Below, piece after piece: positions 1-64,000 of a stretch of DNA of 64,000 nucleotides; position 1 is the first letter of the stretch; every line of letters starts with the position of its first letter. The position numbers and the translations under genes are program-made. The stretch is from contig NZ_VOBA01000001.1 in NCBI RefSeq assembly GCF_008369165.1, forward strand, positions 1,853,630 to 1,917,629, written 5' to 3'. The notes under the pieces are model-generated. The model was not told the DNA's origin. It worked only from the letters and a program-made list of their open reading frames with translations, and did not search any database. This DNA comes from Dietzia sp. ANT_WB102. Its GTDB lineage: Bacteria; Actinomycetota; Actinomycetes; Mycobacteriales; Mycobacteriaceae.

Positions 1-1
1 T

Positions 2-547
2 CTCGCCGCGCAGTCGATGGCCGGCTACGTCTCCCCAGACGCGCTGAGCCCGCTGACCTGGAACACACCGTTGAGCCCGTTCGCCCGGCGCTGGCCAGTG
101 GTCGGCTCCGCCTCGGCCGCCATGCTCGTCGTCGGCGCGGCGCTGATGCCCACGCCCGCGCCCTCGCTGACCCCGGCCTCGAGCCCGGTGGCCGCGACCA
201 GCACCGTCACCACCACGGCCCGGGCCGCAGCACCGACGACCATCGTGACCCAGACCCCCACGAGCTCACCGGCATCGGCGACCCCGGTCACGCCCGTCGC
301 CGTCGAATCGGAGTACGCGCCCCGGCAGACCGATTCCCCCGCGCCCACGTACGCGCCCGCCCCGGCCCAGACGTACGCCCCGCCGCAGACCTACGCGCCC
401 GCCCCGGTCGCCGAGCCGGTCCCGCAGGCGGCGTACTACCCCAACTGCTCGGCGGCCCGGGCCGCCGGCGTCGCGCCGCTGTACCGCGGGCAACCGGGGT
501 ACGCCTCGAAACTGGACCGCGACAACGACGGCGTCGCCTGCGAATAA
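2..547 (+). CDS. Excalibur calcium-binding domain protein (5' end cut)
   Basis: The frame is open to the window edge, so the ATG at 17 need not be the true start and the protein may be longer. A hydrophobic stretch with small residues (around residues 30-45 counted from that ATG) could be a membrane anchor or signal segment. A long Pro/Ala/Thr/Ser linker follows, with repeated TYAP units typical of wall-spanning regions. The last 35 residues form an excalibur domain: YPNCSAARAAG, then DRDNDGVACE, with the DxDxDGxxC calcium-binding pattern and two Cys. This suggests a secreted or cell-wall protein. The ligand role is inferred from the family. Confidence 0.75.
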   Translation, partial: LAAQSMAGYVSPDALSPLTWNTPLSPFARRWPVVGSASAAMLVVGAALMPTPAPSLTPASSPVAATSTVTTTARAAAPTTIVTQTPTSSPASATPVTPVAVESEYAPRQTDSPAPTYAPAPAQTYAPPQTYAPAPVAEPVPQAAYYPNCSAARAAGVAPLYRGQPGYASKLDRDNDGVACE

Positions 548-812
548 TCCGCGCCGCCTGCAACCGCGGGCCGTCCCGGCACTGAAAACCTCGTCGTCGT
601 CGTTCGGGTCGCCGCCGCAGGCGCCCCTATCCCGTCGACTCCACGTCCCCCGGGAGTGGTTCCCCGACCTGTCGTGCCGATCGGGCAAGATGGGCGACGG
701 CGTCGGGAACACACAGGTGAGCCCGCGCGTTGCACATGTACGAGTGATTCGTCGGTGACCCGGCGGGGACTCTCGACCAACGACCTTCCCCGACAATTCC
801 GAAGGGACCTCG

Positions 813-1676
813 ATGCGCACCAGCAGCAACCCGGTCTTCAGTTCACTGTCCACGGACAGTGCCCGCAGCGCCACCCACCTCGGTGGTGCGGGCCGAGGCG
901 CCTTCCAGCAAGGACAGTACGGCCAGCAGGGCTTCGGCGCCCAGGCCGGCTACGGTGCCCCGCAGGCGCACCCGCAGTTCGCCGCCGATACGCGGCCCAT
1001 GACGATCGACGACGTCGTCGCCAAGACCGGCACGACCCTCGGTCTGCTCAGCATCGTCGGCGCGATCGCCTTCTACCTCATCACGATGAACCCGGGGCTG
1101 CTGTTCCCGTTCATCCTGGTCGGCGGCATCGGCGGCCTGATCACCGTTCTGATCGCCACCTTCGCGCGCAAGATGGACTCCGCGCCCGTCACACTGACCT
1201 ACGGCGCCCTCGAGGGGCTGTTCGTCGGCGCGGCGACGTACCTGTTCACGATCGATCTGCAGGGGACCGGCGGTGTCCTCGGCGCGGTGGGTGCCGCGAT
1301 CCTCGGCACCATCGGCGTGTTCGTGGGCATGCTTTTCGTCTACAAGACCGGCGCCGTCCGCGTGACGCCCAAGTTCACCCGCTTCATGTCCGCCGCGATC
1401 GTCGGCGTGCTGTTCGCGGCCCTGGGCAGCATCGTGCTGAGCCTGTTCACCGGATCCAACCCGCTGTACGACGGCGGCCCGATCGCGATCGGCTTCACCC
1501 TGCTGTGCATCGGCCTGGCCGCGTTCAGCTTCCTAATGGACTTCGACAACGCCGACCGCCTCGTGCGCGCCGGTGCCCCGTCCAAGATGGCGTGGGGCGT
1601 CGCGCTCGGCCTCACGGTCACCCTGGTGTGGCTGTACGTCGAGATCCTCCGCCTCATGAGCTACTTCCGCGACTGA
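813..1676 (+). CDS. Bax inhibitor-1/YccA family membrane protein
   Basis: 287 residues. A Gly/Gln/Ala-rich, probably disordered N-terminus (about residues 1-60) precedes about seven hydrophobic segments, for example GLLSIVGAIAFYLI, FPFILVGGIGGLITVLIA and IAIGFTLLCIGLAAFSFLM. The C-terminal part FDNADRLVRAGAPSKMAWG with a final WLYVEILRLMSYFRD matches actinobacterial YccA-like proteins (BI-1 superfamily integral membrane proteins). The start ATG has GAAGGGA just upstream. The biochemical role in bacteria is poorly known; in M. tuberculosis the homologue lies near fadA3, as here. Family assignment is firm, function is not. Confidence 0.85.
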   Translation: MRTSSNPVFSSLSTDSARSATHLGGAGRGAFQQGQYGQQGFGAQAGYGAPQAHPQFAADTRPMTIDDVVAKTGTTLGLLSIVGAIAFYLITMNPGLLFPFILVGGIGGLITVLIATFARKMDSAPVTLTYGALEGLFVGAATYLFTIDLQGTGGVLGAVGAAILGTIGVFVGMLFVYKTGAVRVTPKFTRFMSAAIVGVLFAALGSIVLSLFTGSNPLYDGGPIAIGFTLLCIGLAAFSFLMDFDNADRLVRAGAPSKMAWGVALGLTVTLVWLYVEILRLMSYFRD

Positions 1677-2164
1677 CCGACGCGAGCTGTAGCGCTGCCT
1701 GACTGATCAGGGCAGAACAGGCCCCGGCGAATCCAACGGCCCCGGCCCCCGCGAGGGGAACCGGGGTCGTCGGCATTTCGGGCAGGTCCTCGAGTTCCAG
1801 CGCCCGGTGCTTCGCTGAGTGGTCACATCGCGTCACATCGGCCCAGGAAAAGTGGTGTCGGATTCAACATTTGTGACCACTCGAGGTCAAGGCACCGGGT
1901 GGGGGCGGAAATGCCGGTCAGCCCGGGAGCACGATGCCGAACCACAGGGTGCACACCTGGCGGCCGTAATCACCGAGGTCATCCGGCCCCGTTGTCACCC
2001 GCCCACCCCAGGGGTGCGCAGCGGGCGCCCACCATACGAGAAAAGCGTTCCGGACACCCTCCTCGGGGAAGGTGTCCGGAACGCTCCACGCGAGGCGACG
2101 CCACGCGGGTGGGGAACGACGCGGCGCGCGTCGCTGGCGCGGGGTTACACCGCGCCGGGTGTGA
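1677..2164. other. Non-coding gap between convergent genes
   Basis: About 490 bases separate the YccA-like gene from the convergent thiolase. A GC-rich imperfect hairpin (arms 1736-1745 and 1761-1770) may end the plus-strand transcript, but it lacks a clear T-run. A strong minus-strand terminator lies at 2044-2085. Open frames here have arginine-rich shadow composition and no start signals, so I call no gene. Confidence 0.5.
2038..2085 (-). terminator. Rho-independent terminator of the thiolase gene
   Basis: Perfect 15-bp inverted repeat, AGCGTTCCGGACACC (2044-2058) and its complement (2071-2085), with a 12-base loop. Read on the minus strand, the stem is followed by TTTTCTCG. It lies 80 bases past the thiolase stop. 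Confidence 0.85.
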
Positions 2165-3385
2165 TCAGCTGAGGCGCTCGAGCACCATCGCCATACCCTG
2201 GCCGCCGCCGACACACATGGTCTCGACGCCGAACTGCTTGTCCTTGTCCTGCAGGTTGTTGATGAGCGACGCGGTGATGCGGGCGCCCGTCATGCCGAAC
2301 GGGTGGCCGAGCGCGATGGCGCCACCGTTGACGTTGAGCTTGTCCTCCTCGATGCCCAGCTCGCGGGCCGAGCCGAGCACCTGCACGGCAAACGCCTCGT
2401 TGATCTCGAACAGGTCGATGTCGGAGACCGACTTGCCGGCGATCTTCAGCGCGTTCTTGACGGCCTGGATGGGGCCGAGACCCATGATCTCGGGGGACAG
2501 GCCGGAGACGCCGGTGGAGACGATGCGCGCGAGCGGCGTCAGACCGAGCTCCTTGGCCTTGACGTCGCTCATGATGACGAGCGCAGCCGCGCCATCGTTG
2601 AGCGGGCAGCAGTTGCCGGCGGCGATGGTGCCGTCGGGACGGAAGACCGGCTTGAGCTGCGAAATCTTCTCGTAGGTGGTGCCGGGCCGCGGGCCGTCAT
2701 CGGCGGAGACGACGGTACCGTCCGGCATGGTCACCGGGGTGATCTCCTTGGCGAAGTGTCCGCGCTCGACTGCCTCGACCGCGCGGTTCTGCGACCGCAC
2801 GCCCCAGTGGTCCTGCTCCTCGCGGGTGATGCCGGTGATCTGCGCGACGTTCTCGGCGGTCTGCCCCATCGGGATGTAGACGTCGGGCAGCAGGCCCTTC
2901 TCACGCGGGTCGGTCCACACCTCGGCGCCACCCTCGGCACGCTTGTCGGTGATGGCCATCGCGTCGGCGAAGATCGGGTTCTTGGTGTCGGGGATGTGGT
3001 CGGCGGTGCCCTTGGAGAAGTTGGAGACCGTCTCGACACCGGCGGAGATGAAGACGTCGCCCTCGCCGGCCTTGATGGCGTGCATCGCCATGCGCGTGGT
3101 CTGCAGCGAGGACGAGCAGTAGCGGTTCACCGTGGTACCGGGGACGGTGTCCATCCCGGCGAGAACGGAGACGACGCGGGCCATGTTGAAGCCCTGCTCG
3201 CCGCCCGGCAGGCCGCAGCCCAGCATGAGGTCGTCGATCTGGGTGGGGTCGAGCGAGGGGACCTTGTCCAGCGCGGCCTTTACCATCTGTGCGGCGAGGT
3301 CATCCGAGCGGATGCCCACGAGGGAACCCTTGTTGGCGCGGCCGATGGGTGAGCGGGCGTACGAGACGATTACGGCTTCCGGCAT
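2165..3385 (-). CDS. Thiolase (acetyl-CoA acyltransferase, FadA3-like)
   Basis: 406 residues, normal length for a degradative thiolase. It cleaves 3-ketoacyl-CoA with CoA, the last step of beta-oxidation, or runs in reverse to join acetyl-CoA units. The nucleophilic Cys is in NRYCSSSLQTT (about residue 90), the catalytic His in GGAIALGHPFGMTGAR (about residue 360) and the second Cys in MCVGGGQGMAMVLERL near the end. The first motif has SSSL where many thiolases have SSGL. The ATG is preceded by GAAAGGAGC-like sequence when read on the minus strand. Position beside a YccA-like gene and upstream of greA matches M. tuberculosis fadA3 (Rv1074c). Transcribed alone and ended by the hairpin at 2044-2085. 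Confidence 0.9.
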   Translation of the reverse strand: MPEAVIVSYARSPIGRANKGSLVGIRSDDLAAQMVKAALDKVPSLDPTQIDDLMLGCGLPGGEQGFNMARVVSVLAGMDTVPGTTVNRYCSSSLQTTRMAMHAIKAGEGDVFISAGVETVSNFSKGTADHIPDTKNPIFADAMAITDKRAEGGAEVWTDPREKGLLPDVYIPMGQTAENVAQITGITREEQDHWGVRSQNRAVEAVERGHFAKEITPVTMPDGTVVSADDGPRPGTTYEKISQLKPVFRPDGTIAAGNCCPLNDGAAALVIMSDVKAKELGLTPLARIVSTGVSGLSPEIMGLGPIQAVKNALKIAGKSVSDIDLFEINEAFAVQVLGSARELGIEEDKLNVNGGAIALGHPFGMTGARITASLINNLQDKDKQFGVETMCVGGGQGMAMVLERLS

Positions 3386-3427
3386 GGAAAGCTCCTTCGT
3401 TGCGGGTGAGTGCTGGTGTGGTTGGGG

Positions 3428-3667
3428 TCAGTCCGGCGGGTCGATGTGGTCCCGAGTCGTGCGGGTCACTCCCCGGACCCGGCACCGGCGTCGGAGGGAG
3501 TCCGCGGCCTCGCGGGCATCGCCGGTGCTCTCGGGGTTACCGTCCACGCCCCCATTATGCAGGAACGTGTTCCCGTCGCCCGCGTCCACTCCGTCCTCGG
3601 CCGCGGTCGCGGCCCGAGCGGCGAGGTTCACCAATAGTCGGCGGGAGGCATCGTCGGCAATGGTCAT
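3428..3667 (-). CDS. Small hypothetical protein coupled to mcrC-like gene
   Basis: 79 residues, ATG at 3667. The start overlaps the TGA of the McrC-like gene as ATGA, the usual sign of translational coupling, which is the main reason to call it. The product starts MTIADDASRRLLVNLAARAA, is mostly charged and small residues, and has an Arg-rich stretch and a DHIDPPD end. No domain is recognised and no membrane segment is seen. It could be an accessory part of the McrB/McrC pair, or a chance frame held open by high GC. It stops 42 bases before the thiolase start. Confidence 0.45.
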   Translation of the reverse strand: MTIADDASRRLLVNLAARAATAAEDGVDAGDGNTFLHNGGVDGNPESTGDAREAADSLRRRCRVRGVTRTTRDHIDPPD

Positions 3668-5001
3668 CGGGCGTGTCGTCTCCCTTCGGCATGGTGACGT
3701 GAGGCCGTGCGGTGGCGTGCCGAGCACGGTGCGGCGAGCTCGCGGGCGTGCCGAGCCAACTCGTCGATCGCCCGCCGGCTCTCGGCGGGGCCCCGCGACA
3801 GATCGACCGGGTACTCCACGATCGAGATGTCCGTGTGCACGATCCGCCGCGGCTGGGGGGAGTCGTCGCGCCGCTGAGCCGGGTAGACGAGGTAGGCCCG
3901 CTCCACCCCGAGCGCCGTGCACGCGGCCAATAGCCGGTAGTGCTCGGCGGCGCGTGCTCGGCGGTCCGTGGGATACGTCGGTACGAACGTGGTGACCGGC
4001 TCGCCGTCGACCTCGTACACCAGACCCGTCCGCACGGAAATGTGGTCACCGTCGTCGGACGGCGCACTGTGACGCCCCGATGGGGAGTCGTCGGCCTCGG
4101 TACCGGAGTCCAGATTGACGACGGGGTTGTGCAGAAGCCGGCCGCCACTCCCGTCGAGGGCGGCCGTCAGTTCGGCCTCCACGAAGCGCTCGAACAGCGC
4201 CGGCATCTCGGTGACGAACGCGGCCGAGGCGGCGTGCCCGTCCTCGACCTCCACCGAGATCCGGCGGACGATGCGGTCCGCCAACGCGAGCGCGTCCTGG
4301 TAGCGGGCGTTGAGCCTGCTCGGTGTCCAGGTGGGCACGGGCGCGCCCTGACCGATGAGGGTGGCATCCGACAGACGGGCGTCGACCATGGCGAGCCGGC
4401 GGCGGGTGGTGTCGGGCAGTTCGGGCAGGAACTGCAGGCGGTGGGCGGCCGTGCGCAGGATGCGGTTTTCGGGGATGTCCGGGGTGAACTCCGAGTACGT
4501 GACCTCCAACGGAATGGTCATCCCCGGGTGCCGTCGGATCTGGTCACCCAGACGGATCCGGCCACGCACGGTGGTCAGCGCCTCGTCGACCCTGCGATAC
4601 CCGCGGATCAGTCCGGCGGCCAACGCCTGGTGCGCGAGCCGGGCCATGGACTCGGCGACGGAGGACCACAGTTCGTCGTCGTCCCTGGCCTGAACAGAGG
4701 AGGGGAGGAAAGGGTCGTCGGCCGCGTGGTCGAGCAGGAAGAACAGCTGCGTCAACCCGAGGCTGGCGGCGGGCATGACGCGGACCGACAGGCCCTCGAC
4801 ACGGACCGAGCCCACGGCGCCACTGGGGATGAGTCGCCAGGTGTCGCGGCCGGCGGGAAGCACCTCCACCAAGCCGGTCTGGGACAGGTGCTGGGCGCCC
4901 TCCCAGCTCAGGGTGACGAGCTTGCCGCGGCGGTCGAACTCGTCGAACTCGAGAGTCATCGCCAACGCCGACGCCCCCGGGCGCGTCGAGGGTGCTGTCA
5001 C
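3664..5001 (-). CDS. mcrC: McrC-like protein with apparently degenerate nuclease site
   Basis: 445 residues, partner of the McrB-like motor; GTG start at 5001 overlaps the upstream TGA (GTGA). McrC proteins join an N-terminal domain that stimulates the McrB motor to a C-terminal PD-(D/E)xK nuclease. The body is recognisable: GLIRGYRRVDEALTTVRGRI (about residue 135), then EFTPDIPENRILRTAAHRL, then FERFVEAEL, and late on AEHYRLLAACTALGVERAYLVYP. Between the last two blocks family members have a PD...DxKY core. Here the matching stretch reads ISVRTGLVYEVDGEPVTTFV with no D...DxK, so cleavage activity is doubtful. An internal ATG 14 codons in is an alternative start. Confidence 0.75.
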   Translation of the reverse strand: MTAPSTRPGASALAMTLEFDEFDRRGKLVTLSWEGAQHLSQTGLVEVLPAGRDTWRLIPSGAVGSVRVEGLSVRVMPAASLGLTQLFFLLDHAADDPFLPSSVQARDDDELWSSVAESMARLAHQALAAGLIRGYRRVDEALTTVRGRIRLGDQIRRHPGMTIPLEVTYSEFTPDIPENRILRTAAHRLQFLPELPDTTRRRLAMVDARLSDATLIGQGAPVPTWTPSRLNARYQDALALADRIVRRISVEVEDGHAASAAFVTEMPALFERFVEAELTAALDGSGGRLLHNPVVNLDSGTEADDSPSGRHSAPSDDGDHISVRTGLVYEVDGEPVTTFVPTYPTDRRARAAEHYRLLAACTALGVERAYLVYPAQRRDDSPQPRRIVHTDISIVEYPVDLSRGPAESRRAIDELARHARELAAPCSARHRTASRHHAEGRRHAR

Positions 5002-7238
5002 GCCCGCCCGATCTTGCGGCGTAGTGCCGCGAGGCCGAACCGCTCGTGGACCTCGGCTCGGGTGAGCCGTCCGTAATAGTGCTCTTCGAGCAGAGGTAAC
5101 AGGTCGAACCGCCAGATGGCCTCGAGCCCGCCTGGTTCGGTGGCCTGGTCCTTCATGAAGTAGGACGGGCCGATGCGCAGGTCGCGGTCGGAGTCGTCAA
5201 TCTCGGAGTTCAAGGCCTCCAGCAACTCCGCCGGTTCGGTGGTCACGCCGCGGGCCTCGAGGTGACGGCGCAGCACACCCGCGACCGGCGGGGTGTCCGG
5301 GTGCAGCTCCATGAATGCGAACCGCCGCCGGATGGCCGCGTCGACCATGGCGATCGAGCGGTCGGCGGTGTTCATGGTGCCGATGATGAACAGGTTGCGC
5401 GGCAGCCGGAAGGAGGTGTCGGGGGAGTACTGCGGCAGTACGGTGCGGTCGCGGTACTCGAGCAGGAAGTACATCTCGCCGAACACTCGGGCCAGGTCGG
5501 CGCGGTTCATCTCGTCGATGATGAGGAAATTGGGATGCTCACGGCCCGACTCCGAGGTCGCCCGCGCGGCCTGCCGGCGCAGGGGTCCGGCCTGGAGTGC
5601 GAAGCCCGGCTGCCCCGACTCGGTGAGGGTGGGACGGTAGCCCTCGAAGAAGTCCTCGTAGGCGTAGCTGGGGTGGAACTGCACCAACTGGACGCGGCTG
5701 GGATCGTCGGGGCCGGCGAGGAACCGGGCCAGCTCCTGGGCGAGGAAAGTCTTGCCGGTGCCGGGCGGGCCGTAGAACACAATCTGCTGACGCTGCTGCA
5801 GGGTGTCGACGATCTCCTGCAGTTCCGCGCGGGGCATGTGGAGACTGTCGGCCAGTTCGTCGGTGACGTCGGGCAGGGTCGGCACGGCGCCGGCGGCGGG
5901 GGCTTCGATGATCTGCGCCTCGGTGGAGTGCCGGCCGGGGTGCATGGCGGAGAGCAGTGCGTCGAGACCGTCGGTGAGATCGACGACGGTTCCGGGCTCG
6001 CCGATCAGCTCGGACAGCGGACTGGGCAGGGCCTCCAGGTCAAGGGTGACGGCACTCCACACCACCGAGCGTTCGAGCTGCTGTCCGCCGTCATCGACGT
6101 AGCCGAGGTCGTCGGTGAGGGTGCCCAGGTGAAGCTTGGCGTCAGCGACGGTGGCCACAACGTCCTGGGGGTTCATCCGGGACAGGAAGGTGTACAGCTC
6201 GGCGGTGAGCTGGAACCGGGCCTGATAGTCCAGGTGCGGGTAGCCCTGCTCGACGGCCTGGGACACCTCGAGCCGGCTGGCGTGCGCGGGGATTCGAGGC
6301 AGGTGTGAGGCGGGCAGCGCGATGCGGTTCTGCGCGACCCACTGGCCGGCCTGGCCGACACCGCCGCGGCCGGGCCGCACGAGCCAGGCGCGCCGCGAGT
6401 GGTCGTCGCGGTGGCGTTGCCATTGGTTGGCCACGGACCCGCGGTACCAGTCGACGGGCTGGCCTAGCTGGGCGGACAGAACCTCGGAGATCCGGTGCAG
6501 GTCCTGGTCGATGTCTAGTTCGTCGATGCCAGACGGGCCGCCGATAAGGTCGGCGAAGGCGTCGCGGATGCGGGTCTTGTGCTCGTGCTTGACGATCGGC
6601 TGGAAATATCCGGGCCACACCAGGTATTGCAGGCTGTAGCGGATGGCCCGCCAGTCACCTGGGGTGGAGCGGGCGGCGCGTTGGAACTCCCACGGGTCCG
6701 ACAGTGCGGCGTCGCGGACGGAGGCGTCGAGTTCGGCCCAGTGGATGATGAACGAGCACAACCACCGCAGGTGCTCCCGCATCTGCACGTTGAAGCCCAG
6801 GCCGCCGGTGAGTGGGCCCTTCTCGCTGAGGACCTCGTCGAGGTCTGCCGGGATCTCGGGTGCGTCCTCGATCCACGACAGCACGTCCCGGACCCGGCCG
6901 CGTTTGAGGCGGGCGGTGACAGTCGACAGGGGAAGCTGCTGGATGTAGAGCAGTTCGGCGGCGAGCAGGACCACGGGGCGTGCGGCACCCTCGAGCTGGT
7001 CGTGCAGCGACTGCATGACGGGGGAGCGGGTCGATCCCGCCCCTGCGCCGCTGGCGCTCTCCTCGGGATCGGCATCGAGGCGGCGGGCCAATTCCTCGGC
7101 TACCTCGGGGGTCCACGTGTAGAGGTCGTCCTCGAAGGGTGACTGGCCGGTCCGCAGTGCCGGTCCCAGGACCCGCCCGGCCGCCGCCTCGATAGTCGGG
7201 GCCGGGCCGTGGGGCCTGTCCTGAGAACGGTCTGACAC
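4998..7238 (-). CDS. mcrB: McrB-like AAA+ NTPase of a modification-dependent restriction system
   Basis: 746 residues. The C-terminal AAA+ motor has Walker A YGPPGTGKTFLAQ (about residue 487), Walker B NFLIIDEMNRADLARVFGEM (about 570) and the McrB-type GTMNTADRSIAMVDAAIRRR (about 618). The first 450 residues should be the DNA-recognition part. The stretch from AWLVRPGRGG to GTLTDDLGYVDD resembles the small beta-rich module found in front of many McrB-like motors; this is by eye. The family normally acts as a nucleotide-driven translocase on modified DNA, with McrC cutting. Overlaps the McrC-like gene by 4 bases. No other defence genes lie beside it. In mycobacteria this interval between fadA3 and greA holds metabolic genes, so this looks like an insertion. 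Confidence 0.85.
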   Translation of the reverse strand: MSDRSQDRPHGPAPTIEAAAGRVLGPALRTGQSPFEDDLYTWTPEVAEELARRLDADPEESASGAGAGSTRSPVMQSLHDQLEGAARPVVLLAAELLYIQQLPLSTVTARLKRGRVRDVLSWIEDAPEIPADLDEVLSEKGPLTGGLGFNVQMREHLRWLCSFIIHWAELDASVRDAALSDPWEFQRAARSTPGDWRAIRYSLQYLVWPGYFQPIVKHEHKTRIRDAFADLIGGPSGIDELDIDQDLHRISEVLSAQLGQPVDWYRGSVANQWQRHRDDHSRRAWLVRPGRGGVGQAGQWVAQNRIALPASHLPRIPAHASRLEVSQAVEQGYPHLDYQARFQLTAELYTFLSRMNPQDVVATVADAKLHLGTLTDDLGYVDDGGQQLERSVVWSAVTLDLEALPSPLSELIGEPGTVVDLTDGLDALLSAMHPGRHSTEAQIIEAPAAGAVPTLPDVTDELADSLHMPRAELQEIVDTLQQRQQIVFYGPPGTGKTFLAQELARFLAGPDDPSRVQLVQFHPSYAYEDFFEGYRPTLTESGQPGFALQAGPLRRQAARATSESGREHPNFLIIDEMNRADLARVFGEMYFLLEYRDRTVLPQYSPDTSFRLPRNLFIIGTMNTADRSIAMVDAAIRRRFAFMELHPDTPPVAGVLRRHLEARGVTTEPAELLEALNSEIDDSDRDLRIGPSYFMKDQATEPGGLEAIWRFDLLPLLEEHYYGRLTRAEVHERFGLAALRRKIGRA

Positions 7239-7331
7239 GTGAGAACTCCTGCTACGCCGGGGCGGATTCGGGTCCGTCGTTATCGGCCCGACATTCGTGA
7301 AGAACCTACCACCGGTCCCCGTCGGAGCCGG

Positions 7332-7829
7332 TCAGCTGTGGTACGGCTCCGCAGTGACGATGGTGACGGAGACAGTCTTGCCGTTGGGGGCGGTGTACTC
7401 GCGGGTCTCACCGTCCTTGGCGCCGAGGAGGGCCTTGCCGAGCGGGGATTCGGGAGAGTAGATCTCCAGGTCGTCCTTGCCGGAGCCCTCGCCACGGGTA
7501 CCGATGAGGAAGGTCTCCTTGGTGTCCTCGTTGCCGTTGTAGTAGGCGCGGACAACGGACCCGATGAGCGCGACGCCGGACTCGGTGGGCGTCTCGCCGA
7601 CCTGGGCGTTGGCCAGCAGGTCGTCGATCGTCCGGATCCGGGCCTCTTCCTGGCCCTGCTGCTCACGCGCGGCGTGGTAGCCGGCGTTCTCCTTGAGATC
7701 GCCCTCTTCGCGCCGCTCGTTGATCTCGGCTGCGATGACCGGACGGTTGGCGATCAGCGCCTCCTTCTCGGCCGTGAGGCGGTCGTACGAGTCCTGGGTC
7801 AGCCAGTGGACCTGGGTGTCGTTCGCCAT
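7332..7829 (-). CDS. greA: Transcription elongation factor GreA
   Basis: 165 residues, typical actinobacterial GreA. GreA enters the secondary channel of stalled RNA polymerase and stimulates cleavage of backtracked transcripts. The N-terminal coiled coil starts with [20 protein letters not shown] and holds [20 protein letters not shown], with the acidic tip residues D and E of [10 protein letters not shown]. The C-terminal FKBP-like domain holds [17 protein letters not shown]. The GreA/DUF4307/mca neighbourhood is conserved in mycobacteria. A terminator just upstream (7864-7896) insulates it from the DUF4307 gene, so greA should have its own promoter in the short gap. Confidence 0.97.
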
Positions 7830-7863
7830 GAGCGCACTCCAATCTGTTCGCGTGCGTGATGTA

Positions 7864-7896
7864 AGAAAAACACGGCCCCGCGAAAAGGGAGCCGTG
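7864..7896 (-). terminator. Rho-independent terminator after the DUF4307 gene
   Basis: On the minus strand CACGGCTCCC, a short loop and GGGGCCGTG are followed at once by TTTTTCTT. It lies between the DUF4307 stop (7951) and the greA start (7829), separating the two same-strand genes. Confidence 0.85.
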
Positions 7897-7950
7897 CTGA
7901 TGGGGCGATTCTAACACAGGCACGACTGCCGCCGGCCGGTGTCGGCGACA

Positions 7951-8409
7951 CTACCTGCGCAGGTAGTCGGGAACGTCTGCGCCGCAGCCGTAGACGTCGG
8001 CGGCGAAGGCGCGCTTCGTGGTGAAGACGGAGGCGTTGATCTGGATCGTGTCATTCTCCGACGGCGGGACGTACACCTCGCGTCGGCCGAGTTCGCCCTT
8101 GGACTCCTCCTGGGCCCGGATGATGCAGTAGGCGGGCGTGCTGGGCTCGTCGCGGGTGACGGTGAACGTCAGGTCGACCCGGGTGTCGTCGACGACCTCC
8201 ACCCCGATCGCCTCGCCCTTGATGTCGGGCGTCTGGTTGAGCCGGTACACGGTGACGGCGCCGGCTGCGACGAGTCCGCCCACGAGCAGGGCGAGGACCA
8301 CCGCGACAATTTTCCCGGTCACGTTCGAGCCGGTGTCGGCTGCGGCGTACCGGTCGGCTGGCGGGCTCACGGTGCGCTGCGACGGGGCGTCCGAGCTCGG
8401 CTCACTCAT
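7951..8409 (-). CDS. DUF4307 membrane-anchored protein
   Basis: 152 residues from the ATG at 8409; an upstream in-frame extension is Arg/Gly-rich shadow and was not used. A polar N-terminus is followed by one membrane helix ([20 protein letters not shown], about residues 33-52), then an extracytoplasmic domain of about 95 residues with two Cys (TPAYCIIRA and DVYGCGADV) that could form a disulfide. It matches the Rv1081c-type family found between greA and mca in Mycobacteriales. Its function is unknown. Divergent from mca, so the 135-base gap must hold promoters for both. Confidence 0.85.
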
Positions 8410-8544
8410 GCGACCAGGGTATCCGGGCTGCCCGCCTGCGACGGTCCGGGGGCGTACCCGGGCCCCGCCGGGGGCGCGGTGGTCGCCGACGACCATAGAA
8501 TGATGCGGTCATCCACTCTCTCGAGAAGAACGGCAGGTGCGACG

Positions 8545-9468
8545 ATGGCCGGTCTGCGGCTGATGGCGGTCCACGCCCACCCCGACGACGAGTCGTCCAA
8601 GGGGTCGGCGACCATGGCCAAGTACGTCGCCGAGGGCGTCCATGTGCTGGTGGAGACGTGCACCGGAGGCGAGCGAGGCGACATTCTCAACCCCGCGATG
8701 GACCGCCCTGACATCACAGCGGATCTGCCCGCCGTGCGGGTACGTGAGATGGCGCGCGCAGCCGACATTCTGGGGGTCGACCACCACTGGCTGGGCTTCG
8801 TGGACTCCGGGTTGCCGGAGGGGGACCCCAAGCCGCCGCTGCCGGAGGGGTGCTTCGCCCTTGTCGACGACGACGAGGCCACCGAGGCCCTGGTCCGCAG
8901 AATCCGCGAGTTCCGACCCCACGTGATGATCACCTACGACGAGAACGGTGGATATCCCCACCCGGATCACCTCAAGGTGCACTCGGCGTCGATGGCCGCC
9001 TACGAGGCCGCCGCCGACCCCACGCGGTTTCCGGATGCCGGCGAGCCCTGGGCGATCGCGAAGGTCTACTACACGCACGGCTTCCCCAAGAAGCGCCTCG
9101 AACTGCTGGATGAGGAACTGTTCGCCCGCGACGGCGTCCGCCATTTCGAGGACTTCCTGTCCCGACTGGGAGACCGTCCGGACATCATGGAGCGGGTCAC
9201 CACACGGGTGGAGTGCGCGGACTACTTCGAGCAGCGCAACTCGGCACTACTAGCGCATGCCACCCAGATCGACCCCAACGGCTGGTTCTTTGCCGCGCCG
9301 GTGGAGATGCAGCAACGGGTGTGGCCCACCGAGGAGTTCGAGCTGGCCGCCAGCCGGGTGGGCTTTCCTCGCCTCGGTGAGGGAGAATACGAGTCAGACC
9401 TCTTCGAGGGAGTGGACCCGTACGTCGAGCTCCCCGTCGGACCGAGCACGAGTGAGGACCCACGATGA
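8545..9468 (+). CDS. mca: Mycothiol S-conjugate amidase
   Basis: 307 residues from the ATG at 8545; the longer open frame upstream runs through the divergent gene and is not used. Mca hydrolyses mycothiol S-conjugates of toxins or drugs, giving a mercapturic acid for export and recycling the GlcN-Ins half. It belongs to the zinc-dependent PIG-L/LmbE deacetylase family: the metal motif AHPDDE (residues 11-16) is present, as are GGERGDI and the second histidine motif [13 protein letters not shown]. The neighbour order DUF4307, mca, small membrane protein equals Rv1081c-Rv1083. Its presence implies mycothiol as the cell thiol. Confidence 0.95.
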
Positions 9469-9791
9469 TCACCCTGGGACCGGACGTCCAGATACTGGCG
9501 TACCAGTCGGCGATGGTCCTCGCGCAGAACCAGTCGCCCGGCACACCCGGATACGACGACAACCCGGTGGGACCGGAGTTCGGCAAGGCGTCGCCGATCG
9601 GCATCCCGGTGATCCTTCTACTGCTCATCGCGACCGTGTTGCTCATCCGCAACATGAACAAGCACATCAAGAACCTTCCGGAGAGCTTCGACGTCGAGCA
9701 TCCCGAACTCGATCAGCTGGCCGACGAGGGAACCGACCGGGCGGGCGTGCCGCCCCTCACCGAGACCGATGGGCATCCGGACCCCCGCTGA
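9465..9791 (+). CDS. Small membrane protein coupled to mca (Rv1083-type)
   Basis: 108 residues; ATG overlaps the mca stop (ATGA), so the two are translationally coupled. One clear membrane helix, [20 protein letters not shown] (about residues 46-65), is followed by a basic stretch [11 protein letters not shown] and an acidic tail ending in DGHPDPR, which suggests a short extracytoplasmic N-terminus and a cytoplasmic tail. Genes of this type follow mca in mycobacteria and their function is unknown. Confidence 0.8.
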
Positions 9792-9838
9792 CCGCCTTTT
9801 GGCTTAGCCGTTAGCTACCGCAGGTACTGTTTGGACCC

Positions 9839-11755
9839 GTGATGAGATCGGCCCGGCGCGCGGGTGTCAGCGCAGTGTTCCTCGCAGCTCTACTCGCTGC
9901 GCCCATGCCCGTCGGCGCGGAGACCGTGCTCGACGCAACGGCAATCGGGGTGAGTGACGAGCTCTCCTTCCGAGACCGCACCGATGAGATCATGATGCCG
10001 ATCCCCGTGCCGGGGGGACTGTCCCCGCGAACTCTGATCGCCACCGTGCAGACCCCGGTGGATCTCGAACGAGGACACCTCGAGGCGTGGTCGGGAGGTC
10101 TGCTGCTGGCGCGCGTCGAGTTGGACGGGGCGCAGGTGTTCCAGCGCGTCGAAGTGCCATTGGACCGGGCCCGAGTCCGGGACAAGGTGGCTGATCTCAC
10201 CCTGCGTACAGTGCTGACCTCAGTGGGCCAGGCGTGTCCGGATTGGAGCGAGCGGTCGCTGGAACTGCGCGATAGCAAGGTCGTATACGGCGGTGAGCCC
10301 GAGGTTCCGGGTGTCCTGGCCGATTTCATCCCCCCGGTACTGGATCGGCTGGAGATTTATCTCCCGGACGAGCCGAGTGTGGCAGAGTCGCAGGCCGCCG
10401 CGGATCTGTCGGCCGTCGCCGCCGCACGTTTCGGCAAGCGAGGGCTGGAGGTCGACGTCCTTCCCGCCTCTGCCACCCGGCCCGACACCGCGACGTCCTT
10501 TACCCGCCGGGTGGAGATCCGGGAGGGGGGCGAACCCCGGATCGATCTGTTGAAGGCGCCGGTGCCGACGGTGGAGATCGTCGGTGACGCCGCGTCGCTG
10601 TCGCAACAGGCTCGCTCGGTGTCCACCGATCTGGGCCGGCTCGCGATCAGCGACGCGGTGACAGTGGAGGCCCCGTTACCTGTCCCGCGGGGCTTGATCA
10701 CCGAGGCGACTCTTGATGAGCTCGGGACCGGGTCGGTGTCAGTCCGGTCGGCGGGGTCGGTCCGCGCCGGTTTCGGAGTCGACCAGACCAGGCTGGCGGC
10801 GGTCACTGGAGACGTCACGGTGGACCTAAGGGGAAGCTATTCGCCCCCACCAGGTGGACGCAGTGGTCTCCTGGTGGTGAGTGTCGGGGACACGATATTG
10901 GACTCGTGGGCCGCGGACGACTCCGGCGTCCTCGACCGCTCGCTCACCATCCCCGCGGCGCTTCTGGGCCGGTACACGGAGGTCTCGGTCTCCCTCCAGA
11001 CGGCGGGTGAGGGCGCCGCCTGTGGGGTGATGCAGCCGCTGACGATGCTCATCTCCGGCGACACGCGCCTGCGACTCTCCGATCCCGCGTCCCCGGCGCC
11101 CCGCGGGTTCGAGTCCCTTCCCCAGGCATTCATGCCAGAAGTGCAGATCGCCACCGGCACGAGTTCGTTGGCCGATACCCGCCGGGCGATCAACCTGGTG
11201 ACTGAGCTGCAACGACTGTCCGAGGTGCCCCTGCGTCCGAAGTGGGTCACCGTGGACGAGCTCATCTCCGGCCGCGCGCACGGAGTTCTCATCGCCTCCA
11301 ATGGTGTTCCCGAGCAGCTGACCCTGCCGCTCGAGCTCACCGGTGGGCGCGCGTTGGAGGTGGTGGCCCGAGGTGAGGAGGACCCGTCCACACTGCGGTT
11401 CTACGAGGACATCGACTTCGCGTCTCTGCAGGTGGTCGAGGACGGAGACAGGGCGGTGCTTGTGGCCTCGACGACGTCCGGTTCCGCCGAGCTCGACCGG
11501 ACCCTCGACTGGCTATCAGATGACAAAGACCGGTGGGGGGCACTGCGCGGCAACGTCGTGTTCACTGCACCGAGCCGCGATCCGTTGTCCCTGTCGACTA
11601 CCGAAGCGCTCGGCCTGCCAGCGGAGAAGAGCGCCGATGGCGGACCTGTCCGCACCGCTCTCATCGTGGGTTCGGTCACGCTGGTCGCCGGCCTTGCTCT
11701 CGGCGGGCTGGTCTGGCTGGCCACACGCAGCGGCCGATCCGGTCGACGGTCGTGA
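9839..11755 (+). CDS. BcsB-like exported beta-glucan synthase subunit
   Basis: 638 residues. A signal peptide (RRAGVSAVFLAALLAAPMPVGA, cleavage probably before ETV) leads into a long beta-rich extracytoplasmic region, and the protein ends with one membrane helix (TALIVGSVTLVAGLALGGLV) and an Arg-rich tail. This matches BcsB-type subunits of cellulose synthases: exported, two carbohydrate-binding/ferredoxin-like repeats, one C-terminal anchor. LTLRTVLTSVGQACPDWSER and LQTAGEGAACGVMQPLT resemble the conserved repeat segments. GTG start at 9839 followed by ATG. It opens a four-gene chain of overlapping genes with a GT2 synthase, which supports the assignment; sequence similarity alone would be weak. 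Confidence 0.65.
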   Translation: MMRSARRAGVSAVFLAALLAAPMPVGAETVLDATAIGVSDELSFRDRTDEIMMPIPVPGGLSPRTLIATVQTPVDLERGHLEAWSGGLLLARVELDGAQVFQRVEVPLDRARVRDKVADLTLRTVLTSVGQACPDWSERSLELRDSKVVYGGEPEVPGVLADFIPPVLDRLEIYLPDEPSVAESQAAADLSAVAAARFGKRGLEVDVLPASATRPDTATSFTRRVEIREGGEPRIDLLKAPVPTVEIVGDAASLSQQARSVSTDLGRLAISDAVTVEAPLPVPRGLITEATLDELGTGSVSVRSAGSVRAGFGVDQTRLAAVTGDVTVDLRGSYSPPPGGRSGLLVVSVGDTILDSWAADDSGVLDRSLTIPAALLGRYTEVSVSLQTAGEGAACGVMQPLTMLISGDTRLRLSDPASPAPRGFESLPQAFMPEVQIATGTSSLADTRRAINLVTELQRLSEVPLRPKWVTVDELISGRAHGVLIASNGVPEQLTLPLELTGGRALEVVARGEEDPSTLRFYEDIDFASLQVVEDGDRAVLVASTTSGSAELDRTLDWLSDDKDRWGALRGNVVFTAPSRDPLSLSTTEALGLPAEKSADGGPVRTALIVGSVTLVAGLALGGLVWLATRSGRSGRRS

Positions 11756-13062
11756 CCACCGGCGCCACCGGGCGATCGGTGGTCGCCGAGTACGCCGCTC
11801 GCGGCGTCGTGCTCCTGGTTGTCGCCGTGGCAGCGTCGGCCCGGACCTGGGGCCGGGTGGTGAGCGAGATCGGCGTGGGGGCCGGTAGCCCCGTGCTGCT
11901 CGCAGGCCCCGTGGGTGCAGCGCTGACCCTCACTGTCCTGGTGTGGTTCAACCGGCCGGAGTTGCCGATCCACGACCGTCAGACGGACAAGATCGTCGGG
12001 ACTGTCATGATGGCGATCGCGCTCATGATCCAGTGGCTGGTGCTGCCCCGCTTCGCCGGCACGTACGTATTGCTTCACCTGGACATCGCCGCTGTGTGGG
12101 CCTTCCTGTTCGGGGGGTGTGTGTTCGTGTTCGGTCTGCGGCGGACCGGCAAGTTCTGGTCGGCCTGGCTGGTGCTGTTCGGCGCGTCTCCAGTCGTGAT
12201 CCGGTTGGCTACGGCTGTCCTCGGCGGTGGCCCCTGGGCGCTGGCATGCGTCGTCGTCATCGTCGTGCTCGTCGGCCCGGTGGGGGCCCTGATCGGGGCC
12301 CGGAGGCGTGGTCGGGGAAGGGGCGCGTCGCCGTGGCCCGGACCGGCGGTGACCCGCCGGGAGGCGTGGCGGAGCGTCCCATTGCTCGTGCTGGTGGCCG
12401 TGGTCCTCGCCCTGGCCCCGCTGCCGGCGACGGCCGAGCAACGTCTGGCCCTCGGACCGCCCTCACTGATCGGTCCCGGACAAGCGGTGCCGGTGGGGTG
12501 GAGTGAGCGGTCACGTGAGGATTTCGGGTGGGCGACGCGCGTATACGGACCCGCCGCGACCCTGCACCGGCAATTCATCCGAGCGGACCAGCCGCGTGCC
12601 GACTGGGATCCACTGCGCCGTCCACGGCAGGCGGTCGTACAGACACTGACCGTGGCCCACCCCGGAACGTTCGACGCGTTTCCCGTCGAGATGACTTTTG
12701 ACCTGAGAGCCGCACGGATCAGCGCCCCCGTCGTCGTCGACCTTCCGCACGGGGTCCGCGCCCGATACCGGTCCGTCATCAACGACGGCGAACTGGAGAC
12801 CTGGAGTCTGCTGTCTTTCGTGTGGACGAGGGGGGGAGTCGACCGCTACCAGAGGGTCTCGATCCTCACCGTCGACGATCACGACTTCGATGCCCAATTC
12901 CCCGCCACGGTCCCGGGGGCCAGGTCCACAGCCTCGAGGCTGGTCGCGTTGTTGCTACGAGGACAGGCCTCGGTGACGGCGGACGACGACGAACTCAAGG
13001 ATCTCGATCTGCTGACCGAGCTCGGCAGCGGACTGGTGGAGGCGCAATGGAGCACCCGATGA
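11752..13062 (+). CDS. Multi-pass membrane protein of the exopolysaccharide cluster
   Basis: 436 residues from the GTG at 11752, which overlaps the previous stop (GTGA). About six hydrophobic helices fill the first 190 residues. A very Arg-rich cytoplasmic loop (ARRRGRGRG) follows, then another helix (VPLLVLVAVVLALAPLPATA) and an extracytoplasmic domain of about 220 residues with W/Y-rich beta segments. The helical half has a faint exosortase-like look (LHLDIAAVWAFLFGGC, then FWSAWLVLFGASPVVIR), but I cannot see a convincing catalytic triad. Best described as an unknown component acting with the adjacent synthase. Confidence 0.7.
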   Translation: MTTGATGRSVVAEYAARGVVLLVVAVAASARTWGRVVSEIGVGAGSPVLLAGPVGAALTLTVLVWFNRPELPIHDRQTDKIVGTVMMAIALMIQWLVLPRFAGTYVLLHLDIAAVWAFLFGGCVFVFGLRRTGKFWSAWLVLFGASPVVIRLATAVLGGGPWALACVVVIVVLVGPVGALIGARRRGRGRGASPWPGPAVTRREAWRSVPLLVLVAVVLALAPLPATAEQRLALGPPSLIGPGQAVPVGWSERSREDFGWATRVYGPAATLHRQFIRADQPRADWDPLRRPRQAVVQTLTVAHPGTFDAFPVEMTFDLRAARISAPVVVDLPHGVRARYRSVINDGELETWSLLSFVWTRGGVDRYQRVSILTVDDHDFDAQFPATVPGARSTASRLVALLLRGQASVTADDDELKDLDLLTELGSGLVEAQWSTR

Positions 13063-14489
13063 GTCCGGCCGACGAGCGTGCTCGCAGCGACGCGGCGCTG
13101 TACGACTCCGTTCATGGTCTCCGCGAGCGGGAGCCGCTCGCCTCGGCGGCGGTGGCGTTCGTGCCATGGCAGAAGAGGGCGGGTCTCGCGGGACTGCTCG
13201 TACTCGTGGTGCTGCTGGTTCTGGCGACGACCCCAACCCTGATTGCGCTGACAGCCCTATGCACGTTCGTCTACCTCGTCACGCTCGCCGACCGGGTGGT
13301 GCTGCTCACCCGGGGGCTGGCCCGCGATGCGATCATGACCGTGCCCGACGACCTGGCCCGCGAGGTACCCGACGAGGATCTGCCCACCTACACCGTGCTC
13401 GTGCCCGCCTACAACGAACCCGAGGTGATCGCGGACCTCATAGACGCGGTCAGTGCCCTCGAGTATCCCGCGGACAAACTGGAGGTGCTCCTGCTGCTGG
13501 AGGCCGACGATGACGTGACGATCGACGCCGCCGAGGCGGCTGGTCTCGGGAGGGTGTGTCGGATTCTCCGGATCCCGCCGGCCGACCCGCGGACCAAACC
13601 CAAGGCCTGCAACTACGCGCTGCACTACGCCACGGGCACGATCATCACCATCTTCGACGCAGAGGACCGGCCCGACCCGCTGCAGCTGCGTCGGGTGGCC
13701 GTCGCGTTTGCCGAACTCGACAACGAGGTGGCGTGTGTCCAGGCCAAGCTTGCGTTCCACAACGGCTCGCAAAACATGCTCACCGCGTGGTTCACCGCCG
13801 ACTACGCGCTGTGGTTCAACTTCCTGCTGCCGGGCCTGATGAAGTCCGACTCGCCCATCCCGCTCGGCGGGACCTCGAATCACATCCGCTCCGACGTCCT
13901 GTCGGAGATTGGCGCGTGGGACCCGTACAACGTGACCGAAGACGCCGACCTGGGCGTCCGAATCGCCGCTCGGGGATACCGGACCGCGGTCCTGGACTCG
14001 ACGACACTGGAGGAGGCCAACCCCGACCCGATCAACTGGGTCCGGCAACGCTCGCGCTGGTACAAGGGATACCTGCAGACCTGGCTGGTGCACATGCGAC
14101 GGCCGGCACGATTGTGGCGCGCACTGGGGCCGGTGGGCATGTTCCGGTTCACAACCCTCCTCGCAGGCACTCCGGTGATCGCCTGCCTGAACATGGTGTT
14201 TTGGCTGGTCACACTGTCGTGGATCCTGGGGCAGCCCGAGGCGGTGGCCCAGGTGTTCCCAGCCTACGTGTACTTCCCGGCACTGATCTGTCTGCTGCTG
14301 GGAAACGCGACGATCTTCTACTGCAACCTCGTGGCCGTGCGTGAGAGCGGGAACCCGCAGTTGTGGTGGGCGTGTCTGACGGTCCCGCTCTACTGGGTCC
14401 TCATGTCCGTGGCAGCGATCAAGGGCACGTACCAGTTGTTCGCCAATCCCTCCTACTGGGAGAAGACCGTCCACGGGCTGGCCTCATGA
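13059..14489 (+). CDS. Processive GT2 glycosyltransferase (cellulose/hyaluronan synthase-like)
   Basis: 476 residues from the ATG at 13059, which overlaps the previous stop (ATGA); an in-frame ATG four codons earlier is possible. It should polymerise a beta-linked polysaccharide from a nucleotide sugar while moving it through the membrane. Two helices precede the GT-A domain. Visible motifs in order: PTYTVLVPAYNEPEVIADLI, a first acidic motif LLEADDDVT, the DxD-type FDAEDRPDP, the base motif TEDADLG and the processive-enzyme motif QRSRWYKGYLQTW (Q..RW). Three or four C-terminal helices form the pore. No PilZ domain is present, so control by cyclic di-GMP would have to be indirect. Confidence 0.88.
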   Translation: MSPADERARSDAALYDSVHGLREREPLASAAVAFVPWQKRAGLAGLLVLVVLLVLATTPTLIALTALCTFVYLVTLADRVVLLTRGLARDAIMTVPDDLAREVPDEDLPTYTVLVPAYNEPEVIADLIDAVSALEYPADKLEVLLLLEADDDVTIDAAEAAGLGRVCRILRIPPADPRTKPKACNYALHYATGTIITIFDAEDRPDPLQLRRVAVAFAELDNEVACVQAKLAFHNGSQNMLTAWFTADYALWFNFLLPGLMKSDSPIPLGGTSNHIRSDVLSEIGAWDPYNVTEDADLGVRIAARGYRTAVLDSTTLEEANPDPINWVRQRSRWYKGYLQTWLVHMRRPARLWRALGPVGMFRFTTLLAGTPVIACLNMVFWLVTLSWILGQPEAVAQVFPAYVYFPALICLLLGNATIFYCNLVAVRESGNPQLWWACLTVPLYWVLMSVAAIKGTYQLFANPSYWEKTVHGLAS

Positions 14490-16114
14490 GGTCCCGCACC
14501 GGGGTGCTGTTCGTCGTCGTCACCGTCCTCTACCTGGCGGCCGGGCTCTACCTCTCGCTCGGGGTGGGGTACCTGCAGGGTGACGCCCTCAGCCGCGTCG
14601 CGGACACCCGCGCTGCGCTGCTGTCGCGCGACCCCCACCTCGCGGCGATCGGATTCATCTTCACCCCGTTGACGGCGTTGCTGCAGTTGCCGCTCGTGTG
14701 GTTGTCGGCGTGGATTCCAGGGCTGACGACCTGGTCGCTCACCGCGGTGGCGGTGAGTGCGCCCGCGATGGCCGGAGCGGTGGTGCAGGTCAACGCCCTC
14801 GCCCGCGAGCGCGGCTGCCCGCCCTGGTTGACGTGGGGTCTGACCGCGGTGTTCGCGCTGCACCCGATGATCGTCTATTACGGCGCCAACGGGATGAGCG
14901 AGGCGTTGTTCGTATTCCTCGTGGTGTGGGCGGTGCGGCGTCTGTTCCGCTGGATGTCCACCGACGACGTCCACGACCTCATGGTCGCCGGTTGCGCGCT
15001 CGGGTTGGCCTACCTCGCGCGATACGATGCGCTGGCGGCCTCCGGTACGGCCACCCTGCTCGTCGGTGCGGTGGCCTGGCGGCGTAGCCGTCGTCCCGCG
15101 GTGGCGATTCTCGACGGGTTGCTGGTCGCGGCTCCCACCGTGCTGGCATTCGTGGCGTGGGCGGCCACGAGTTGGCTCATCACGGGCAACGCCATGGCCC
15201 AGTTCTCCTCCCGCTACGGAAACGCCGCGATCCTGGAGCAGTCCGGTGGCGGCTCCGGGGGAGGGATGGACGCGCTGACGTTCTCGCTCGCCGAGATCGT
15301 GGTGCTGGCCCCGGCCCTGGCGCTGGTGGGCGTCGTGAGTGTTGTTCTCGCCGTGCGGCGGCGCGACCCCGAACCGCTGGTGCTGCTCGTACTGCTCGCC
15401 GTCCTCACCTTTGCCGTCCTGACCTATCTGCGGGGGATGACGTTCCCGTTCCTGCGGTTCTACATCAGTGCTGTTCCGTTGGCGGTGCTCTGTGTCGTCT
15501 TCATCGCGCCGCGTCGGGGGGGAGTGCGGGCCAGGAGACTCGGACCGATGCCCGCAGAGCGTCGACCTGATCCGATGGTCGGGGTCCGACCGGTTCAGGT
15601 TGTGGGCCTGCTCGTCGTCGTCGCCGGACTGCCAGTGAGCGCGTTCGCGATGCTCTCACCTGCTCTGTCCCAGGAGCAGCACGCGCTTCACACCGCCGTG
15701 GTCCCGTGGCTCGGTTACTCCGATCCGGACCTGCGGTTCGAGCAGCAGGCCATCATCGCCTCGTTCGACACCGAACGCAGACTGGCGGATCACCTCGACG
15801 CTCTCGGACTGCCCGAGGGATCCGTACTCATGGACACCGTCCAGGGCTTCCCGATCATCGCGTCAACGAAACGCCCGGATCGATTCGTCATCCCGTCCGA
15901 CCGGGACTTCGTGACCATCCTCAACGACCCGGCCGGCCACGGCGTGCAGTTCATGCTGACCGTTCCCAACGAAGGACGGGGGACGTCCGACGCGCTCAAT
16001 CTTCGGTATCCGACGATTCATGACAACGGCGCGGGGATAGCCACGCTGGTCATGGAGGTGCTGAACTCGGGCAACGACCGTCCGACCTGGCGACTCTGGC
16101 GGGTGAACCGCTGA
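14486..16114 (+). CDS. Polytopic GT-C-like glycosyltransferase
   Basis: 542 residues; ATG overlaps the GT2 stop (ATGA). About ten membrane helices. The first extracytoplasmic loop carries an acidic residue in LGVGYLQGDALSRVADTRAA, the position of the catalytic Asp in GT-C enzymes, which use polyprenyl-phosphate sugars. LAYLARYDALA in the middle and a soluble C-terminal part of about 140 residues complete it. GT39/ArnT-like families fit best, but no signature is decisive. In this cluster it could add side sugars or a priming sugar to the polymer made by the GT2 enzyme. Confidence 0.7.
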   Translation: MRSRTGVLFVVVTVLYLAAGLYLSLGVGYLQGDALSRVADTRAALLSRDPHLAAIGFIFTPLTALLQLPLVWLSAWIPGLTTWSLTAVAVSAPAMAGAVVQVNALARERGCPPWLTWGLTAVFALHPMIVYYGANGMSEALFVFLVVWAVRRLFRWMSTDDVHDLMVAGCALGLAYLARYDALAASGTATLLVGAVAWRRSRRPAVAILDGLLVAAPTVLAFVAWAATSWLITGNAMAQFSSRYGNAAILEQSGGGSGGGMDALTFSLAEIVVLAPALALVGVVSVVLAVRRRDPEPLVLLVLLAVLTFAVLTYLRGMTFPFLRFYISAVPLAVLCVVFIAPRRGGVRARRLGPMPAERRPDPMVGVRPVQVVGLLVVVAGLPVSAFAMLSPALSQEQHALHTAVVPWLGYSDPDLRFEQQAIIASFDTERRLADHLDALGLPEGSVLMDTVQGFPIIASTKRPDRFVIPSDRDFVTILNDPAGHGVQFMLTVPNEGRGTSDALNLRYPTIHDNGAGIATLVMEVLNSGNDRPTWRLWRVNR

Positions 16115-16184
16115 CAGAGGGGGACCCGACCACCGTTGCCGACGGCGTGGGCCCAGTGGGCGACGGCTCCTCTACTGTCGACGC

Positions 16185-17243
16185 ATGAGACAGCTCTCGC
16201 TGGTCGCCGTCCTGATGGTCGCGGTCGCCGTCGCGGTCTCCTGTGCCGCGCCACCGGATTCGCGTTCGCAGCACCTCTCCCCGCGGGCGACGGTCGCGCA
16301 GGGCCAGCTCCGACTCGACGGGAAGCCCTGGTGGCCGACCGGGCTTAACGCCTACCAGCTGGCCACCGACTGGAACGTCAATGTCGGGTGCGGGGCAATG
16401 GTCGACCTCGACGAGTACTTCGGGTCGCTTCCCGATGGTGCCCTCACGAGGTTCAACGCCTTCCAGCAGCTCGCGGTCAACAAGAACACCGGTCACCTTG
16501 ACTTCTCTCCGGTGGACGCCGTGTTCGCCGCGGCGGAACGTCATGGCCAGATGGTCATCCCGGTGCTGGCGGGGCAGGACGGGGCGTGCGAGGACGAAAA
16601 ATACAAGGACCGGTCCTGGTACACGAGCGGCTGGGAACAGCCGGGCACGATGCCGCTTAGCTACCGGGCCTGGCTCACCACTGCGGTCGAGAGGTGGTCG
16701 AGCTCACCGGCTGTCGCCGCATGGGAACCGATCGGGGAGCCCGAGACGGCGGTGTGCGGCACCCCTGACTGCGGATGGCAGCACCGGCGATGCCCCGAGG
16801 ATTCCGCTCAGGTGCTCCGCGAGTGGACGGATGACGTGGGCAGGCTGATCCGCGATCTGGACCCGGGCCGGCTCATCACGGCCGGGCTGTTGGGTGGAGA
16901 CCAGTGTGGTCTCGTCGCTGATGGATACCGCCTGATCGCGGAGTCGCCCTACGTCGACGTCCTCCAGTACCACGATTACGACGAGGGCGGGTTCCTGCCC
17001 CTGCGTCTCGCGCAGAGCGACAAACCCCTCGTCGTGACCGAGCTGGGGATCGCCGCCGGTTCGTGCCTGCCGCTCGAGGACAGGGCCGTGCGGGTATCCG
17101 AGCGAATCGAGGACTACCGAAGAAGAGGTGTCGCCGGGGCCATGCTGTGGTCCTTCGTCCCCGATCCGAGGTCGTCGGAGTGCACCTTCGACATCGGACC
17201 GGGAGACCCCATCAGAGACCTACCTCAGATGATGAGGGGCTAG
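16185..17243 (+). CDS. Lipoprotein glycoside hydrolase, GH5-like (clan GH-A)
   Basis: 352 residues. An N-terminal signal ends in a lipobox (VAVSC, Cys about residue 20), so the protein should be lipid-anchored outside the membrane. It opens with LRLDGKPWWPTGLNAYQLAT, the usual first strand of GH5/mannanase-like barrels. The acid/base is likely the second Glu in AAWEPIGEPE (NEP becomes GEP here), and the nucleophile the Glu in KPLVVTELGIA at the seventh strand. Two Cys pairs (CGTPDCG with CP, and SCLP with SECTF) may form disulfides. Hydrolases beside polysaccharide synthases often trim or release the polymer; that role is inferred from position. Confidence 0.75.
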   Translation: MRQLSLVAVLMVAVAVAVSCAAPPDSRSQHLSPRATVAQGQLRLDGKPWWPTGLNAYQLATDWNVNVGCGAMVDLDEYFGSLPDGALTRFNAFQQLAVNKNTGHLDFSPVDAVFAAAERHGQMVIPVLAGQDGACEDEKYKDRSWYTSGWEQPGTMPLSYRAWLTTAVERWSSSPAVAAWEPIGEPETAVCGTPDCGWQHRRCPEDSAQVLREWTDDVGRLIRDLDPGRLITAGLLGGDQCGLVADGYRLIAESPYVDVLQYHDYDEGGFLPLRLAQSDKPLVVTELGIAAGSCLPLEDRAVRVSERIEDYRRRGVAGAMLWSFVPDPRSSECTFDIGPGDPIRDLPQMMRG

Positions 17244-17275
17244 CCCCGGCGGGCGCACGCACCCTCCGGGGCCAG
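17240..17275. terminator. Hairpin between convergent genes
   Basis: CTAGCCCCGG (17240-17249, overlapping the hydrolase stop codon) pairs with CCGGGGCCAG (17266-17275) with one mismatch. There is no T-run, so termination is only probable. Confidence 0.4.
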
Positions 17276-17288
17276 ACGTTCGGCCAGT

Positions 17289-17987
17289 TCAGCGGCCCAG
17301 GAGATCGCCCATCGGGACGAAGTCGGTGAACTCGTCGTCGTCGGTCTTCCGTCCCCGGCCCTCGTCCGCGCGCGTCGGCGCCACCGCCCCGGCGGTGACC
17401 CCGGCGAACCGCAGCATGTAGTCCGCCAGCTCGGTTCCCACACGCCCGGCTCGGGTGCGTAGCGAGTTCTCGTCACCGGCGGTGGTGACGGCGCCGAAGT
17501 CCTCTGCGGCCGCGAACACGCTCGTGGGCACGACGTCGGCCTTGAGGTAGGCGAACAGGGGCCGCAACGCGTAGTCGACCGCGAGCGAGTGCCGCGCCGT
17601 GCCGCCGGTCGCGCCGAGTGCCACCGGGACCCCCGCGAGAGTGCCCGGGTCGATTACGTCGAACAGGGATTTGAACAGGCCGGAGAACGACTGGTTGTAG
17701 ATCGGTGTCACGGCGATCAGACCGTCCGCCCGGCCGATCTCCTCGACCGCCGCGCGCAATTTCTCCCCGGGGAACCGGGTGAAGGTGGCGTCGACGACCT
17801 CGTGTGCCAGTTCGCGGGCCTCGAGAACCGTCACGCTGACCTGCTGGCCGTGGCGCGCGAGGGCGTCACTGGTGGCGGAGGTGAGCTGGTCGGCGAGCAT
17901 CCGGGTGCTGGACGGCACGGAGGTGCCGGCGCTGACGACGACAAGGTTGAGCGACCGTTCCGCTGACTGATCGTGGTGGGTGTTCAC
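17289..17987 (-). CDS. NADPH-dependent FMN reductase (CE1759-type)
   Basis: 232 residues; GTG at 17987 overlaps the stop of the upstream monooxygenase gene (GTGA). It should reduce FMN with NAD(P)H and pass FMNH2 to the partner. The flavodoxin-like fold shows LNLVVVSAGTSVPSSTRMLA at the N-terminus (flavin phosphate loop), TPIYNQSFSGLFKSLFD (about residue 100) and LGATGGTARHSLAVDYALRP. The last 40 residues are Arg/Asp-rich and probably disordered. A reductase of this type next to an LLM-class enzyme is a common actinobacterial pair. Confidence 0.88.
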   Translation of the reverse strand: MNTHHDQSAERSLNLVVVSAGTSVPSSTRMLADQLTSATSDALARHGQQVSVTVLEARELAHEVVDATFTRFPGEKLRAAVEEIGRADGLIAVTPIYNQSFSGLFKSLFDVIDPGTLAGVPVALGATGGTARHSLAVDYALRPLFAYLKADVVPTSVFAAAEDFGAVTTAGDENSLRTRAGRVGTELADYMLRFAGVTAGAVAPTRADEGRGRKTDDDEFTDFVPMGDLLGR

Positions 17988-19234
17988 TTCAAGTCCTTTC
18001 CGGCCGGCGCGTCGCCGAGGCGGACCTGGTCGCGACGCGCGCGGGCCAATGTCTGCTCCTGCGCGCGCTGCCCGCCCTCAGCGGTGAGGCCGGTCCAGTT
18101 GTCACCGGTGCCGAAGCGGTAGGCGTCGGAGTAGGCGGGGGCGTCGGCGGCAGCCAGTTCGGCGTCGCGGGCGGCGACCCGGGCGGAATGGGTGGGTCCG
18201 TCCGGCACGTGCGCCGGGCGCAGGGCGTCGAGTTCACGACGCAGGGTTGGCACGATCTCGGTACCCAGGATCTCGATCTGCTCGAGCACCGTCGTGCGCG
18301 GCAGACCGGCGTGGTCAATGAGAAACAGTTGGCGCTGGTAGTCGCCCACGTGCTCACGCATCGTCATGTAGCGGTCGATGATCTGCTGCGGCGAACCCAC
18401 CGTCAGCGGGGTCTGTGCCGTGAAGTTCTCCATCGACGGGCCGTTGCCGTAAACCGGGGCATTGTCGAAGTAGGGACGGAACTCGTTGACCGCGTCCTGG
18501 CTGTTGGCGCGGGCGAAGAATTGCCCGCCGAGGCCGACGATCGCCTGGTCAGCCGAGCCGTGACCGTAGTGCTCGTAGCGCTGGCGGTACAGCTCGACCA
18601 TCTGCTTGGTGTGGTGGATCGGCCAGAAGATGTTGTTGTGGAAGAAGCCGTCGCCGTAGAACGCGGCCTGCTCGGCGATCTGTGGCGAGCGGATCGACCC
18701 GTGCCACACGAAGGGCGCGACGCCGTCCATCGGCCGCGGGGTCGAGGTGAACTGCTGCAGGGGCGTGCGGAACTTGCCCTCCCAGTCCACGACGTCCTCG
18801 TGCCACAGCCGGTGAAGTAGTTCGTAGTTCTCTATCGCGATGGGCAGACCCTGGCGGATGTCCTGGCCGAACCACGGGTACACGGGGCCGGTGTTGCCCC
18901 GGCCCATCGTCAGGTCGACCCGACCACCGGAAAGGTGCTGCAACATGGCGTAATCCTCGGCGATCTTCACCGGGTCGTTGGTGGTGATCAGCGTGGTCGC
19001 CGTGGAGAGGATGATCTCGGAAGTCTTGCCGGCCACATACCCGAGCGTCGTGGTGGGGGAGGACGTCACGAACGGCGGATTGTGGTGCTCGCCCAGTGCG
19101 AAGACATCCAGGCCCACCTGTTCGGCGAGGGTGGCGTACTCGACGATCGACTCGAGACGTTCGTGCTCTGTGGGTATCCGCCCGGTGGTGGGGTCCGGGG
19201 TGATGTCGGCGATGCTGAAGATTCCGAACTGCAT
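17984..19234 (-). CDS. LLM-class flavin-dependent monooxygenase (CE1758-type)
   Basis: 416 residues from the ATG at 19234 (MQFGIFSIADIT), chosen because the family begins this way; an upstream in-frame ATG at 19264 would add ten residues. Bacterial luciferase-like TIM barrel: EHERLESIVEYATLAEQVGL, the motif FALGEHHNPPFVTSSP, LSTATTLITTNDPVKIAEDY and DLTMGRGNTGPVYPWFGQD. Such enzymes use FMNH2 and O2 to oxidise a small substrate, unknown here. Overlaps the FMN reductase gene by 4 bases; together they form a two-component monooxygenase. Confidence 0.88.
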   Translation of the reverse strand: MQFGIFSIADITPDPTTGRIPTEHERLESIVEYATLAEQVGLDVFALGEHHNPPFVTSSPTTTLGYVAGKTSEIILSTATTLITTNDPVKIAEDYAMLQHLSGGRVDLTMGRGNTGPVYPWFGQDIRQGLPIAIENYELLHRLWHEDVVDWEGKFRTPLQQFTSTPRPMDGVAPFVWHGSIRSPQIAEQAAFYGDGFFHNNIFWPIHHTKQMVELYRQRYEHYGHGSADQAIVGLGGQFFARANSQDAVNEFRPYFDNAPVYGNGPSMENFTAQTPLTVGSPQQIIDRYMTMREHVGDYQRQLFLIDHAGLPRTTVLEQIEILGTEIVPTLRRELDALRPAHVPDGPTHSARVAARDAELAAADAPAYSDAYRFGTGDNWTGLTAEGGQRAQEQTLARARRDQVRLGDAPAGKDLK

Positions 19235-19274
19235 GATGGTGGCCTCTCGTCTGGTTGCTTCCATTGTAACTTGC

Positions 19275-19284
19275 TGACATGTCA
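19275..19284. promoter_or_regulatory. Palindrome upstream of the monooxygenase operon
   Basis: Perfect 10-bp palindrome TGACATGTCA, extended as TTG..TGACATGTCAAA, about 40 bases before the start of the minus-strand monooxygenase gene. Operators of MarR-type regulators often look like this. No regulator gene lies next to it. Confidence 0.4.
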
Positions 19285-19366
19285 AACAAAAGGGCGTGGG
19301 GTGGTATTCCCCCCTCGCTCGCTGCGTGCGCGTGGCGAAGGTGCGGGTCCGCCTGGACGTGGGGTC

Positions 19367-19375
19367 TGCTATTGT
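19367..19375 (+). promoter_or_regulatory. Extended -10 element for the DAHP synthase leader
   Basis: TGCTATTGT, an extended -10 (TG-N-TATTGT), ends 7 bases before the leader ATG at 19383. Transcription would start at or next to that ATG, so the leader peptide would be read from a leaderless mRNA. No good -35 is visible. Confidence 0.5.
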
Positions 19376-19382
19376 GTCGGGC

Positions 19383-19460
19383 ATGTCGATCGCTCGCGCC
19401 TATTGGCGCTTTATGTGGGCTCCGGGTGGAGCCCGCGCCGCGAGCGCACGCGTCCGCTAG
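19383..19460 (+). CDS. Aromatic-residue leader peptide (attenuator) of DAHP synthase
   Basis: 25 codons, ATG to TAG, too short for ordinary gene finding. The peptide begins MSIARAYWRFMWAP: Tyr, two Trp and Phe within six residues, all end products of the pathway served by the next gene. Stalling of the ribosome there when charged aromatic tRNA is scarce would choose between the RNA structures downstream (19416-19578). A leader-controlled DAHP synthase gene has been described in Corynebacterium glutamicum, which supports the reading. It appears leaderless, with an extended -10 seven bases upstream. Confidence 0.75.
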   Translation: MSIARAYWRFMWAPGGARAASARVR

Positions 19461-19578
19461 CCGGACGTCTCGACACCCGGAGCCCAGAGGCGGTGACCAT
19501 CATGGTCGCCGCCTCCCGCCTTTCCAGACGGCGGATCCGGGTGCGACTTTGGGCGCCGACGAGGATCACGGCACCCGG
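19416..19578 (+). promoter_or_regulatory. Attenuator-like alternating RNA structure before DAHP synthase
   Basis: Four alternating complementary segments are visible: CCGGGTG (19422-19428), CACCCGG (19474-19480), CCGGGTG (19537-19543) and CACCCGG (19572-19578), allowing 1:2, 2:3 or 3:4 pairing. The first pair extends to a perfect 13-bp match (19416-19428 with 19474-19486). Segment 1 can instead fold locally as GGGCTCC/GGAGCCC (19417-19434), and a 13-bp hairpin with one G-U pair sits at 19487-19515. No T-run follows, so the switch may act through Rho or through access to the AGGAG site at 19598. Confidence 0.7.
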
Positions 19579-19610
19579 CCCGCCACGACCAAGCATCAGG
19601 AGCAACCGCC

Positions 19611-20684
19611 GTGACCGTGACCGCTGAGAATCCGACCCAGACCGCCGACAGGCGCGTCCTGTCCTACTCGCCGCTGCCGACCCCCACCGAGATTCTCGGC
19701 GAACTCCCGCTGGGCGAGGCCCGCGAAGCTCTGGTCGAGCGCAGCCGCACCGAGGTCGCCGACGTGCTCGCCGGCCGCGACGACCGCCTCATCGTGGTGG
19801 TGGGCCCCTGCTCCGTCCACGACACCGAGGCCGCGCTCGACTACGCCCGCCGCCTGGCCGCCCTCGCGAAGGAGACGGCCGAGGACCTGCTCATCGTCAT
19901 GCGCGTGTACTTCGAGAAGCCGCGCACCACGGTCGGGTGGAAGGGCCTCATCAACGATCCGGCACTCGACGGCAGCTACGACATCCCGCGCGGGCTGCGC
20001 ACCGCCCGCAAGCTGCTCCTCGACGTCCTCGACCTGGGACTGCCCGTGGGCACCGAGTTCCTCGAGCCCACCAGCCCTCAGTACATCGCCGACGCCGTGT
20101 CGTGGGGAGCGATCGGCGCGCGCACCACGGAGAGCCAGGTGCATCGTCAGCTGGTGTCGGGCCTGTCGATGCCGGTGGGCTTCAAGAATGGCACCGACGG
20201 CGAGGTCCAGGTAGCGGTGGACGGCTGTCGGTCGTCCGCGGCTCGGCACGTGTTCTTCGGCACCGACGCCGACGGTCGTGCCGCGGTTGTCGAGACCGCC
20301 GGTAACACTGATTGCCACGTGATCCTGCGGGGCGGCACCGGCGGCCCCAATTACGATGCCGGATCCGTGTCCTCGGCTGTGGCCGCGGCCGGGAAGGTCG
20401 GGCTGCCCGGCCTGGTCATGGTGGATGCGAGCCACGCCAACTCGGGCAAGTCGCACGAGCGGCAGGCCGAGGTCGTGGCGGAGCTTGCCGAGCGGATCGG
20501 CGCGGGGGAGCAGGGGATCTCCGGTCTGATGATCGAGAGCTTCCTCGAGCCCGGCGCCCAGTCCGTCGATGCCACGGAACTCGTCTATGGCCAGTCCGTG
20601 ACCGACGCGTGCATCGGATGGGACACCACCGCCGACAGCCTTCGCGCGCTCGCCGCGGCGGTCCGCACCGGCCGGCGCGGCTGA
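19611..20684 (+). CDS. aroG: 3-deoxy-7-phosphoheptulonate (DAHP) synthase, class I
   Basis: 357 residues, usual length for the AroF/G/H family; GTG start with AGGAG 8 bases upstream. It condenses phosphoenolpyruvate and erythrose-4-phosphate in the first shikimate step, in the cytoplasm. Motifs: LIVVVGPCSVHDTEAALDYA, VMRVYFEKPRTTVGWKGLIN, GAIGARTTESQVHRQLVSGL, GFKNGTDG and VDASHANSGKSHERQ, with the metal and PEP ligands Cys (GPCS), His and Glu in place. Expression is probably controlled by the aromatic leader peptide upstream; the symbol could equally be aroF. Confidence 0.95.
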   Translation: MTVTAENPTQTADRRVLSYSPLPTPTEILGELPLGEAREALVERSRTEVADVLAGRDDRLIVVVGPCSVHDTEAALDYARRLAALAKETAEDLLIVMRVYFEKPRTTVGWKGLINDPALDGSYDIPRGLRTARKLLLDVLDLGLPVGTEFLEPTSPQYIADAVSWGAIGARTTESQVHRQLVSGLSMPVGFKNGTDGEVQVAVDGCRSSAARHVFFGTDADGRAAVVETAGNTDCHVILRGGTGGPNYDAGSVSSAVAAAGKVGLPGLVMVDASHANSGKSHERQAEVVAELAERIGAGEQGISGLMIESFLEPGAQSVDATELVYGQSVTDACIGWDTTADSLRALAAAVRTGRRG

Positions 20685-20743
20685 GCGGGCAGGCGGGTCA
20701 GGGGCGCCTCAGTGGAGGGGGCGCCGCGCGGTACGCTTTCCGC

Positions 20744-21511
20744 GTGGACGCCTCCTGCCCCCTGTACTCACTGTACGAAGCGCGACTCCGCGCATCGTTG
20801 GACGAGTCGAGGCTGCCCCGACACATCGCCGTGATGGCGGACGGGAACCGCCGGTGGGCGCGCGAAGCCGGGTTCACCGACGTCGCACATGGTTACCGGG
20901 CTGGCGCGGTGAAGATCGCTGAGTTGCTGGGCTGGTGCGACGACCTCGGCGTGGACGTCGCCACTATCTACCTGCTCAGCACCGAGAACCTGGGGCGTGA
21001 CGCCGGCGAGCTCGATGAGCTGCTGCAGGTGATCGCCGACGTGGTCGACGAGATCACCGGGCCCGGGCGGAACTGGGAGGTCCGGATCGTCGGACGTCTG
21101 GAAGTGCTGCCTGACTGGATGGCAGCGCGGCTGCGCGCCGCTGAGGAGGCCAGCCGGGGTCGGCCCGGGGTCAAGGTCAACGTGGCGATCGGGTACGGCG
21201 GGCGACACGAGATCGCGGATGCGGCCCGAAACCTCGTCGCCCAGCTCATCGGCGAGGGGCGCACCGGACAGGAACTGGTCGACGGCATGACTGTCGAGGC
21301 GATCGGCCAGCACCTGTACACCTCCGGTCAACCCGACCCCGACCTCGTCATCCGCACCTCCGGCGAGCAGCGGCTATCGGGATTCCTGCTGTGGCAGAGC
21401 GCCTACTCCGAGATCTGGTTCACCGAGGCCTACTGGCCCGAGTTTCGCCGCGTCGACTTCCTGCGCGCGATGCGGGACTACGGGGCCCGCAACCGCCGGT
21501 TCGGGCACTGA
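20744..21511 (+). CDS. Short-chain Z-isoprenyl diphosphate synthase (Rv1086-type)
   Basis: 255 residues from the GTG at 20744; this start aligns with the mycobacterial protein, though its ribosome site (GGAGGGGG) lies rather far upstream. cis-Prenyltransferase: HIAVMADGNRRWAREAG holds the catalytic Asp, followed by GYRAGAVKIAELLGWCDDLG, YLLSTENLGR, VNVAIGYGGRHEI and the C-terminal YTSGQPDPDLVIRTSGEQRL with SGFLLWQSAYSEIWFTE. The M. tuberculosis homologue Rv1086 makes Z,E-farnesyl diphosphate, the starter for decaprenyl phosphate used in arabinogalactan and lipoarabinomannan. Product length here is inferred from homology. Confidence 0.9.
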   Translation: MDASCPLYSLYEARLRASLDESRLPRHIAVMADGNRRWAREAGFTDVAHGYRAGAVKIAELLGWCDDLGVDVATIYLLSTENLGRDAGELDELLQVIADVVDEITGPGRNWEVRIVGRLEVLPDWMAARLRAAEEASRGRPGVKVNVAIGYGGRHEIADAARNLVAQLIGEGRTGQELVDGMTVEAIGQHLYTSGQPDPDLVIRTSGEQRLSGFLLWQSAYSEIWFTEAYWPEFRRVDFLRAMRDYGARNRRFGH

Positions 21512-22179
21512 TGACGGCCGCCGTCCCCGCCTCGTTCACCGTGCGCACCGTGTGCGTGGTGGACCAGTTGCTCGAGGTGCCCGGCCGCGTCGGTGTGTCG
21601 GCGATCGACAAGCGGCCCGTCAGCGGCCCCGTCCAGGTGCGCGAGTACGGACTCCACGGCGACGTCCAAGCCGACCGGCAGCACCACGGCGGCGTGTGGA
21701 AAGCCGTCTACCTGCTCTCGGACTCCGACGTTGAGCAGTGGGAGCCCGAGTTCGGCGGGCCCATTCCGCCCGGGTACTTCGGCGAGAATCTTCGCGTCTC
21801 CGGAGTCGACACCTCGGAACTGCAGATCGGCACCGTGCTGGAGGTGGGCAGCCTGCGGATGGAGGTGACCACGCCACGCATACCGTGCCGGACCTTCGCC
21901 CACCGCGTGGGCAAACCGCGCTGGGTGCGGCGCTTTACCGAGGGCGGACGACCGGGCGCGTACGCGCGGGTACTCGCCCCGGGACCCGTCGAGGCAGGGG
22001 ACGTGATCCGAGTGGTCACCGAGCCGACACACGGCGTCACCATCGGGCGGGTCCTCGCCGGGGTCGACGACGACGAGGTGCGCCGCCTGCTCGACGAATA
22101 CACGCTCTCCGATCTGGCGCCAAGTCTGGTGCGGAAGCTGGATCGGGCCACCGACGTCCGGCCCGTGGACGCCGACTGA
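21511..22179 (+). CDS. MOSC domain protein (YiiM-like)
   Basis: 222 residues; ATG overlaps the preceding stop (TGATG). MOSC domain from about residue 25: GVSAIDKRPVSGPVQVREYG, LHGDVQADRQHHGGVWKAVY, PGYFGENLRVSGVD and the conserved cysteine in TPRIPCRTFAHRVG, which binds a molybdenum-cofactor sulfur in relatives. The C-terminal GVTIGRVLAGVDDDEVRRLL belongs to the small 3-alpha bundle of the YiiM/YflK group, linked to reduction of N-hydroxylated bases. A decayed copy of this C-terminal part lies 1.5 kb downstream. Confidence 0.85.
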   Translation: MTAAVPASFTVRTVCVVDQLLEVPGRVGVSAIDKRPVSGPVQVREYGLHGDVQADRQHHGGVWKAVYLLSDSDVEQWEPEFGGPIPPGYFGENLRVSGVDTSELQIGTVLEVGSLRMEVTTPRIPCRTFAHRVGKPRWVRRFTEGGRPGAYARVLAPGPVEAGDVIRVVTEPTHGVTIGRVLAGVDDDEVRRLLDEYTLSDLAPSLVRKLDRATDVRPVDAD

Positions 22180-22252
22180 CACTGCCCGGCCTGACCAGTC
22201 GGTCGTGGCATTCATGCCCTCGCCGCGGGGCGATTGTGGGACGCTGACGCGC

Positions 22253-23344
22253 ATGGGACTTCTCCGGCGATACCGTGCCACCGGCGCAGACCTGCCCTTC
22301 GGCGATCCGCTCCGGGCGCACGACGTGGCCATGGAGGGGTACTTCCTTCGGGTCACCGACCGCGAGCGCGGGCGCGTCGTGATCGCCCTCGTCGGCGTCA
22401 ACCGGGGTCCGGGCGGGCACTGGGCGACGCTCGGACTCGCCTCCGACGAGGTGTCCATCCCGATGGAGGCCGGTGGATCGCGCCGGGCCAGCGACGGGGA
22501 GACCTCGTCGTCGTCCTCCACGCTGCGCCTCATGGCCGCGCCGCAGGGTTGGGCCGATCCGGACCGGATCGGCGCCCGCTCCGGCGACCTGTTCGAGTAC
22601 CGGCCCGACGGGGTCCGCGTGGACATGGGGGAGGGCGCTCGCCTGCACGTGGACATCACCGACCAGGTGCAGTGGCCGCACCCCGCCGTCGGCGGCTCGA
22701 GCATCTTTCAGGCGGTACCCGCGCTCAATCAGTACTGGCACCCCTGGCTACTCGGCGGTCGCGCCACCGGCTGGGCGGAACTCGACGGCGAGCGCTGGGA
22801 GTTCGACGGCGCCGAGGTGTACGGCGAGAAGAACTGGGGCGCCGAGGGCTTCCCCGACTCGTGGTGGTGGGGGCAGGCGCAGGCGTTCTCCGAGCCGAAC
22901 ACGTGCGTGGCGTTCGCTGGCGGGCAGATCCACTCCGGACCGTTGCGCACCGAAGTGACTGCGGTCGTCGTGCGGCTTCCCGGCGGCAAGGTCATCCGGT
23001 TGGGCAACCCGGTCGTCTCGCCGGTCCGCGCTGAGGTGACCGACGAGCGATGGCAGCTCGAGGGCCGCGGCTACGGCTGGCAGGTCCGCATCAACGGACG
23101 CTCGCCCCTCGACCGAGCGCACGTGCTGCCCGTGCCGCTGCCTTCGCAGAAGCGCAACACAGCCGGGGCGATCGAGCACCTGGCCGGTGAGCTGGAGGTA
23201 GAGGTTCGTCGGCACGGTCGCCTGGTGTGGTCCGATCGCAGCTCGCTGGCCGCACTGGAACACGGTGGGCTCGACCGGGCCGAGGCCGAACTGCGGCGGC
23301 GCGGCGTCCCGGTGGGTGAGACGGGGGCGCCGCCGACTCGGTAA
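22253..23344 (+). CDS. Tocopherol cyclase-like protein
   Basis: 363 residues, ATG at 22253. The family signature is clear: EVYGEKNWGAEGFPDSWWWG (about residue 195), with HPAVGGSSIFQAVPALNQYW before it and WELDG-type beta-sandwich segments around. Tocopherol cyclases close the chromanol ring in plants and cyanobacteria; bacterial relatives in actinobacteria are of unknown function, perhaps acting on prenylated quinols. It follows the prenyl synthase and MOSC genes on the same strand. No signal peptide is seen. Family is well supported, the reaction is not. Confidence 0.75.
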   Translation: MGLLRRYRATGADLPFGDPLRAHDVAMEGYFLRVTDRERGRVVIALVGVNRGPGGHWATLGLASDEVSIPMEAGGSRRASDGETSSSSSTLRLMAAPQGWADPDRIGARSGDLFEYRPDGVRVDMGEGARLHVDITDQVQWPHPAVGGSSIFQAVPALNQYWHPWLLGGRATGWAELDGERWEFDGAEVYGEKNWGAEGFPDSWWWGQAQAFSEPNTCVAFAGGQIHSGPLRTEVTAVVVRLPGGKVIRLGNPVVSPVRAEVTDERWQLEGRGYGWQVRINGRSPLDRAHVLPVPLPSQKRNTAGAIEHLAGELEVEVRRHGRLVWSDRSSLAALEHGGLDRAEAELRRRGVPVGETGAPPTR

Positions 23345-23427
23345 GTGTGGTGATTAGGCGGGTACCCACGGGTAGTGGGTCTGTCGCGTGAAAAAGATTG
23401 GTGGAGATTGTTACTGCGTGGTTGCCG

Positions 23428-23535
23428 GACTCCAGTTAGGGGCGAACCCACCAGGTGATGGCTCGCCCGTAGCGGTTCGAGCGCGCGGGCGCAACTTGCA
23501 GCGAGCACATCCGACCATGTCGGCTCCCAGCTGCT
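23428..23535 (-). pseudogene. NTF2/SnoaL-like gene fragment
   Basis: About 33 codons on the minus strand read WSDVLAASCARALEPLRASH and on to HHLVGSPLTGV. This matches, by eye, TEIVGVCAGALAPLESSQHL and on to ASSPLLEV in the NTF2-like locus at 25363-25800, and the DNA aligns with few gaps. No start, no N-terminal part and no C-terminal part remain, so it is a relic. Confidence 0.5.
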
Positions 23536-23559
23536 GATCGGTACCGAGCTCGTGGTCGG

Positions 23560-23700
23560 CAACGGCGGACTGCGTCTGCGCCGCGGGGGACGAGATCCGG
23601 TTGGTCATCGTGCCCACGCATGGTGTGACGATAGGGAGGGTACTTTCCGGGGTCAACGACGACGTCGTCCACCTGCTCTCGGCATATTCGTGCGACTGCC
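23560..23700 (+). pseudogene. MOSC-gene 3' fragment (decayed duplicate)
   Basis: The plus strand encodes GDEIRLVIVPTHGVTIGRVL and SGVNDDVVHLLSAYS, close to GDVIRVVTEPTHGVTIGRVL and AGVDDDEVRRLLDEYT of the intact MOSC gene 1.5 kb upstream. The cysteine-bearing MOSC core is missing, so this is the remnant of a paralogue or partial duplication. Together with the NTF2-like fragment it marks the edge of the accessory catabolic region. Confidence 0.65.
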
Positions 23701-23769
23701 CGGGGTCGCGTGTGCCGGTTGGGCGTCCGGGGCATCTCGCCAACGTGTGCTGTGGCATTGGATTTCAGG

Positions 23770-23817
23770 TTGGTCCAGCGATTCTCGCCAAATTGCTATC
23801 AAAGTGAAGTCAGTTCA
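23770..23817 (+). promoter_or_regulatory. Promoter and 13-bp operator, site a
   Basis: TTGGTC (23770-23775), an 18-base spacer and TGCTAT (23794-23799) form a plausible promoter. The operator TGAAGTCAGTTCA (23805-23817) starts 5 bases after the -10, where a bound repressor would block polymerase. It serves the oxidoreductase gene at 23891. Confidence 0.65.
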
Positions 23818-23890
23818 TTTAGGGTTGTGTGAGCTGTCCCACACAGGGCGTTCATTGGGGGCATCCCACACACCGGAAGGCGGGTCATTG

Positions 23891-24958
23891 ATGACTGATA
23901 CGGCACTGCACGGCAAGGCATTCGACTCGAGAGGGCGGGTCAATCGCGAGGTCCGGCTGGTGCGGCATCCCGACGGCGCACTCGCGGTGGGCGACCTGGA
24001 AGTGGTGCCCGCCGAGATGCCCGTCATGGCGCCTGGGCGTGTCCTGATCCGGAATCTTCTCCTGTCGGTGGATGCCGCCACGCGTCTGCGTCTTGATCCC
24101 ATCTCGCCTCCCGGCTACCTGCCGGCGCTCAAGGTGGGGGAGGCGCTGGCGGGAATGGTGGTGGGCGAGGTGGTCGAGTCAGACGTGGAAGGCTTTGCGC
24201 CCGGGGATCTCGTCCACCACGATCTCGGGTATCGCGACTACGCGCTGGTCGACCCGGGAAACCAGGCGCTGGGCGTGGCAGGGTCGCTGGCCAAATTGGA
24301 CAGCGAGTTGGGTCCGCCAGAACTCCAGGTGGGGCTGCTTGGAATGACTGGCCTCACGGCGTGGGCCGGGCTGTTCGAGGTGGCCTCGCTCAAGCCGGAG
24401 GACGTGGTATGGGTCTCCGCCGCCGCTGGCGCGGTGGGCAGTGTGGCGGCGCAGTTGGCCAAGGCGCACGGGTGTCGGGTGATCGGGAGTGCTGGTAGTG
24501 CGGAGAAGGTCGCCTATCTCACGGATACGCTCGGGCTGGATGCCGCATTCAACTGGCGTGATGGCCTGGATGGGCCACTGGCCGAGTTCGCTCCTGACGG
24601 TATCGATGTGTATTTCGACAGCGTGGGTGGGGAACATCTGCGGGCCGCGCTCGACCAACTTCGCCCGTACGGCCGGGTGGCTCTGTGTGGCGCGATCGCC
24701 GGGTACGACGGGCAGCCCCCGAGTGCGCCGGAAAACCTCTTCGCTGCGACAACCAAGGACCTGAACTTGCGTGGCTTTCTGGCGGGCACGTTCGCGGATC
24801 GACTCCCGGAGGCGCGGGCGCATCTGGCGGATCTGTGGGGGTCTGGCCGGTTGACGCTGGATCTCGCGCGGTACGAGGGGCTGGAGTCAGCCCCGCAAGC
24901 GGTCGTGGACATGCTGTCGGGGCGGACAATCGGCAAATGTGTGGTGGCCCTCGGGTGA
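23891..24958 (+). CDS. NADP-dependent oxidoreductase, zinc-free MDR family
   Basis: 355 residues, ATG at 23891 after GGAAGG. Medium-chain reductase of the leukotriene-B4-dehydrogenase/CurA type, which reduces activated C=C bonds or dehydrogenates. It lacks the zinc ligands of alcohol dehydrogenases. Visible: NLLLSVDAATRLRL, GLTAWAGLFEVASLKPEDVV, the nucleotide motif AAGAVGSVAAQLAKAHGCRV, YFDSVGGEHLRAAL and a C-terminal SGRTIGKCVVAL. First gene of the operator-bearing regulon, so it probably handles an enone or enoyl intermediate of that pathway. Confidence 0.85.
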   Translation: MTDTALHGKAFDSRGRVNREVRLVRHPDGALAVGDLEVVPAEMPVMAPGRVLIRNLLLSVDAATRLRLDPISPPGYLPALKVGEALAGMVVGEVVESDVEGFAPGDLVHHDLGYRDYALVDPGNQALGVAGSLAKLDSELGPPELQVGLLGMTGLTAWAGLFEVASLKPEDVVWVSAAAGAVGSVAAQLAKAHGCRVIGSAGSAEKVAYLTDTLGLDAAFNWRDGLDGPLAEFAPDGIDVYFDSVGGEHLRAALDQLRPYGRVALCGAIAGYDGQPPSAPENLFAATTKDLNLRGFLAGTFADRLPEARAHLADLWGSGRLTLDLARYEGLESAPQAVVDMLSGRTIGKCVVALG

Positions 24959-25362
24959 GCACATGCCTCGCCGGGCGATCGGGAAGGGTATGGCTCGCAA
25001 TCTCCACTCGGAAGGCGCGCGCGGGATGCTCCTTGCCTTCTAGTTGCGGGCAGTGTTGTCGGGCACGGAGGGCGAATCCGCCGCGAGCAGAGTGTGACCG
25101 CGGCAAGTCCTCGGTGTCGGGCCGGATTGGTGACGAGTCTCGATCGGACTCCTGCGGGGTCACCGCGATGTCGCCTGGCGTGGATTTCGTCGGCGTCGGC
25201 ATGATCGAGGTCTGGGAGTAGGGCAGGGACTGGCTGCTGTCGCGCGCAGCAGCCGACATGCCTCGTCTAAATCGCACACGTGGCGCGAGCCGATGCGGAG
25301 TTGTGGCGTAGCGGAGCCGCTCCGGCGAGACCGAAGCCACCTCTGCTCGACAGGCGAAGCAG
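24959..25362. other. Gene-free stretch
   Basis: About 400 bases between the MDR oxidoreductase and the broken NTF2-like gene. The open frames here lack start signals and recognisable domains. I see no promoter, repeat or terminator that I can support. It may be decayed coding DNA, given the relics on both sides. Confidence 0.4.
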
Positions 25363-25800
25363 TCAGCCCAGGACCCGGGGATCGCTGGCCTGGCAGTTGA
25401 CTGACTGGCGCCGGAGTGTGCTCTGCCAGCGCTCGGGGCGCCGCTTAATCCGATCGTCGTAGGTTCAGGCGACCGTGAACAGTCCCGGAGCCTCGTTGCG
25501 GACGTGCGGGGCGTGAAAGTGGCTCGACACCGTCACTCCGTCTTCAGTCACTTCCAGTAGAGGCGAACTCGCCAGGTGTTGGCTGGACTCCAGGGGGGCG
25601 AGAGCCCCGGCGCACACTCCGACGATCTCCGTCGGCCCGGTCGTGGCCGGGATGCCGACGAATTCCATGATCGCGTCGGGCAGGAACGCCGACTCGAGTC
25701 GATCCCGGGTCCGCCGGTCGAGCGCGTGGGCATAACGTGAGGTCAAGGACAGGGTCTCGATCCGGTCGTTGGTGGTCAGTGCGGTCTCGTGGCGGGGCAC
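25363..25800 (-). pseudogene. NTF2/SnoaL-like gene with in-frame stop
   Basis: GTG at 25800 with GGAG upstream gives RIETLSLTSRYAHALDRRTR, then AFLPDAIMEFVGIP and SSHFHAPHVRNEAPGLFTVA, then a TGA at 25465-25467. The same frame continues for 33 family-like codons (TYDDRIKRRPERW, then NCQASDPRVLG) to a second stop at 25363. One base change (Gly GGA to TGA) would explain it; the restored length, 145 residues, is normal for the family. The 111-residue product lacks the last two strands of the cone fold. Sequencing error or readthrough are alternatives. Confidence 0.65.
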
Positions 25801-25863
25801 ATTACGTCTCCGTTCGGCTTGTGTCGGATGCTGGCGGGGACGGCTTAGCGTGGCGACCAACCG

Positions 25864-25913
25864 TTGACAATGTGGTGTCACTCACATACGGTAAAAGAAG
25901 TGAGTTCAATTCA
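25864..25913 (+). promoter_or_regulatory. Promoter and 13-bp operator, site b
   Basis: TTGACA (25864-25869), exactly 17 bases, TACGGT (25887-25892), then operator TGAGTTCAATTCA (25901-25913) over the likely transcription start. It serves the small-protein/P450 operon starting at 25931. Confidence 0.8.
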
Positions 25914-25930
25914 GTCGAAGGGATGCTGGA

Positions 25931-26320
25931 ATGGCGGGCAGTAGCAACGAGGTGCGGGCCACCTCGGAGATGAAGATCAACGACGACGTAACGATTGACG
26001 AGCTCAGGTCGATCGTCGGCGATGTGAGCTCCAGTTCCTCGACAGAGGGAGAGCACATCCGTGGGCACAATTTCTACGTCGACGAAGAGGCCAGGATTCT
26101 CTTCGCTCATGAGCACTACGCGGACGCCGTGGCGATGCTCAGGCACCTCAAGGAGATGGACCAGGACAAGGTTGGACGACTCATGGCGTCCGTTGAGGTG
26201 CTCGATCTCCGGATCTACGGACCGATGAACGACGAATTGCACGGGCTCCTCGAGGGCTTCGGAAGCGTCCGGAAGTTCGACTTCGTGAGCGGCTTCACCC
26301 ACTTCGGAGGTGTCAAGTGA
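25931..26320 (+). CDS. Small dimeric alpha/beta-barrel protein, ABM-like
   Basis: 129 residues, ATG at 25931 after GAAGGGATG-type sequence. After about 40 polar residues comes GHNFYVDEEARILFAHEHYA, DAVAMLRHLKEMDQ, ASVEVLDLRIYGPMNDELHG and KFDFVSGFTHFGG. This pattern (aromatic strand, EHYAD.. helix, YG.MNDEL) resembles antibiotic-biosynthesis-monooxygenase-like small barrels. No catalytic role can be read. It is coupled to the P450 gene by a GTGA overlap and is the first gene behind operator b. Confidence 0.55.
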   Translation: MAGSSNEVRATSEMKINDDVTIDELRSIVGDVSSSSSTEGEHIRGHNFYVDEEARILFAHEHYADAVAMLRHLKEMDQDKVGRLMASVEVLDLRIYGPMNDELHGLLEGFGSVRKFDFVSGFTHFGGVK

Positions 26321-27591
26321 CGGCCAGCTACGACTACGAGAAGTTCTTCGGCCTGGACGCGGAGCAGCTCAAGTGCCCTCATACCGCTTTCGAGGAGGTG
26401 CAGTCGAAGTGCCCCGTCTCCCGCAGTGATGCGTTGGGCTTCTGGGTGGTGGCCGACCACGAGCATGCGCAAAAGGTGTTCAAGGACGCCACGGTGTTCT
26501 CGACCAAGAAGATGCTCGGTGAGCAAGTTTCCGACGAGTGGCAGCGCATGATTGACATGGCAGCCCAGCGTCCCGGGGCCAAAGAGGAACTTGGCGAAGA
26601 CTATGGGACGAGCGACCGGAAGGTCCTGCTCTTCGCCGACCCGCCGGAGCACGGCCGCCATCGTCGACTGATCATGGGCGCGCTCACACCGAACGCGCTC
26701 AAATCTTGGGCGCCGCGCATTGAGGAGACAGCCGACATCTTTGTCGGTGGGATCACCTCCGACGAGGAGGTGGAGTTCGTCGACGGCTTCGCTAACAAGT
26801 ACACGATGACCGTCATCGCAGACATTCTCGGTTTTCCACGGGACATGGTCCCGCAGATGCTCGATTGGGCCGAGGGATTCAACTCGATGGTCGGTAATCC
26901 CGACCAGACCGCGGAGCAGATCGAGGCGCTCGTCGACACCAGGTACGAATTCGACGCCTACTGCAACAAGCAGATCGACGATAGGGAGGCGAACCCGACC
27001 GAAGACCTCATCTCGAGGATCGTGAAGCTCAATGCCGCCAGCGACACCCCGCTCAGCCGGGACGACTTGTTCCAGATCCTCCAGTTGACCATGGTCGGCG
27101 GAAGTGAGACTTCCGCCACCGCGCTGTCCAAGATGATCGAGTATCTCGGCAAGAATCCCGAGATGTGGGCCGAACTGAAGACGGACACCGATCTGATTCC
27201 GCAGTTCATGGAGGAGATGCTGCGCATGTTCTCCCCGGTGCAGGGTTCGTTCCGAGCGGTCACCGAGGACATCGAGCTCGGCGGGCAGCAGCTTAAGGCT
27301 GGCGACATGCTCTGGGTGGGTATGGGCGCGTCGAACCGTGACCCCAAGGTGTTCGACGACCCCGACCGAATGGACATCGACCGAAAGCAGCTCGCGGCTA
27401 GCCACGTTGCGTTCGGTGGTGGTCCGCACGTCTGCCCAGGCACATCGTTGACCCGATTGGAGTTGCGGATGGTGCTGGAGAGGATCGTCACCCGGTTTTC
27501 CGGCGTCGAGCTGGTGGATCCGGATCCGGCAGCCAAGAAGAGCTTCAACTTCTATGGGCCCGCCGCACTTCCGGTGCGCTTCACCGCTTAG
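26317..27591 (+). CDS. Cytochrome P450 (first of two)
   Basis: 424 residues; GTG at 26317 overlaps the preceding stop. A soluble bacterial P450 that should insert one oxygen atom from O2 into an unactivated C-H bond. I-helix oxygen motif MVGGSETSATAL (about residue 265), ExxR in FMEEMLRMFSP, and the heme-thiolate signature FGGGPHVCPGTSL with Cys about residue 375. EHGRHRRLIMGALTP is the C-helix region. By eye this gene and its neighbours are less GC-rich than the surrounding genes. Electrons probably come from the ferredoxin and reductase at 30194-31399. Confidence 0.93.
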   Translation: MTASYDYEKFFGLDAEQLKCPHTAFEEVQSKCPVSRSDALGFWVVADHEHAQKVFKDATVFSTKKMLGEQVSDEWQRMIDMAAQRPGAKEELGEDYGTSDRKVLLFADPPEHGRHRRLIMGALTPNALKSWAPRIEETADIFVGGITSDEEVEFVDGFANKYTMTVIADILGFPRDMVPQMLDWAEGFNSMVGNPDQTAEQIEALVDTRYEFDAYCNKQIDDREANPTEDLISRIVKLNAASDTPLSRDDLFQILQLTMVGGSETSATALSKMIEYLGKNPEMWAELKTDTDLIPQFMEEMLRMFSPVQGSFRAVTEDIELGGQQLKAGDMLWVGMGASNRDPKVFDDPDRMDIDRKQLAASHVAFGGGPHVCPGTSLTRLELRMVLERIVTRFSGVELVDPDPAAKKSFNFYGPAALPVRFTA

Positions 27592-27675
27592 CGCGGTGCC
27601 GGTATCGCGCCCCGATCTCATTCCCGGCCAGCGGCAGGAAAGTCGCCCTTGGTGCCGAACCGAAAGGACTCTCTG

Positions 27676-28050
27676 ATGGCTTCAGTGGAGAATCAGCCAA
27701 CGTATCTCTTTGCGCTCTACCGTTGGGCAGGTACCTCCCCCGAGGAGTTCCGCGACCACTATTTGAGCAAGCATGCCGACATTGGCAAGTCCATCCCGGG
27801 TGTGGCCTGGTGGCACACCTTCCTTAATAACAATCCGATGATGAACTGGGGGCTCCCGGAGGGGGCCCCTAAGCCGGACGCGTTCTCAATCATGGCGTTC
27901 GAGTCGGAGGAGGCGCTGCAGAAGGCTCCAGAGAGCGAGGGATGGGCGGCCGCCAACGGCGACAACACCGGCTTCGTACAGCACATCGACGTGTACGAGG
28001 TGTCCCGGGTCCAATTGGTGGAGGAGGGGGAGGGGAGTCCGGCTGGGTAG
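27676..28050 (+). CDS. EthD-like small protein
   Basis: 124 residues from the ATG at 27676, with AAAGGA upstream. LFALYRWAGTSPEEFRDHYL and SKHADIGKSIPGVAWWHTF show the EthD pattern (xFxxxW...H....IPG) of dimeric ferredoxin-like barrels. EthD itself was found in an ether-degrading P450 operon, where it is essential for an unknown reason. The link with a P450 here fits that. A paralogue sits at 49428. Confidence 0.75.
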   Translation: MASVENQPTYLFALYRWAGTSPEEFRDHYLSKHADIGKSIPGVAWWHTFLNNNPMMNWGLPEGAPKPDAFSIMAFESEEALQKAPESEGWAAANGDNTGFVQHIDVYEVSRVQLVEEGEGSPAG

Positions 28051-28298
28051 GGCCCCGCATTCGCCGACGCGGCAGACGAGCCCGGGGATGCTTCCTCGGG
28101 TTCGGTTGTATTCATTATGAGTCTGCGCACCGGGCCGGAGGGTGGGGCCGGTCTGACCATCCGACTTGTTCGGTGTTTTGTCATCGAGGTGCCACGCCCA
28201 TCCAGGGCGTTCCAGGCGGCCAGTGGAATGCCTCTTGAACAGGGAACTTGTTCGCCACGCGAACAAACAATGATTTCCAAGTATTTCCTCGATATGCC
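28051..28298. other. Gap upstream of site c
   Basis: About 250 bases without a supported gene after the EthD-like gene. No terminator hairpin with a T-run is visible. It ends in the promoter described at 28299-28350. Confidence 0.4.
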
Positions 28299-28350
28299 TT
28301 GCATCACACTGTGACAGTGGTTACAGTCAAACCTAAGTGAATTCAGCTCG
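28299..28350 (+). promoter_or_regulatory. Promoter and 13-bp operator, site c
   Basis: TTGCAT (28299-28304), 17 bases, TACAGT (28322-28327), then operator variant TGAATTCAGCTCG (28338-28350). Same geometry as site b. The spacer also contains CACTGTGACAGTG, a second small palindrome. Confidence 0.75.
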
Positions 28351-28370
28351 AACGACTGGAGGAGCACGAA

Positions 28371-28841
28371 ATGTCAGACGATCAGCGCCGAAAGAACGTG
28401 GAGTTGGTGCGTGCCTACACGGACGCTCTCAACTCCTGGGACATCGAGACGATGCGGGAACTCTCCACCGAGGACGTGGTCTTCGAGCTCCCGTTTCGCC
28501 CGCCTAGCTTCGGCCGTGAGACCGTGGGGCGCGACGCCTACATGGAGGTCCTCGCCCAGGCCCGTGACCACATGATCGATGGGTCCGAGAACCTGCACGA
28601 TCTGCAGCTGGACACGCTCGCGTCGGACCCCGACACCGTCATCGCCACCTACAAGAGCGATATGACGCTCCGCAGCGGTGTGAGGTACGCGAACGAGTAC
28701 ATCTCGCGGTTCGTCTGTCGCGATGGCAAGGTCTCCCGCTTCGTCGAGTACTACGACTCGATCATCCTGTTCCGCGCGCTCGGCGGGACCCTTCGGGAAG
28801 CCGACGAGTCGGAATTGCTGCCCGAGGGGCTCAAGTCCTGA
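28371..28841 (+). CDS. NTF2/SnoaL-like protein (intact)
   Basis: 156 residues, ATG after GGAGGAG. Cone-shaped alpha+beta fold: NVELVRAYTDALNSWDIETM, DVVFELPFRPPSFGRETVGR, ANEYISRFVCRDGKVSRFVE and YYDSIILFRALGG. Family members include ketosteroid isomerase, limonene epoxide hydrolase and polyketide cyclases, so an isomerase, hydrolase or dehydratase role on a ring compound is possible. Catalytic residues cannot be assigned from sequence alone. It opens the second P450 operon behind operator c. Confidence 0.8.
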   Translation: MSDDQRRKNVELVRAYTDALNSWDIETMRELSTEDVVFELPFRPPSFGRETVGRDAYMEVLAQARDHMIDGSENLHDLQLDTLASDPDTVIATYKSDMTLRSGVRYANEYISRFVCRDGKVSRFVEYYDSIILFRALGGTLREADESELLPEGLKS

Positions 28842-28902
28842 TCGCCAGTCGGCCCCGTTGACTTCATCCCTCTTCCCACACATCTGCTAGGAGCCACCCC
28901 TC

Positions 28903-30162
28903 ATGGGTAAGGAACTGCCCGATCCGAAGACCGTCGACGCCAACCAGCCGAAGTGCCCCTTCGTCGACATGTGGTCCGACGAGTACAACGACAAGAACCT
29001 GGAGATCCTCAAGCATCTTCGCGAGGAGCACGACCTCGCCTTCCACAAGCAGGGCAACACCACCGTCCCCCTGGTCACGCGGTACAACGACCTGTGGAAG
29101 ATCCACCGCGACTGGAGGACGTTCCAGTCTGGTCGTGCCGCCTCCCATCTGGCCGACCGCCGCTACGACGACCCGAATGACGACCCGACCTTTATCCCAC
29201 TCGATACCGACCCGCCGGTCCACAGTGAGTGGCGCAAGATTCTCGAGCCGTTGATGACGCTCAAGAAGATGGAGGCGCACGCGGAGCTGATCGAGAGCAT
29301 CGCAAATGATTTGCTCGAAGGGCTCGAGGGTCGCACCAGGTTCAACGTCATGGACGAGTTCGTCCGCCCACTGCAGGCTCGCGCGATCTTCGCCGTGATC
29401 CTCGGCGTGCCCGCGGATAGTGACCGGATTCTCCAGTTCTCGGCGTGGGCACAGGACGCGCTGATCGTCCCGGAGCGCGCGGTTGAGGCCTTCGGCGAGC
29501 TAAGTGCCGCGCTGCTCGAAATCCTCCGGGAACGTCGGGAGAACCCGCGAGGTGAGGACGACATCGTGACGGTGCTGGCGAACTGCCGACCCGGTGGTGA
29601 GGTCCCGGACGACGGGGACCTCATCAAGATCATGATCGCGTTGACGCTTGGCGGGCTCGAATCCACGGGCACCGTCCTGAGCGGCACTATCCATCACATG
29701 GCCACCCATCCGGAGGACCTCAAGGAGTTGCAGGACGACATGTCTCTGCTCGACGAGGCCATCGAGGAAGCGCTACGGCTGTTCGTCAATGTGACGCTCA
29801 CTCAGCGGACGGTAACCAAGGAGACGACCCTCAACGGCTACGATCTCAAGCCCGGAGACAAAGTCTGGAACCTCCCAGGCTCGGCCAACCGCGACGAATC
29901 AGTGTTCCCCGACGGCGACAGCTGGAACGTGCGTCGCGAGAACAAGCGCCATGTCTCTTTCGGCGCCGGCATCCACCGTTGCCTCGGGTCGAACCTGGCT
30001 CGGATCTTCCTCCGGGTCGCCTTCACGGCCGTCCTCACCCGGATGCCGGGCGTGAGCCTCGTTCCGGACCAGGAGATCCACACCCACTCCATGCCGACCC
30101 GTGGCCTCACCGAGTTCGAGGTCACCGTCGACGAGATCACCCCCGTCGCGACCACCGCCTGA
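28903..30162 (+). CDS. Cytochrome P450 (second of two)
   Basis: 419 residues, ATG at 28903. I-helix ALTLGGLESTGTVL carries Glu-Ser where Glu/Asp-Thr is usual, so proton delivery to bound oxygen may differ. ExxR is in EEALRLFVN and the heme ligand in FGAGIHRCLGSNLAR (Cys about residue 358). HSEWRKILEPLMTLKKMEAH is the C-helix region. It is followed 31 bases later by a [3Fe-4S] ferredoxin gene and then a reductase, its probable electron donors. The substrate is unknown; the regulon context suggests a hydrophobic alicyclic compound. Confidence 0.93.
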   Translation: MGKELPDPKTVDANQPKCPFVDMWSDEYNDKNLEILKHLREEHDLAFHKQGNTTVPLVTRYNDLWKIHRDWRTFQSGRAASHLADRRYDDPNDDPTFIPLDTDPPVHSEWRKILEPLMTLKKMEAHAELIESIANDLLEGLEGRTRFNVMDEFVRPLQARAIFAVILGVPADSDRILQFSAWAQDALIVPERAVEAFGELSAALLEILRERRENPRGEDDIVTVLANCRPGGEVPDDGDLIKIMIALTLGGLESTGTVLSGTIHHMATHPEDLKELQDDMSLLDEAIEEALRLFVNVTLTQRTVTKETTLNGYDLKPGDKVWNLPGSANRDESVFPDGDSWNVRRENKRHVSFGAGIHRCLGSNLARIFLRVAFTAVLTRMPGVSLVPDQEIHTHSMPTRGLTEFEVTVDEITPVATTA

Positions 30163-30193
30163 GCCCGGTTACTCATACCCGAGAGGACACACC

Positions 30194-30388
30194 ATGAAGG
30201 TCAAGATCGACCACGAGTTCTGCGTGGGCCACGCCCGTTGCTACACGCTGGAGCCCGACTACATCGCCGAGGACGAGCGCGGCCGCGGAGTCGTCCGGGA
30301 GGACGCGCCCGAGATGTCACCCGAGACCGCCCGACGGCTGGTCAGGGCGTGCCCCGAGTCCGCGATCTCCATCGTGCGGGAATCCTGA
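30194..30388 (+). CDS. [3Fe-4S]-type ferredoxin
   Basis: 64 residues from the ATG at 30194. Cys at residues 10 and 16 (FCVGHARC) and in RACPESAI, with His-Ala in place of the fourth ligand, is the usual pattern of single-cluster P450 ferredoxins. Position between a P450 and a reductase gene indicates electron transfer to the P450s. RBS AGAGGACAC-like sequence lies upstream. Confidence 0.9.
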   Translation: MKVKIDHEFCVGHARCYTLEPDYIAEDERGRGVVREDAPEMSPETARRLVRACPESAISIVRES

Positions 30389-30397
30389 AGAAGACCG

Positions 30398-31399
30398 ATG
30401 ACCATGCTCCAAGACCCCATGCGGGCCGACATCGTCCATCTCGGAGGCGGTGGCTCCGGTGAACTGTCGACCGACGCGATCGTGACGAGTCGTCGCGACG
30501 TGGCGGACGGCGTCGTCGAGCTCGTCCTCGCGGCAGCCGACGGCAGCGATCTCCCACGGTGGGAGCCCGGCGCTCATATCGACATCGTCCTCGACGACGA
30601 CACGATCCGGCAATACTCCCTGTGCGGGGACCCCGCCGACCGAAAGACGCTCCGTGTGGCGATCTTGCTCGAAGCGGAGGGGAGGGGAGGATCTCGTCGA
30701 ATCCACGAGCAGCTCCACTCGGGGGTATCCGTCGAGCTGTCCGGCCCCCGCAATCACTTCCCGCTCCACGCGTCCTCCCGCTACCTGTTCATCGCGGGCG
30801 GGATCGGGGTGACCCCGCTGATTCCGATGATGCGGGCGGCCGAGGCCGCCGGAGCCGAGTGGCAATTCGTGTACGGAGGTCGGAGCGAAGCGACGATGGG
30901 GTATGTCGATGAGCTACGTGAGCTGGGGGAGCGGGTCGTGATCTGGCCGCAGGACACCCACGGGCTGATCGATCTCGAGGACCTACTCGGAACGCCAGAA
31001 GAGGGGACCCTGGTTTACAGCTGCGGACCGGAACCCCTGCTTGCGGCAGTCGAGGAGTGGTGCGCGTCGTGGCCCCCGGGAGCCCTTAATGTCGAGAGGT
31101 TCTCTGCCGTCGAGATCGACACGTCCGAGGACACCGGATTCGACGTAGAGCTCCGGGAGACCGGCACCACGGTTCACGTCAACAAGGACCAGACGATCCT
31201 TGAAGTGGTCACCGAGGCCGGCGTGTACGTGCCGACCTCGTGCACCGAGGGGACCTGCGGATCCTGCGAGACGCCGATCCTCGAGGGCACCGCCGAGCAC
31301 CGCGACGTCGTGCTGTCCCCGGAAGAGCAGGAAGCCCAGGAAACCATGATGATCTGCGTCTCTCGCGCATCCTGTCCCCGGCTGGTGTTAGACCTCTAG
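30398..31399 (+). CDS. Ferredoxin reductase, phthalate dioxygenase reductase type
   Basis: 333 residues. Flavin-binding barrel with RQYSLCGDP (about residue 68), NAD(P) domain with LFIAGGIGVTPLIPMM, then the C-terminal plant-type [2Fe-2S] domain with Cys in TSCTEGTCGSCETPI and MMICVSRAS. These enzymes carry electrons from NAD(P)H through flavin to a built-in iron-sulfur cluster. It lies 10 bases after the ferredoxin gene, so the chain NADH, reductase, ferredoxin, P450 is encoded together. Whether the fused cluster feeds the P450 directly is open. Confidence 0.9.
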   Translation: MTMLQDPMRADIVHLGGGGSGELSTDAIVTSRRDVADGVVELVLAAADGSDLPRWEPGAHIDIVLDDDTIRQYSLCGDPADRKTLRVAILLEAEGRGGSRRIHEQLHSGVSVELSGPRNHFPLHASSRYLFIAGGIGVTPLIPMMRAAEAAGAEWQFVYGGRSEATMGYVDELRELGERVVIWPQDTHGLIDLEDLLGTPEEGTLVYSCGPEPLLAAVEEWCASWPPGALNVERFSAVEIDTSEDTGFDVELRETGTTVHVNKDQTILEVVTEAGVYVPTSCTEGTCGSCETPILEGTAEHRDVVLSPEEQEAQETMMICVSRASCPRLVLDL

Positions 31400-31471
31400 C
31401 CATCCGCCCCGGACCATCCGCGGCGCCGGATACCGCCGCACCCCTCGACCCACAGGTAACCAGGAGGATCG

Positions 31472-33034
31472 ATGCTCCCCAGGAGCTACAGCGAGTTCTA
31501 CATCGACGGTCAGTGGCGGGCAACCGACTCGACCGAGAAGTTCACCGTCGTGTCCCCGTCCACAGGCGACCCGATCGGGGAGGTGCCCCGCGCGACGCGG
31601 GCGGACATCGATGCCGCGGTCGAAGCGGCGCGGCATGCCTTCTACGAGACAGACTGGTCGACCCGGCCAGTGGCCGAGCGCGCGGCTCTATGCGAGGCGC
31701 TGGCCACGAGGCTTTACGAGGTCAAGGACGAGATGGCCGAACTTCTCGTGGACGAGTTGGGGTGCACCCGGATGCTGGCGGATGTGTACCAGGCCGTCGC
31801 GCCGACCTTGCATTGGAATTACAACGCTGAGGTGGGGCGCACCTACCCCTTCCAGGAGGTCCGGACCGCAGATCTTGGGCCGCTGGCCGGAGGATCCGCC
31901 GGTGGCATGATCATGCCCTACCAGACCCAGGCGCTCGTCGTGAAGGAGCCGGTGGGTGTCGTCGCGACCATGGTCGCCTACAACTTCACCATGCCGGGGA
32001 CCTCGCAGAAGGTGGCGCCCGCCATCATCGCGGGATGCACGGTCGTGGTGAAGGTCCCCGAGCCGGATCCGCTCGCAGTGTTCGCGCTCGGCCAACTTGT
32101 CCACGAGGTCGGGTTCCCTCCCGGCGTCATCAACATCGTTGCCGCCGGTCCCGAAGAGTCGGCGTACCTTGTCTCGCACCCAGACGTAGACATGGTGAGT
32201 TTCACCGGGTCTACGACGGTCGGATCGCGCATCGGGCGCGAATGCGGGGCTCTCGTCCGCCCGGTCGTCCTCGAGCTCGGAGGGAAGTCCGCGGCGATCG
32301 TCCTCGACGACGCCGACTTCGATGCCACCGTCCCCACCCTTCTGGGCGTTAGTGTGATCCCCTCGAGCGGGCAGAGCTGCGTGTGCCAGAGCCGGTTTCT
32401 GGTGTCCGAGGCCCGGCACGACGAGCTGGTCCACCGCCTGGTCGCCGCGATGGCGGACATCAGGGTCGGGGACCCCCACGACCCGGATGTTGATATGGGG
32501 CCGCTCATCACCGAGGCCCATCGGGAGAGGGTTCTCGGGATGATTCGCCGTGCGGTCGAGCAAGGCGCCACAGTGGCGTTCGGTGGCGGGGTCCCGGAGG
32601 GTCTCGAGAACGGGTGGTTCGTCGAACCAACCCTGCTGACCGGAGTCACTCCCGACATGGAGATCGCGCAGGAGGAGGTGTTCGGTCCTGTGGTCGCCGT
32701 CATCTCGTACAAGGACGAGGACGATGCGGTCCGCATCGCGAACGACAGCCGCTACGGACTCGCAGGGTCGGTGTACACCACCGACGTCGAGCGAGGCTTC
32801 GCGATCGCTCGCAGGATCCGCACCGGGACGTTCTCAGTCAACTCGTTCTCGGCGGACTTCAACTCGCCATTCGGCGGTTTCAAGGAATCCGGCATCGGCC
32901 GCGAGCATGGTGTCGCCGGCCTCGAGGGCTACCTGATCCCCAAGTCGATCTCGGTCGACCCGTCGATGACCATCCCCGAGTCGGTCGTAGCGCAGGCGGA
33001 CGTCGTGACAACCGGCGTTCGGAAGGGAGCCTGA
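31472..33034 (+). CDS. Aldehyde dehydrogenase
   Basis: 520 residues, ATG after CAGGAGG. NAD(P)-dependent oxidation of an aldehyde to an acid. Catalytic Cys in SSGQSCVCQSRF (about residue 307), general base Glu in VLELGGKSAAIV (about 271), oxyanion Asn in MVAYNFTMPGTSQKVAPAII, and cofactor motif FTGSTTVGSRIG. C-terminal NSFSADFNSPFGGFKESGIG is normal. It probably finishes conversion of the P450 product to a carboxylic acid, ready for CoA activation by the ligase at 47136. No operator lies before it, so it should be read with the P450 operon. Confidence 0.92.
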   Translation: MLPRSYSEFYIDGQWRATDSTEKFTVVSPSTGDPIGEVPRATRADIDAAVEAARHAFYETDWSTRPVAERAALCEALATRLYEVKDEMAELLVDELGCTRMLADVYQAVAPTLHWNYNAEVGRTYPFQEVRTADLGPLAGGSAGGMIMPYQTQALVVKEPVGVVATMVAYNFTMPGTSQKVAPAIIAGCTVVVKVPEPDPLAVFALGQLVHEVGFPPGVINIVAAGPEESAYLVSHPDVDMVSFTGSTTVGSRIGRECGALVRPVVLELGGKSAAIVLDDADFDATVPTLLGVSVIPSSGQSCVCQSRFLVSEARHDELVHRLVAAMADIRVGDPHDPDVDMGPLITEAHRERVLGMIRRAVEQGATVAFGGGVPEGLENGWFVEPTLLTGVTPDMEIAQEEVFGPVVAVISYKDEDDAVRIANDSRYGLAGSVYTTDVERGFAIARRIRTGTFSVNSFSADFNSPFGGFKESGIGREHGVAGLEGYLIPKSISVDPSMTIPESVVAQADVVTTGVRKGA

Positions 33035-33039
33035 TCGCC

Positions 33040-33517
33040 GTGGGCGTCTGACACGTCGAGACAGGACGGTATCGACCGGCTGCTGGCGATCGAGGAGATC
33101 AAGGGCCTGAGGCCCGCATACTCGGCCTACTTCGACAGCCAGGACATCGAGAAGCTCGGCTCGATCTTCACCTAGGACGCAGTCTGTGAGTTCGACGAGC
33201 AGTACGGCGGCGACTGGGTGGGCAGGGAGACGATTCGTGCGAACTACGCCGCCGTGGCCGAGCAGGTCGGCGCGCCCTACAACGCGATCCATGCGGTCAC
33301 CAATTCGTGGATCGAGCTGACGGTAGCGGATACGGCCAACGGTCGCTGGTACCTGATCGAATACCTCACTCGACAGGGCGCGTTGAGCTACCCGGGCGGG
33401 CACGAGAACCCGCTGTTCTGCCTGGGGATTTATCAGGAGGAGTATCGAAAGGTCGACGGGAAGTGGCAGATCTCCCGTGTCCGGCTCGAGTTCCTCTGGC
33501 CGGAACGCTCCTGGTAA
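33040..33517 (+). pseudogene. NTF2/SnoaL-like gene with frameshift and nonsense codon
   Basis: A GTG at 33040 runs into TGA after three codons; one missing base there would join it to a frame reading GIDRLLAIEEIKGLRPAYSA, YFDSQDIEKLGSIFT. That frame stops at TAG (33173-33175), where relatives have Glu or Asp, and then continues DAVCEFDEQYGGDWVGRETI to RVRLEFLWPERSW. The intact portion after the stop covers about 100 residues of the cone fold. Two separate lesions argue for true decay rather than one sequencing error. Confidence 0.7.
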
Positions 33518-33549
33518 AAGGACAACTACTGGACCCTGGTGGTGAACAC

Positions 33550-33585
33550 GAGCCGCAGCCCTCCGCCTCGCGAGGGCTGCGGCTC
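33550..33585. terminator. Bidirectional terminator hairpin
   Basis: Perfect 14-bp stem GAGCCGCAGCCCTC (33550-33563) with 33572-33585, 8-base loop, between the converging NTF2-like relic and coaA. CGTTGTATAT follows on the plus strand. Confidence 0.75.
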
Positions 33586-33619
33586 CGTTGTATATCTGGG
33601 GTCGCTTCGCCCCGGGGAC

Positions 33620-34552
33620 TCAGATCTTCCGCAGGCGCAGCCGCTGGATGGAGTGGTCGGAGTTCTTGCGCAGCACCAGTGTCGCGCGCGGCCGGGTGGG
33701 CAGGATGTTCTCCACCAAGTTCGGCCGGTTGATCGAGGTCCAGATCTCCCGGGCCGCCAGGCGGGCCGCCTGGTCGGACAGGTCGGCGTAGTGCGCAAAG
33801 TGTGAGTTGGGATTGGAGAACGACGTGCTCCGCAACTCGAGGAAGCGCTCGATGTACCACTGCTCGATGTCCTCGATCCGCGCGTCGACGTAGAGCGAGA
33901 AGTCGAACAGGTCCGAAACCATCAGGCGGGGGCCGGTCTGGAGAACATTGAGGCCCTCGACGATGAGGATGTCCGGACGCCGGACCTCGATGAACTCATC
34001 GGGCACGATGTCGTACTTGGTGTGCGAGTAGACCGGCGCCCAGACCACTGGTGCGCCGGACTTGACTTCGGTGACGAACCGCAGCAGCGCACGCCGGTCG
34101 TACGACTCCGGGTACCCCTTGCGGTGCATCAGCCCGCGGCGCTGGAGCTCCCGGTTGGGGTGGAGGAAACCGTCGGTGGTGATGAGGTCCACACGGGGGT
34201 GGGATTCCCAGCGGGTGAGCAGCGCGCGCAGCACACGCGCGGAGGTGGACTTGCCGACCGCGACCGAACCGGCCACGCCGATGACGAACGGCATGGGCGC
34301 GTCCACCTTTTCGCCGAGGAAGATGTTGGTCGACTGGAACAGCCGCTGCCGGGCCGTGACCTGCAGGTGGATGAGCCGACTCAGCGGCAGGTAGATCTCG
34401 GCGATCTCGTCCAGATCGAGGTGCTCGCCCAGGCCCCGGAGGCCCTCGAGGTCCTGTTCGGTGAGCACCATGGGCATCGCACGCCGCAGTCGCCGCCAAC
34501 TGCGGCGGTCGAACTCGACGTACGGCGTGTAGTCGCCAGCATGTCTGCTCAC
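33620..34552 (-). CDS. coaA: Pantothenate kinase type I
   Basis: 310 residues from the GTG at 34552 ([20 protein letters not shown]), which aligns with the mycobacterial protein; an upstream in-frame start was rejected. It phosphorylates pantothenate, the first and controlling step of CoA synthesis. P-loop [12 protein letters not shown] (about residue 90), then [55 protein letters not shown] and [18 protein letters not shown]. The coaA/glyA divergent pair is conserved (Rv1092c/Rv1093) and here splits the catabolic regulon into two halves. Confidence 0.96.
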
Positions 34553-34686
34553 AACGACTAATTGTGGCAGGTGGGCACGGGGTCGGGGGTGCCAGGGTGG
34601 CGGGGCACTAGACTGGCGGGCGACAAGACGAGCCGTGGCCCGACACGATTCGTTCGAAGTGAGAAGCCCACGCGCGAGGAGCAACG

Positions 34687-35991
34687 ATGACCGACCCGAA
34701 CACCGACGTGTTCACCGCCTCTCTGTCCGAGCTGGATCCCGAGGTCGCCGAGGCGATGGCCGGAGAGCTCGCGCGGCAGCGAGACACGCTCGAGATGATC
34801 GCGTCGGAGAACTTCGTGCCGCGCTCGGTCCTCCAGGCGCAGGGCTCCGTCCTCACCAACAAGTACGCCGAGGGTTACCCGGGCCGGCGCTACTACGGTG
34901 GGTGCGAGCACGTCGACGTGGTCGAGAACCTCGCTCGCGACCGCGCGAAGGAGGTGTTCGGCGCCAAGTACGCCAACGTCCAGCCCCACGCCGGAGCCCA
35001 GGCCAACGCCGCTGTTCTCATGGCGCTTGCGAAGCCCGGCTCCAAGATCATGGGCCTGTCGCTGGCCCACGGTGGTCACCTCACCCATGGCATGAAGCTC
35101 AACTTCTCGGGGCAGTTGTACGAGGTCGCCGCCTACGAGGTGGACCCGGAGACCATGCAGGTCAACATGGACACCGTCCGCGAGATGGCGTTGGCGGAGA
35201 AGCCGGACGTCATCATCGCCGGCTGGTCGGCCTACCCCCGCACCCTGGATTTTGCGAAGTTCCGGGAGATCGCCGACGAGGTGGGCGCGAAGCTGTGGGT
35301 GGATATGGCCCACTTCGCCGGCCTGGTCGCCGCCGGACTGCACCCGAGCCCCGTGCCGCACGCCGATGTCGTGTCCACGACCGTGCACAAGACGCTCGGC
35401 GGGCCGCGTTCCGGCATGATCCTCACCAACGACCTCGAGCTGTTCAAGAAGCTCAACTCGTCGGTGTTCCCGGGCCAGCAGGGCGGTCCGCTCATGCACG
35501 CGATTGCCGCCAAGGCCACCGCGATGAAGATCGCCGGGACCGAGCAGTTCCGCGAGCGCCAGCAGCGCACCCTCGAAGGTGCGAAGATCCTCGCCGAGCG
35601 GCTCACCGCGCAGGACTGCAAGGACGCGGGCGTCTCCGTCCTCACCGGCGGCACTGAGGTGCACCTCGTCCTGGTCGACCTGCGTGACTCCGAGCTCGAT
35701 GGTCAGCAGGCCGAGGATCTGCTCCACGAGGTCGGAATCACCGTGAACCGCAATGCGGTCCCATTCGACCCGCGTCCGCCGATGGTGACCTCCGGACTGC
35801 GGATCGGCACCCCTGCTCTGGCCACGCGTGGATTCGAGGCCGAAGACTTCCGCGAGGTCGCCGACATCATCGGCACCGCCCTGGCCGCCGGCACGAGCGC
35901 GGACGTCACCGCCCTGCGCGAGCGCGTGGCCGCGCTGGCTGCCTCGAAGCCTCTGTACGAGGGCCTCGAGGACTGGAAGATCCTGGGCTGA
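34687..35991 (+). CDS. glyA: Serine hydroxymethyltransferase
   Basis: 434 residues, ATG after AGGAG. PLP enzyme that interconverts serine and glycine and loads one-carbon units on tetrahydrofolate. Motifs: [40 protein letters not shown], the PLP lysine in [15 protein letters not shown] (about residue 234), and [19 protein letters not shown]. Full length, no anomaly. A very strong terminator follows 15 bases after the stop. Confidence 0.97.
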
Positions 35992-36005
35992 CGCGTCCCA
36001 CCGCA

Positions 36006-36050
36006 TCGACGAGAAACCCCCGCAGCCGGGCTGCGGGGGTTTCTCGTCGA
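36006..36050 (+). terminator. Strong glyA terminator
   Basis: Perfect 20-bp stem (36006-36025 with 36031-36050) around a 5-base loop CCGGG. The right arm contains GGGGGTTTCTCG. It ends glyA transcription and, being symmetric, may also stop minus-strand reads. Confidence 0.85.
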
Positions 36051-36083
36051 TGTCAGCGGTATCGGCGATCGCGCCGGGCGGGG

Positions 36084-36328
36084 TCAGTCGGTGAACCGGA
36101 CCCGTGGGGTGCGGCAGATCAGTAACCGGCGGACCTTGTTCTCCGCGGTGAGTTGGGCACTCGCGTTGAAGCTCGCCTCGAACTCGCCGTCGCGTCGGGA
36201 CTCACCGAGACACAGTTCGGTGTCCCGGCCCGGGCGCCGCTGAGGACGTGATTGTTCAGGACGCTCTTCTCGCGCTGCTCGAGGTAGACCTCGAGGCCCG
36301 CGCGGTCGCCGTGTAACTCGGCGGACAT
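36084..36328 (-). pseudogene. Frameshifted, truncated NTF2-like gene
   Basis: ATG at 36328 gives MSAELHGDRAGLEVYLEQRE, KSVLNNHVLSGARAG; the frame then changes and continues as DTELCLGESRRDGEFEASFN, ASAQLTAENKVRRLLICRTP to a stop at 36084. One missing base near 36230 in a G-rich run (GGGCCGGG) would restore it. The result, about 80 residues, still lacks the N-terminal helices of the family, so the gene looks both truncated and shifted. A homopolymer sequencing error could explain only the shift. Confidence 0.55.
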
Positions 36329-36345
36329 GTGGGGTGCTCCGTTCG

Positions 36346-36735
36346 TCAGGGCCGGGTGGAGGACTCGAGGGTGGGTGACGCCAGTCCGAGCTCGGGGTCG
36401 AACGCGACCTGGTAGCCGGTGATGAGCCCGTCGTCGCCGATCCTCGCCGAGGCGAGGAAGTGGCCGGTGATGGTGACCCCGTCCTCCACGACGGCGCCGT
36501 AGACGAACTCGAGTTCGCCCTCCCGCGTGGCGTGGGTGGGGACGTGACGGCGGTCGACAGTGCCGCGCCCCTCCAGGTACTCACGAACCCCGTGGCGGTT
36601 CTGGCCACGGACCGCGGTTCCGGGGAGGATGATGGCGAACGAGACCTCGGGGGCCAGGAGTTCGAGTCCGGCGTCGAGATCTCCCGCGTCGATCCGCGCG
36701 TAGTAGGTGACGAGTGTGGAATCAGACGGCGACAT
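36346..36735 (-). CDS. NTF2/SnoaL-like protein (intact)
   Basis: 129 residues. TLVTYYARIDAGDLDAGLEL, then LAPEVSFAIILPGTAVRGQN, EYLEGRGTVDRRHVPTHATR and GHFLASARIGDDGLITGYQV show the complete fold. There is no ribosome site before the ATG; operator d (36740-36752) ends five bases upstream, so the mRNA is probably leaderless and the operator overlaps the promoter core. Function unknown within the family (isomerase, hydrolase or dehydratase). Confidence 0.75.
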   Translation of the reverse strand: MSPSDSTLVTYYARIDAGDLDAGLELLAPEVSFAIILPGTAVRGQNRHGVREYLEGRGTVDRRHVPTHATREGELEFVYGAVVEDGVTITGHFLASARIGDDGLITGYQVAFDPELGLASPTLESSTRP

Positions 36736-36739
36736 GAAT

Positions 36740-36752
36740 CGAACTTAGTTCG
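36740..36752. promoter_or_regulatory. 13-bp operator, site d
   Basis: CGAACTTAGTTCG, a perfect palindrome about the central base, 5 bases before the start of the minus-strand NTF2-like gene. It shares the intergenic space with site e for the divergent acyl-CoA dehydrogenase. Confidence 0.65.
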
Positions 36753-36775
36753 GCCCCGCGCGCTATTCAAGAAGG

Positions 36776-36826
36776 TTGCGTGATCTGTCTCACTGTGCTG
36801 TTATGGGATGAACTGAACTCGGCTCA
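36776..36826 (+). promoter_or_regulatory. Promoter and 13-bp operator, site e
   Basis: TTGCGT (36776-36781), 17 bases, TGTTAT (36799-36804), then operator TGAACTCGGCTCA (36814-36826). It serves the acyl-CoA dehydrogenase gene at 36853. Confidence 0.75.
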
Positions 36827-36852
36827 ATTGCCAGCGCAAGTGGAGGCATCTC

Positions 36853-37977
36853 GTGACACAGCACTTTCGGACTGTCCAGCCGGAGGCCGATCCGTCGATC
36901 ATCCTCCCCTCGGATGAACGCGAAGAACTACGGTCCGTTGTCGCGCAGTTCATTGCCCGACACGCCTCCCACGAGGCGGTGCGCGCCTCGACCGGGTCCG
37001 AGCCCGGATTCTCCGAGCCCAGGTGGGCCACCCTCAACTCCGAACTCCAGATCGCGGCGCTCGCGGTGCCCGAAGAGCAGGGCGGGCACGGTTTCGGTCT
37101 CGGTGACCTGGGGGTCGTCCTGCAGGAGGCCGGAGCCGCGCTGCTCCCCGAGCCGATCATCGCCAGTGCGGTGGTGGGTTGCCAGGCGCTGGTCCGCGCC
37201 GACGATCCCGGGGCCGTCGGGGAGTTGCTGGCCCGAGTGATGCAAGGGGAGTCGATCCTCGCCGTGGCCCTGGACCGGACCGTCCCGCTCGAGACCGCGG
37301 ACGGGCAGACGGCCGCCGACGGGCTCGCCGAGGCGGTGCTCTGGGGTGCCGCGGCCGATCACCTCGTCGTCGTCGGCGAATCCGACGGGCACCCTGTGCT
37401 CGCGGTGGTCGATCTGGACTGTTCCCGCCGCGAGCCGCGGGAGGTCATGGACCTCACCCGCCGTCGCGCCGACCTGCATCTGGTCGGCGCGCCCGCCCGG
37501 GTCATCGTGGGTCCTGACCGTTTCGGAAGAGTGGTGGCCGAACTGGGCCGGATCCAGACCGCGGCAATCGCCGCGGAACACGCCGGCATCGCGTCCCACC
37601 TGGTCGACACCACGGTGGAGTACGTGCAGCAGCGCCAGCAGTTCGGTCGGTCGATCGGGTCGTTCCAGGCGATCAAACACCGACTGGCCGACATGCTCGT
37701 CGACCGCGAGCGCGCCCTGGCGGCTGCGATGTACGCGCTGGCGGTGCTCGACGAGGACGATGCCGCGGATGTCGAGATTGCTGTGGCCGTTGCGGCCGCC
37801 GTCTGTGCCGACGCGGCCACCCGCAGCGCCTACGAGGCGATCCAGCTCCACGGCGGTATCGGCTTCACCTGGGAGCACTCCGCGCACTTCTATCTGCGGC
37901 GCGTCCTCGGCGACGAGGGCGCCTTCGGCGGCGGTCGGGAGGCCCGCCGTACGATCGCGGACCTGGTCGGCGTCTAG
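36853..37977 (+). CDS. Acyl-CoA dehydrogenase (FadE-like, first)
   Basis: 374 residues; GTG start after GGAGG. FAD enzyme introducing a 2,3-double bond in acyl-CoA. YVQQRQQFGRSIGSFQAIKH (about residue 258) and IQLHGGIGFTWEHSAHFYLR (about 330) are the conserved C-terminal motifs. The sequence resembles the subunits that pair as heteromers in steroid side-chain degradation. The usual catalytic Glu position is not obvious, so it may be the non-catalytic half or use another base. Located behind operator e. Confidence 0.85.
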   Translation: MTQHFRTVQPEADPSIILPSDEREELRSVVAQFIARHASHEAVRASTGSEPGFSEPRWATLNSELQIAALAVPEEQGGHGFGLGDLGVVLQEAGAALLPEPIIASAVVGCQALVRADDPGAVGELLARVMQGESILAVALDRTVPLETADGQTAADGLAEAVLWGAAADHLVVVGESDGHPVLAVVDLDCSRREPREVMDLTRRRADLHLVGAPARVIVGPDRFGRVVAELGRIQTAAIAAEHAGIASHLVDTTVEYVQQRQQFGRSIGSFQAIKHRLADMLVDRERALAAAMYALAVLDEDDAADVEIAVAVAAAVCADAATRSAYEAIQLHGGIGFTWEHSAHFYLRRVLGDEGAFGGGREARRTIADLVGV

Positions 37978-37980
37978 GGC

Positions 37981-38498
37981 GTGGCGGACGTGTCGGACAC
38001 CTCGGACCACGCCGTGCTCGGGCACCTCGGTGCCCACGAGCTCCTCGCCACGACCCGGGCCGTGCGGTTCCGGCTGGACCTAGAGCGCGAGGTCGACCTC
38101 GCCGACTTCATCGGTATGTCCAATCGGCTGGAACTCCACCGCTCGGGGTTGGAGCGGACGACCGCGGCCGGGACGGAGCTGCCCCTGCGGTGCGACACGG
38201 GAGGCAGCCAGGCAGTCTCGGCACGGCTAAGGCCCGACGACATCACCCTCCACCGCGTGGACGAGGACGCCTCGTCCCGCAAGATCGTGCTAGACGCGAC
38301 GCTGCTCTCCGCTGAGTTCGGCGGCCGTCACTACGACGTCCAGGTGGGTGCGGGGCGGAGCAGTACCGCCTCCGGGCCTCGTCCGCGGTGCACGGGGACT
38401 GGCTCCGCCGCGCGCAGGCGGGGGAGCCCGTCGTCATCAGTTTCCGCTCCGAGAGCCTGAAAATCTATCCCCTCGAGCAGTCCGCTGCGCGGGTCTGA
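37981..38498 (+). pseudogene. ABC transporter ATPase C-terminal (TOBE) remnant, frameshifted
   Basis: The GTG frame reads EREVDLADFIGMSNRLELHR, LRCDTGGSQAVSARLRPDDI, EFGGRHYDVQVGA; after a lost base near 38352 (GCGGGG run) it continues EQYRLRASSAVHGDWLRRAQ, AGEPVVISFRSESLKIYPLE to a stop at 38498. ADFIG..N.L and RP.DI..H with the closing V.FR...L.IYP are typical of the post-ATPase region of PotA/FbpC-type importers. No Walker motifs are present. It is therefore a headless, shifted relic, or less likely a free-standing TOBE protein. Confidence 0.55.
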
Positions 38499-38550
38499 CC
38501 TCCGGAACGGCCCCGGCTCAGACCAATTCGAACCAAGTTCAACCAAAAGG

Positions 38551-38597
38551 TTGACGAGACCGACACCACACTGTAGACATGAACTGAATCCAGTTCA
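38551..38597 (+). promoter_or_regulatory. Promoter and 13-bp operator, site f
   Basis: TTGACG (38551-38556), 17 bases, TAGACA (38574-38579), then TGAATCCAGTTCA (38585-38597), itself inside the larger palindrome TGAACT-N6-AGTTCA (38580-38597). It serves the long operon starting at 38619. Confidence 0.8.
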
Positions 38598-38618
38598 GGA
38601 ACCTTGGAAGGAATGATC

Positions 38619-39407
38619 ATGGTGCAGACCGATCACGTGCTGTTGGAGAAGGACGGCGACGTCGCCCGGGTGTGGCTCAACCGCCCCCACAAGAAGAACG
38701 CCGTCACGGTGGAGCTGCTACACCGCCTGGACGAGATCATCAAGGAGGTCGACGCGGATCCCGAGCTCAAGGTGCTCGTGCTCCGAGGCGTGCAGAACCA
38801 GTTCTGCTCGGGCTTCGACCTCGACGAGCTGCTGGGCGACTTCGTCGGCACCACCAACGCCATGGACGTCGGCGTCCTCTCGGCCCAGGTGTGCGACCGC
38901 CTCTACTCGATGAACACGCCGTCCGTGGCCGTCCTCGAGGGCTACGTCACCGCCGGTGGCTTCGAGCTCATGATCTCGTGCGACTTCGCCATCGCGTCTG
39001 ACGACGCCAAGATCGGCGACTTCCACATCCGTCGTGCTCTCTTCGGTGGCGCCGGCCCCATCTACCGCCTCCCGCGGATGATTGGGCTACGCAAGACCAA
39101 GGAGCTCATGCTCACGGGCAAGCTGCTCTCGGGCCAGGAGGCCAAGGACTTCGACCTCATCAACGACTCGGCCCCCGCCGACAAGCTCGACGAGTGCGTC
39201 GAGGAGTTCATCGGCACCCTGACCGACAAGAGCCCGTTCATGATGAAGCTGACCAAGATGGCCGTGAACCAGGGCCTGGACGCCGACATCAAGTCGCTCA
39301 TGATCATGGAGCACTTCGCCGTCGGCAACTCGCTGCAGTCGGAGGACGGCAAGGAGGGTATCCAGGCGTTCCTCGAGAAGCGCGAGCCCAAGTGGGTCGG
39401 CCGCTGA
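38619..39407 (+). CDS. Enoyl-CoA hydratase/isomerase
   Basis: 262 residues from the ATG at 38619, the best fit to GGAAGGA (38606-38612); two upstream in-frame starts exist. Crotonase fold: VWLNRPHKKNAVTVELLHRL, LVLRGVQNQFCSGFDLDELL (oxyanion loop), EGYVTAGGFELMISCDFAIA and FHIRRALFGGAGPIYRLPRM. Glu residues of typical hydratases at the two catalytic positions are not clearly both present, so isomerase, hydratase or ring-cleavage roles remain possible. First gene of an operon running to about 48.6 kb. Confidence 0.85.
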   Translation: MVQTDHVLLEKDGDVARVWLNRPHKKNAVTVELLHRLDEIIKEVDADPELKVLVLRGVQNQFCSGFDLDELLGDFVGTTNAMDVGVLSAQVCDRLYSMNTPSVAVLEGYVTAGGFELMISCDFAIASDDAKIGDFHIRRALFGGAGPIYRLPRMIGLRKTKELMLTGKLLSGQEAKDFDLINDSAPADKLDECVEEFIGTLTDKSPFMMKLTKMAVNQGLDADIKSLMIMEHFAVGNSLQSEDGKEGIQAFLEKREPKWVGR

Positions 39408-39459
39408 TCTGACCGATCACGGAGCGGGAAACGTCAACGGATCAACAGGAGTGCACACG

Positions 39460-39840
39460 ATGGACCAGAACGAGAACGACGCCCCGCGGTTGCGGGGGAG
39501 TCGGTGTGACGACTGCGCGACCGTGGCGTTTCCCGCCTCCGTGACCTGTCAGCGCTGCGGCGGCTCGGACACCTCCGAGATCAACCTCTCCACCGTGGGA
39601 ACGGTGTGGACGGCCACGATCCAGCGTTTCCCCCCGAAGTCGCCTCCGTACATCCCGCCGGCTGGGGGGTTCGTCCCCTTCGCCGTCGGATATGTCGAAC
39701 TGCCCGAGGGCGTCAAGGTCGAGGCACTTCTCGACGGAACCTCACCCGCAGAGCTCATTGGCCGCGAGGTCGAACTGGTCGAGGCCCACCCGGTGCCGCG
39801 CTTCGCGTCGGTCGCCGCCACCACCACCGAGGAGAACTGA
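39460..39840 (+). CDS. DUF35 OB-fold/zinc-ribbon protein
   Basis: 126 residues from the ATG at 39460 (AGGAG 9 bases upstream). Rubredoxin-like zinc ribbon CDDCATVAFPASVTCQRCG (four Cys), then an OB-fold with VGTVWTATIQRFPPKSPPYI and a closing IGREVELVEAHPVP. Such proteins partner thiolase-like enzymes; in cholesterol side-chain degradation the DUF35 part of ChsH2 binds the Ltp2 aldolase. The thiolase-like gene follows directly (TGATG), so a complex is likely. Confidence 0.85.
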   Translation: MDQNENDAPRLRGSRCDDCATVAFPASVTCQRCGGSDTSEINLSTVGTVWTATIQRFPPKSPPYIPPAGGFVPFAVGYVELPEGVKVEALLDGTSPAELIGREVELVEAHPVPRFASVAATTTEEN

Positions 39841-40997
39841 TGTCGGACGTGTCCATCGTCGGTGCCGGACTGTCGAAATTCGGCCGTCAGGACGGGATTA
39901 CCGGCCGGCAGATGGCCGTGACCGCGATCCGTACCGCGCTGGCCGACGCCGGCCTGGAGTGGTCGGACGTGCAGATCGCGTTCGGAGGCAGCGACGGTTC
40001 GGGCCTGGCCGACACGCTCGTCGCGGACCTCGGGCTCACCGGCATCCCGTTCACCAACGTCAAGAACGGCTGTGCCACCGGCGGCAGCGCCCTGGTGTCG
40101 GCCATCAACGCGATCCGGTCCGGTGCGGCGGAGGTCGCCCTCGCCGTGGGCTTCGACAAGCACCCCCGTGGAGCGTTCGCTCCGCGGGCCGAGGAGTGGG
40201 GCCTGACCGAGGGGTACGGCACCCACGGGCTCATGGTCACGACCCAGTTCTTCGCCATGAAGATCTCCCGGTACATGGCCCGCCACGGCATCTCCGAGGC
40301 CACGCTGGCCCGCGTGGCGGAGAAGGCCTACCGCAACGGCAGTATCAACCCCAACGCCTGGCGCCGCGACCCCAAGACCCTCGAGGAGATCGCGGCCTCA
40401 CCGATGGTCAACGATCCCCTCACCCAGTTCATGTTCTGCAACCCCGGAGAGGGTGGCGCCGCGATCCTCCTGGCCTCCGAATCCGTCGCCGCCTGCATGG
40501 GCGGACGGGCGGTGGCCGTCCGCGCAGTGTCCACCGGGACCCGGCCCTTCGGCTCGTTCGAGGTCTTCAGCCCCGCGGTCCTGGGTGAGGGCGAGCCCAG
40601 CAGCGTGAGCACCGAGGTGGCCCGCCGCGCGTTCGAGGCCGCGGGAGTGGCCCCGTCCGACATCGACGTCGCCCAGCTCCAGGACACCGAGTCCGGTGCG
40701 GAGATCATGCACCTGGCCGAATGCGGGTTCTGTGAGGACGGCGAGCAGGAACACATGCTCGCGAACGGCGAGACCGAGATCGGCGGGCGACTGCCGGTGA
40801 ACACCGACGGCGGGTGCCTGGCCAACGGGGAGCCGATCGGCGCGTCCGGACTGAGGCAGGTGTACGAGATCGTCACGCAGCTGCGCGGCGAAGCAGGTGA
40901 GCGTCAGGTCCCTGGCGAACCGAGGCTCGGATTCACCCACGTGTACGGCGCCCCCGGGATCAGCGCGTGCACCGTCCTGGAAGGGGGCCGGCGATGA
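39840..40997 (+). CDS. SCP2-type thiolase / lipid-transfer protein (Ltp-like)
   Basis: 385 residues, start overlapping the DUF35 stop. Thiolase fold with NVKNGCATGGSALVSAINAI (nucleophile-position Cys, about residue 77), THGLMVTTQFFAMKISRYMA, and the C-terminal VNTDGGCLANGEPIGASGLR. The typical GHP histidine motif is replaced by EPIGASG, as in SCP2-thiolases and Ltp2 aldolases. With the DUF35 partner it could perform retro-aldol or thiolytic release of a short acyl-CoA. Distinguishing the two needs structure or assay. Confidence 0.85.
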   Translation: MSDVSIVGAGLSKFGRQDGITGRQMAVTAIRTALADAGLEWSDVQIAFGGSDGSGLADTLVADLGLTGIPFTNVKNGCATGGSALVSAINAIRSGAAEVALAVGFDKHPRGAFAPRAEEWGLTEGYGTHGLMVTTQFFAMKISRYMARHGISEATLARVAEKAYRNGSINPNAWRRDPKTLEEIAASPMVNDPLTQFMFCNPGEGGAAILLASESVAACMGGRAVAVRAVSTGTRPFGSFEVFSPAVLGEGEPSSVSTEVARRAFEAAGVAPSDIDVAQLQDTESGAEIMHLAECGFCEDGEQEHMLANGETEIGGRLPVNTDGGCLANGEPIGASGLRQVYEIVTQLRGEAGERQVPGEPRLGFTHVYGAPGISACTVLEGGRR

Positions 40998-42232
40998 CCG
41001 CACAGACCACGAGTGAGACCACGGGCCGGGCCTCAGCCCAGCCGGAAGGACTGCCCGAGTTCGTTGACGCCGCGCGGCAGTGGCTGGACACCGTGGCTAG
41101 CCCCCGGCAGTCCCGCCCCTGGGGCGAGGGCTCGGACGCCGTCGTGGTGTTCGAGAACTGGACCGCCGAGCAGGAACGCGAGGAGACCGACCGCCGCCGA
41201 GCCTACGAGCAGGCCAAGTTCGACGCCGGCTTCGGCGCCGTCACCTGGGCGCCCGAGTACGGCGGCCGCGAGATGCCGATCGCCTACGACCTGGCCTTCC
41301 GGCGCCTGGAGGCCGACTACGACCTCCCGCAGCGCACCGAGATGTTCCCGGTGACCCAGCAGCTCATCGCCCCGACGATCGCGCAGTGGGGGACGCCGGA
41401 GCAGCGGGCGCAGTACGTCCGGGCGATGCTCCGGACCGACGTCATCGCCTGCCAGCTGTTCTCCGAGACCGAAGCCGGCTCCGACCTGGCCGCCGTGCGT
41501 ACCCGCGCGGTGCAGAAGGACGGCCGCTGGGTGCTCAACGGGTCCAAGGTCTGGACCTCCGGGGCCCGCGTGGCCGACTACGGCGTGGCCGTCTGTCGGA
41601 CCGACGCGGACGTCCCCAAGCACCAGGGCCTGACGGTGTTCATCGTCCCGATGGATGCCCCCGGTATCACCGTTCGCCCGATCCAGCAGATGACCGGTGG
41701 CACGTCGTTCAACGAGGTCCTCATCGGGGACGTCGAGCTGGACGACCGCTACCGCCTCGGCCCGGTCGGGGCCGGGTGGAAGGTCGCGCTCACCGTGCTG
41801 GCCGCCGAGCGGCTCGACTCGGGCAACCTCGGGTTGGACAACGCCGACCAGGCCGTCGAACTGGCCAGGAACATCGGCCGCGAACTCGACGCCCTCGAAC
41901 GGGACACGGTGGCCGATCTGGTCTGTCGCAGCTTCGTCCAGCGACTCGTGGGCATGCGGGTGGCGGCCGCCGTCGGCGCCGGCCGGGAGCCCGGACCGGA
42001 GGCCTCCGTCGGCAAACTCCTCGCCACCGACACCATGGCCCGGACCTCGGAGACCGTCCGCGCGCTGCTGGGCCCCGACCTGACCCTTCGCGGCGACCGG
42101 TGGGGGACCTGGGCCTGGACCGAACACGTCCTGGGCGCCCCCGGCTACCGGATCGCCGGCGGAACCGACGAGATCCAGAGGAACATCCTCGCCGAGCGCG
42201 TGCTCGGCCTACCCCGGGAGCTGAGGCCATGA
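40994..42232 (+). CDS. Acyl-CoA dehydrogenase (second)
   Basis: 412 residues, ATG overlapping the thiolase stop. FAD-binding motifs CQLFSETEAGSDLAAVRTRA and VLNGSKVWTSGARVADYGVA are canonical. The C-terminal YRIAGGTDEIQRNILAERVL holds the family ending with Glu in GTDEI. It matches the FadE group used on branched or cyclic acyl-CoA substrates. Part of a chain of overlapping genes from 39460 to 47050. Confidence 0.9.
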   Translation: MTAQTTSETTGRASAQPEGLPEFVDAARQWLDTVASPRQSRPWGEGSDAVVVFENWTAEQEREETDRRRAYEQAKFDAGFGAVTWAPEYGGREMPIAYDLAFRRLEADYDLPQRTEMFPVTQQLIAPTIAQWGTPEQRAQYVRAMLRTDVIACQLFSETEAGSDLAAVRTRAVQKDGRWVLNGSKVWTSGARVADYGVAVCRTDADVPKHQGLTVFIVPMDAPGITVRPIQQMTGGTSFNEVLIGDVELDDRYRLGPVGAGWKVALTVLAAERLDSGNLGLDNADQAVELARNIGRELDALERDTVADLVCRSFVQRLVGMRVAAAVGAGREPGPEASVGKLLATDTMARTSETVRALLGPDLTLRGDRWGTWAWTEHVLGAPGYRIAGGTDEIQRNILAERVLGLPRELRP

Positions 42233-43209
42233 CTACCACGTCCGAGACCACTCACGAGACCGAACTGCGGGACCGGGTCGTCGCCAGCCTCGAGGCGCAG
42301 GGCGTCGCCGGTCCGTTCGGCACCCTCGAGCCCATGCTCGGCGGCCACTCCGGCCTGACCTACCGCATCGCGGGCGCCGACGAGGAGTTCGTCGTCAAAT
42401 CGGTCCCGCCGGGGCAGAAGGCGATCGGTCGCCACGACATGCTCCGTCAGGCCCGGATCATGTCCGCGCTCGCGGACACCGACGTCCCCGTCCCCGGAAT
42501 CCGGGCGACCGACGAGGAGTCGCCGGCGTGGTTCGCCATGGACCTGGTCCGGGGCGAGTCGCTGGAGCCCGTGCTGGACGACCCCGCGGTCGAGCCGGAG
42601 TTGGCCGCCGCGCGCATGCGCCGCGCGGCGGAGATCCTGCCCGTCCTGCACGCGGTCCCGCTCTCGTCCCTGCCCGTCGACAGCGACGTCCTCTCACCCG
42701 CCGACGAGCTCACGAGGTGGGCGCGCACCATGGCGGCGGTCCCGGCCGAGCTGGTGCCGGATGCCGGGCGGTTCGAGGAGTTACTTGCCGCCCGCGTCCC
42801 GGATCCCGTCGAACCGGTCCTGGTCCACGGTGACTACCGACTGGGCAACATCCTCTCCGCCGGCACCGAGCCCGCCGCGCTCATCGACTGGGAGATCTGG
42901 AGCCCGGGTGACCCGAGGGTGGAGCTGGGATGGTTCCTCGTCTTCGCCGACGGCACCAACTTCCCGGGCGTGGGCCGCGAGGTCGCCGGCCTGCCGTCGG
43001 CCGAGGAGCTGATCGACACCTACAGTGCGGCCGCCGGGCCGCTATGCGACTTCACCTGGTTCGACGCGCTCGGCCGGTTCAAGATGGCCGCGATCATGGG
43101 CCACAACCTGCGGCGCCACCGCGAGGGCAGGCATCACGACCCCGCGCAGGAACTGCTCCCCGAGACGATCAGCCGACTCATCGCCACCGGCATCGACCGG
43201 CTGGCCTGA
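42229..43209 (+). CDS. APH-type kinase of the ACAD10/11 (LvaA) group
   Basis: 326 residues, ATG overlapping the previous stop. Aminoglycoside-phosphotransferase-like kinase: LEPMLGGHSGLTYRIAG (nucleotide loop), EEFVVKSVPPG (Lys), catalytic loop VLVHGDYRLGNILSAG (about residue 200) and metal Asp in ALIDWEIWSPGDP. Proteins of this type sit beside, or are fused to, ACAD10/11-like dehydrogenases and phosphorylate the 4-hydroxyl of 4-hydroxyacyl-CoA (LvaA in levulinate degradation). The next gene is such a dehydrogenase, so the same chemistry is likely here. Confidence 0.8.
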   Translation: MTTTSETTHETELRDRVVASLEAQGVAGPFGTLEPMLGGHSGLTYRIAGADEEFVVKSVPPGQKAIGRHDMLRQARIMSALADTDVPVPGIRATDEESPAWFAMDLVRGESLEPVLDDPAVEPELAAARMRRAAEILPVLHAVPLSSLPVDSDVLSPADELTRWARTMAAVPAELVPDAGRFEELLAARVPDPVEPVLVHGDYRLGNILSAGTEPAALIDWEIWSPGDPRVELGWFLVFADGTNFPGVGREVAGLPSAEELIDTYSAAAGPLCDFTWFDALGRFKMAAIMGHNLRRHREGRHHDPAQELLPETISRLIATGIDRLA

Positions 43210-43237
43210 CGCGCACACCCGAGAAACGAGACAGATC

Positions 43238-44461
43238 ATGGATTTCGAGTATTCCCCGCGGACGGCGGAGCTCGCCGAGAAGCTTCAGGTGTTCATGGAT
43301 GAGCACGTGTACCCGGCAGAGGCGGTATACAACCGCCAGCTCGCCGAGAACAACAACCCGCACGAGCAGCCACAGGTGATGCGGGACCTCCAGCGCACCG
43401 CCCGCGAGCAGGGCCTGTGGAACCTCTTCATGGCCCATGGCGATCTCGGTGCGGGACTGACGAACCTCGAGTACGCGCCGCTGGCGGAGATCGTCGGCCG
43501 CTCGCTCATCGGCAACGAGGCGATCAACTGCTCCGCCCCGGACACCGGCAACATGGAGATCCTGGCGCTGTACGGCACCCCCGAGCAGAAGAAGCAGTGG
43601 CTCGAGCCGTTGTTGAACTGCGAGATCCGGTCGGCATTCGCCATGACCGAGCCGGCCGTCGCGAGCTCGGACGCCACCAACATCTCCACCAGCATCATCC
43701 GCGACGGCGACGAGTACGTCATCAACGGCCGTAAGTGGTACGCCTCCGGTGTGCTGGACCCGGACTGCAAGCTCATGATCGTGATGGGCAAGTCGGACAC
43801 GGAGGCGGCGACCTACCGGCAGCAGTCGATGATCCTCGTCCCGATGGACACCGAGGGCGTCACGGTCGTGCGCGACCTGCCGATGCTCGGGTACCACGAC
43901 CGTCTCGGTCACGGCGAGGTCGTCTTCGACAACGTCCGCGTCCCGGCCACCAACATGCTCGGTGAGGAGGGGGGTGGCTTCGCGATCGCCCAGGGCCGCC
44001 TCGGACCCGGCCGGATGCACTACGCCATGCGCGCGATCGGCATCGCCGAGCGGGCCCTGGAGATGATGTGCCAGCGCGCCACCGACCGCGTCGCCTTCGG
44101 CGAGCCCCTGGCCAAGCGTGGCGTCATCAGAGAGTGGATCGCCCGTAGCCGTATCGAGATCGACCAGATCCGGCTCGTCACCTTCAAGGCCGCGTGGCTC
44201 ATGGACACCCAGGGCAATGCCGCCGCGCGGTCCGAAGTGGCCGCGATCAAGATCAGTGCGATGGAGACCGCGCACCGGGTCGTCGACCGCGCGGTGCAGA
44301 CCTACGGCGCGGCGGGCGTGAGCGACGACAACGTCCTCGGGCGCTTCTTCGCGCTGACGCGCGCGCTGCAGATCGCGGACGGGCCGTCGGAGGTCCACCT
44401 GCGCACGATGGCTCGCCTGGAACTGAAGAAGTACACCGCCACGACGGAGGTCACGCGATGA
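43238..44461 (+). CDS. ACAD10/11-type acyl-CoA dehydrogenase (LvaC-like)
   Basis: 407 residues, ATG at 43238. Close in pattern to ACAD10/11: NMEILALYGTPEQKKQWLEP, AFAMTEPAVASSDATNISTS, YVINGRKWYASGVLDPDCKL, AIAQGRLGPGRMHYAMRAIG. These enzymes turn the 4-phospho-acyl-CoA made by the neighbouring kinase into a compound that enters beta-oxidation. A clear paralogue is at 58863 in the second block, also beside such a kinase. Family strong; substrate unknown. Confidence 0.88.
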   Translation: MDFEYSPRTAELAEKLQVFMDEHVYPAEAVYNRQLAENNNPHEQPQVMRDLQRTAREQGLWNLFMAHGDLGAGLTNLEYAPLAEIVGRSLIGNEAINCSAPDTGNMEILALYGTPEQKKQWLEPLLNCEIRSAFAMTEPAVASSDATNISTSIIRDGDEYVINGRKWYASGVLDPDCKLMIVMGKSDTEAATYRQQSMILVPMDTEGVTVVRDLPMLGYHDRLGHGEVVFDNVRVPATNMLGEEGGGFAIAQGRLGPGRMHYAMRAIGIAERALEMMCQRATDRVAFGEPLAKRGVIREWIARSRIEIDQIRLVTFKAAWLMDTQGNAAARSEVAAIKISAMETAHRVVDRAVQTYGAAGVSDDNVLGRFFALTRALQIADGPSEVHLRTMARLELKKYTATTEVTR

Positions 44462-45222
44462 GTACCCCGACCGGACTGCTCGACGGCAAGGTCGCCCTGG
44501 TCACGGGCGCCACGCGAGGGCTGGGAAAGGCCACGGCGCTGGCCCTGTCCGAGGCCGGCGCCACGGTGATCGTCTCCAGCCGCAAGGCCGACCAGTGCGA
44601 GGCCGTGGCCCGGGAGATCTCCGAGGCCACCGGGACCCCCGCGCACGCACTGGCGCTGCACGTGGGGGACTGGGACGCCATCGAGCCCGCCGTCGACACG
44701 ATCGTCGCCGAACACGGTTCGCTCGACATCGTGGTCAACAACGCGGGGATCGCGCCTCTCGCGCCCACCTCGCTCGACGTCAGCCAGAGATTGTTCGCCA
44801 AAACGATTGAGGTCAACCTCCAGGGCCCGTTCCGTCTCCTGGCGGTGGCCGGCGACCGGATGGTCAAGGCCGGCGGCGGCTCGATCATCAACATCTCCAG
44901 CATCGGTGCCGAGCGGCCCAGCCCGCAGGAGGCCACCTATGCGGCGGCGAAGAACGGACTCAACGCGCTCACCCGCGCCTTCGCCCAGGAGTACGCCCCG
45001 AGCGTCCGGGTCAACTGCATCATGCCCGGTGCGTTCGCCTCCGACATGGCGGCGGACTGGGACGAGGAGTTCCTCGGGCTTGTCACGGGGCGTCTGCCGG
45101 CCGGGCGTCTCGGTGATCCGCGTGAACTCGCCGGGATGGTCGTGCATCTCGCCTCCGACCAGGCCGGCTACACCACGGGCGCACTGATCCCCGTGGACGG
45201 CGGACGGACGGCGGTGTACTGA
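44458..45222 (+). CDS. Short-chain dehydrogenase/reductase (SDR)
   Basis: 254 residues, ATG overlapping the dehydrogenase stop. Cofactor motif VTGATRGLGKATAL, NNAG (IVVNNAGIAPL), catalytic Ser in INISSIG, and Tyr/Lys in ATYAAAKNG. Ends with GALIPVDGGRTAVY. Basic residues after the first strand (SSRKADQ) allow NADP. Probably oxidises or reduces a hydroxy/keto group of the pathway intermediate. One of three SDRs in this regulon. Confidence 0.88.
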   Translation: MSTPTGLLDGKVALVTGATRGLGKATALALSEAGATVIVSSRKADQCEAVAREISEATGTPAHALALHVGDWDAIEPAVDTIVAEHGSLDIVVNNAGIAPLAPTSLDVSQRLFAKTIEVNLQGPFRLLAVAGDRMVKAGGGSIINISSIGAERPSPQEATYAAAKNGLNALTRAFAQEYAPSVRVNCIMPGAFASDMAADWDEEFLGLVTGRLPAGRLGDPRELAGMVVHLASDQAGYTTGALIPVDGGRTAVY

Positions 45223-45986
45223 TGGCCACCCCAGCAGAACTGTTCGATCTCTCCGGACGAGTCGCCGTCGTCACCGGTGCGTCCTCCGGTCTGGGTGACG
45301 GATTCGCCCGCACCCTCGCCGCCGCCGGGGCCACCGTGGTGGCCGCGGCCCGCCGCGCCGACCGTCTTGAGGCGCTCGCCGCGGACCTGCCCGGGGTGGT
45401 CCCGGTGGAGTGCGACATCACGGTTCCGGCCGATCGGGAGCGGCTCGTCGGTGTCGCGGCCGAGATCAACGGTGGGGTTGACATCTTGGTGAACAACGCC
45501 GGACGACCCGGACCGCCGGACGCGCTGACGGAGAGCGCCGAGGAGTTCGACGACATCCTCCGGGTCAACCTCACCTCCGGCTTCCACCTGTCGGTGGCGG
45601 CGGTCAAGGCACGCCAGGATGATCTCGGGATGTCGATCATCAACGTCTCCTCGGTGGTCGGACTGGTCTCTACCGCGCCGATCGGGGGAGCCGGGTACGC
45701 GGCCAGCAAGTCCGCGGTGATCGGCGCGACCCGCGAACTCGCCGGACAGTGGGGGCGTCAGGGCATCCGGGTCAACGCGGTCGTGCCCGGATGGTTCGAT
45801 ACCGAGATGACCGACGGACTCTTCACGAACGACAAGTCGGCCGGCTGGGTGCGGCGGAACTCGATGCTCGGTCGCGGTGGTCGCGAGGGCGAAGTCGACG
45901 GCGCGGTGCTGTTCCTGGCCTCCGACGCGTCGAGCTACGTCACCGGACACGTGCTGACCGTGGACGGGGGATGGACCGCGCGATGA
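45222..45986 (+). CDS. Short-chain dehydrogenase/reductase (SDR)
   Basis: 254 residues, sharing one base with the previous stop. VTGASSGLGDGFARTLAA, LVNNAGRPG, Ser in IINVSSVVG and Tyr/Lys in AGYAASKSAV, with VLTVDGGWTAR at the end. Complete catalytic set. It is similar in layout to the SDR at 57971 of the second block (ASSGLG..FAR). Overlaps the zinc alcohol dehydrogenase gene by 4 bases. Confidence 0.88.
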   Translation: MATPAELFDLSGRVAVVTGASSGLGDGFARTLAAAGATVVAAARRADRLEALAADLPGVVPVECDITVPADRERLVGVAAEINGGVDILVNNAGRPGPPDALTESAEEFDDILRVNLTSGFHLSVAAVKARQDDLGMSIINVSSVVGLVSTAPIGGAGYAASKSAVIGATRELAGQWGRQGIRVNAVVPGWFDTEMTDGLFTNDKSAGWVRRNSMLGRGGREGEVDGAVLFLASDASSYVTGHVLTVDGGWTAR

Positions 45987-47050
45987 CCGCCACGGAGACC
46001 GCCGCCGAGCTGCCCCACGGGATGCGGGCACTCAGGCTCCACGAATGGGGTGTTGCGCCGTCGCTGGACCGCATCCCGGTGCCTCAGCCGGGGCCGGGCC
46101 AGGTTCTCCTGCGCGTCGACGCGGCAGGTCTCTGCCATTCCGACCTGCACATCATGGACGCCGACGCCGGGGTGCTGCCCTACACACTGCCGTTCAACCT
46201 CGGCCACGAGGTGATGGGCGCCGTCGTGGCCGTGGGCGACGACCGGGACCGTGAATGGATCGGGCGCTCGTGTGGGGTGCACGGTGTCTGGTCGTGCGGG
46301 GAGTGCCGGGCGTGCGCGGCCGGACGGGACAACTACTGCGTCGAACTCAACGGCCCGATCGGCTGCGGAACGGGTTACGACGATGGACTCGCGGACTTCA
46401 TCCTCGTGCCGTCCACCCGGCATCTCGTGGAACTGGATCCGGCGGCCGGTCCCGAGGTGGCGCCGATGACCGACGCCGGGCTCACCGCCTACCACGCCGT
46501 CGTGTCCCAGCCCGTCGACCTCCGTGGTGCCATCGTGGTGGTGGTCGGCATCGGCGGCCTCGGACATCTCGCACTGCAGGTCCTGACCCTGCGCTTGCCG
46601 TCGCTGGTCCTCGCCGTGGACCCGCGTGAGTCCGCCCGCGAGCTCGCCCTGCGACTGGGCGCCCATCATGCCGTGGCCTCGGTCGCGGAGGTGGACGCAC
46701 TCGCCGCCGAGCTGTCCGGCGGCTCCGGGGCCGATCTCGTGCTGGACTTCGTCGGCGCACCGGACACCATGGGCGGTGCACCGGGCCTCATGGCCGGAGG
46801 CGCCTGCCTCGTTGTGGTGGGCTCGGCCGGCGGGAGCCTGACCGTGACCAAGGGCGGCGCGCTGCCGCGCGGCTGGCGCGTGGAGGCCCCGTTCTGGGGC
46901 CCGCATCACCACCTGCAGGACGTACTCGATTTGGCAGTGGCCGGTGACCTGGCGGCGGTCGTGGAGCAGCGTCGTCTGGACGAGGTCCTCGAGGCTTATC
47001 AGGACCTGCGGGAAGGCCGGGCGGACGGACGCCTCGTCGTCGTCCCCTGA
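45983..47050 (+). CDS. Zinc-dependent alcohol dehydrogenase
   Basis: 355 residues. Catalytic zinc ligands in AAGLCHSDLHIMD and NLGHEVMG; structural zinc Cys set CGECRACAAGRDNYC; Rossmann motif VVGIGGLGHLALQVL. Oxidises an alcohol or reduces an aldehyde with NAD(P). With the P450s and the aldehyde dehydrogenase it could complete alcohol-aldehyde-acid conversion. Last gene of the overlapping chain; the ligase gene follows after 85 bases. Confidence 0.9.
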   Translation: MTATETAAELPHGMRALRLHEWGVAPSLDRIPVPQPGPGQVLLRVDAAGLCHSDLHIMDADAGVLPYTLPFNLGHEVMGAVVAVGDDRDREWIGRSCGVHGVWSCGECRACAAGRDNYCVELNGPIGCGTGYDDGLADFILVPSTRHLVELDPAAGPEVAPMTDAGLTAYHAVVSQPVDLRGAIVVVVGIGGLGHLALQVLTLRLPSLVLAVDPRESARELALRLGAHHAVASVAEVDALAAELSGGSGADLVLDFVGAPDTMGGAPGLMAGGACLVVVGSAGGSLTVTKGGALPRGWRVEAPFWGPHHHLQDVLDLAVAGDLAAVVEQRRLDEVLEAYQDLREGRADGRLVVVP

Positions 47051-47135
47051 CACGCGTCACCACCGACGCCGGACCCTCGGCGGCTCCGTCACACCCCACC
47101 CACATCCTTCACACACCATCGAGGAGAACGCGACC

Positions 47136-48638
47136 ATGAAGCAGCTGGCCCGGGACGTCACAGAGCGTGCCGCCCGAACCCCCGACGCCATCGCGGTCGT
47201 CGACGGAGACGGCGCGCACACGACCGCCGAGGTCTTGGACGCTGCGCGGGAGCTCGCGACCGTGCTCGAGTCGGCCACCGACGGCCCCGCCACCGTCCTC
47301 GTCCGCGCGGACAACTCCTGGCGCACCGTGGCGGCCGCTCTCGCCGTCGGGCTGTCTGGAGGTCTGCTCGCGGTGATGAGCGGGCACGCCACCCGGTCCG
47401 AATTCGACGTCGCGATGGAGGACCTCCGGCCCGACGCCGTCGTCGCCGACGGCCCGCTCTGCCAGGTGTGGAACCTTGCCGGGCACGGCTTCGCCCCGGC
47501 CGGCGCGGTCCTGTCCGGGTGGGAGGTGCACGGCCCGTCGGACGGGCGGTCGCGTGGCGTCGACCGCTGGAAGGGCGGGTCGGTGGCGGCGATGACCTCC
47601 GGCTCGACCGGGCGTCCAAAGTGCGTCATCCAGACTGAGGACGCCCTGCGGTACGCGGGGGAGGCGACCATCGACGCGGTGGGGCTGCAGCCGGGTGATG
47701 CGATCGGCGCGCTTGTGCCGCTCTCGTCCGCAGCGGCGATCTGCTTCGGGATGTACCTGCCCACCATGCTCGGCAGCCCGATGGTCGCCGACGCCAAGTG
47801 GAATCCGGAGAACGCCATCGCCGTCCTCCGTGACAACAAGGTCGCGTGGACGATGCTCGTTCCCACCATGGCTCTTCAGCTCACCCTCGTCGACGATGCC
47901 GACGGCGCCCTGTCCGCGATGAAGGCCATGACGGTCGGTGGCGGACCCATGAACCAGAACTCGTTGCGCTCCGCGGAGCTCACACTCGGCACCACGTTCC
48001 TGCGGGTGTTCGGGATGTCCGAGGCGCTGGGACACACGACGCCGTCGCCGGAGGACGACGTCGAGGTGCGGCTCGGCCGCGACGGCCGTCCCTTCCCCGG
48101 GACGGTGTCCCGGGTCGTGGACGAGAACGGCGGGGAGCTCGGGGTGGGCCAGGTCGGATCGTTGCAGGTCAAGGGGCCGTCGGTGTTCCTGGGTTATGCG
48201 CGCGGAGGTGAGCCCGTGGCCCCCGACGTGACCGAGGACGGGTTCCTGGCCACCGGGGACCGGGCCGTGCTCTTCGACGACGGCTGCGTGAGCATCCGGG
48301 GCCGTGAGAAGGACCTCATCATCCGCGGTGGGCGGAACATCGACATCAACGAGGTGGAGGCCGCGGTGGCCGGCATCCAGGGCATCCACCAGGTGTGCGT
48401 GGTCCCCGTCCCGGATCCAGTACTGGGGGAGCGGGCGGCCGCACTGGTGGTCGCGGACGGTGAGGCCCCGACTCTGGAGGACATCCGTCGGGAGCTCGAG
48501 GCCGCGGACTTCCCCAAGTTCAAGTGGCCGGAGTTCGTGATCGCCGTCGACGCACTTCCCCAGTCCCGGGTCGGCAAGCTCGACCGGTCCGGCGCCGCGG
48601 AACTCGCTGCGACGCTCGCCAGCGACACCGCGACCTAG
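47136..48638 (+). CDS. Acyl-CoA ligase (AMP-forming)
   Basis: 500 residues, ATG after GAGGAG. ANL superfamily: AMTSGSTGRPKCVIQTEDAL (ATP loop), FLRVFGMSEALGHTTPS, LATGDRAVLFDDG (hinge Asp region), IRGREKDLIIRGGRNIDINE and the final catalytic Lys in PQSRVGKLDRSG. It should activate a carboxylic acid as CoA thioester, the entry to the beta-oxidation-like genes upstream. Substrate cannot be told from sequence. Confidence 0.88.
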   Translation: MKQLARDVTERAARTPDAIAVVDGDGAHTTAEVLDAARELATVLESATDGPATVLVRADNSWRTVAAALAVGLSGGLLAVMSGHATRSEFDVAMEDLRPDAVVADGPLCQVWNLAGHGFAPAGAVLSGWEVHGPSDGRSRGVDRWKGGSVAAMTSGSTGRPKCVIQTEDALRYAGEATIDAVGLQPGDAIGALVPLSSAAAICFGMYLPTMLGSPMVADAKWNPENAIAVLRDNKVAWTMLVPTMALQLTLVDDADGALSAMKAMTVGGGPMNQNSLRSAELTLGTTFLRVFGMSEALGHTTPSPEDDVEVRLGRDGRPFPGTVSRVVDENGGELGVGQVGSLQVKGPSVFLGYARGGEPVAPDVTEDGFLATGDRAVLFDDGCVSIRGREKDLIIRGGRNIDINEVEAAVAGIQGIHQVCVVPVPDPVLGERAAALVVADGEAPTLEDIRRELEAADFPKFKWPEFVIAVDALPQSRVGKLDRSGAAELAATLASDTAT

Positions 48639-48641
48639 CGG

Positions 48642-48684
48642 TTGCGGCGGGTGACTTCAGCCAAGACAATATGAGTTGAACTCA
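48642..48684 (+). promoter_or_regulatory. Promoter and 13-bp operator, site g (TetR self-control)
   Basis: TTGCGG (48642-48647), 17 bases, GACAAT (48665-48670), then TGAGTTGAACTCA (48672-48684), a 13-bp palindrome broken only at its centre base. It lies in front of the TetR gene, as expected for an autoregulated repressor. Confidence 0.75.
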
Positions 48685-48733
48685 CTTTCGCTTAATCTTG
48701 ATCGATAATCACCGAGCACGGGGGTACTACGTG

Positions 48734-49348
48734 ATGACGGCCAGCACCAAGACCGAGGGACCGCGATCCAAGCGCAAGGTCATCCTCGACGCCGCCGTGG
48801 CGAACTTCGGCAGTGTCGGTTACGAACACACGAAGTGGGCGACCGTCGCGAAAGAGGTGGGGATCGGTCAGACCGCGCTCTACCACTACTTCGAGTCCAA
48901 GGCGCACTGTCTGCTGACCATCATGACCGCCGAGCTCACCCGATATCACGAGAGGTTTGAGGCCGCGATCGACGGCGCCTCCGACGTCGAGTCCGAGCTC
49001 AGGGCAGTGATCTCGAGCGCCTACGACATCACCGAGAGCGAGGCGCTCCAGGCGCGCATCCTCCTGCATCACATCGACATGCTCGCGACGCCACGGTCAT
49101 CGGCGCGCGAGGAGGAGGAGCGGGTCCGCGCGCGCGAGATGGTGCGAGTGGTCGAAAAGGCCTGGTCCGATCTGCTCGGGCGCGGGATGGACTCCGGGGA
49201 GTTCCCGCGGCGGGACGAGAAGGAACTCGGTCGGTTCGTGCTGGGCCTCATCAACTCGGTGTGGAACTGGTACCGGCCTGCCGGTGGCCGCAGTCTGTCC
49301 GAAATCGCGGAGTCGGTCACCGACGCCTGCGTGAGGCTGGTGCACTGA
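48734..49348 (+). CDS. TetR-family regulator, candidate regulon repressor
   Basis: 204 residues from the ATG at 48734 (a GTG one codon earlier and a TTG further up are possible). The DNA-binding domain is KRKVILDAAVANFGSVGYEH, TKWATVAKEVGIGQTALYHY, FESKAHCLL. The ligand domain ends in GLINSVWNWYRPAGGRSLSE, similar in style to KstR2-like regulators that bind CoA thioesters. Operator g overlaps its promoter and nine variants of this site lie before other genes of the region, so this is the likeliest repressor. Other regulators elsewhere in the genome cannot be excluded. Confidence 0.85.
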   Translation: MTASTKTEGPRSKRKVILDAAVANFGSVGYEHTKWATVAKEVGIGQTALYHYFESKAHCLLTIMTAELTRYHERFEAAIDGASDVESELRAVISSAYDITESEALQARILLHHIDMLATPRSSAREEEERVRAREMVRVVEKAWSDLLGRGMDSGEFPRRDEKELGRFVLGLINSVWNWYRPAGGRSLSEIAESVTDACVRLVH

Positions 49349-49399
49349 CCGCGTTCCTCCCTGGCGGGGACGCCCGGGTGCTACCTTGGCCACAGTAGT

Positions 49400-49412
49400 T
49401 GAAGTGAATTCA
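49400..49412. promoter_or_regulatory. 13-bp operator, site h
   Basis: TGAAGTGAATTCA, flanked to TTGAA-N5-TTCAA, 16 bases before the EthD-like gene at 49428. Promoter hexamers are not clear. Confidence 0.65.
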
Positions 49413-49427
49413 AGTGTGGAGGCATTC

Positions 49428-49754
49428 ATGTACAACCTGATCGTCATGGCGGCCAAGCCGAGCGAGTGGACCCACGAGCAGTTCATCGAGTGGTGGCGGG
49501 GCGAGCACGCCGACGTCACCTACCCGTTGCCCGGCCTGCGCCGCTGGTCCCACACCGCCGTCAAGGAGAGCGGGGGGAACAAGCACTCCCTCGGTTGGGA
49601 CGGGGTGTCGGTCCTCAGCTTCGACTCGAAGGAGGACTATGACGCGATGCTCGAGAGCCCGGAGTGGGCCAAGGCCGCCGAGCACGTCGGCTCCATGGGG
49701 GGCCGCGCCATCATGGTGATGGGTGACGAGCAGGTCATGGTCTCGCAGTCGTGA
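49428..49754 (+). CDS. EthD-like small protein (second)
   Basis: 108 residues, ATG at 49428 after GTGGAGG. YNLIVMAAKPSEWTHEQFIE, WWRGEHADVTYPLPGLRRWS shows the EthD pattern (W..EH......PGL). Dimeric ferredoxin-like barrel, unknown catalytic role. Coupled to the MBL-fold gene (GTGA). Paralogue of the protein at 27676, under the same operator type. Confidence 0.78.
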   Translation: MYNLIVMAAKPSEWTHEQFIEWWRGEHADVTYPLPGLRRWSHTAVKESGGNKHSLGWDGVSVLSFDSKEDYDAMLESPEWAKAAEHVGSMGGRAIMVMGDEQVMVSQS

Positions 49755-50782
49755 CCACCCAGGGGGTGGACTGGGCCGAGATCGGGACCTATCAGGTGGC
49801 CGACTCGGTGCACCGTATCCCCCTGCCGATGCCGCAGGACGGCCTGCGTGCGATCAATGTCTACGTGGTCCGCGGGGTCGGCGGGGTGTCCCTCATCGAC
49901 GCCGGCTGGAACGTCCCCGGCAACCTGGAGATCCTCCGGGACGGTCTGGCGTCGATCGGTCTGGCCCTCGAGGACATCGACGACATCCATGTCACGCACA
50001 TCCACCGTGACCACTACACGATGGGCCCCGAACTGCGTCGGCGGGTCGGTGCGCGGGTGCACCTGGGTCGGATGGAGGAACCGGGGCTCACCGCGCTCCG
50101 TAACCTCGCGAACACGGTGCCGGCTGATTCGTTAGAGCAACTCGGTCGCGCCGGGGCGCCCGGCGTCGCCGAGGCCGCGCGGATGCAGGCGCACACCGAG
50201 GAGTGGTTCGAGTCCGATTGGGAGCTGCCGGACGAGTGGACCGACCAGGGTCCGGTGTCTGTGGCGGGCCGGGACATGCGGGCCACGGTGACGTCCGGCC
50301 ACACCAAGGGTCATCTGGTCTTCGACGACCCCCGCCTCGGTGTGACCTTCACCGGCGACCACGTGTTGCCCAGAATCTCGCCGTCGATCGGGTTCGAGCT
50401 GGGGGGCTGGGACAACCCCCTCGGCGACTATCTGGCCTCGTTGGAGGGGATGCTTCGCCGTCCTGATGCGGTGATGCTGCCGGCACACGGCGCCGTCGGT
50501 GGGAGTGTCCACGGACGGGTCCGGGAGCTCCTCGAGCACCACGATGCGCGGCTCGACGCGACCCGGCGGGTCCTGCTCGGGTCTCCCGGCGCCACCGGAC
50601 ACGAGGTGGCGGGCTCGCTGCCCTGGACCCGCCGGGAGCGGACGTTCGACGAACTGGACGACTTCAACCAGATGATCGCGGTCTGTGAGACGATGGCCCA
50701 CCTCGATGTCCTGGTCCACCGGGGCGTGGCCGTCGTGGATCACGTCGACGGCGACGGGGTGCAGCGCTTCATCGCCGCCTGA
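49751..50782 (+). CDS. MBL-fold metallohydrolase
   Basis: 343 residues; GTG overlaps the previous stop. Metal motif HxHxDH in VTHIHRDHYTMG (about residue 79), further ligands in TSGHTKGHLVF, FTGDHVLPR and LPAHGAV. Arrangement like glyoxalase II-type hydrolases, with a C-terminal helical extension of about 90 residues. In a CoA-based pathway it might hydrolyse a thioester, lactone or ester; this is inferred from family breadth. Convergent with the SDR at 50877. Confidence 0.88.
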   Translation: MTTQGVDWAEIGTYQVADSVHRIPLPMPQDGLRAINVYVVRGVGGVSLIDAGWNVPGNLEILRDGLASIGLALEDIDDIHVTHIHRDHYTMGPELRRRVGARVHLGRMEEPGLTALRNLANTVPADSLEQLGRAGAPGVAEAARMQAHTEEWFESDWELPDEWTDQGPVSVAGRDMRATVTSGHTKGHLVFDDPRLGVTFTGDHVLPRISPSIGFELGGWDNPLGDYLASLEGMLRRPDAVMLPAHGAVGGSVHGRVRELLEHHDARLDATRRVLLGSPGATGHEVAGSLPWTRRERTFDELDDFNQMIAVCETMAHLDVLVHRGVAVVDHVDGDGVQRFIAA

Positions 50783-50812
50783 CAACGTGCGGGCTCGTCA
50801 CGAGGCCGCCGA

Positions 50813-50857
50813 GCGGGTCAGCGGCCCGCGGGATCGTCCCGCGGGCCACTGACCCGT
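50813..50857. terminator. Hairpin between convergent genes
   Basis: About 21-bp stem (50813-50833 with 50837-50857), with two pairs that are G-U on one strand, around a TCG loop. It contains GGCCCGCGGGA and its complement. No T-run, but the stability and convergent position support termination in both directions. Confidence 0.6.
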
Positions 50858-50876
50858 TCGCCGTCGGTCGCCCGCG

Positions 50877-51626
50877 TCAGCGGGCGGTCCAGCCGCCGTC
50901 CGCGTAGACCTCCGCACCGGTCATGAACCCGGCGTCGTCGCTGGCGAGGAACGCGACACTGCCGGCGATCTCGGCGGGTGTCCCGAGGCGGCCCATGGGG
51001 GTGTTGGCCACCATCCCGCGGTGACGCTCGGAGCCCTCGTAACGCTCCAGGAGCTGGGGGGTCTCGATGAAGCCCGGATGTAGCGAGTTCACCCGGACGC
51101 CCCTGCCCGCCCAGTGGATCGCGGCGTTCTTCGTCATGGTCCGGACCGCGCCCTTGGCCGCGTGGTAGGCGAAGCTGTTGCCGAAGCCGCCGACGCTGCC
51201 GAGAATCGAGCAGACGTTAACGATCGCCCCGCCCCCGGTGCGCTCGATCGCGCCTCCGGCGTGCTTCATGCCGAGCCATGCGCCGGTCTGGTCGACGTCG
51301 ATCACCCGTTGCCAGTGCTCGGGAGTCTCCTCTTCGACTGACTTGAGGCTGCCGATCGCGGCGTTGTTGCCCAGGACGTCGATGCGGCCGTGCGCCTCGA
51401 GCGTGCGGTCGACGGCGTCCTCCCAGTCGCCCTCCGACGAGACGTCGAGCGACAGTGCGAGGTGCGGGCCGGAGGGGAGTGAGGCGACCAGGTCGTCCAC
51501 GGGGCAGCCGGCGAGGTCGGCGGCGACGATCACGGCCCCCTCGTCGGCGAGGCGGCGGCAGATCTCCGAACCGATTCCTCCGGTGGCACCGGTGATCAGG
51601 ATGATCCGATCGGTGAAGCGTTCCAT
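50877..51626 (-). CDS. Short-chain dehydrogenase/reductase (SDR)
   Basis: 249 residues. ITGATGGIGSEICRRLADEG, with Asp after the second strand (VAADLAG) favouring NAD, LGNNAAIGSL, Ser in VNVCSILGSV and Tyr/Lys in FAYHAAKGAV, ending GAEVYADGGWTAR. Complete catalytic set. Preceded by operator i, so it belongs to the same regulon although on the opposite strand. Confidence 0.88.
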   Translation of the reverse strand: MERFTDRIILITGATGGIGSEICRRLADEGAVIVAADLAGCPVDDLVASLPSGPHLALSLDVSSEGDWEDAVDRTLEAHGRIDVLGNNAAIGSLKSVEEETPEHWQRVIDVDQTGAWLGMKHAGGAIERTGGGAIVNVCSILGSVGGFGNSFAYHAAKGAVRTMTKNAAIHWAGRGVRVNSLHPGFIETPQLLERYEGSERHRGMVANTPMGRLGTPAEIAGSVAFLASDDAGFMTGAEVYADGGWTAR

Positions 51627-51681
51627 GTGTTGCCCTCTCGAGGTGATGGGGGCAGGAGCGTTCGCCGCGAAAGCGACAAAA

Positions 51682-51699
51682 CAAACTCAGTTCAGTATA
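51682..51699 (-). promoter_or_regulatory. -10 element and 13-bp operator, site i
   Basis: On the minus strand TATACT (51694-51699) runs directly into the operator TGAACTGAGTTTG (51682-51694). It lies between the MaoC stop and the SDR start, giving the SDR its own controlled promoter. Confidence 0.65.
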
Positions 51700-51716
51700 G
51701 GCGTGTGGGTCGGCAA

Positions 51717-52178
51717 TCAGGCGGGGAACGCCACCATCAGGGCGTCGGCGACGCACGCCGGGGTGTCGCTGCCCTCGATGTCGATCGTGTACCGGACGCA
51801 TCCCAGGACGCCGCCGCCCGAGGTCCCGCGCGTCCACTTCACGCGGCCCCGGGCACGGATGCGGTCTCCGGGGCGGACGAACGCGGGGAACCGGACCTTG
51901 TCCAACCCGTAGTTAATCGCGCGGCCCGAGGAATCGAAGGTGAACAGTTCGGAGCTGAGCCGGGGGATGAGCGCCAGCGTGAGGTAACCGTGGGCGACGG
52001 TCGAACCGATTTCAGAGCCCGCGGCGCGCTCGGCGTCGACGTGGATCCACTGGTGGTCCTCGGTGGTGTCCGCGAAGTCGTCGATCCGGCCCTGGGTCAT
52101 GGTGAACCAGTCGCCGGCGCCGAGGTCGGTACCGGCGGAGTCCTTGAACTCCGCCACGGTTCGGAAGGTCACGGGCAT
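51717..52178 (-). CDS. MaoC-family (R)-enoyl-CoA hydratase
   Basis: 153 residues. Hot-dog fold with the hydratase motif IDDFADTTEDHQWIHVDAER (Asp and His catalytic) and GSTVAHGYLTLALIPRL. Adds water to a 2-enoyl-CoA to give the (R)-3-hydroxy product. The order MaoC then SDR on one strand suits consecutive hydration and oxidation. Operator j lies in the divergent gap upstream. Confidence 0.92.
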   Translation of the reverse strand: MPVTFRTVAEFKDSAGTDLGAGDWFTMTQGRIDDFADTTEDHQWIHVDAERAAGSEIGSTVAHGYLTLALIPRLSSELFTFDSSGRAINYGLDKVRFPAFVRPGDRIRARGRVKWTRGTSGGGVLGCVRYTIDIEGSDTPACVADALMVAFPA

Positions 52179-52207
52179 GGGGCTCTCCTGTCGTCAGGCT
52201 GCGTGAC

Positions 52208-52220
52208 TGAACTGAGTTCA
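52208..52220. promoter_or_regulatory. 13-bp operator, site j
   Basis: TGAACTGAGTTCA, matching the consensus at every fixed position, and extended to CTGAACT-G-AGTTCAG. It lies between the divergent MaoC and LysR-effector genes and can control both. Confidence 0.8.
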
Positions 52221-52245
52221 GCGTGTGACACGCTACCGTTGCGGG

Positions 52246-52962
52246 GTGAACGACGAGTGCGGTCCCGCGAGCGGTCGGTTGACGATCGGTTACGTCCCCG
52301 GTGTCCAGCCGGACAAGTGGCTCGCGCGGTGGCGCGAGCGCAATCCGCGCGTGCCGATCTCGGCCCGGCGCACCGGTGACCCGCGCGCGGAGCTCGCGGA
52401 CTCCTCCGGCGACGACGGCTTCGACGTGATCTTCCTCCGCGAGCCCGACGAGGCACCGCGCTCGGCGCCGGCCGGACTGCTCCGGGTCCCGCTGTACACG
52501 GAGACGATGGCCGTCCTCGCCGAGAAGGACCACGAGCTCGGGGCGTTCGACTCGGTGAGTGCCGCCGACCTGGAAGGGGAGCGGTGGCTTGAGCCGGTGG
52601 ACCCGATCACGGCGTCGCCCGACGAGGTGTCCGCCGCGGTGGACCTCGTCGCCGCCGGGGTCGGACTGCTCGTTCTACCACTGCCGTATGCGCGTGCCCT
52701 CAGCCGGCGCGACTTGGTGGCGAGACCGATAGAGGGGGTCCCCGCGACTCGGATGGGCATCGCGTGGTCTCCGTCGCGGGAGAGCGATGAGCTGATCGAC
52801 GAGTTCGTCGGCATCGTGCGGGGGCGCACCGTCGGCAGTTCGAGGGGCGCAGGGGAGCCGCCGCGTGAGAAGCGGACCGCGCGCGAGAAGACCGCCGCCA
52901 AGGCGAAGGCTAGGGGCCACCGTGCGCCCACAACTGCGGGCCGGGGCAAGCGCAGGCGGTGA
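52246..52962 (+). CDS. LysR-type effector-binding domain protein without HTH
   Basis: 238 residues from the GTG at 52246 (a GTG at 52225 is also possible, just after operator j). RLTIGYVPGVQPDKWLARWR, FDVIFLREPDEAPR, ETMAVLAEKDHELG and VAAGVGLLVLPLPYARALSR match the periplasmic-binding-like effector domain of LysR regulators. No helix-turn-helix precedes it. The last 40 residues are Lys/Arg/Ala-rich (EKRTAREKTAAKAKARG), which could contact nucleic acid. Such truncated LysR-like proteins occur in actinobacteria; their role is unknown. Confidence 0.75.
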   Translation: MNDECGPASGRLTIGYVPGVQPDKWLARWRERNPRVPISARRTGDPRAELADSSGDDGFDVIFLREPDEAPRSAPAGLLRVPLYTETMAVLAEKDHELGAFDSVSAADLEGERWLEPVDPITASPDEVSAAVDLVAAGVGLLVLPLPYARALSRRDLVARPIEGVPATRMGIAWSPSRESDELIDEFVGIVRGRTVGSSRGAGEPPREKRTAREKTAAKAKARGHRAPTTAGRGKRRR

Positions 52963-53031
52963 CCGACGCGGGCGTCCGGCGGCGCTGACCGGGGTTGTCG
53001 CGCGGCGGAGCAGACCGTGGCCCGGTGAGGG

Positions 53032-53664
53032 TCAGGCCTCGGCGGCGCCGACCATCCCGCGGGCGAACTCGAGGTGGCGGGCGACGACGTCGTCAGCCGA
53101 CAGCGGCCCGTCGGGCCGGTACCAGGACGCGATCGACACGCACAGTGAGGCGATGGCGCGGGCCGCGTCCTCGGGGTGGGTGCAGGAGAACTCCCCGGAG
53201 TCGACACCGGCGCGGATCGCGTCTTCGATCATCTGCTGCTGGGCATCGCGCTGCGCGATGTGGCGTGCGCGCACGTCCGGGTCCATGCTGCGCATCTCGG
53301 TGGACGCCACGAACGCGTGGTCGCGCCGCGCCATGTGGAAGCGGGCGAGGCACTCAACCACGTTCTCGAACCTGGTCACGGTGCGGTCGCCGGCGTCGTC
53401 GGCCGCGGCCTGGGTGTGCGTGAGCATCTCCGCCATGGCCGCGTCCACGACCGCCGCGAGGATGGCCTGTTTCGAGCGGTAGTGGTGGTACAGGCCAGGT
53501 ACGGACAGTCCGGCGGTTTCGGCGATCATCCGGATCGATGCACCGTGATAGCCGTGTCGCGCGAAGATCTCCAGAGCCGCACGCAACGTCGGGGACAGCT
53601 TATCCGTACCGAACTCGCGCCACTGCGCTGCTCTCTCGGTCTTCTCGATCATCGTCACAACCAT
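53032..53664 (-). CDS. TetR-family regulator of the second catabolic block
   Basis: 210 residues from the ATG at 53664 (CAGGGGGCAG upstream on the minus strand); an ATG four codons in is an alternative. DNA-binding domain: RAALEIFARHGYHGASIRMI, AETAGLSVPGLYHHYRSKQA. The C-terminal ASLCVSIASWYRPDGPLSAD is the TetR ligand-domain end common in acyl-CoA-responsive types. Divergent from the ligase gene, with a 24-bp palindrome between them. It probably represses the 53.8-61.3 kb operon. Confidence 0.9.
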   Translation of the reverse strand: MVVTMIEKTERAAQWREFGTDKLSPTLRAALEIFARHGYHGASIRMIAETAGLSVPGLYHHYRSKQAILAAVVDAAMAEMLTHTQAAADDAGDRTVTRFENVVECLARFHMARRDHAFVASTEMRSMDPDVRARHIAQRDAQQQMIEDAIRAGVDSGEFSCTHPEDAARAIASLCVSIASWYRPDGPLSADDVVARHLEFARGMVGAAEA

Positions 53665-53712
53665 ATCTGCCCCCTGCTTGACACCCGATGTGGCGTGGGT
53701 AACACTATGGCA

Positions 53713-53736
53713 CACCGAGCGATCGATCGGTCGGTG
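53713..53736. promoter_or_regulatory. 24-bp palindromic TetR operator
   Basis: 24-bp inverted repeat centred on CGATCGATCG with outer arms CACCGA/TCGGTG; only one base pair of the symmetry is broken. It sits in the divergent gap between the TetR gene and the acyl-CoA ligase gene, 34 bases before the ligase ATG. It is unrelated to the 13-bp operator of the preceding region. Confidence 0.75.
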
Positions 53737-53770
53737 ACTCGCATGACGATCGCGAACGAAAGGAGCGAGG

Positions 53771-55456
53771 ATGAGCCAGGACGACCCGCGGCCGTGGCGC
53801 ACGCTGTATCGACCGGGGCTCGACGAGAGCACGGTGACGAGACGGTCGACGCTCGTGGACGCCTGGCGCGACCGCGTGGCGTCCTCGCCGGATCGGGTCG
53901 CCATCGCGTACTTCGACGCGATGCTGTCCGCCCGCGACGTCGACTCCATGTCGGACGCGCTCGCCGCCGCCCTGCAAGATCGGGGGGTGGGGTCCGGCGA
54001 CCGAGTCGGTATCCACCTGCAGAACATCCCGCAGTACGCACTGGCGATGCTCGCCCTGTGGAAGATCGGCGCCGCCGCCGTCGTCCTCAACCCGATGTAC
54101 TTCGGCCGCGAACTCCGGCTACCCGTCGAGGACTCCGGCGCGGTGGGGATCATCGCGACAGACCGGGACGTGCCCGCCATCCGGGACGCGGTCAGCGGCA
54201 CTGCCGTGGCGTGGGTGCTCAGCACCAGCGAGCGCGACCTGCAGACCAGGAACGACCCCCGCGCCTTCGGCGACGACCACTCGGTCGCACCTTCGAGCGA
54301 CGGCGACCTGGTCGTCCTGATGGGCGAGTACCAGGGCCGGACCCCGCAGCGGGCGGAGGTCACTCCCGACGACCTTGCACTGCTCACCTACACCTCGGGC
54401 ACCACGGGGCCGCCCAAGGGGGCGATGAATTCGCACGCCAACGTGATCGCGGTCGCGCGCAGCTTCGCGGACTTCGTCGGCATCGTCCCAGGGGACGTCG
54501 TCTTGGCTATCGCCCCGCTGTTCCACATCACCGGTGCCGTCATCAACGCCACCCTCGGGCTGATCGAGCACACCACCCTCGTCTTCGCCGGACGGTTCCG
54601 GCCCGAGGTTGTGCTGGACGCGTTCCGGGAACACGGTGTGACATTCACGATCGGTTCGATCACCGCCTACAACGCGCTCATGAGACTGGATGAGGCACGA
54701 CCCGAGCACTTCGCGGCCGTCAAGGCTTTGTACAGCGGTGGCGCGCCCATTCCGCCGTCGACGGTCGAGCGGTTCGCCGAGCGTTTCGGCCATTACATCC
54801 ACAACGGCTACGGCATGACGGAAACGACCTCCGGCGTCATCGCAGTCCCGCCCGGGCAGCGTGCACCGGTCGACACGGCAAGCGGAACCCTGTCCATCGG
54901 CGTGCCGTTGCCGGGGGTCGAGGCGGCTGTCGTGGGCGTGGACGACCAGCCGGTCGGGGCAGGGGAGCAGGGTGAACTCGTCCTGTCCGGGCCGCAGATC
55001 GTTTCCGGGTACTGGCGCAACGAGGCCGCTACCGCCTCGACCATGCCGGGAGGCCGCCTCCACACCGGAGATGTCGCGGTGATGGACGCCGACGGCTGGG
55101 TCTACCTCGTCGACCGCCTCAAGGACCAGATCAACACGTCCGGCTACAAGGTCTGGCCCCGCGAGGTCGAGGACGCGCTGTACGAACACGACGCCGTCTT
55201 CGAGGTCGCTGTCGTTGGGCTCCCCGACGAATACCGCGGGGAGAAGGTCGCTGCGTTCGTCTCGCTCAAGGACGGTCGCACTGTGAGTGAGGACGACCTG
55301 GTCGCCTTTGCCGCGGGCCGACTCGCCGCCTACAAGCGGCCGAACGAAGTCCACCTCGTTACCGAACTGCCCAAGACCCAGACAGGCAAGATCCGCCGTC
55401 GCGAACTGCGCGATGAACATTCCCCCTCCACCGACCACCCCACCGAAGGACCCTGA
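53771..55456 (+). CDS. Acyl-CoA ligase (AMP-forming)
   Basis: 561 residues, ATG after AAAGGAG. LTYTSGTTGPPKGAMNSHAN (ATP loop, about residue 207), HNGYGMTETTSGV, HTGDVAVMDADGW, LKDQINTSGYKVWPREVEDA and final Lys in KTQTGKIRRREL. Fatty- or short-acid ligase, analogous in position to LvaE of the levulinate pathway. First gene of the second block operon; its last bases are part of a 15-bp tandem repeat that carries the next gene's start. Confidence 0.9.
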   Translation: MSQDDPRPWRTLYRPGLDESTVTRRSTLVDAWRDRVASSPDRVAIAYFDAMLSARDVDSMSDALAAALQDRGVGSGDRVGIHLQNIPQYALAMLALWKIGAAAVVLNPMYFGRELRLPVEDSGAVGIIATDRDVPAIRDAVSGTAVAWVLSTSERDLQTRNDPRAFGDDHSVAPSSDGDLVVLMGEYQGRTPQRAEVTPDDLALLTYTSGTTGPPKGAMNSHANVIAVARSFADFVGIVPGDVVLAIAPLFHITGAVINATLGLIEHTTLVFAGRFRPEVVLDAFREHGVTFTIGSITAYNALMRLDEARPEHFAAVKALYSGGAPIPPSTVERFAERFGHYIHNGYGMTETTSGVIAVPPGQRAPVDTASGTLSIGVPLPGVEAAVVGVDDQPVGAGEQGELVLSGPQIVSGYWRNEAATASTMPGGRLHTGDVAVMDADGWVYLVDRLKDQINTSGYKVWPREVEDALYEHDAVFEVAVVGLPDEYRGEKVAAFVSLKDGRTVSEDDLVAFAAGRLAAYKRPNEVHLVTELPKTQTGKIRRRELRDEHSPSTDHPTEGP

Positions 55457-55475
55457 CATGAAGGACCCTGACATG
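55446..55475 (+). repeat. 15-bp tandem duplication over a translation start
   Basis: AAGGACCCTGACATG occurs twice in direct tandem (55446-55460, 55461-55475). Each unit has a ribosome site (AAGGA) and an ATG 8 bases later. The units are in frame, so the transporter can start at 55458 or 55473. Confidence 0.9.
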
Positions 55476-56846
55476 ACCGAGGCCCCCCTCAACCCCGCCG
55501 GCCGTGCGAACGTCGGCACGATCGCGGACGCGACCGACGTCGCGGTGCCCGCGCAGTCCGCCGTAGGGAACCGCAACGCGCTCAGATCGCTGGCCGCCAG
55601 CACCACAGGACAGCTGTTCGAGTGGTACGAGTGGACCGCCTACGCTGTCTTCGCACCGTTCATCGCCGCGGCGATGTTCAACAACGACAACCCGGTCTCC
55701 GCGCTGCTGGCCACCCTCGCCGTGTTCGCGGTCGGGTTCCTCATGCGACCTCTCGGCGGGATCGTCTTCGGACGCATCGCCGACGTACGCGGCCGCAAGT
55801 ACGTCCTCATCACCACGATGCTCATGATGGCTGGCGCGAGTCTGCTGATCGGCCTGCTCCCCACCTACGGATCGATAGGCGTCTTCGCCTCCGTGCTGCT
55901 CCTGCTGTGCCGAATGATCCAGGGCTTTGCGCACGGCGGTGAGTCCGCCACGGCGTACAGCTATGTCGCGGAGATCGCGCCGCCTCACCGCCGCGGAATG
56001 TGGGGCAGCCTGGTGTTCGTCGCCATCATGGGCGGGACCGTGATCGCGTACGGCATCGGCGGCACCATCACCGAGGTGCTCTCCGAGTCGGCCGTCGGTG
56101 CATGGGGTTGGCGCATCCCGTTCCTGCTCGGTGCCGTGTTCGCGCTGTTCGTGCTGTACCTGCGGTCGGGGATGGAAGAGTCCGACGTCTTCGACAAGGC
56201 CGCCGCGGCCGTCGCCGCTGACCCGGACACTCCGGTGGCCACCTTCTCCACGGGGCGCCTGGCGCGCGCCATTGCGCTGGTCGTGGCCATGGTCTCCGGC
56301 ATCACCGTCGCCCACTACACCTGGAGTTCGTACGCCTCCACGTTCGCGATCACGCAGCGCGACATGGATTCCGGTTCTGCCTTCTGGATGATCTTCGGCA
56401 GCCAGCTCATCGCGCTGTGCACGCTGCCGTTGTGGGGTCTGCTGTCGGACAAGATCGGCCGTCGCCCGGTGATCTACATCTTCGCGGTCGGCACCATCCT
56501 CACGACGCCCTTCCTGTTCGGGCTGATCGACGAGCGTCCCTGGACGCTGTTCGTGGCCTCGCTCATCGCCATGACCCTGGTCGCGGCAGCGGGCTCGATC
56601 CTCTCCTCGTTCATGTCCGAGGCCTTCCCTACCAAGATGCGCACGTCCGGCATCGGGTTCGCCTACTCCCTCGGTGTCGCGGTCTTCGGCGGCAGTGCGC
56701 CGTACCTCAACGCCCAGTTCATCGAGTGGGATCTCTACTGGATGATTAGTGCCTACATCATCGTGCTCTGCGTGGCCACCATCATCGCCACGGCGATGAT
56801 GAAGGAGACCAAGGGCAACGACCTCCACCGCGTGGGCCACGACTAG
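55458..56846 (+). CDS. MFS transporter, metabolite:proton symporter (MHS) type
   Basis: 462 residues (457 from the second start). Twelve hydrophobic segments. The MHS signature regions are visible: STTGQLFEWYEWTAYAVFAP at the first helix, LMRPLGGIVFGRIADVRGRK between helices 2 and 3, CRMIQGFAHGGESATAYSYV and RRGMWGSLVFVAIMGG. Such carriers import organic acids with protons (alpha-ketoglutarate, shikimate, proline types). Probably imports the acid activated by the neighbouring ligase. Overlaps the ligase gene region through the tandem repeat. Confidence 0.9.
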   Translation: MKDPDMTEAPLNPAGRANVGTIADATDVAVPAQSAVGNRNALRSLAASTTGQLFEWYEWTAYAVFAPFIAAAMFNNDNPVSALLATLAVFAVGFLMRPLGGIVFGRIADVRGRKYVLITTMLMMAGASLLIGLLPTYGSIGVFASVLLLLCRMIQGFAHGGESATAYSYVAEIAPPHRRGMWGSLVFVAIMGGTVIAYGIGGTITEVLSESAVGAWGWRIPFLLGAVFALFVLYLRSGMEESDVFDKAAAAVAADPDTPVATFSTGRLARAIALVVAMVSGITVAHYTWSSYASTFAITQRDMDSGSAFWMIFGSQLIALCTLPLWGLLSDKIGRRPVIYIFAVGTILTTPFLFGLIDERPWTLFVASLIAMTLVAAAGSILSSFMSEAFPTKMRTSGIGFAYSLGVAVFGGSAPYLNAQFIEWDLYWMISAYIIVLCVATIIATAMMKETKGNDLHRVGHD

Positions 56847-56897
56847 ACCGGCTCGAATCGCCCACTCGGTCGCCGATCAACCGCGAGGATCCATTCC

Positions 56898-57971
56898 ATG
56901 ACCACTTCATCGTCAGCGTCGACAGGCCTCTCCGTCGACGAGTTGCTCCGCCCCGACGTCGTGGGGCCCAAGATCGCCCACGCCACCGGTGACCGGGCCT
57001 GGGCCGACTTCGACGCCGAGCTGATCGCCGGCGGCAAGTCCAACCTCACCTTCACGCTCCGGTCCGACGCCGGCGAGCTCATCCTGCGTCGCCCGCCCAC
57101 CGGGACACTGTTACCCAGCGCCCACGACATGGGCCGCGAGGCGCGCATCCAACTCGGGTTGGCGGACACGGACGTGCCGGTGGCCAAGGTGGTGCTCAAC
57201 GAGACCACCGGCGACGACCTGGGCGTGCCGTACTACGTGATGGAGAAGGTGGTCGGTCACGTCATCCGGGACGCGCTGCCCCCCGGTTTCGCGGAGGGTG
57301 ACGACGACAAGGAGGCCATGGCGGACGCGCAGATCGACGCTCTGGTCAAGCTCCATTCCGTGGACCAGGACGCGGTCGGGCTGGGTGATCTCGGTCGCCC
57401 GGAGGGCTATCTCGAGCGGCAGTTGCGCCGTTGGCTGGGGCAGTCGGAGAAGTCCAGCCCCTCCGTGCGGGCGGACCGCCTGCCCGACCTGGCCGCGCGT
57501 CTCGGCGAGAGCATGCCCACCTCGCCGTCGTCGCGGATCATCCACGGTGACTACCGCCTCGACAACTATGTCGTCGACCCCGACGACCCGGGGCGCATCA
57601 AGGCGATCCTCGACTGGGAGCTGTCCACACTCGGCGATCCGATCGCCGACCTCGCGCAGACGGTCCTGTACTGGGGCGACCCGGACGGGCCGAGGGTGCC
57701 GCTCATCCCGAGCATCACCACCGAGCCCGGCTGGCCCGGCCCGCAGCGGCTGCTCGACAGGTACTGCGCGGCCACCGGCACGGATCCGTCTCACATGCCG
57801 TGGTACCTCGCGTTCGCCACGTTCAAGTTCGCGGCGATTGCCCAGGGCGTGGCCACCCGCTCCGAGGCCGGTGACATGGCCGGTCAGGTTTTCGGCGACA
57901 TCGGCCCGCAGATCCGCGAGTTGGTCGACCACGGCCACTCGATACTCGACTCCCGGAAGGGGACCAACTGA
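56898..57971 (+). CDS. APH-type kinase of the ACAD10/11 (LvaA) group
   Basis: 357 residues, ATG after GAGGATCC. LIAGGKSNLTFTLRSDAGEL, ELILRRPPTGTLLPSAHDMG, catalytic loop RIIHGDYRLDNYVVDPDD (about residue 215) and metal Asp in KAILDWELSTLGDPIADLAQ. This is the classic pattern of the phosphotransferase part of ACAD10/11 and of LvaA, which phosphorylates 4-hydroxyacyl-CoA. Coupled to the SDR (TGATG) and near an ACAD10/11-type dehydrogenase. Confidence 0.88.
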   Translation: MTTSSSASTGLSVDELLRPDVVGPKIAHATGDRAWADFDAELIAGGKSNLTFTLRSDAGELILRRPPTGTLLPSAHDMGREARIQLGLADTDVPVAKVVLNETTGDDLGVPYYVMEKVVGHVIRDALPPGFAEGDDDKEAMADAQIDALVKLHSVDQDAVGLGDLGRPEGYLERQLRRWLGQSEKSSPSVRADRLPDLAARLGESMPTSPSSRIIHGDYRLDNYVVDPDDPGRIKAILDWELSTLGDPIADLAQTVLYWGDPDGPRVPLIPSITTEPGWPGPQRLLDRYCAATGTDPSHMPWYLAFATFKFAAIAQGVATRSEAGDMAGQVFGDIGPQIRELVDHGHSILDSRKGTN

Positions 57972-58795
57972 TGACCGACTCCCTGCCCGGTGCGCCGACA
58001 CCGGTCGATCCACGGACGGGACCGCAGTCGTCAGTGCCCGTTCTCGACCGATTCAGGATGGATGGCCGCGTCGTGGTGATCACGGGCGCCTCCTCGGGGC
58101 TCGGCGCCGGCTTCGCACGGGCGCTTTCCTCGGCCGGTGCGACCGTGGTCCTGGCCGCACGACGCCGCGAGCGCCTCGACGCACTCGCCGAGGAACTCCG
58201 CGCAGCTGGCGGAGCAGCCTCGACCGTGGCCTGCGACGTCGCCGACCCCGATGCGTGCGCGGCCATGGTCCGCCACGCGATGGACGAGCACGGCCGCATC
58301 GACGTGCTGGTCAACAATGCCGGTATCGGGACCGCAGTGCCCGCACTCAAGGAGACACCAGAGCAGTTCCGCGGGGTCGTAGACGTCAACCTGAACGGCG
58401 CTTACTGGGCAGCCAAGGAGTGCGCGGCCGTCATGGAGCCCGGCGCGTGCATCGTCAACGTCGCGAGCGTGCTGGGCCTGACCGCCGGGTTCGCCCCGCA
58501 GGCCGCGTACTCGGCGACCAAGGCGGCCGTGCTCGGGCTGACGCGCGACCTGGCGGCCCAATGGGGTAGCCGCCGCGGTATCCGCGTCAACGCCCTGGCT
58601 CCCGGCTATTTCGCCTCCGAGATGACCGACGAGATCCCGGAGAAGATGCTCGCGGACATCACCGGCAGCACCATCTTCGGCCGGCTCGGGCTGCAGCCCG
58701 AGCTTGACTCCGCGCTGCTCTTCCTCGCCTCGGACGCCTCGTCCTTCATCACCGGGACCACGCTCGTGGTCGACGGCGGCATGACCCTGCACTAA
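57971..58795 (+). CDS. Short-chain dehydrogenase/reductase (LvaD-like position)
   Basis: 274 residues, ATG overlapping the kinase stop. VVITGASSGLGAGFARALSS (about residue 31), LVNNAGIGTAVP, Ser in VNVASVLGLT and Tyr/Lys in AAYSATKAAV, ending TLVVDGGMTLH. Complete SDR. In an lva-like pathway the SDR reduces the 4-oxoacyl-CoA to the 4-hydroxy form used by the kinase. About 25 extra N-terminal residues before the Rossmann fold; a later start at the internal MDGR is possible. Confidence 0.88.
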   Translation: MTDSLPGAPTPVDPRTGPQSSVPVLDRFRMDGRVVVITGASSGLGAGFARALSSAGATVVLAARRRERLDALAEELRAAGGAASTVACDVADPDACAAMVRHAMDEHGRIDVLVNNAGIGTAVPALKETPEQFRGVVDVNLNGAYWAAKECAAVMEPGACIVNVASVLGLTAGFAPQAAYSATKAAVLGLTRDLAAQWGSRRGIRVNALAPGYFASEMTDEIPEKMLADITGSTIFGRLGLQPELDSALLFLASDASSFITGTTLVVDGGMTLH

Positions 58796-58862
58796 CGGAA
58801 CGAAACAGACCTGATCCGCCCGCGGCTCGCGGCCGCGGGCACGCCTCTACAGGAGTATTGAA

Positions 58863-60068
58863 ATGGAATTCGCTCACAGCCAGCGCAGCCTCGAGCTGCA
58901 GGAGAACATGTGGGAGTTCATGCGGGAGCACGTCTTCCCCGCCGAGCCCGTCTGGGCCGAGTACCTGCGCGAGCACGGCGACAACGCCTACCCGCCGGTC
59001 ATGGAGGACCTCAAGGCCGAGGCTCGTCGGCGCGGGCTCTGGAACCTCTTCCTGCCCGAGTGGTCCGGGATCTCCAACCTCGAGTTTGCCGCGGTCTCGG
59101 AGATCACGGGCTGGTCGCCCGTCATTGCCCCGGAGGCGATCAACTCGCAGGCGCCCGACACCGGGAACATGGAGACCTTCCACCTGTTCGGCACCGATGA
59201 GCAGAAGGCGAAGTACCTCGAGCCACTCAAGGAGGGCAGGATCCGCTCGGCGTACGCGATGACCGAGCCCGACGTCGCCTCCTCGGACGCCACCAACATC
59301 CAGACCGTGATCCGGCGCGAGGGCGACGAGTACGTGATCAACGGCCGCAAGTGGTGGATCACCGGTATCGCCGACACCCGCTGCGAGATCCTCATCGTCA
59401 TGGGCAAGACCGACGAGTCCGCCGAGACCCACCGGCAGCAGTCGATGGTGCTCGTTCCGCGCGACACCCCGGGCCTGACCATCGAACGCAATCTGCCGCT
59501 GTTCGGCTACCAGGACCAGCACGGACACTGTGAGCTTGTCTTCCGGGACGTCCGCGTTCCGGTCGAGAACCTGCTGGGGGAGGAGGGCGCCGGATTCGCC
59601 ATCGCCCAAGCCCGTCTCGGTCCCGGTCGCATCCACCACGCGATGCGCGCCATCGGGATGGCGGAGCGGGCCCTCGCGCTGATGGTCGACCGCGCCAAGT
59701 CCCGGCACGCGTTCGGCGGCTACCTCTCCGATCAGGGAGTGGTGCAGGAGCACATCGCCAACTCGCGGATCGAGATCGACCAGGCGCGCCTGCAGGTCCA
59801 ACACTGTGCATGGATGATCGACACCGTCGGTGCCAAGGATGCGCGGTTCGAGATCTCCGCCATCAAGGTCATCGCCCCGCAGGTCGCCTGCGCGGTGATA
59901 GACCGGGCCATCGAGATCTTCGGCGGTGCCGGAGTCTCGGGCGACACTCCGCTGGCGTACTTCTACGCGTGGGCCCGGGCCCTCCGGATCGTCGACGGCC
60001 CGGACGCAGTCCACCGCCGCACCATCGCGCGGGGAGAACTCCGGCGGACGCCGCCGTATGTCGGCTGA
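58863..60068 (+). CDS. ACAD10/11-type acyl-CoA dehydrogenase (LvaC-like)
   Basis: 401 residues, ATG after CAGGAG. SLELQENMWEFMREHVFPAE, NMETFHLFGTDEQKAKYLEP, AYAMTEPDVASSDATNIQTV, YVINGRKWWITGIADTRCEI, AIAQARLGPGRIHHAMRAIG, ending DAVHRRTIARGELRR. Strong match to ACAD10/11, closer by eye to the human proteins than the paralogue at 43238 (KWWITG). Expected to process the 4-phospho-acyl-CoA made by the kinase two genes upstream. Confidence 0.9.
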   Translation: MEFAHSQRSLELQENMWEFMREHVFPAEPVWAEYLREHGDNAYPPVMEDLKAEARRRGLWNLFLPEWSGISNLEFAAVSEITGWSPVIAPEAINSQAPDTGNMETFHLFGTDEQKAKYLEPLKEGRIRSAYAMTEPDVASSDATNIQTVIRREGDEYVINGRKWWITGIADTRCEILIVMGKTDESAETHRQQSMVLVPRDTPGLTIERNLPLFGYQDQHGHCELVFRDVRVPVENLLGEEGAGFAIAQARLGPGRIHHAMRAIGMAERALALMVDRAKSRHAFGGYLSDQGVVQEHIANSRIEIDQARLQVQHCAWMIDTVGAKDARFEISAIKVIAPQVACAVIDRAIEIFGGAGVSGDTPLAYFYAWARALRIVDGPDAVHRRTIARGELRRTPPYVG

Positions 60069-60126
60069 ACGTGATGCGCGACACTATTAGGGCCAGAAGT
60101 TCGCCAGCGAGGGAAGGTACGCGCAC

Positions 60127-61269
60127 ATGGGTGCAGTGATCGTGGAGGCCGTGCGTAGTGCGGTCGGTAAGCGGAAGGGCGGCCTGGCCGGGGTTCACCC
60201 GGCAGACCTGTCGGGGGCGGTTCTCAAGGCGCTGGTCGAGCGCGCGGGCATCGACCCAGTGGTCGTCGAGGACGTCATCTGGGGGTGCGTCACGCAGGCC
60301 GGAGAGCAGGCCGGCGATATCGCCCGGACCGCCGCGCTCTCGGCGGGTTGGCCGGAGACGGTCAATGGCGTGACAATCGACCGGCAGTGCGGGTCCTCGC
60401 AGCAGGCGCTGAGCTTCGCGGCCGCCGTGGTGGAGTCCGGGTATCACGATGTGGTGGTGGCCGGCGGCGTCGAGTCCATGACGCGCGTGCCGATGGGGTC
60501 GCACGTCTCTCGCGAGTCGTTCCCCTATGGGCAGGCGTTCCTCGACCGCTACGACGGCGTCGCACCCAACCAGGGCGTGGGCGCCGAGATGATCGCCGAG
60601 CGGTGGGGCTTCACCCGCACGCAGCTGGACGAGTTCGCCGTGGCGTCACACGAGAAGGCCGCCGCCGCGCAGGACGCCGGGTTCTTCGCCGGGCACATCG
60701 TGCCCGTAGGCACCCCGGACGGCGTGTTCGACACTGACCAGGGCATTCGCCGTGGCAGCTCCGTCGAGGCACTGGCCGGGCTGAAGACCCCGTTCAAGGA
60801 GGACGGCGTCGTCCACGCTGGCAACGCTTCGCAGATCTCCGACGGTGCCGCGGCGATCCTGGTGATGAGCGAGGAGGCGGCCGCCAAGTACGGATGCACC
60901 CCGATCGCGCGGGTCCACACCGCCACGCTCGCTGGTGACGACCCGGTCATCATGCTCACGGCGCCGATCCCGGCCACCGCCAAGGCATTGGCGAAGTCCG
61001 GACTGTCGATCGACGACATCGGGATCTTCGAGGTCAACGAGGCCTTCGCCTCCGTGCCGCTGGCGTGGCTCGCCGAGACCGGCGCCGACCCGGCCAAGGT
61101 CAACCCGAACGGCGGCGCGATCGCCCTCGGCCACCCTCTGGGCGGCTCTGGCGCCCGAATCATGGCGGACATGGTCCACCACATGAAGAACAACGGCATC
61201 AAGTACGGCCTGCAGACGATGTGTGAGGGCGGCGGCCAGGCCAACGCCACCATCATCGAGTTGCTCTGA
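60127..61269 (+). CDS. Thiolase (acetyl-CoA C-acyltransferase)
   Basis: 380 residues, ATG after GGGAAGG. Nucleophilic Cys in TIDRQCGSSQQALSFAA (about residue 91), GGVESMTRVPMGS, His in GGAIALGHPLGGSGAR and second Cys in TMCEGGGQANATIIELL. All catalytic residues are present. It would perform the final cleavage to acetyl-CoA and a shorter acyl-CoA in this block. Confidence 0.93.
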   Translation: MGAVIVEAVRSAVGKRKGGLAGVHPADLSGAVLKALVERAGIDPVVVEDVIWGCVTQAGEQAGDIARTAALSAGWPETVNGVTIDRQCGSSQQALSFAAAVVESGYHDVVVAGGVESMTRVPMGSHVSRESFPYGQAFLDRYDGVAPNQGVGAEMIAERWGFTRTQLDEFAVASHEKAAAAQDAGFFAGHIVPVGTPDGVFDTDQGIRRGSSVEALAGLKTPFKEDGVVHAGNASQISDGAAAILVMSEEAAAKYGCTPIARVHTATLAGDDPVIMLTAPIPATAKALAKSGLSIDDIGIFEVNEAFASVPLAWLAETGADPAKVNPNGGAIALGHPLGGSGARIMADMVHHMKNNGIKYGLQTMCEGGGQANATIIELL

Positions 61270-61281
61270 CACAATCCGGCT

Positions 61282-61330
61282 CCACCGCCGCGACCCCCGG
61301 ACCTCATCACTGAGGCCGGGGGCGCGGTGG
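61282..61330. terminator. Imperfect hairpin between convergent genes
   Basis: CCACCGCCGCG-ACCCCCGG-ACCTC (61282-61305) pairs imperfectly with GAGG-CCGGGGG-CGCGGTGG (61312-61330). No T-run. It lies between the thiolase and the convergent alcohol dehydrogenase stops. Confidence 0.5.
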
Positions 61331-61337
61331 TCGACCG

Positions 61338-62441
61338 TCAGGACCCGGTGAGCACGACCGCGCGACCGAGTACCTCGCCGCGATCGAGGGCCTCGTAGGT
61401 CTCCGGTGCCTCGGACAGCGATACCCGGCGGGAGATCATGCTGCCGAGGTCGAGCCTGCCGGCGGCCAGCAGTCGGACCAACGCGGGTACATCCTGGCGG
61501 GCGCGGGCACCGTAGGAGCCCTTGATCTGGATCTTTCGGCGCACGATGCGGGCCAGGTCGACGTCGAGAGAGGTGCCTGCGGGTGGGATACCGACGACCA
61601 CGACCCGGCCGCCCTCGCGCGCGATGTCGGTGGCCTGCCGGGTGGTGGCCGCCGACCCGAGAGCCTCGAATGCGACATCGACCCCGCGGCCGCCGGTGAG
61701 CTCCATGATCGCCTCGGTCGGGTTGACCTCTCGCGCGTTGATCGTGTGGGAGGCGCCCATGCGGCGGGCGAGGGCGAGCTTGTCGTCGTCGACGTCAACC
61801 GCGATGACCGACTCGGCGCCACTGACCGCCGACAGCTGGACGATGTTCTGACCGACCCCACCTACCGCCACCACCGCGACGGATTCCCCGGTCCGGACGT
61901 CGCCCACGTTCCGGACGGCCCCGTAGGCGGTGAACATCGAACACCCGAGAATTGCCGAGGCGGTCAGGTCGAGCTGGTCGGGGAGGGCGAATACCGCCGT
62001 GGCGGGGGTGACGCTGTACTCGGCCAGTCCGCCCATCGAGTACATGGACAAGGGTTCGCCCGATGCCCGGCGCAGCCGGGTCTCACCGTCGTACAGGGTT
62101 CCCCTCAGGCGGTTGTACTCGAAGAACGTGGAGCAGAGGTCCTCCATGCCGCGAGCGCAGTTCTCGCAGGATCCGCACGGCATGATGAAGGAGCCGACCA
62201 CCCGGTCGCCGGGGCGGACGTTGGTCACTCCGGGGCCGACCTCGGCGACCACTCCGGAAATCTCGTGGCCCAGGACCCCGGGCAGCGGGAAACCGACCTC
62301 ACCCTTCATGACGTGCAGGTCGGTGTGACAGACCCCGCAGGCGTGGTTGTGGACCAAGACCTCACCCGCGCGCGGCTCGGGGATCGGGATGTCTTCGATC
62401 ACCAGCGGGGATCCGGTCGCAACACACACCGCAGCTCTCAT
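61338..62441 (-). CDS. Zinc-dependent alcohol dehydrogenase
   Basis: 367 residues. Catalytic zinc ligands in HACGVCHTDLHVMKG and GVLGHEISG; structural zinc CGSCENCARGMEDLC; cofactor motif AVGGVGQNIVQLSAVSGAES. Belongs to the long-chain/aryl alcohol dehydrogenase group with NAD (Asp after the second strand, AVDVDDD). Convergent with the operon; a role in the same block is only suggested by position. Confidence 0.9.
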   Translation of the reverse strand: MRAAVCVATGSPLVIEDIPIPEPRAGEVLVHNHACGVCHTDLHVMKGEVGFPLPGVLGHEISGVVAEVGPGVTNVRPGDRVVGSFIMPCGSCENCARGMEDLCSTFFEYNRLRGTLYDGETRLRRASGEPLSMYSMGGLAEYSVTPATAVFALPDQLDLTASAILGCSMFTAYGAVRNVGDVRTGESVAVVAVGGVGQNIVQLSAVSGAESVIAVDVDDDKLALARRMGASHTINAREVNPTEAIMELTGGRGVDVAFEALGSAATTRQATDIAREGGRVVVVGIPPAGTSLDVDLARIVRRKIQIKGSYGARARQDVPALVRLLAAGRLDLGSMISRRVSLSEAPETYEALDRGEVLGRAVVLTGS

Positions 62442-62611
62442 GCGGCCGACTGTACGCAGTGATCAGCAGCCCAGGAGGCAGTCCGCTCGAAACGTCGCCT
62501 CTACGGATCCTCGTCATTCGGTCGGGCGTCGAAGCGCGGTGGTGGCGGCCCGGAAGGCGGATAATGGCTGCGGGAATCCGGCGGACGAAGTCAAGCGGCG
62601 GGAGTAGGGCG
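62442..62611. other. Divergent intergenic region
   Basis: 170 bases between the divergent alcohol dehydrogenase and acyl-CoA dehydrogenase genes. It must hold both promoters. I see neither the 13-bp nor the 24-bp operator here. Confidence 0.4.
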
Positions 62612-63799
62612 ATGATCGAGACGGCGACAGCCTCCGAGGTGTCCGGGGAAGACTTCGCGGACATACTCGCGAACACCCAGCGCTTCATCCGAACGGTGGT
62701 TATGCCCCGCGAGCAGGAGATCGCGGATTGCGACGCGGTGCCGGAGGATATCCGAGCGGCGCTCGCGGACATGGGAATGTTCGGGTATGCGATCCCGCAA
62801 CGCTGGGGAGGACTGGGGCTGGACCTGATCCAGGACGTCGAACTGGCTATGGAATTCGGCTACACCACGCTGGCCATGCGGTCGCTGTTCGGGACCAACA
62901 ACGGCATCGCGGGGCAGGTGCTGGTGGCCTTCGGCACGGATGAACAGAAATCGCGGTGGCTGGGGCGGATCGCGTCTGGCGAGGTCGTCGCGTCGTTCGC
63001 GCTCACCGAGGACGGCGCCGGATCGAACCCTGCGGGCCTGACCACCCGGGCGGTTCGGGACGGCGGCGACTGGGTGATCGACGGCACCAAGCGCTTCATC
63101 ACCAACGCGCCGCTGGCCGGCCTGTTCGTCGTCTTCGCACGGACCCGGCCGGCCGATGCTGACGGCACCGGTATCGCCGTCTTCCTCGTTCCCGCCGACG
63201 CCGAAGGGGTGACCGTGGGACCACGGGACAAGAAGATGGGGCAGGAAGGCGCCTGGACGGCGGAAGTGAATTTCCGGGACGTCCGCCTACCGGCCTCCGC
63301 CCTGGTGGGAGGGGACGAGGACGCCGGATACCGCGCCGCCATGACGTCGCTGGCGCGGGGGCGCGTGCACATCGCCGCGGTCTCGGTCGGCGCCGCCCGG
63401 CGGGCACTGGACGAGTCGGTTGCGCATGCGGCCACGGCGACTCAGGGCGGAACCGCGATCGGCGAGTTCCAGTTGGTGCAGGCCATGCTGGCCGACATTC
63501 AAGTCGGGGTGATGGCGGGACGGGCCATGGTCCGTGAGGCGGCCGCCAAGTACCACTCGGGGGAGGACCGACGAATCGGGCCGTCCGCTGCCAAACTCTT
63601 CTGCACCGAGATGGCCGGCAGAGCCGCGGATCTCGCGGTGCAGATCCACGGCGGGAGCGGCTACATCCGGGGCGTCGCCGTCGAGCGCATCTACCGTGAC
63701 GTCCGGCTGCTACGACTGTACGAGGGGACGAGCGAGATCCAGAAGCTCATCATCGGTGGTGGGCTCGTGCGAATGGCCAAGGAAGGGGACGGTCGATGA
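62612..63799 (+). CDS. Acyl-CoA dehydrogenase
   Basis: 395 residues from the ATG at 62612, after GGGAG; the longer open frame upstream is not used. FAD motifs FALTEDGAGSNPAGLTTRAV and VIDGTKRFITNAPLAGLFVV; catalytic Glu in LLRLYEGTSEIQKLIIGGGL near the end; AVQIHGGSGYIRGVAVERIY. Complete catalytic set, typical short/medium-chain enzyme. Coupled to the next SDR by an ATGA overlap. Confidence 0.92.
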   Translation: MIETATASEVSGEDFADILANTQRFIRTVVMPREQEIADCDAVPEDIRAALADMGMFGYAIPQRWGGLGLDLIQDVELAMEFGYTTLAMRSLFGTNNGIAGQVLVAFGTDEQKSRWLGRIASGEVVASFALTEDGAGSNPAGLTTRAVRDGGDWVIDGTKRFITNAPLAGLFVVFARTRPADADGTGIAVFLVPADAEGVTVGPRDKKMGQEGAWTAEVNFRDVRLPASALVGGDEDAGYRAAMTSLARGRVHIAAVSVGAARRALDESVAHAATATQGGTAIGEFQLVQAMLADIQVGVMAGRAMVREAAAKYHSGEDRRIGPSAAKLFCTEMAGRAADLAVQIHGGSGYIRGVAVERIYRDVRLLRLYEGTSEIQKLIIGGGLVRMAKEGDGR

Positions 63800-64000
63800 C
63801 TCTACTCAAGGGCAAGACTGCGGTGGTGACCGGTGCCGCGCGGGGTATCGGGCTCGAGATCGCGCGCACGTTCATCGACCATGGCGCGCGGGTCGTGATC
63901 GGGGACATCGATGACGATGCCGGGGCGTCGGCCATCGCCGAGCTGGGCGGTGAGGACAACGCCCGCTACGTGCACTGCGACGTCCGCGACGGCACGGCGG
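63796..64000 (+). CDS. Short-chain dehydrogenase/reductase (3' end cut by window)
   Basis: 68 residues visible before the window end. ATG overlaps the dehydrogenase stop. KTAVVTGAARGIGLEIARTF (glycine-rich NAD(P) loop) and IGDIDDDAGASAIAELGG, whose Asp after the second strand favours NAD, followed by YVHCDVRDG. Probably a 3-hydroxyacyl-CoA dehydrogenase partner, inferred from position. Confidence 0.85.
   Translation, partial: MTLLKGKTAVVTGAARGIGLEIARTFIDHGARVVIGDIDDDAGASAIAELGGEDNARYVHCDVRDGTA

Follow-up and report, generated by a model that had tools for sequence, protein, structure and literature searches.

Candidate operators and genes of the cluster

The window, the whole 64-kb stretch of Dietzia chromosome that was analysed, holds a degradation-gene cluster whose operons are preceded by a total of about 11 copies of an 18-base palindrome, as seen in Table 1. 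The first-pass annotation had listed ten 13-base repeats in promoter gaps and had noticed none within genes. All ten were found, exact and with one occurrence each, and independent gene calls placed 10 of 10 between genes. The absence of copies within genes held as well, with a best in-gene score of 12.1 for a matrix built from the ten sites compared to 15.4-22.9 for the sites themselves. In leave-one-out scoring the weakest of the ten was the 36735..36752 operator, whose 13-mer at 36740 dropped to 11.6, and the remaining nine scored at least 14.7. The eleventh, weaker copy at 38529 is an addition to the earlier list.

The main acyl-CoA operon encodes an enoyl-CoA hydratase, an OB-fold/ChsH2-like protein, a thiolase-like protein and two acyl-CoA dehydrogenases; it also encodes a phosphotransferase, two SDRs, an ADH and an acyl-CoA ligase. 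Site by site, 9 of the 10 sites precede the same genes in other Dietzia (5 relatives). The tenth is the 23800 site, and the fetched Dietzia stretches contain no orthologue of the zinc-type oxidoreductase gene that follows it. Homologues of this oxidoreductase (50-52%) adjoin operators in two other loci, L114 and L125.

Four sites had been described as lying 1-9 bases downstream of a -35/-10 pair with exact 17-base spacing. The spacing was confirmed, while the count and distance were revised to 5 of 10 sites and 1-10 bases. These are the sites at 25901, 28338, 36814, 38585 and 48672, where the -35/-10-like pairs match 7-9 of 12 bases. A -10-like hexamer ends 1 base ahead of the 48672..48689 operator. 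By sequence, palindromic sites overlap promoters, including the proposed regulator's own, as is typical of the TetR/AcrR family.

Table 1. Candidate operators and the proposed regulator gene in the window, with conservation in Dietzia relatives
Feature	Coordinates	Strand	Genes and remarks	Kept in relatives
Candidate operator	23800..23817		faces zinc-type oxidoreductase gene 23891-24958 (+)	
Candidate operator	25896..25913		129-aa protein / P450 / EthD-like genes 25931-28050	3/3 with gene fetched
Candidate operator	28333..28350		SnoaL-like / P450 / ferredoxin / ferredoxin reductase / aldehyde dehydrogenase genes 28371-33034	3/3 with gene fetched
Candidate operator	36735..36752		faces SnoaL-like gene 36346-36735 (-)	5/5
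Candidate operator	36809..36826		precedes acyl-CoA dehydrogenase gene 36853-37977 (+)	5/5
Eleventh operator-like copy, weaker	38529..38546		51 bp upstream of 38580 site; matrix score 11.0	4/5
Best 18-bp candidate operator	38580..38597		main acyl-CoA operon 38613-48638; 1 mismatch to consensus	5/5
Candidate operator of the TetR gene itself (autoregulation)	48672..48689			5/5
TetR-family gene, proposed regulator	48734..49348	+	204 aa; TetR_N + TetR_C_24 (Pfam)	
Candidate operator	49400..49417		EthD-like / metallo-beta-lactamase-fold hydrolase operon 49416-50782	4/5
Candidate operator	51677..51694		precedes SDR gene 50877-51626 (-)	5/5
Candidate operator	52208..52225		between MaoC-like gene 51717-52178 (-) and LysR-effector-domain gene 52246-52962 (+)	4/5

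Size and distribution of the proposed operator

The consensus of the sites, TGAACTGA-WT-TCAGTTCA, is an even-centred 18-bp palindrome in which four elements, TGA-TGA-TCA-TCA, are spaced 5 bp apart. The three-base centre assigned to the 13-mers in the first-pass annotation was an artefact, since the ten 13-mers are slices of one 18-mer and two registers of it had been mixed. A 13-bp operator with such a centre was ruled out by the retained fourth element and by partner matches 5 bp off. Among 69 separate sites picked by their left 13 bases only, recounted with one row per site, T16 was kept in 86%. Sites selected this way keep the fourth element and, therefore, the operator is the even 18-bp palindrome. 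Every one of the ten 13-mers has its partner match within the top 40 of the scan, with scores of 9.9-17.9 for seven of them and 6.6-7.7 for the other three. In the comparison, the outer A/T bases of the palindrome were the weaker positions.

Enrichment was measured with both units. The 13-mer TGAACTSAGTTCA, allowing up to 3 mismatches, gave 16 matches in the window where 5.5 were expected, and 0 of 100 shuffles reached 16; the excess is only some threefold, as a 13-base pattern does not correspond to the actual repeat unit. At the same tolerance, the 18-mer TGAASTGAWTTCASTTCA was found at 4 places in the window (8 strand matches) compared to a shuffle mean of 0.04. All 4 places that it has in the whole 3.28-Mb genome lie inside the window, and the reversed-pattern control gave 0 places. 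Several candidate operators are thus restricted to one gene cluster, as expected of a local TetR repressor. With up to 2 mismatches, TGAACTSAGTTCA occurred at 25 places in the genome, 8 of them in the window (control, 8), and its only exact genomic copy lies within the 52208..52225 operator. The pattern TGARYTSARYTCA, with up to 1 mismatch, occurred at 15 places in the genome (control, 7), including 10 in the window that amount to 8 separate sites, as two pairs overlap.

Five TGARYTSARYTCA places lie outside the window. One is at a LysR/LysE-like pair, one beside a carotenoid-type dehydrogenase, one in the gap near an IclR-like gene, one after a cdsA-like gene and one between cytochrome-complex genes, with the genes named by reading translations. 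These five places look like chance occurrences.

The TetR-family protein and its occurrence with the proposed operator

The product of 48734 belongs to the TetR/AcrR family, with TetR_N (PF00440) at 44.2 bits against a cut-off of 24 and a confident AlphaFold2 model that is all-helical, as in this fold (nine helices, mean pLDDT 91.5). Its best named profile is FadR (NCBIfam NF053878), although at 53.9 bits it scores far under the cut-off of 200 for the Bacillus FadR equivalog; it likewise reached 42.2 bits against the cut-off of 280 for the KstR equivalog (NF033703). The profile-nearest solved chains include KstR2 and FadR. Among 30 orthologues, the recognition helix is almost unchanged, and residues G43-M64 of the DNA-binding domain are invariant except at one position.

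A search for the motif near orthologues in related genomes had been proposed earlier, and the motif was found there. The matrix from the ten sites was run on 80 loci around 48734 orthologues (80 of 110 relatives found). At a score of at least 16 there were 246 intergenic and 21 genic matches, while permuted matrices gave 0.35 and 0.9. At a threshold of 12, one permuted matrix reached 225 matches in total. Loci L138 and L139 were left out of these counts, and L078, for which no genes were called, was counted as intergenic with its 7 matches. Upstream regions of 47 non-redundant TetR genes, searched de novo for dyads, returned TGA-N7-TCA 27 times (expected 1.0) and TGA-N12-TCA 17 times (expected 1.4).

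The 18-mer was present in 40 of 47 family genomes with a 48734-type TetR, the other 7 having none, compared to 34 of 254 without this protein (Fisher p 2.9e-22, a value that overstates independence because the genomes are related). Only 0-1 of 8 core cluster genes are held by 14 of the 80 loci, and the TetR upstream site is retained in 9 of 10 of these that were inspected. Most Streptomyces loci have only a weak upstream site or lack it, and L064 lacks it. Comparison across genomes shows that the 18-bp palindrome precedes about nine transcription units of one predicted catabolic cluster and tracks the 48734-type TetR across actinobacteria. It also supports the earlier proposal of a single regulon under the 48734 TetR, with its own putative site and with putative control of P450, acyl-CoA and small-protein operons that flank coaA-glyA to the left and right.

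We consider it very likely that the sites are operators of the 48734 protein, acting as a cluster-dedicated, autoregulated transcriptional repressor. It is improbable that several related TetR proteins share the operator, so that the cluster is under overlapping control with 48734 as one of its regulators. Near-perfect 18-mers do occur in genomes without a 48734-type TetR, in two of them ahead of an enoyl-CoA hydratase gene, and for AbyC of the abyssomicin cluster an operator of 16 bp has been proposed whose 8-bp half-sites are identical (PMC3625739). However, the closest other homologues of 48734 within the Dietzia genome share only 21-29% identity with it. Still less probable is control from the cluster edge, where the genes for the TetR-family protein 53032 and the LysR-effector-domain protein 52246 both sit and where the 52208 site faces 52246. 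The latter has the LysR substrate-binding domain alone in Pfam and no DNA-binding domain. TetR 53032 was discounted as main regulator by its siteless promoter (best matrix score, 3.9) and by the confinement of its homologues (at least 45% identity) to 6 Dietzia loci among the 80, since other genera carry the motif too. A chance or non-regulatory repeat family, which the modest excess of the 13-mer and the five chance-like TGARYTSARYTCA places outside the window might suggest, is hardly credible given the 18-mer enrichment, the permuted-matrix controls in other genomes and the site-by-site conservation.

Proposed mechanism and relation to known systems

The best reading is that 48734 encodes a FadR/KstR2-like local repressor of a catabolic cluster with two P450s, a ferredoxin system and acyl-CoA enzymes. 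When substrate is lacking, a TetR dimer would occupy the 18-mer immediately 3' of the -10 element and probably block transcription from the promoters. Two dimers may bind instead, since two 13-bp palindromes, offset by 5 bp, overlap within the 18-mer. The ligand may be a CoA-thioester intermediate of the pathway, probably the product of the cluster's acyl-CoA ligase (47136). Its binding to the C-terminal domain would cause the repressor to leave the DNA, and the P450, acyl-CoA and accessory operons would then be switched on together. This reading predicts an 18-bp site and release by a CoA-ester.

More tentatively, an undescribed actinobacterial regulon under 17 genus names may combine one TetR lineage, an 18-bp operator, two dimers on overlapping palindromes and CoA-thioester sensing. 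It might govern a modular pathway for a carboxylic acid that is cyclic and perhaps terpenoid, with a constant acyl-CoA core and exchangeable front ends. These front ends would be P450 modules in Dietzia and ABC importers, an enoate reductase and an FAD dehydrogenase in other loci. NCBIfam gave no above-cut-off match that would name the pathway for the proteins tested. No published description of the operator and regulon was found when operator strings were sought in open-licence PMC (2 matches listed for one search and 20 of 146 for another) or among listed comparative-genomics papers on TetR regulons, nor, among the matches listed, anything usable on the gene set, Dietzia TetR or abscisic acid in Rhodococcus. 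The repressor, operator and regulon are apparently undescribed, in a kind known from the TetR family. The operator is a ready marker of genes for a widespread but as yet unnamed pathway of environmental actinobacteria, and together the repressor and operator might be turned into a sensor of its substrate.

Bacillus FadR and actinobacterial KstR/KstR2 repress beta-oxidation-type or steroid genes and respond to acyl-CoAs. The KstR2 operator, AnCAAGnnCTTGnT, is of the CAAG-NN-CTTG type and is not matched by the Dietzia consensus. The Bacillus FadR operator, of the TGAATGA type, has a similar outline to the 18-mer but a different spacing.

The operator of T. thermophilus FadR, as given in parts of its description, differs from the 18-mer (PMC5597230). 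Among the open-licence PMC matches listed, the AbyC 16-mer alone resembled it. In the excerpted account of AbyC from Verrucosispora maris, the operator TGAACTGATCAGTTCA is termed just likely and occurs once, within a cluster for an antibiotic (PMC3625739). Its 8-bp half-sites are identical to those of the Dietzia 18-mer, a likeness at the operator level, but it is 16 bp long and has no central AT. FadRSa of Sulfolobus acidocaldarius is described, in the portions of the report consulted, as a TetR-family repressor of one 30-kb lipid degradation gene cluster; its sites in the genome are few, the 16-bp motif has dyad symmetry, and the operator determines whether one dimer or two bind (PMC6449355). 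FadRSa is archaeal and has a different operator and gene set; an acyl-CoA response and two-dimer binding are proposals for the Dietzia repressor. As far as that description goes, the two are alike in that the proposed Dietzia repressor would also be a TetR-family protein dedicated to one degradation cluster, with few genomic sites and a dyad-symmetric motif.

Operator register and enrichment

The ten 13-bp palindromes that the first-pass annotation had placed between 23805 and 52220 were each recovered exactly at their positions, and all ten lie in gaps between genes called by a simple gene caller. With a matrix built from these sites, which themselves scored 15.4-22.9, the best match inside a gene reached 12.1, in keeping with the earlier remark that no copy had been noticed within genes. 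Leave-one-out matrices kept nine sites at 14.7 or higher; the 13-mer at 36740 dropped to 11.6.

Every one of the ten sites was overlapped by a second match 5 bp away in the matrix scan; this partner was strong at seven sites and weak at the other three. Extended to 18 bp, the sites conform to TGAACTGA-WT-TCAGTTCA, an even-centered palindrome in which four elements (TGA, TGA, TCA and TCA) follow one another in 5-bp steps, with the clearest copy at 38580-38597 (TGAACTGAATCCAGTTCA). A non-circular register test was conducted with 69 separate intergenic sites, one row per site, picked on their left 13 bases alone in the 79 gene-called loci around orthologues of TetR 48734, the TetR-family protein proposed as repressor. 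The fourth element, outside the selection, was retained (T16 in 86%, C or T at 17 in 85%, A or G at 18 in 77%), as were, at 14-15, the mirror bases (G in 52%, T in 57%), and the outer bases were weaker (T21 58%, A-1 57%). De novo dyad counts in 47 nonredundant TetR upstream regions agreed, with TGA-N7-TCA seen 27 times vs 1.0 expected and TGA-N12-TCA 17 times vs 1.4. Because the fourth element is retained and the dyads recur, these comparisons indicate that the 13-mer is a slice of an 18-bp operator and that the S at its center arises from two registers mixed together. The 13-bp operator with a three-base center, as first described, does not hold.

The concern that the motif might be common genome-wide was not borne out for the 18-mer. 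With up to three mismatches, it gave 8 strand matches at 4 places in the window (0.04 in shuffles), and the whole 3.28-Mb genome held only those 4 places (reversed control 0). The two 13-mer patterns were noisier: the first had 25 genome places, 8 in the window (control 8), and the second 15, 10 in the window (control 7).

Co-occurrence with TetR 48734 orthologues

Of the 301 family genomes, 47 carry an orthologue of TetR 48734 (E up to 1e-30), counting the genome it comes from. The 18-mer with up to two mismatches occurred in 40 of these 47 vs 34 of the 254 others. In the 23 Dietzia genomes, forward-strand sites (up to three mismatches) numbered 0-7 each (median 4) in the 11 that carry TetR; of the 12 without it, 9 had zero and the remainder 1, 1 and 2.

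The named loci covered were 80 of the 110 found, carrying at least 17 genus names; the closest orthologues among them were from Dietzia (78-83%). The motif recurred near these orthologues: the ten-site matrix at scores of at least 16 gave 246 intergenic and 21 genic matches in the 80 loci, whose intergenic share is ~9%, and the largest total from 20 permuted matrices was 10. At the laxer threshold of 12, 258 of 304 matches preceded a called gene and 38 lay inside genes; one of the 20 permuted matrices gave 225 there. As homologues of window genes, enoyl-CoA hydratase (38), TetR (37) and EthD (35) were most often at matches, followed by SnoaL (25), SDR (24) and acyl-CoA dehydrogenase (16), and 141 genes at matches had no homologue among window genes.

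At least six of the eight core cluster genes were present in 64 of 80 loci, and zero or one in 14; a site lay upstream of TetR in 9 of the 10 listed of these 14. In L062 (Dietzia natronolimnaea) and L064 (D. cercidiphylli), the catabolic cluster is gone and the TetR gene still adjoins glyA; L062 retains the site before TetR, and the cluster-poor L064 has lost it, with none found upstream of TetR. In most Streptomyces loci the TetR-upstream site is weak, though the other sites are good. Residues G43-M64, which contain the modeled recognition helix (46-52), are invariant save one position in 30 orthologues. Two good sites (L164, 6255 and 8184) lie ~290 kb from the TetR orthologue of genome G293, and in some genomes the regulon may extend to a second, remote location.

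Since some genomes without the orthologue hold similar sites, some before an enoyl-CoA hydratase gene, the operator specificity may not be unique to TetR 48734. Near-perfect 18-mers stand just upstream of such a gene in two of these family genomes (L158 at 6244, L159 at 6278), perhaps reflecting another regulator of the same specificity. Throughout, the evidence for the predicted regulon is comparative.

Site conservation and an apparent deletion

Conservation was scored as a site before the orthologous gene in DNA stretches of five Dietzia relatives.

Predicted operators by 18-mer start, and their conservation in the Dietzia relatives compared
Site	Relatives with site	Remark
23800		orthologous gene not found in the fetched stretches of the five
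25896	3/3	
28333	3/3	
36735	5/5	
36809	5/5	
38529	4/5	newly found; relatives hold a counterpart
38580	5/5	
48672	5/5	
49400	4/5	
51677	5/5	
52208	4/5	

In Pfam, the product of the gene at 52246-52962 matches a LysR substrate-binding domain and no DNA-binding domain; the gene adjoins a MaoC-like gene in the relatives as well.

Up to ~38096, window DNA matches the acyl-CoA dehydrogenase gene of the relatives as well as the beginning of their nitroreductase-like gene; past it, the DNA matches the end of their ABC-transporter ATPase gene, which sits 12.4 kb further on in G160 and 13.1 kb in G034. ORF 37981-38460 fuses these two gene parts at a junction near 38096. Genes missing from the window include a transporter, SDRs, an FAD dehydrogenase, an old-yellow-enzyme-type reductase, an ADH, two solute-binding proteins and a permease, and the relatives' segment carries additional predicted operators. 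The strain seems to have lost, by deletion, an importer along with several of the regulon's redox genes.

Proposed repression and known systems

Five sites lie 1-10 bases downstream of a -35/-10-like pair with 17-base spacing, one more than the four (1-9 bases) counted at first, and a repressor bound there would block transcription. TetR 48734 (48734..49348, +) has TetR_N and TetR_C_24 domains and a confident structure model. Because the solved regulators nearest by profile include KstR2, FadR and DarR, and because the cluster encodes a ligase and acyl-CoA genes, we infer by analogy that its ligand would be an acyl-CoA.

In the part of the open-licence PMC literature covered, the sole match found to the half-site was the operator proposed for AbyC of the Verrucosispora maris abyssomicin cluster (PMC3625739). 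FadRSa, a TetR-family repressor of Sulfolobus acidocaldarius that places two dimers on some operators, offers a worked example of the kind of circuit proposed for TetR 48734 (PMC6449355).
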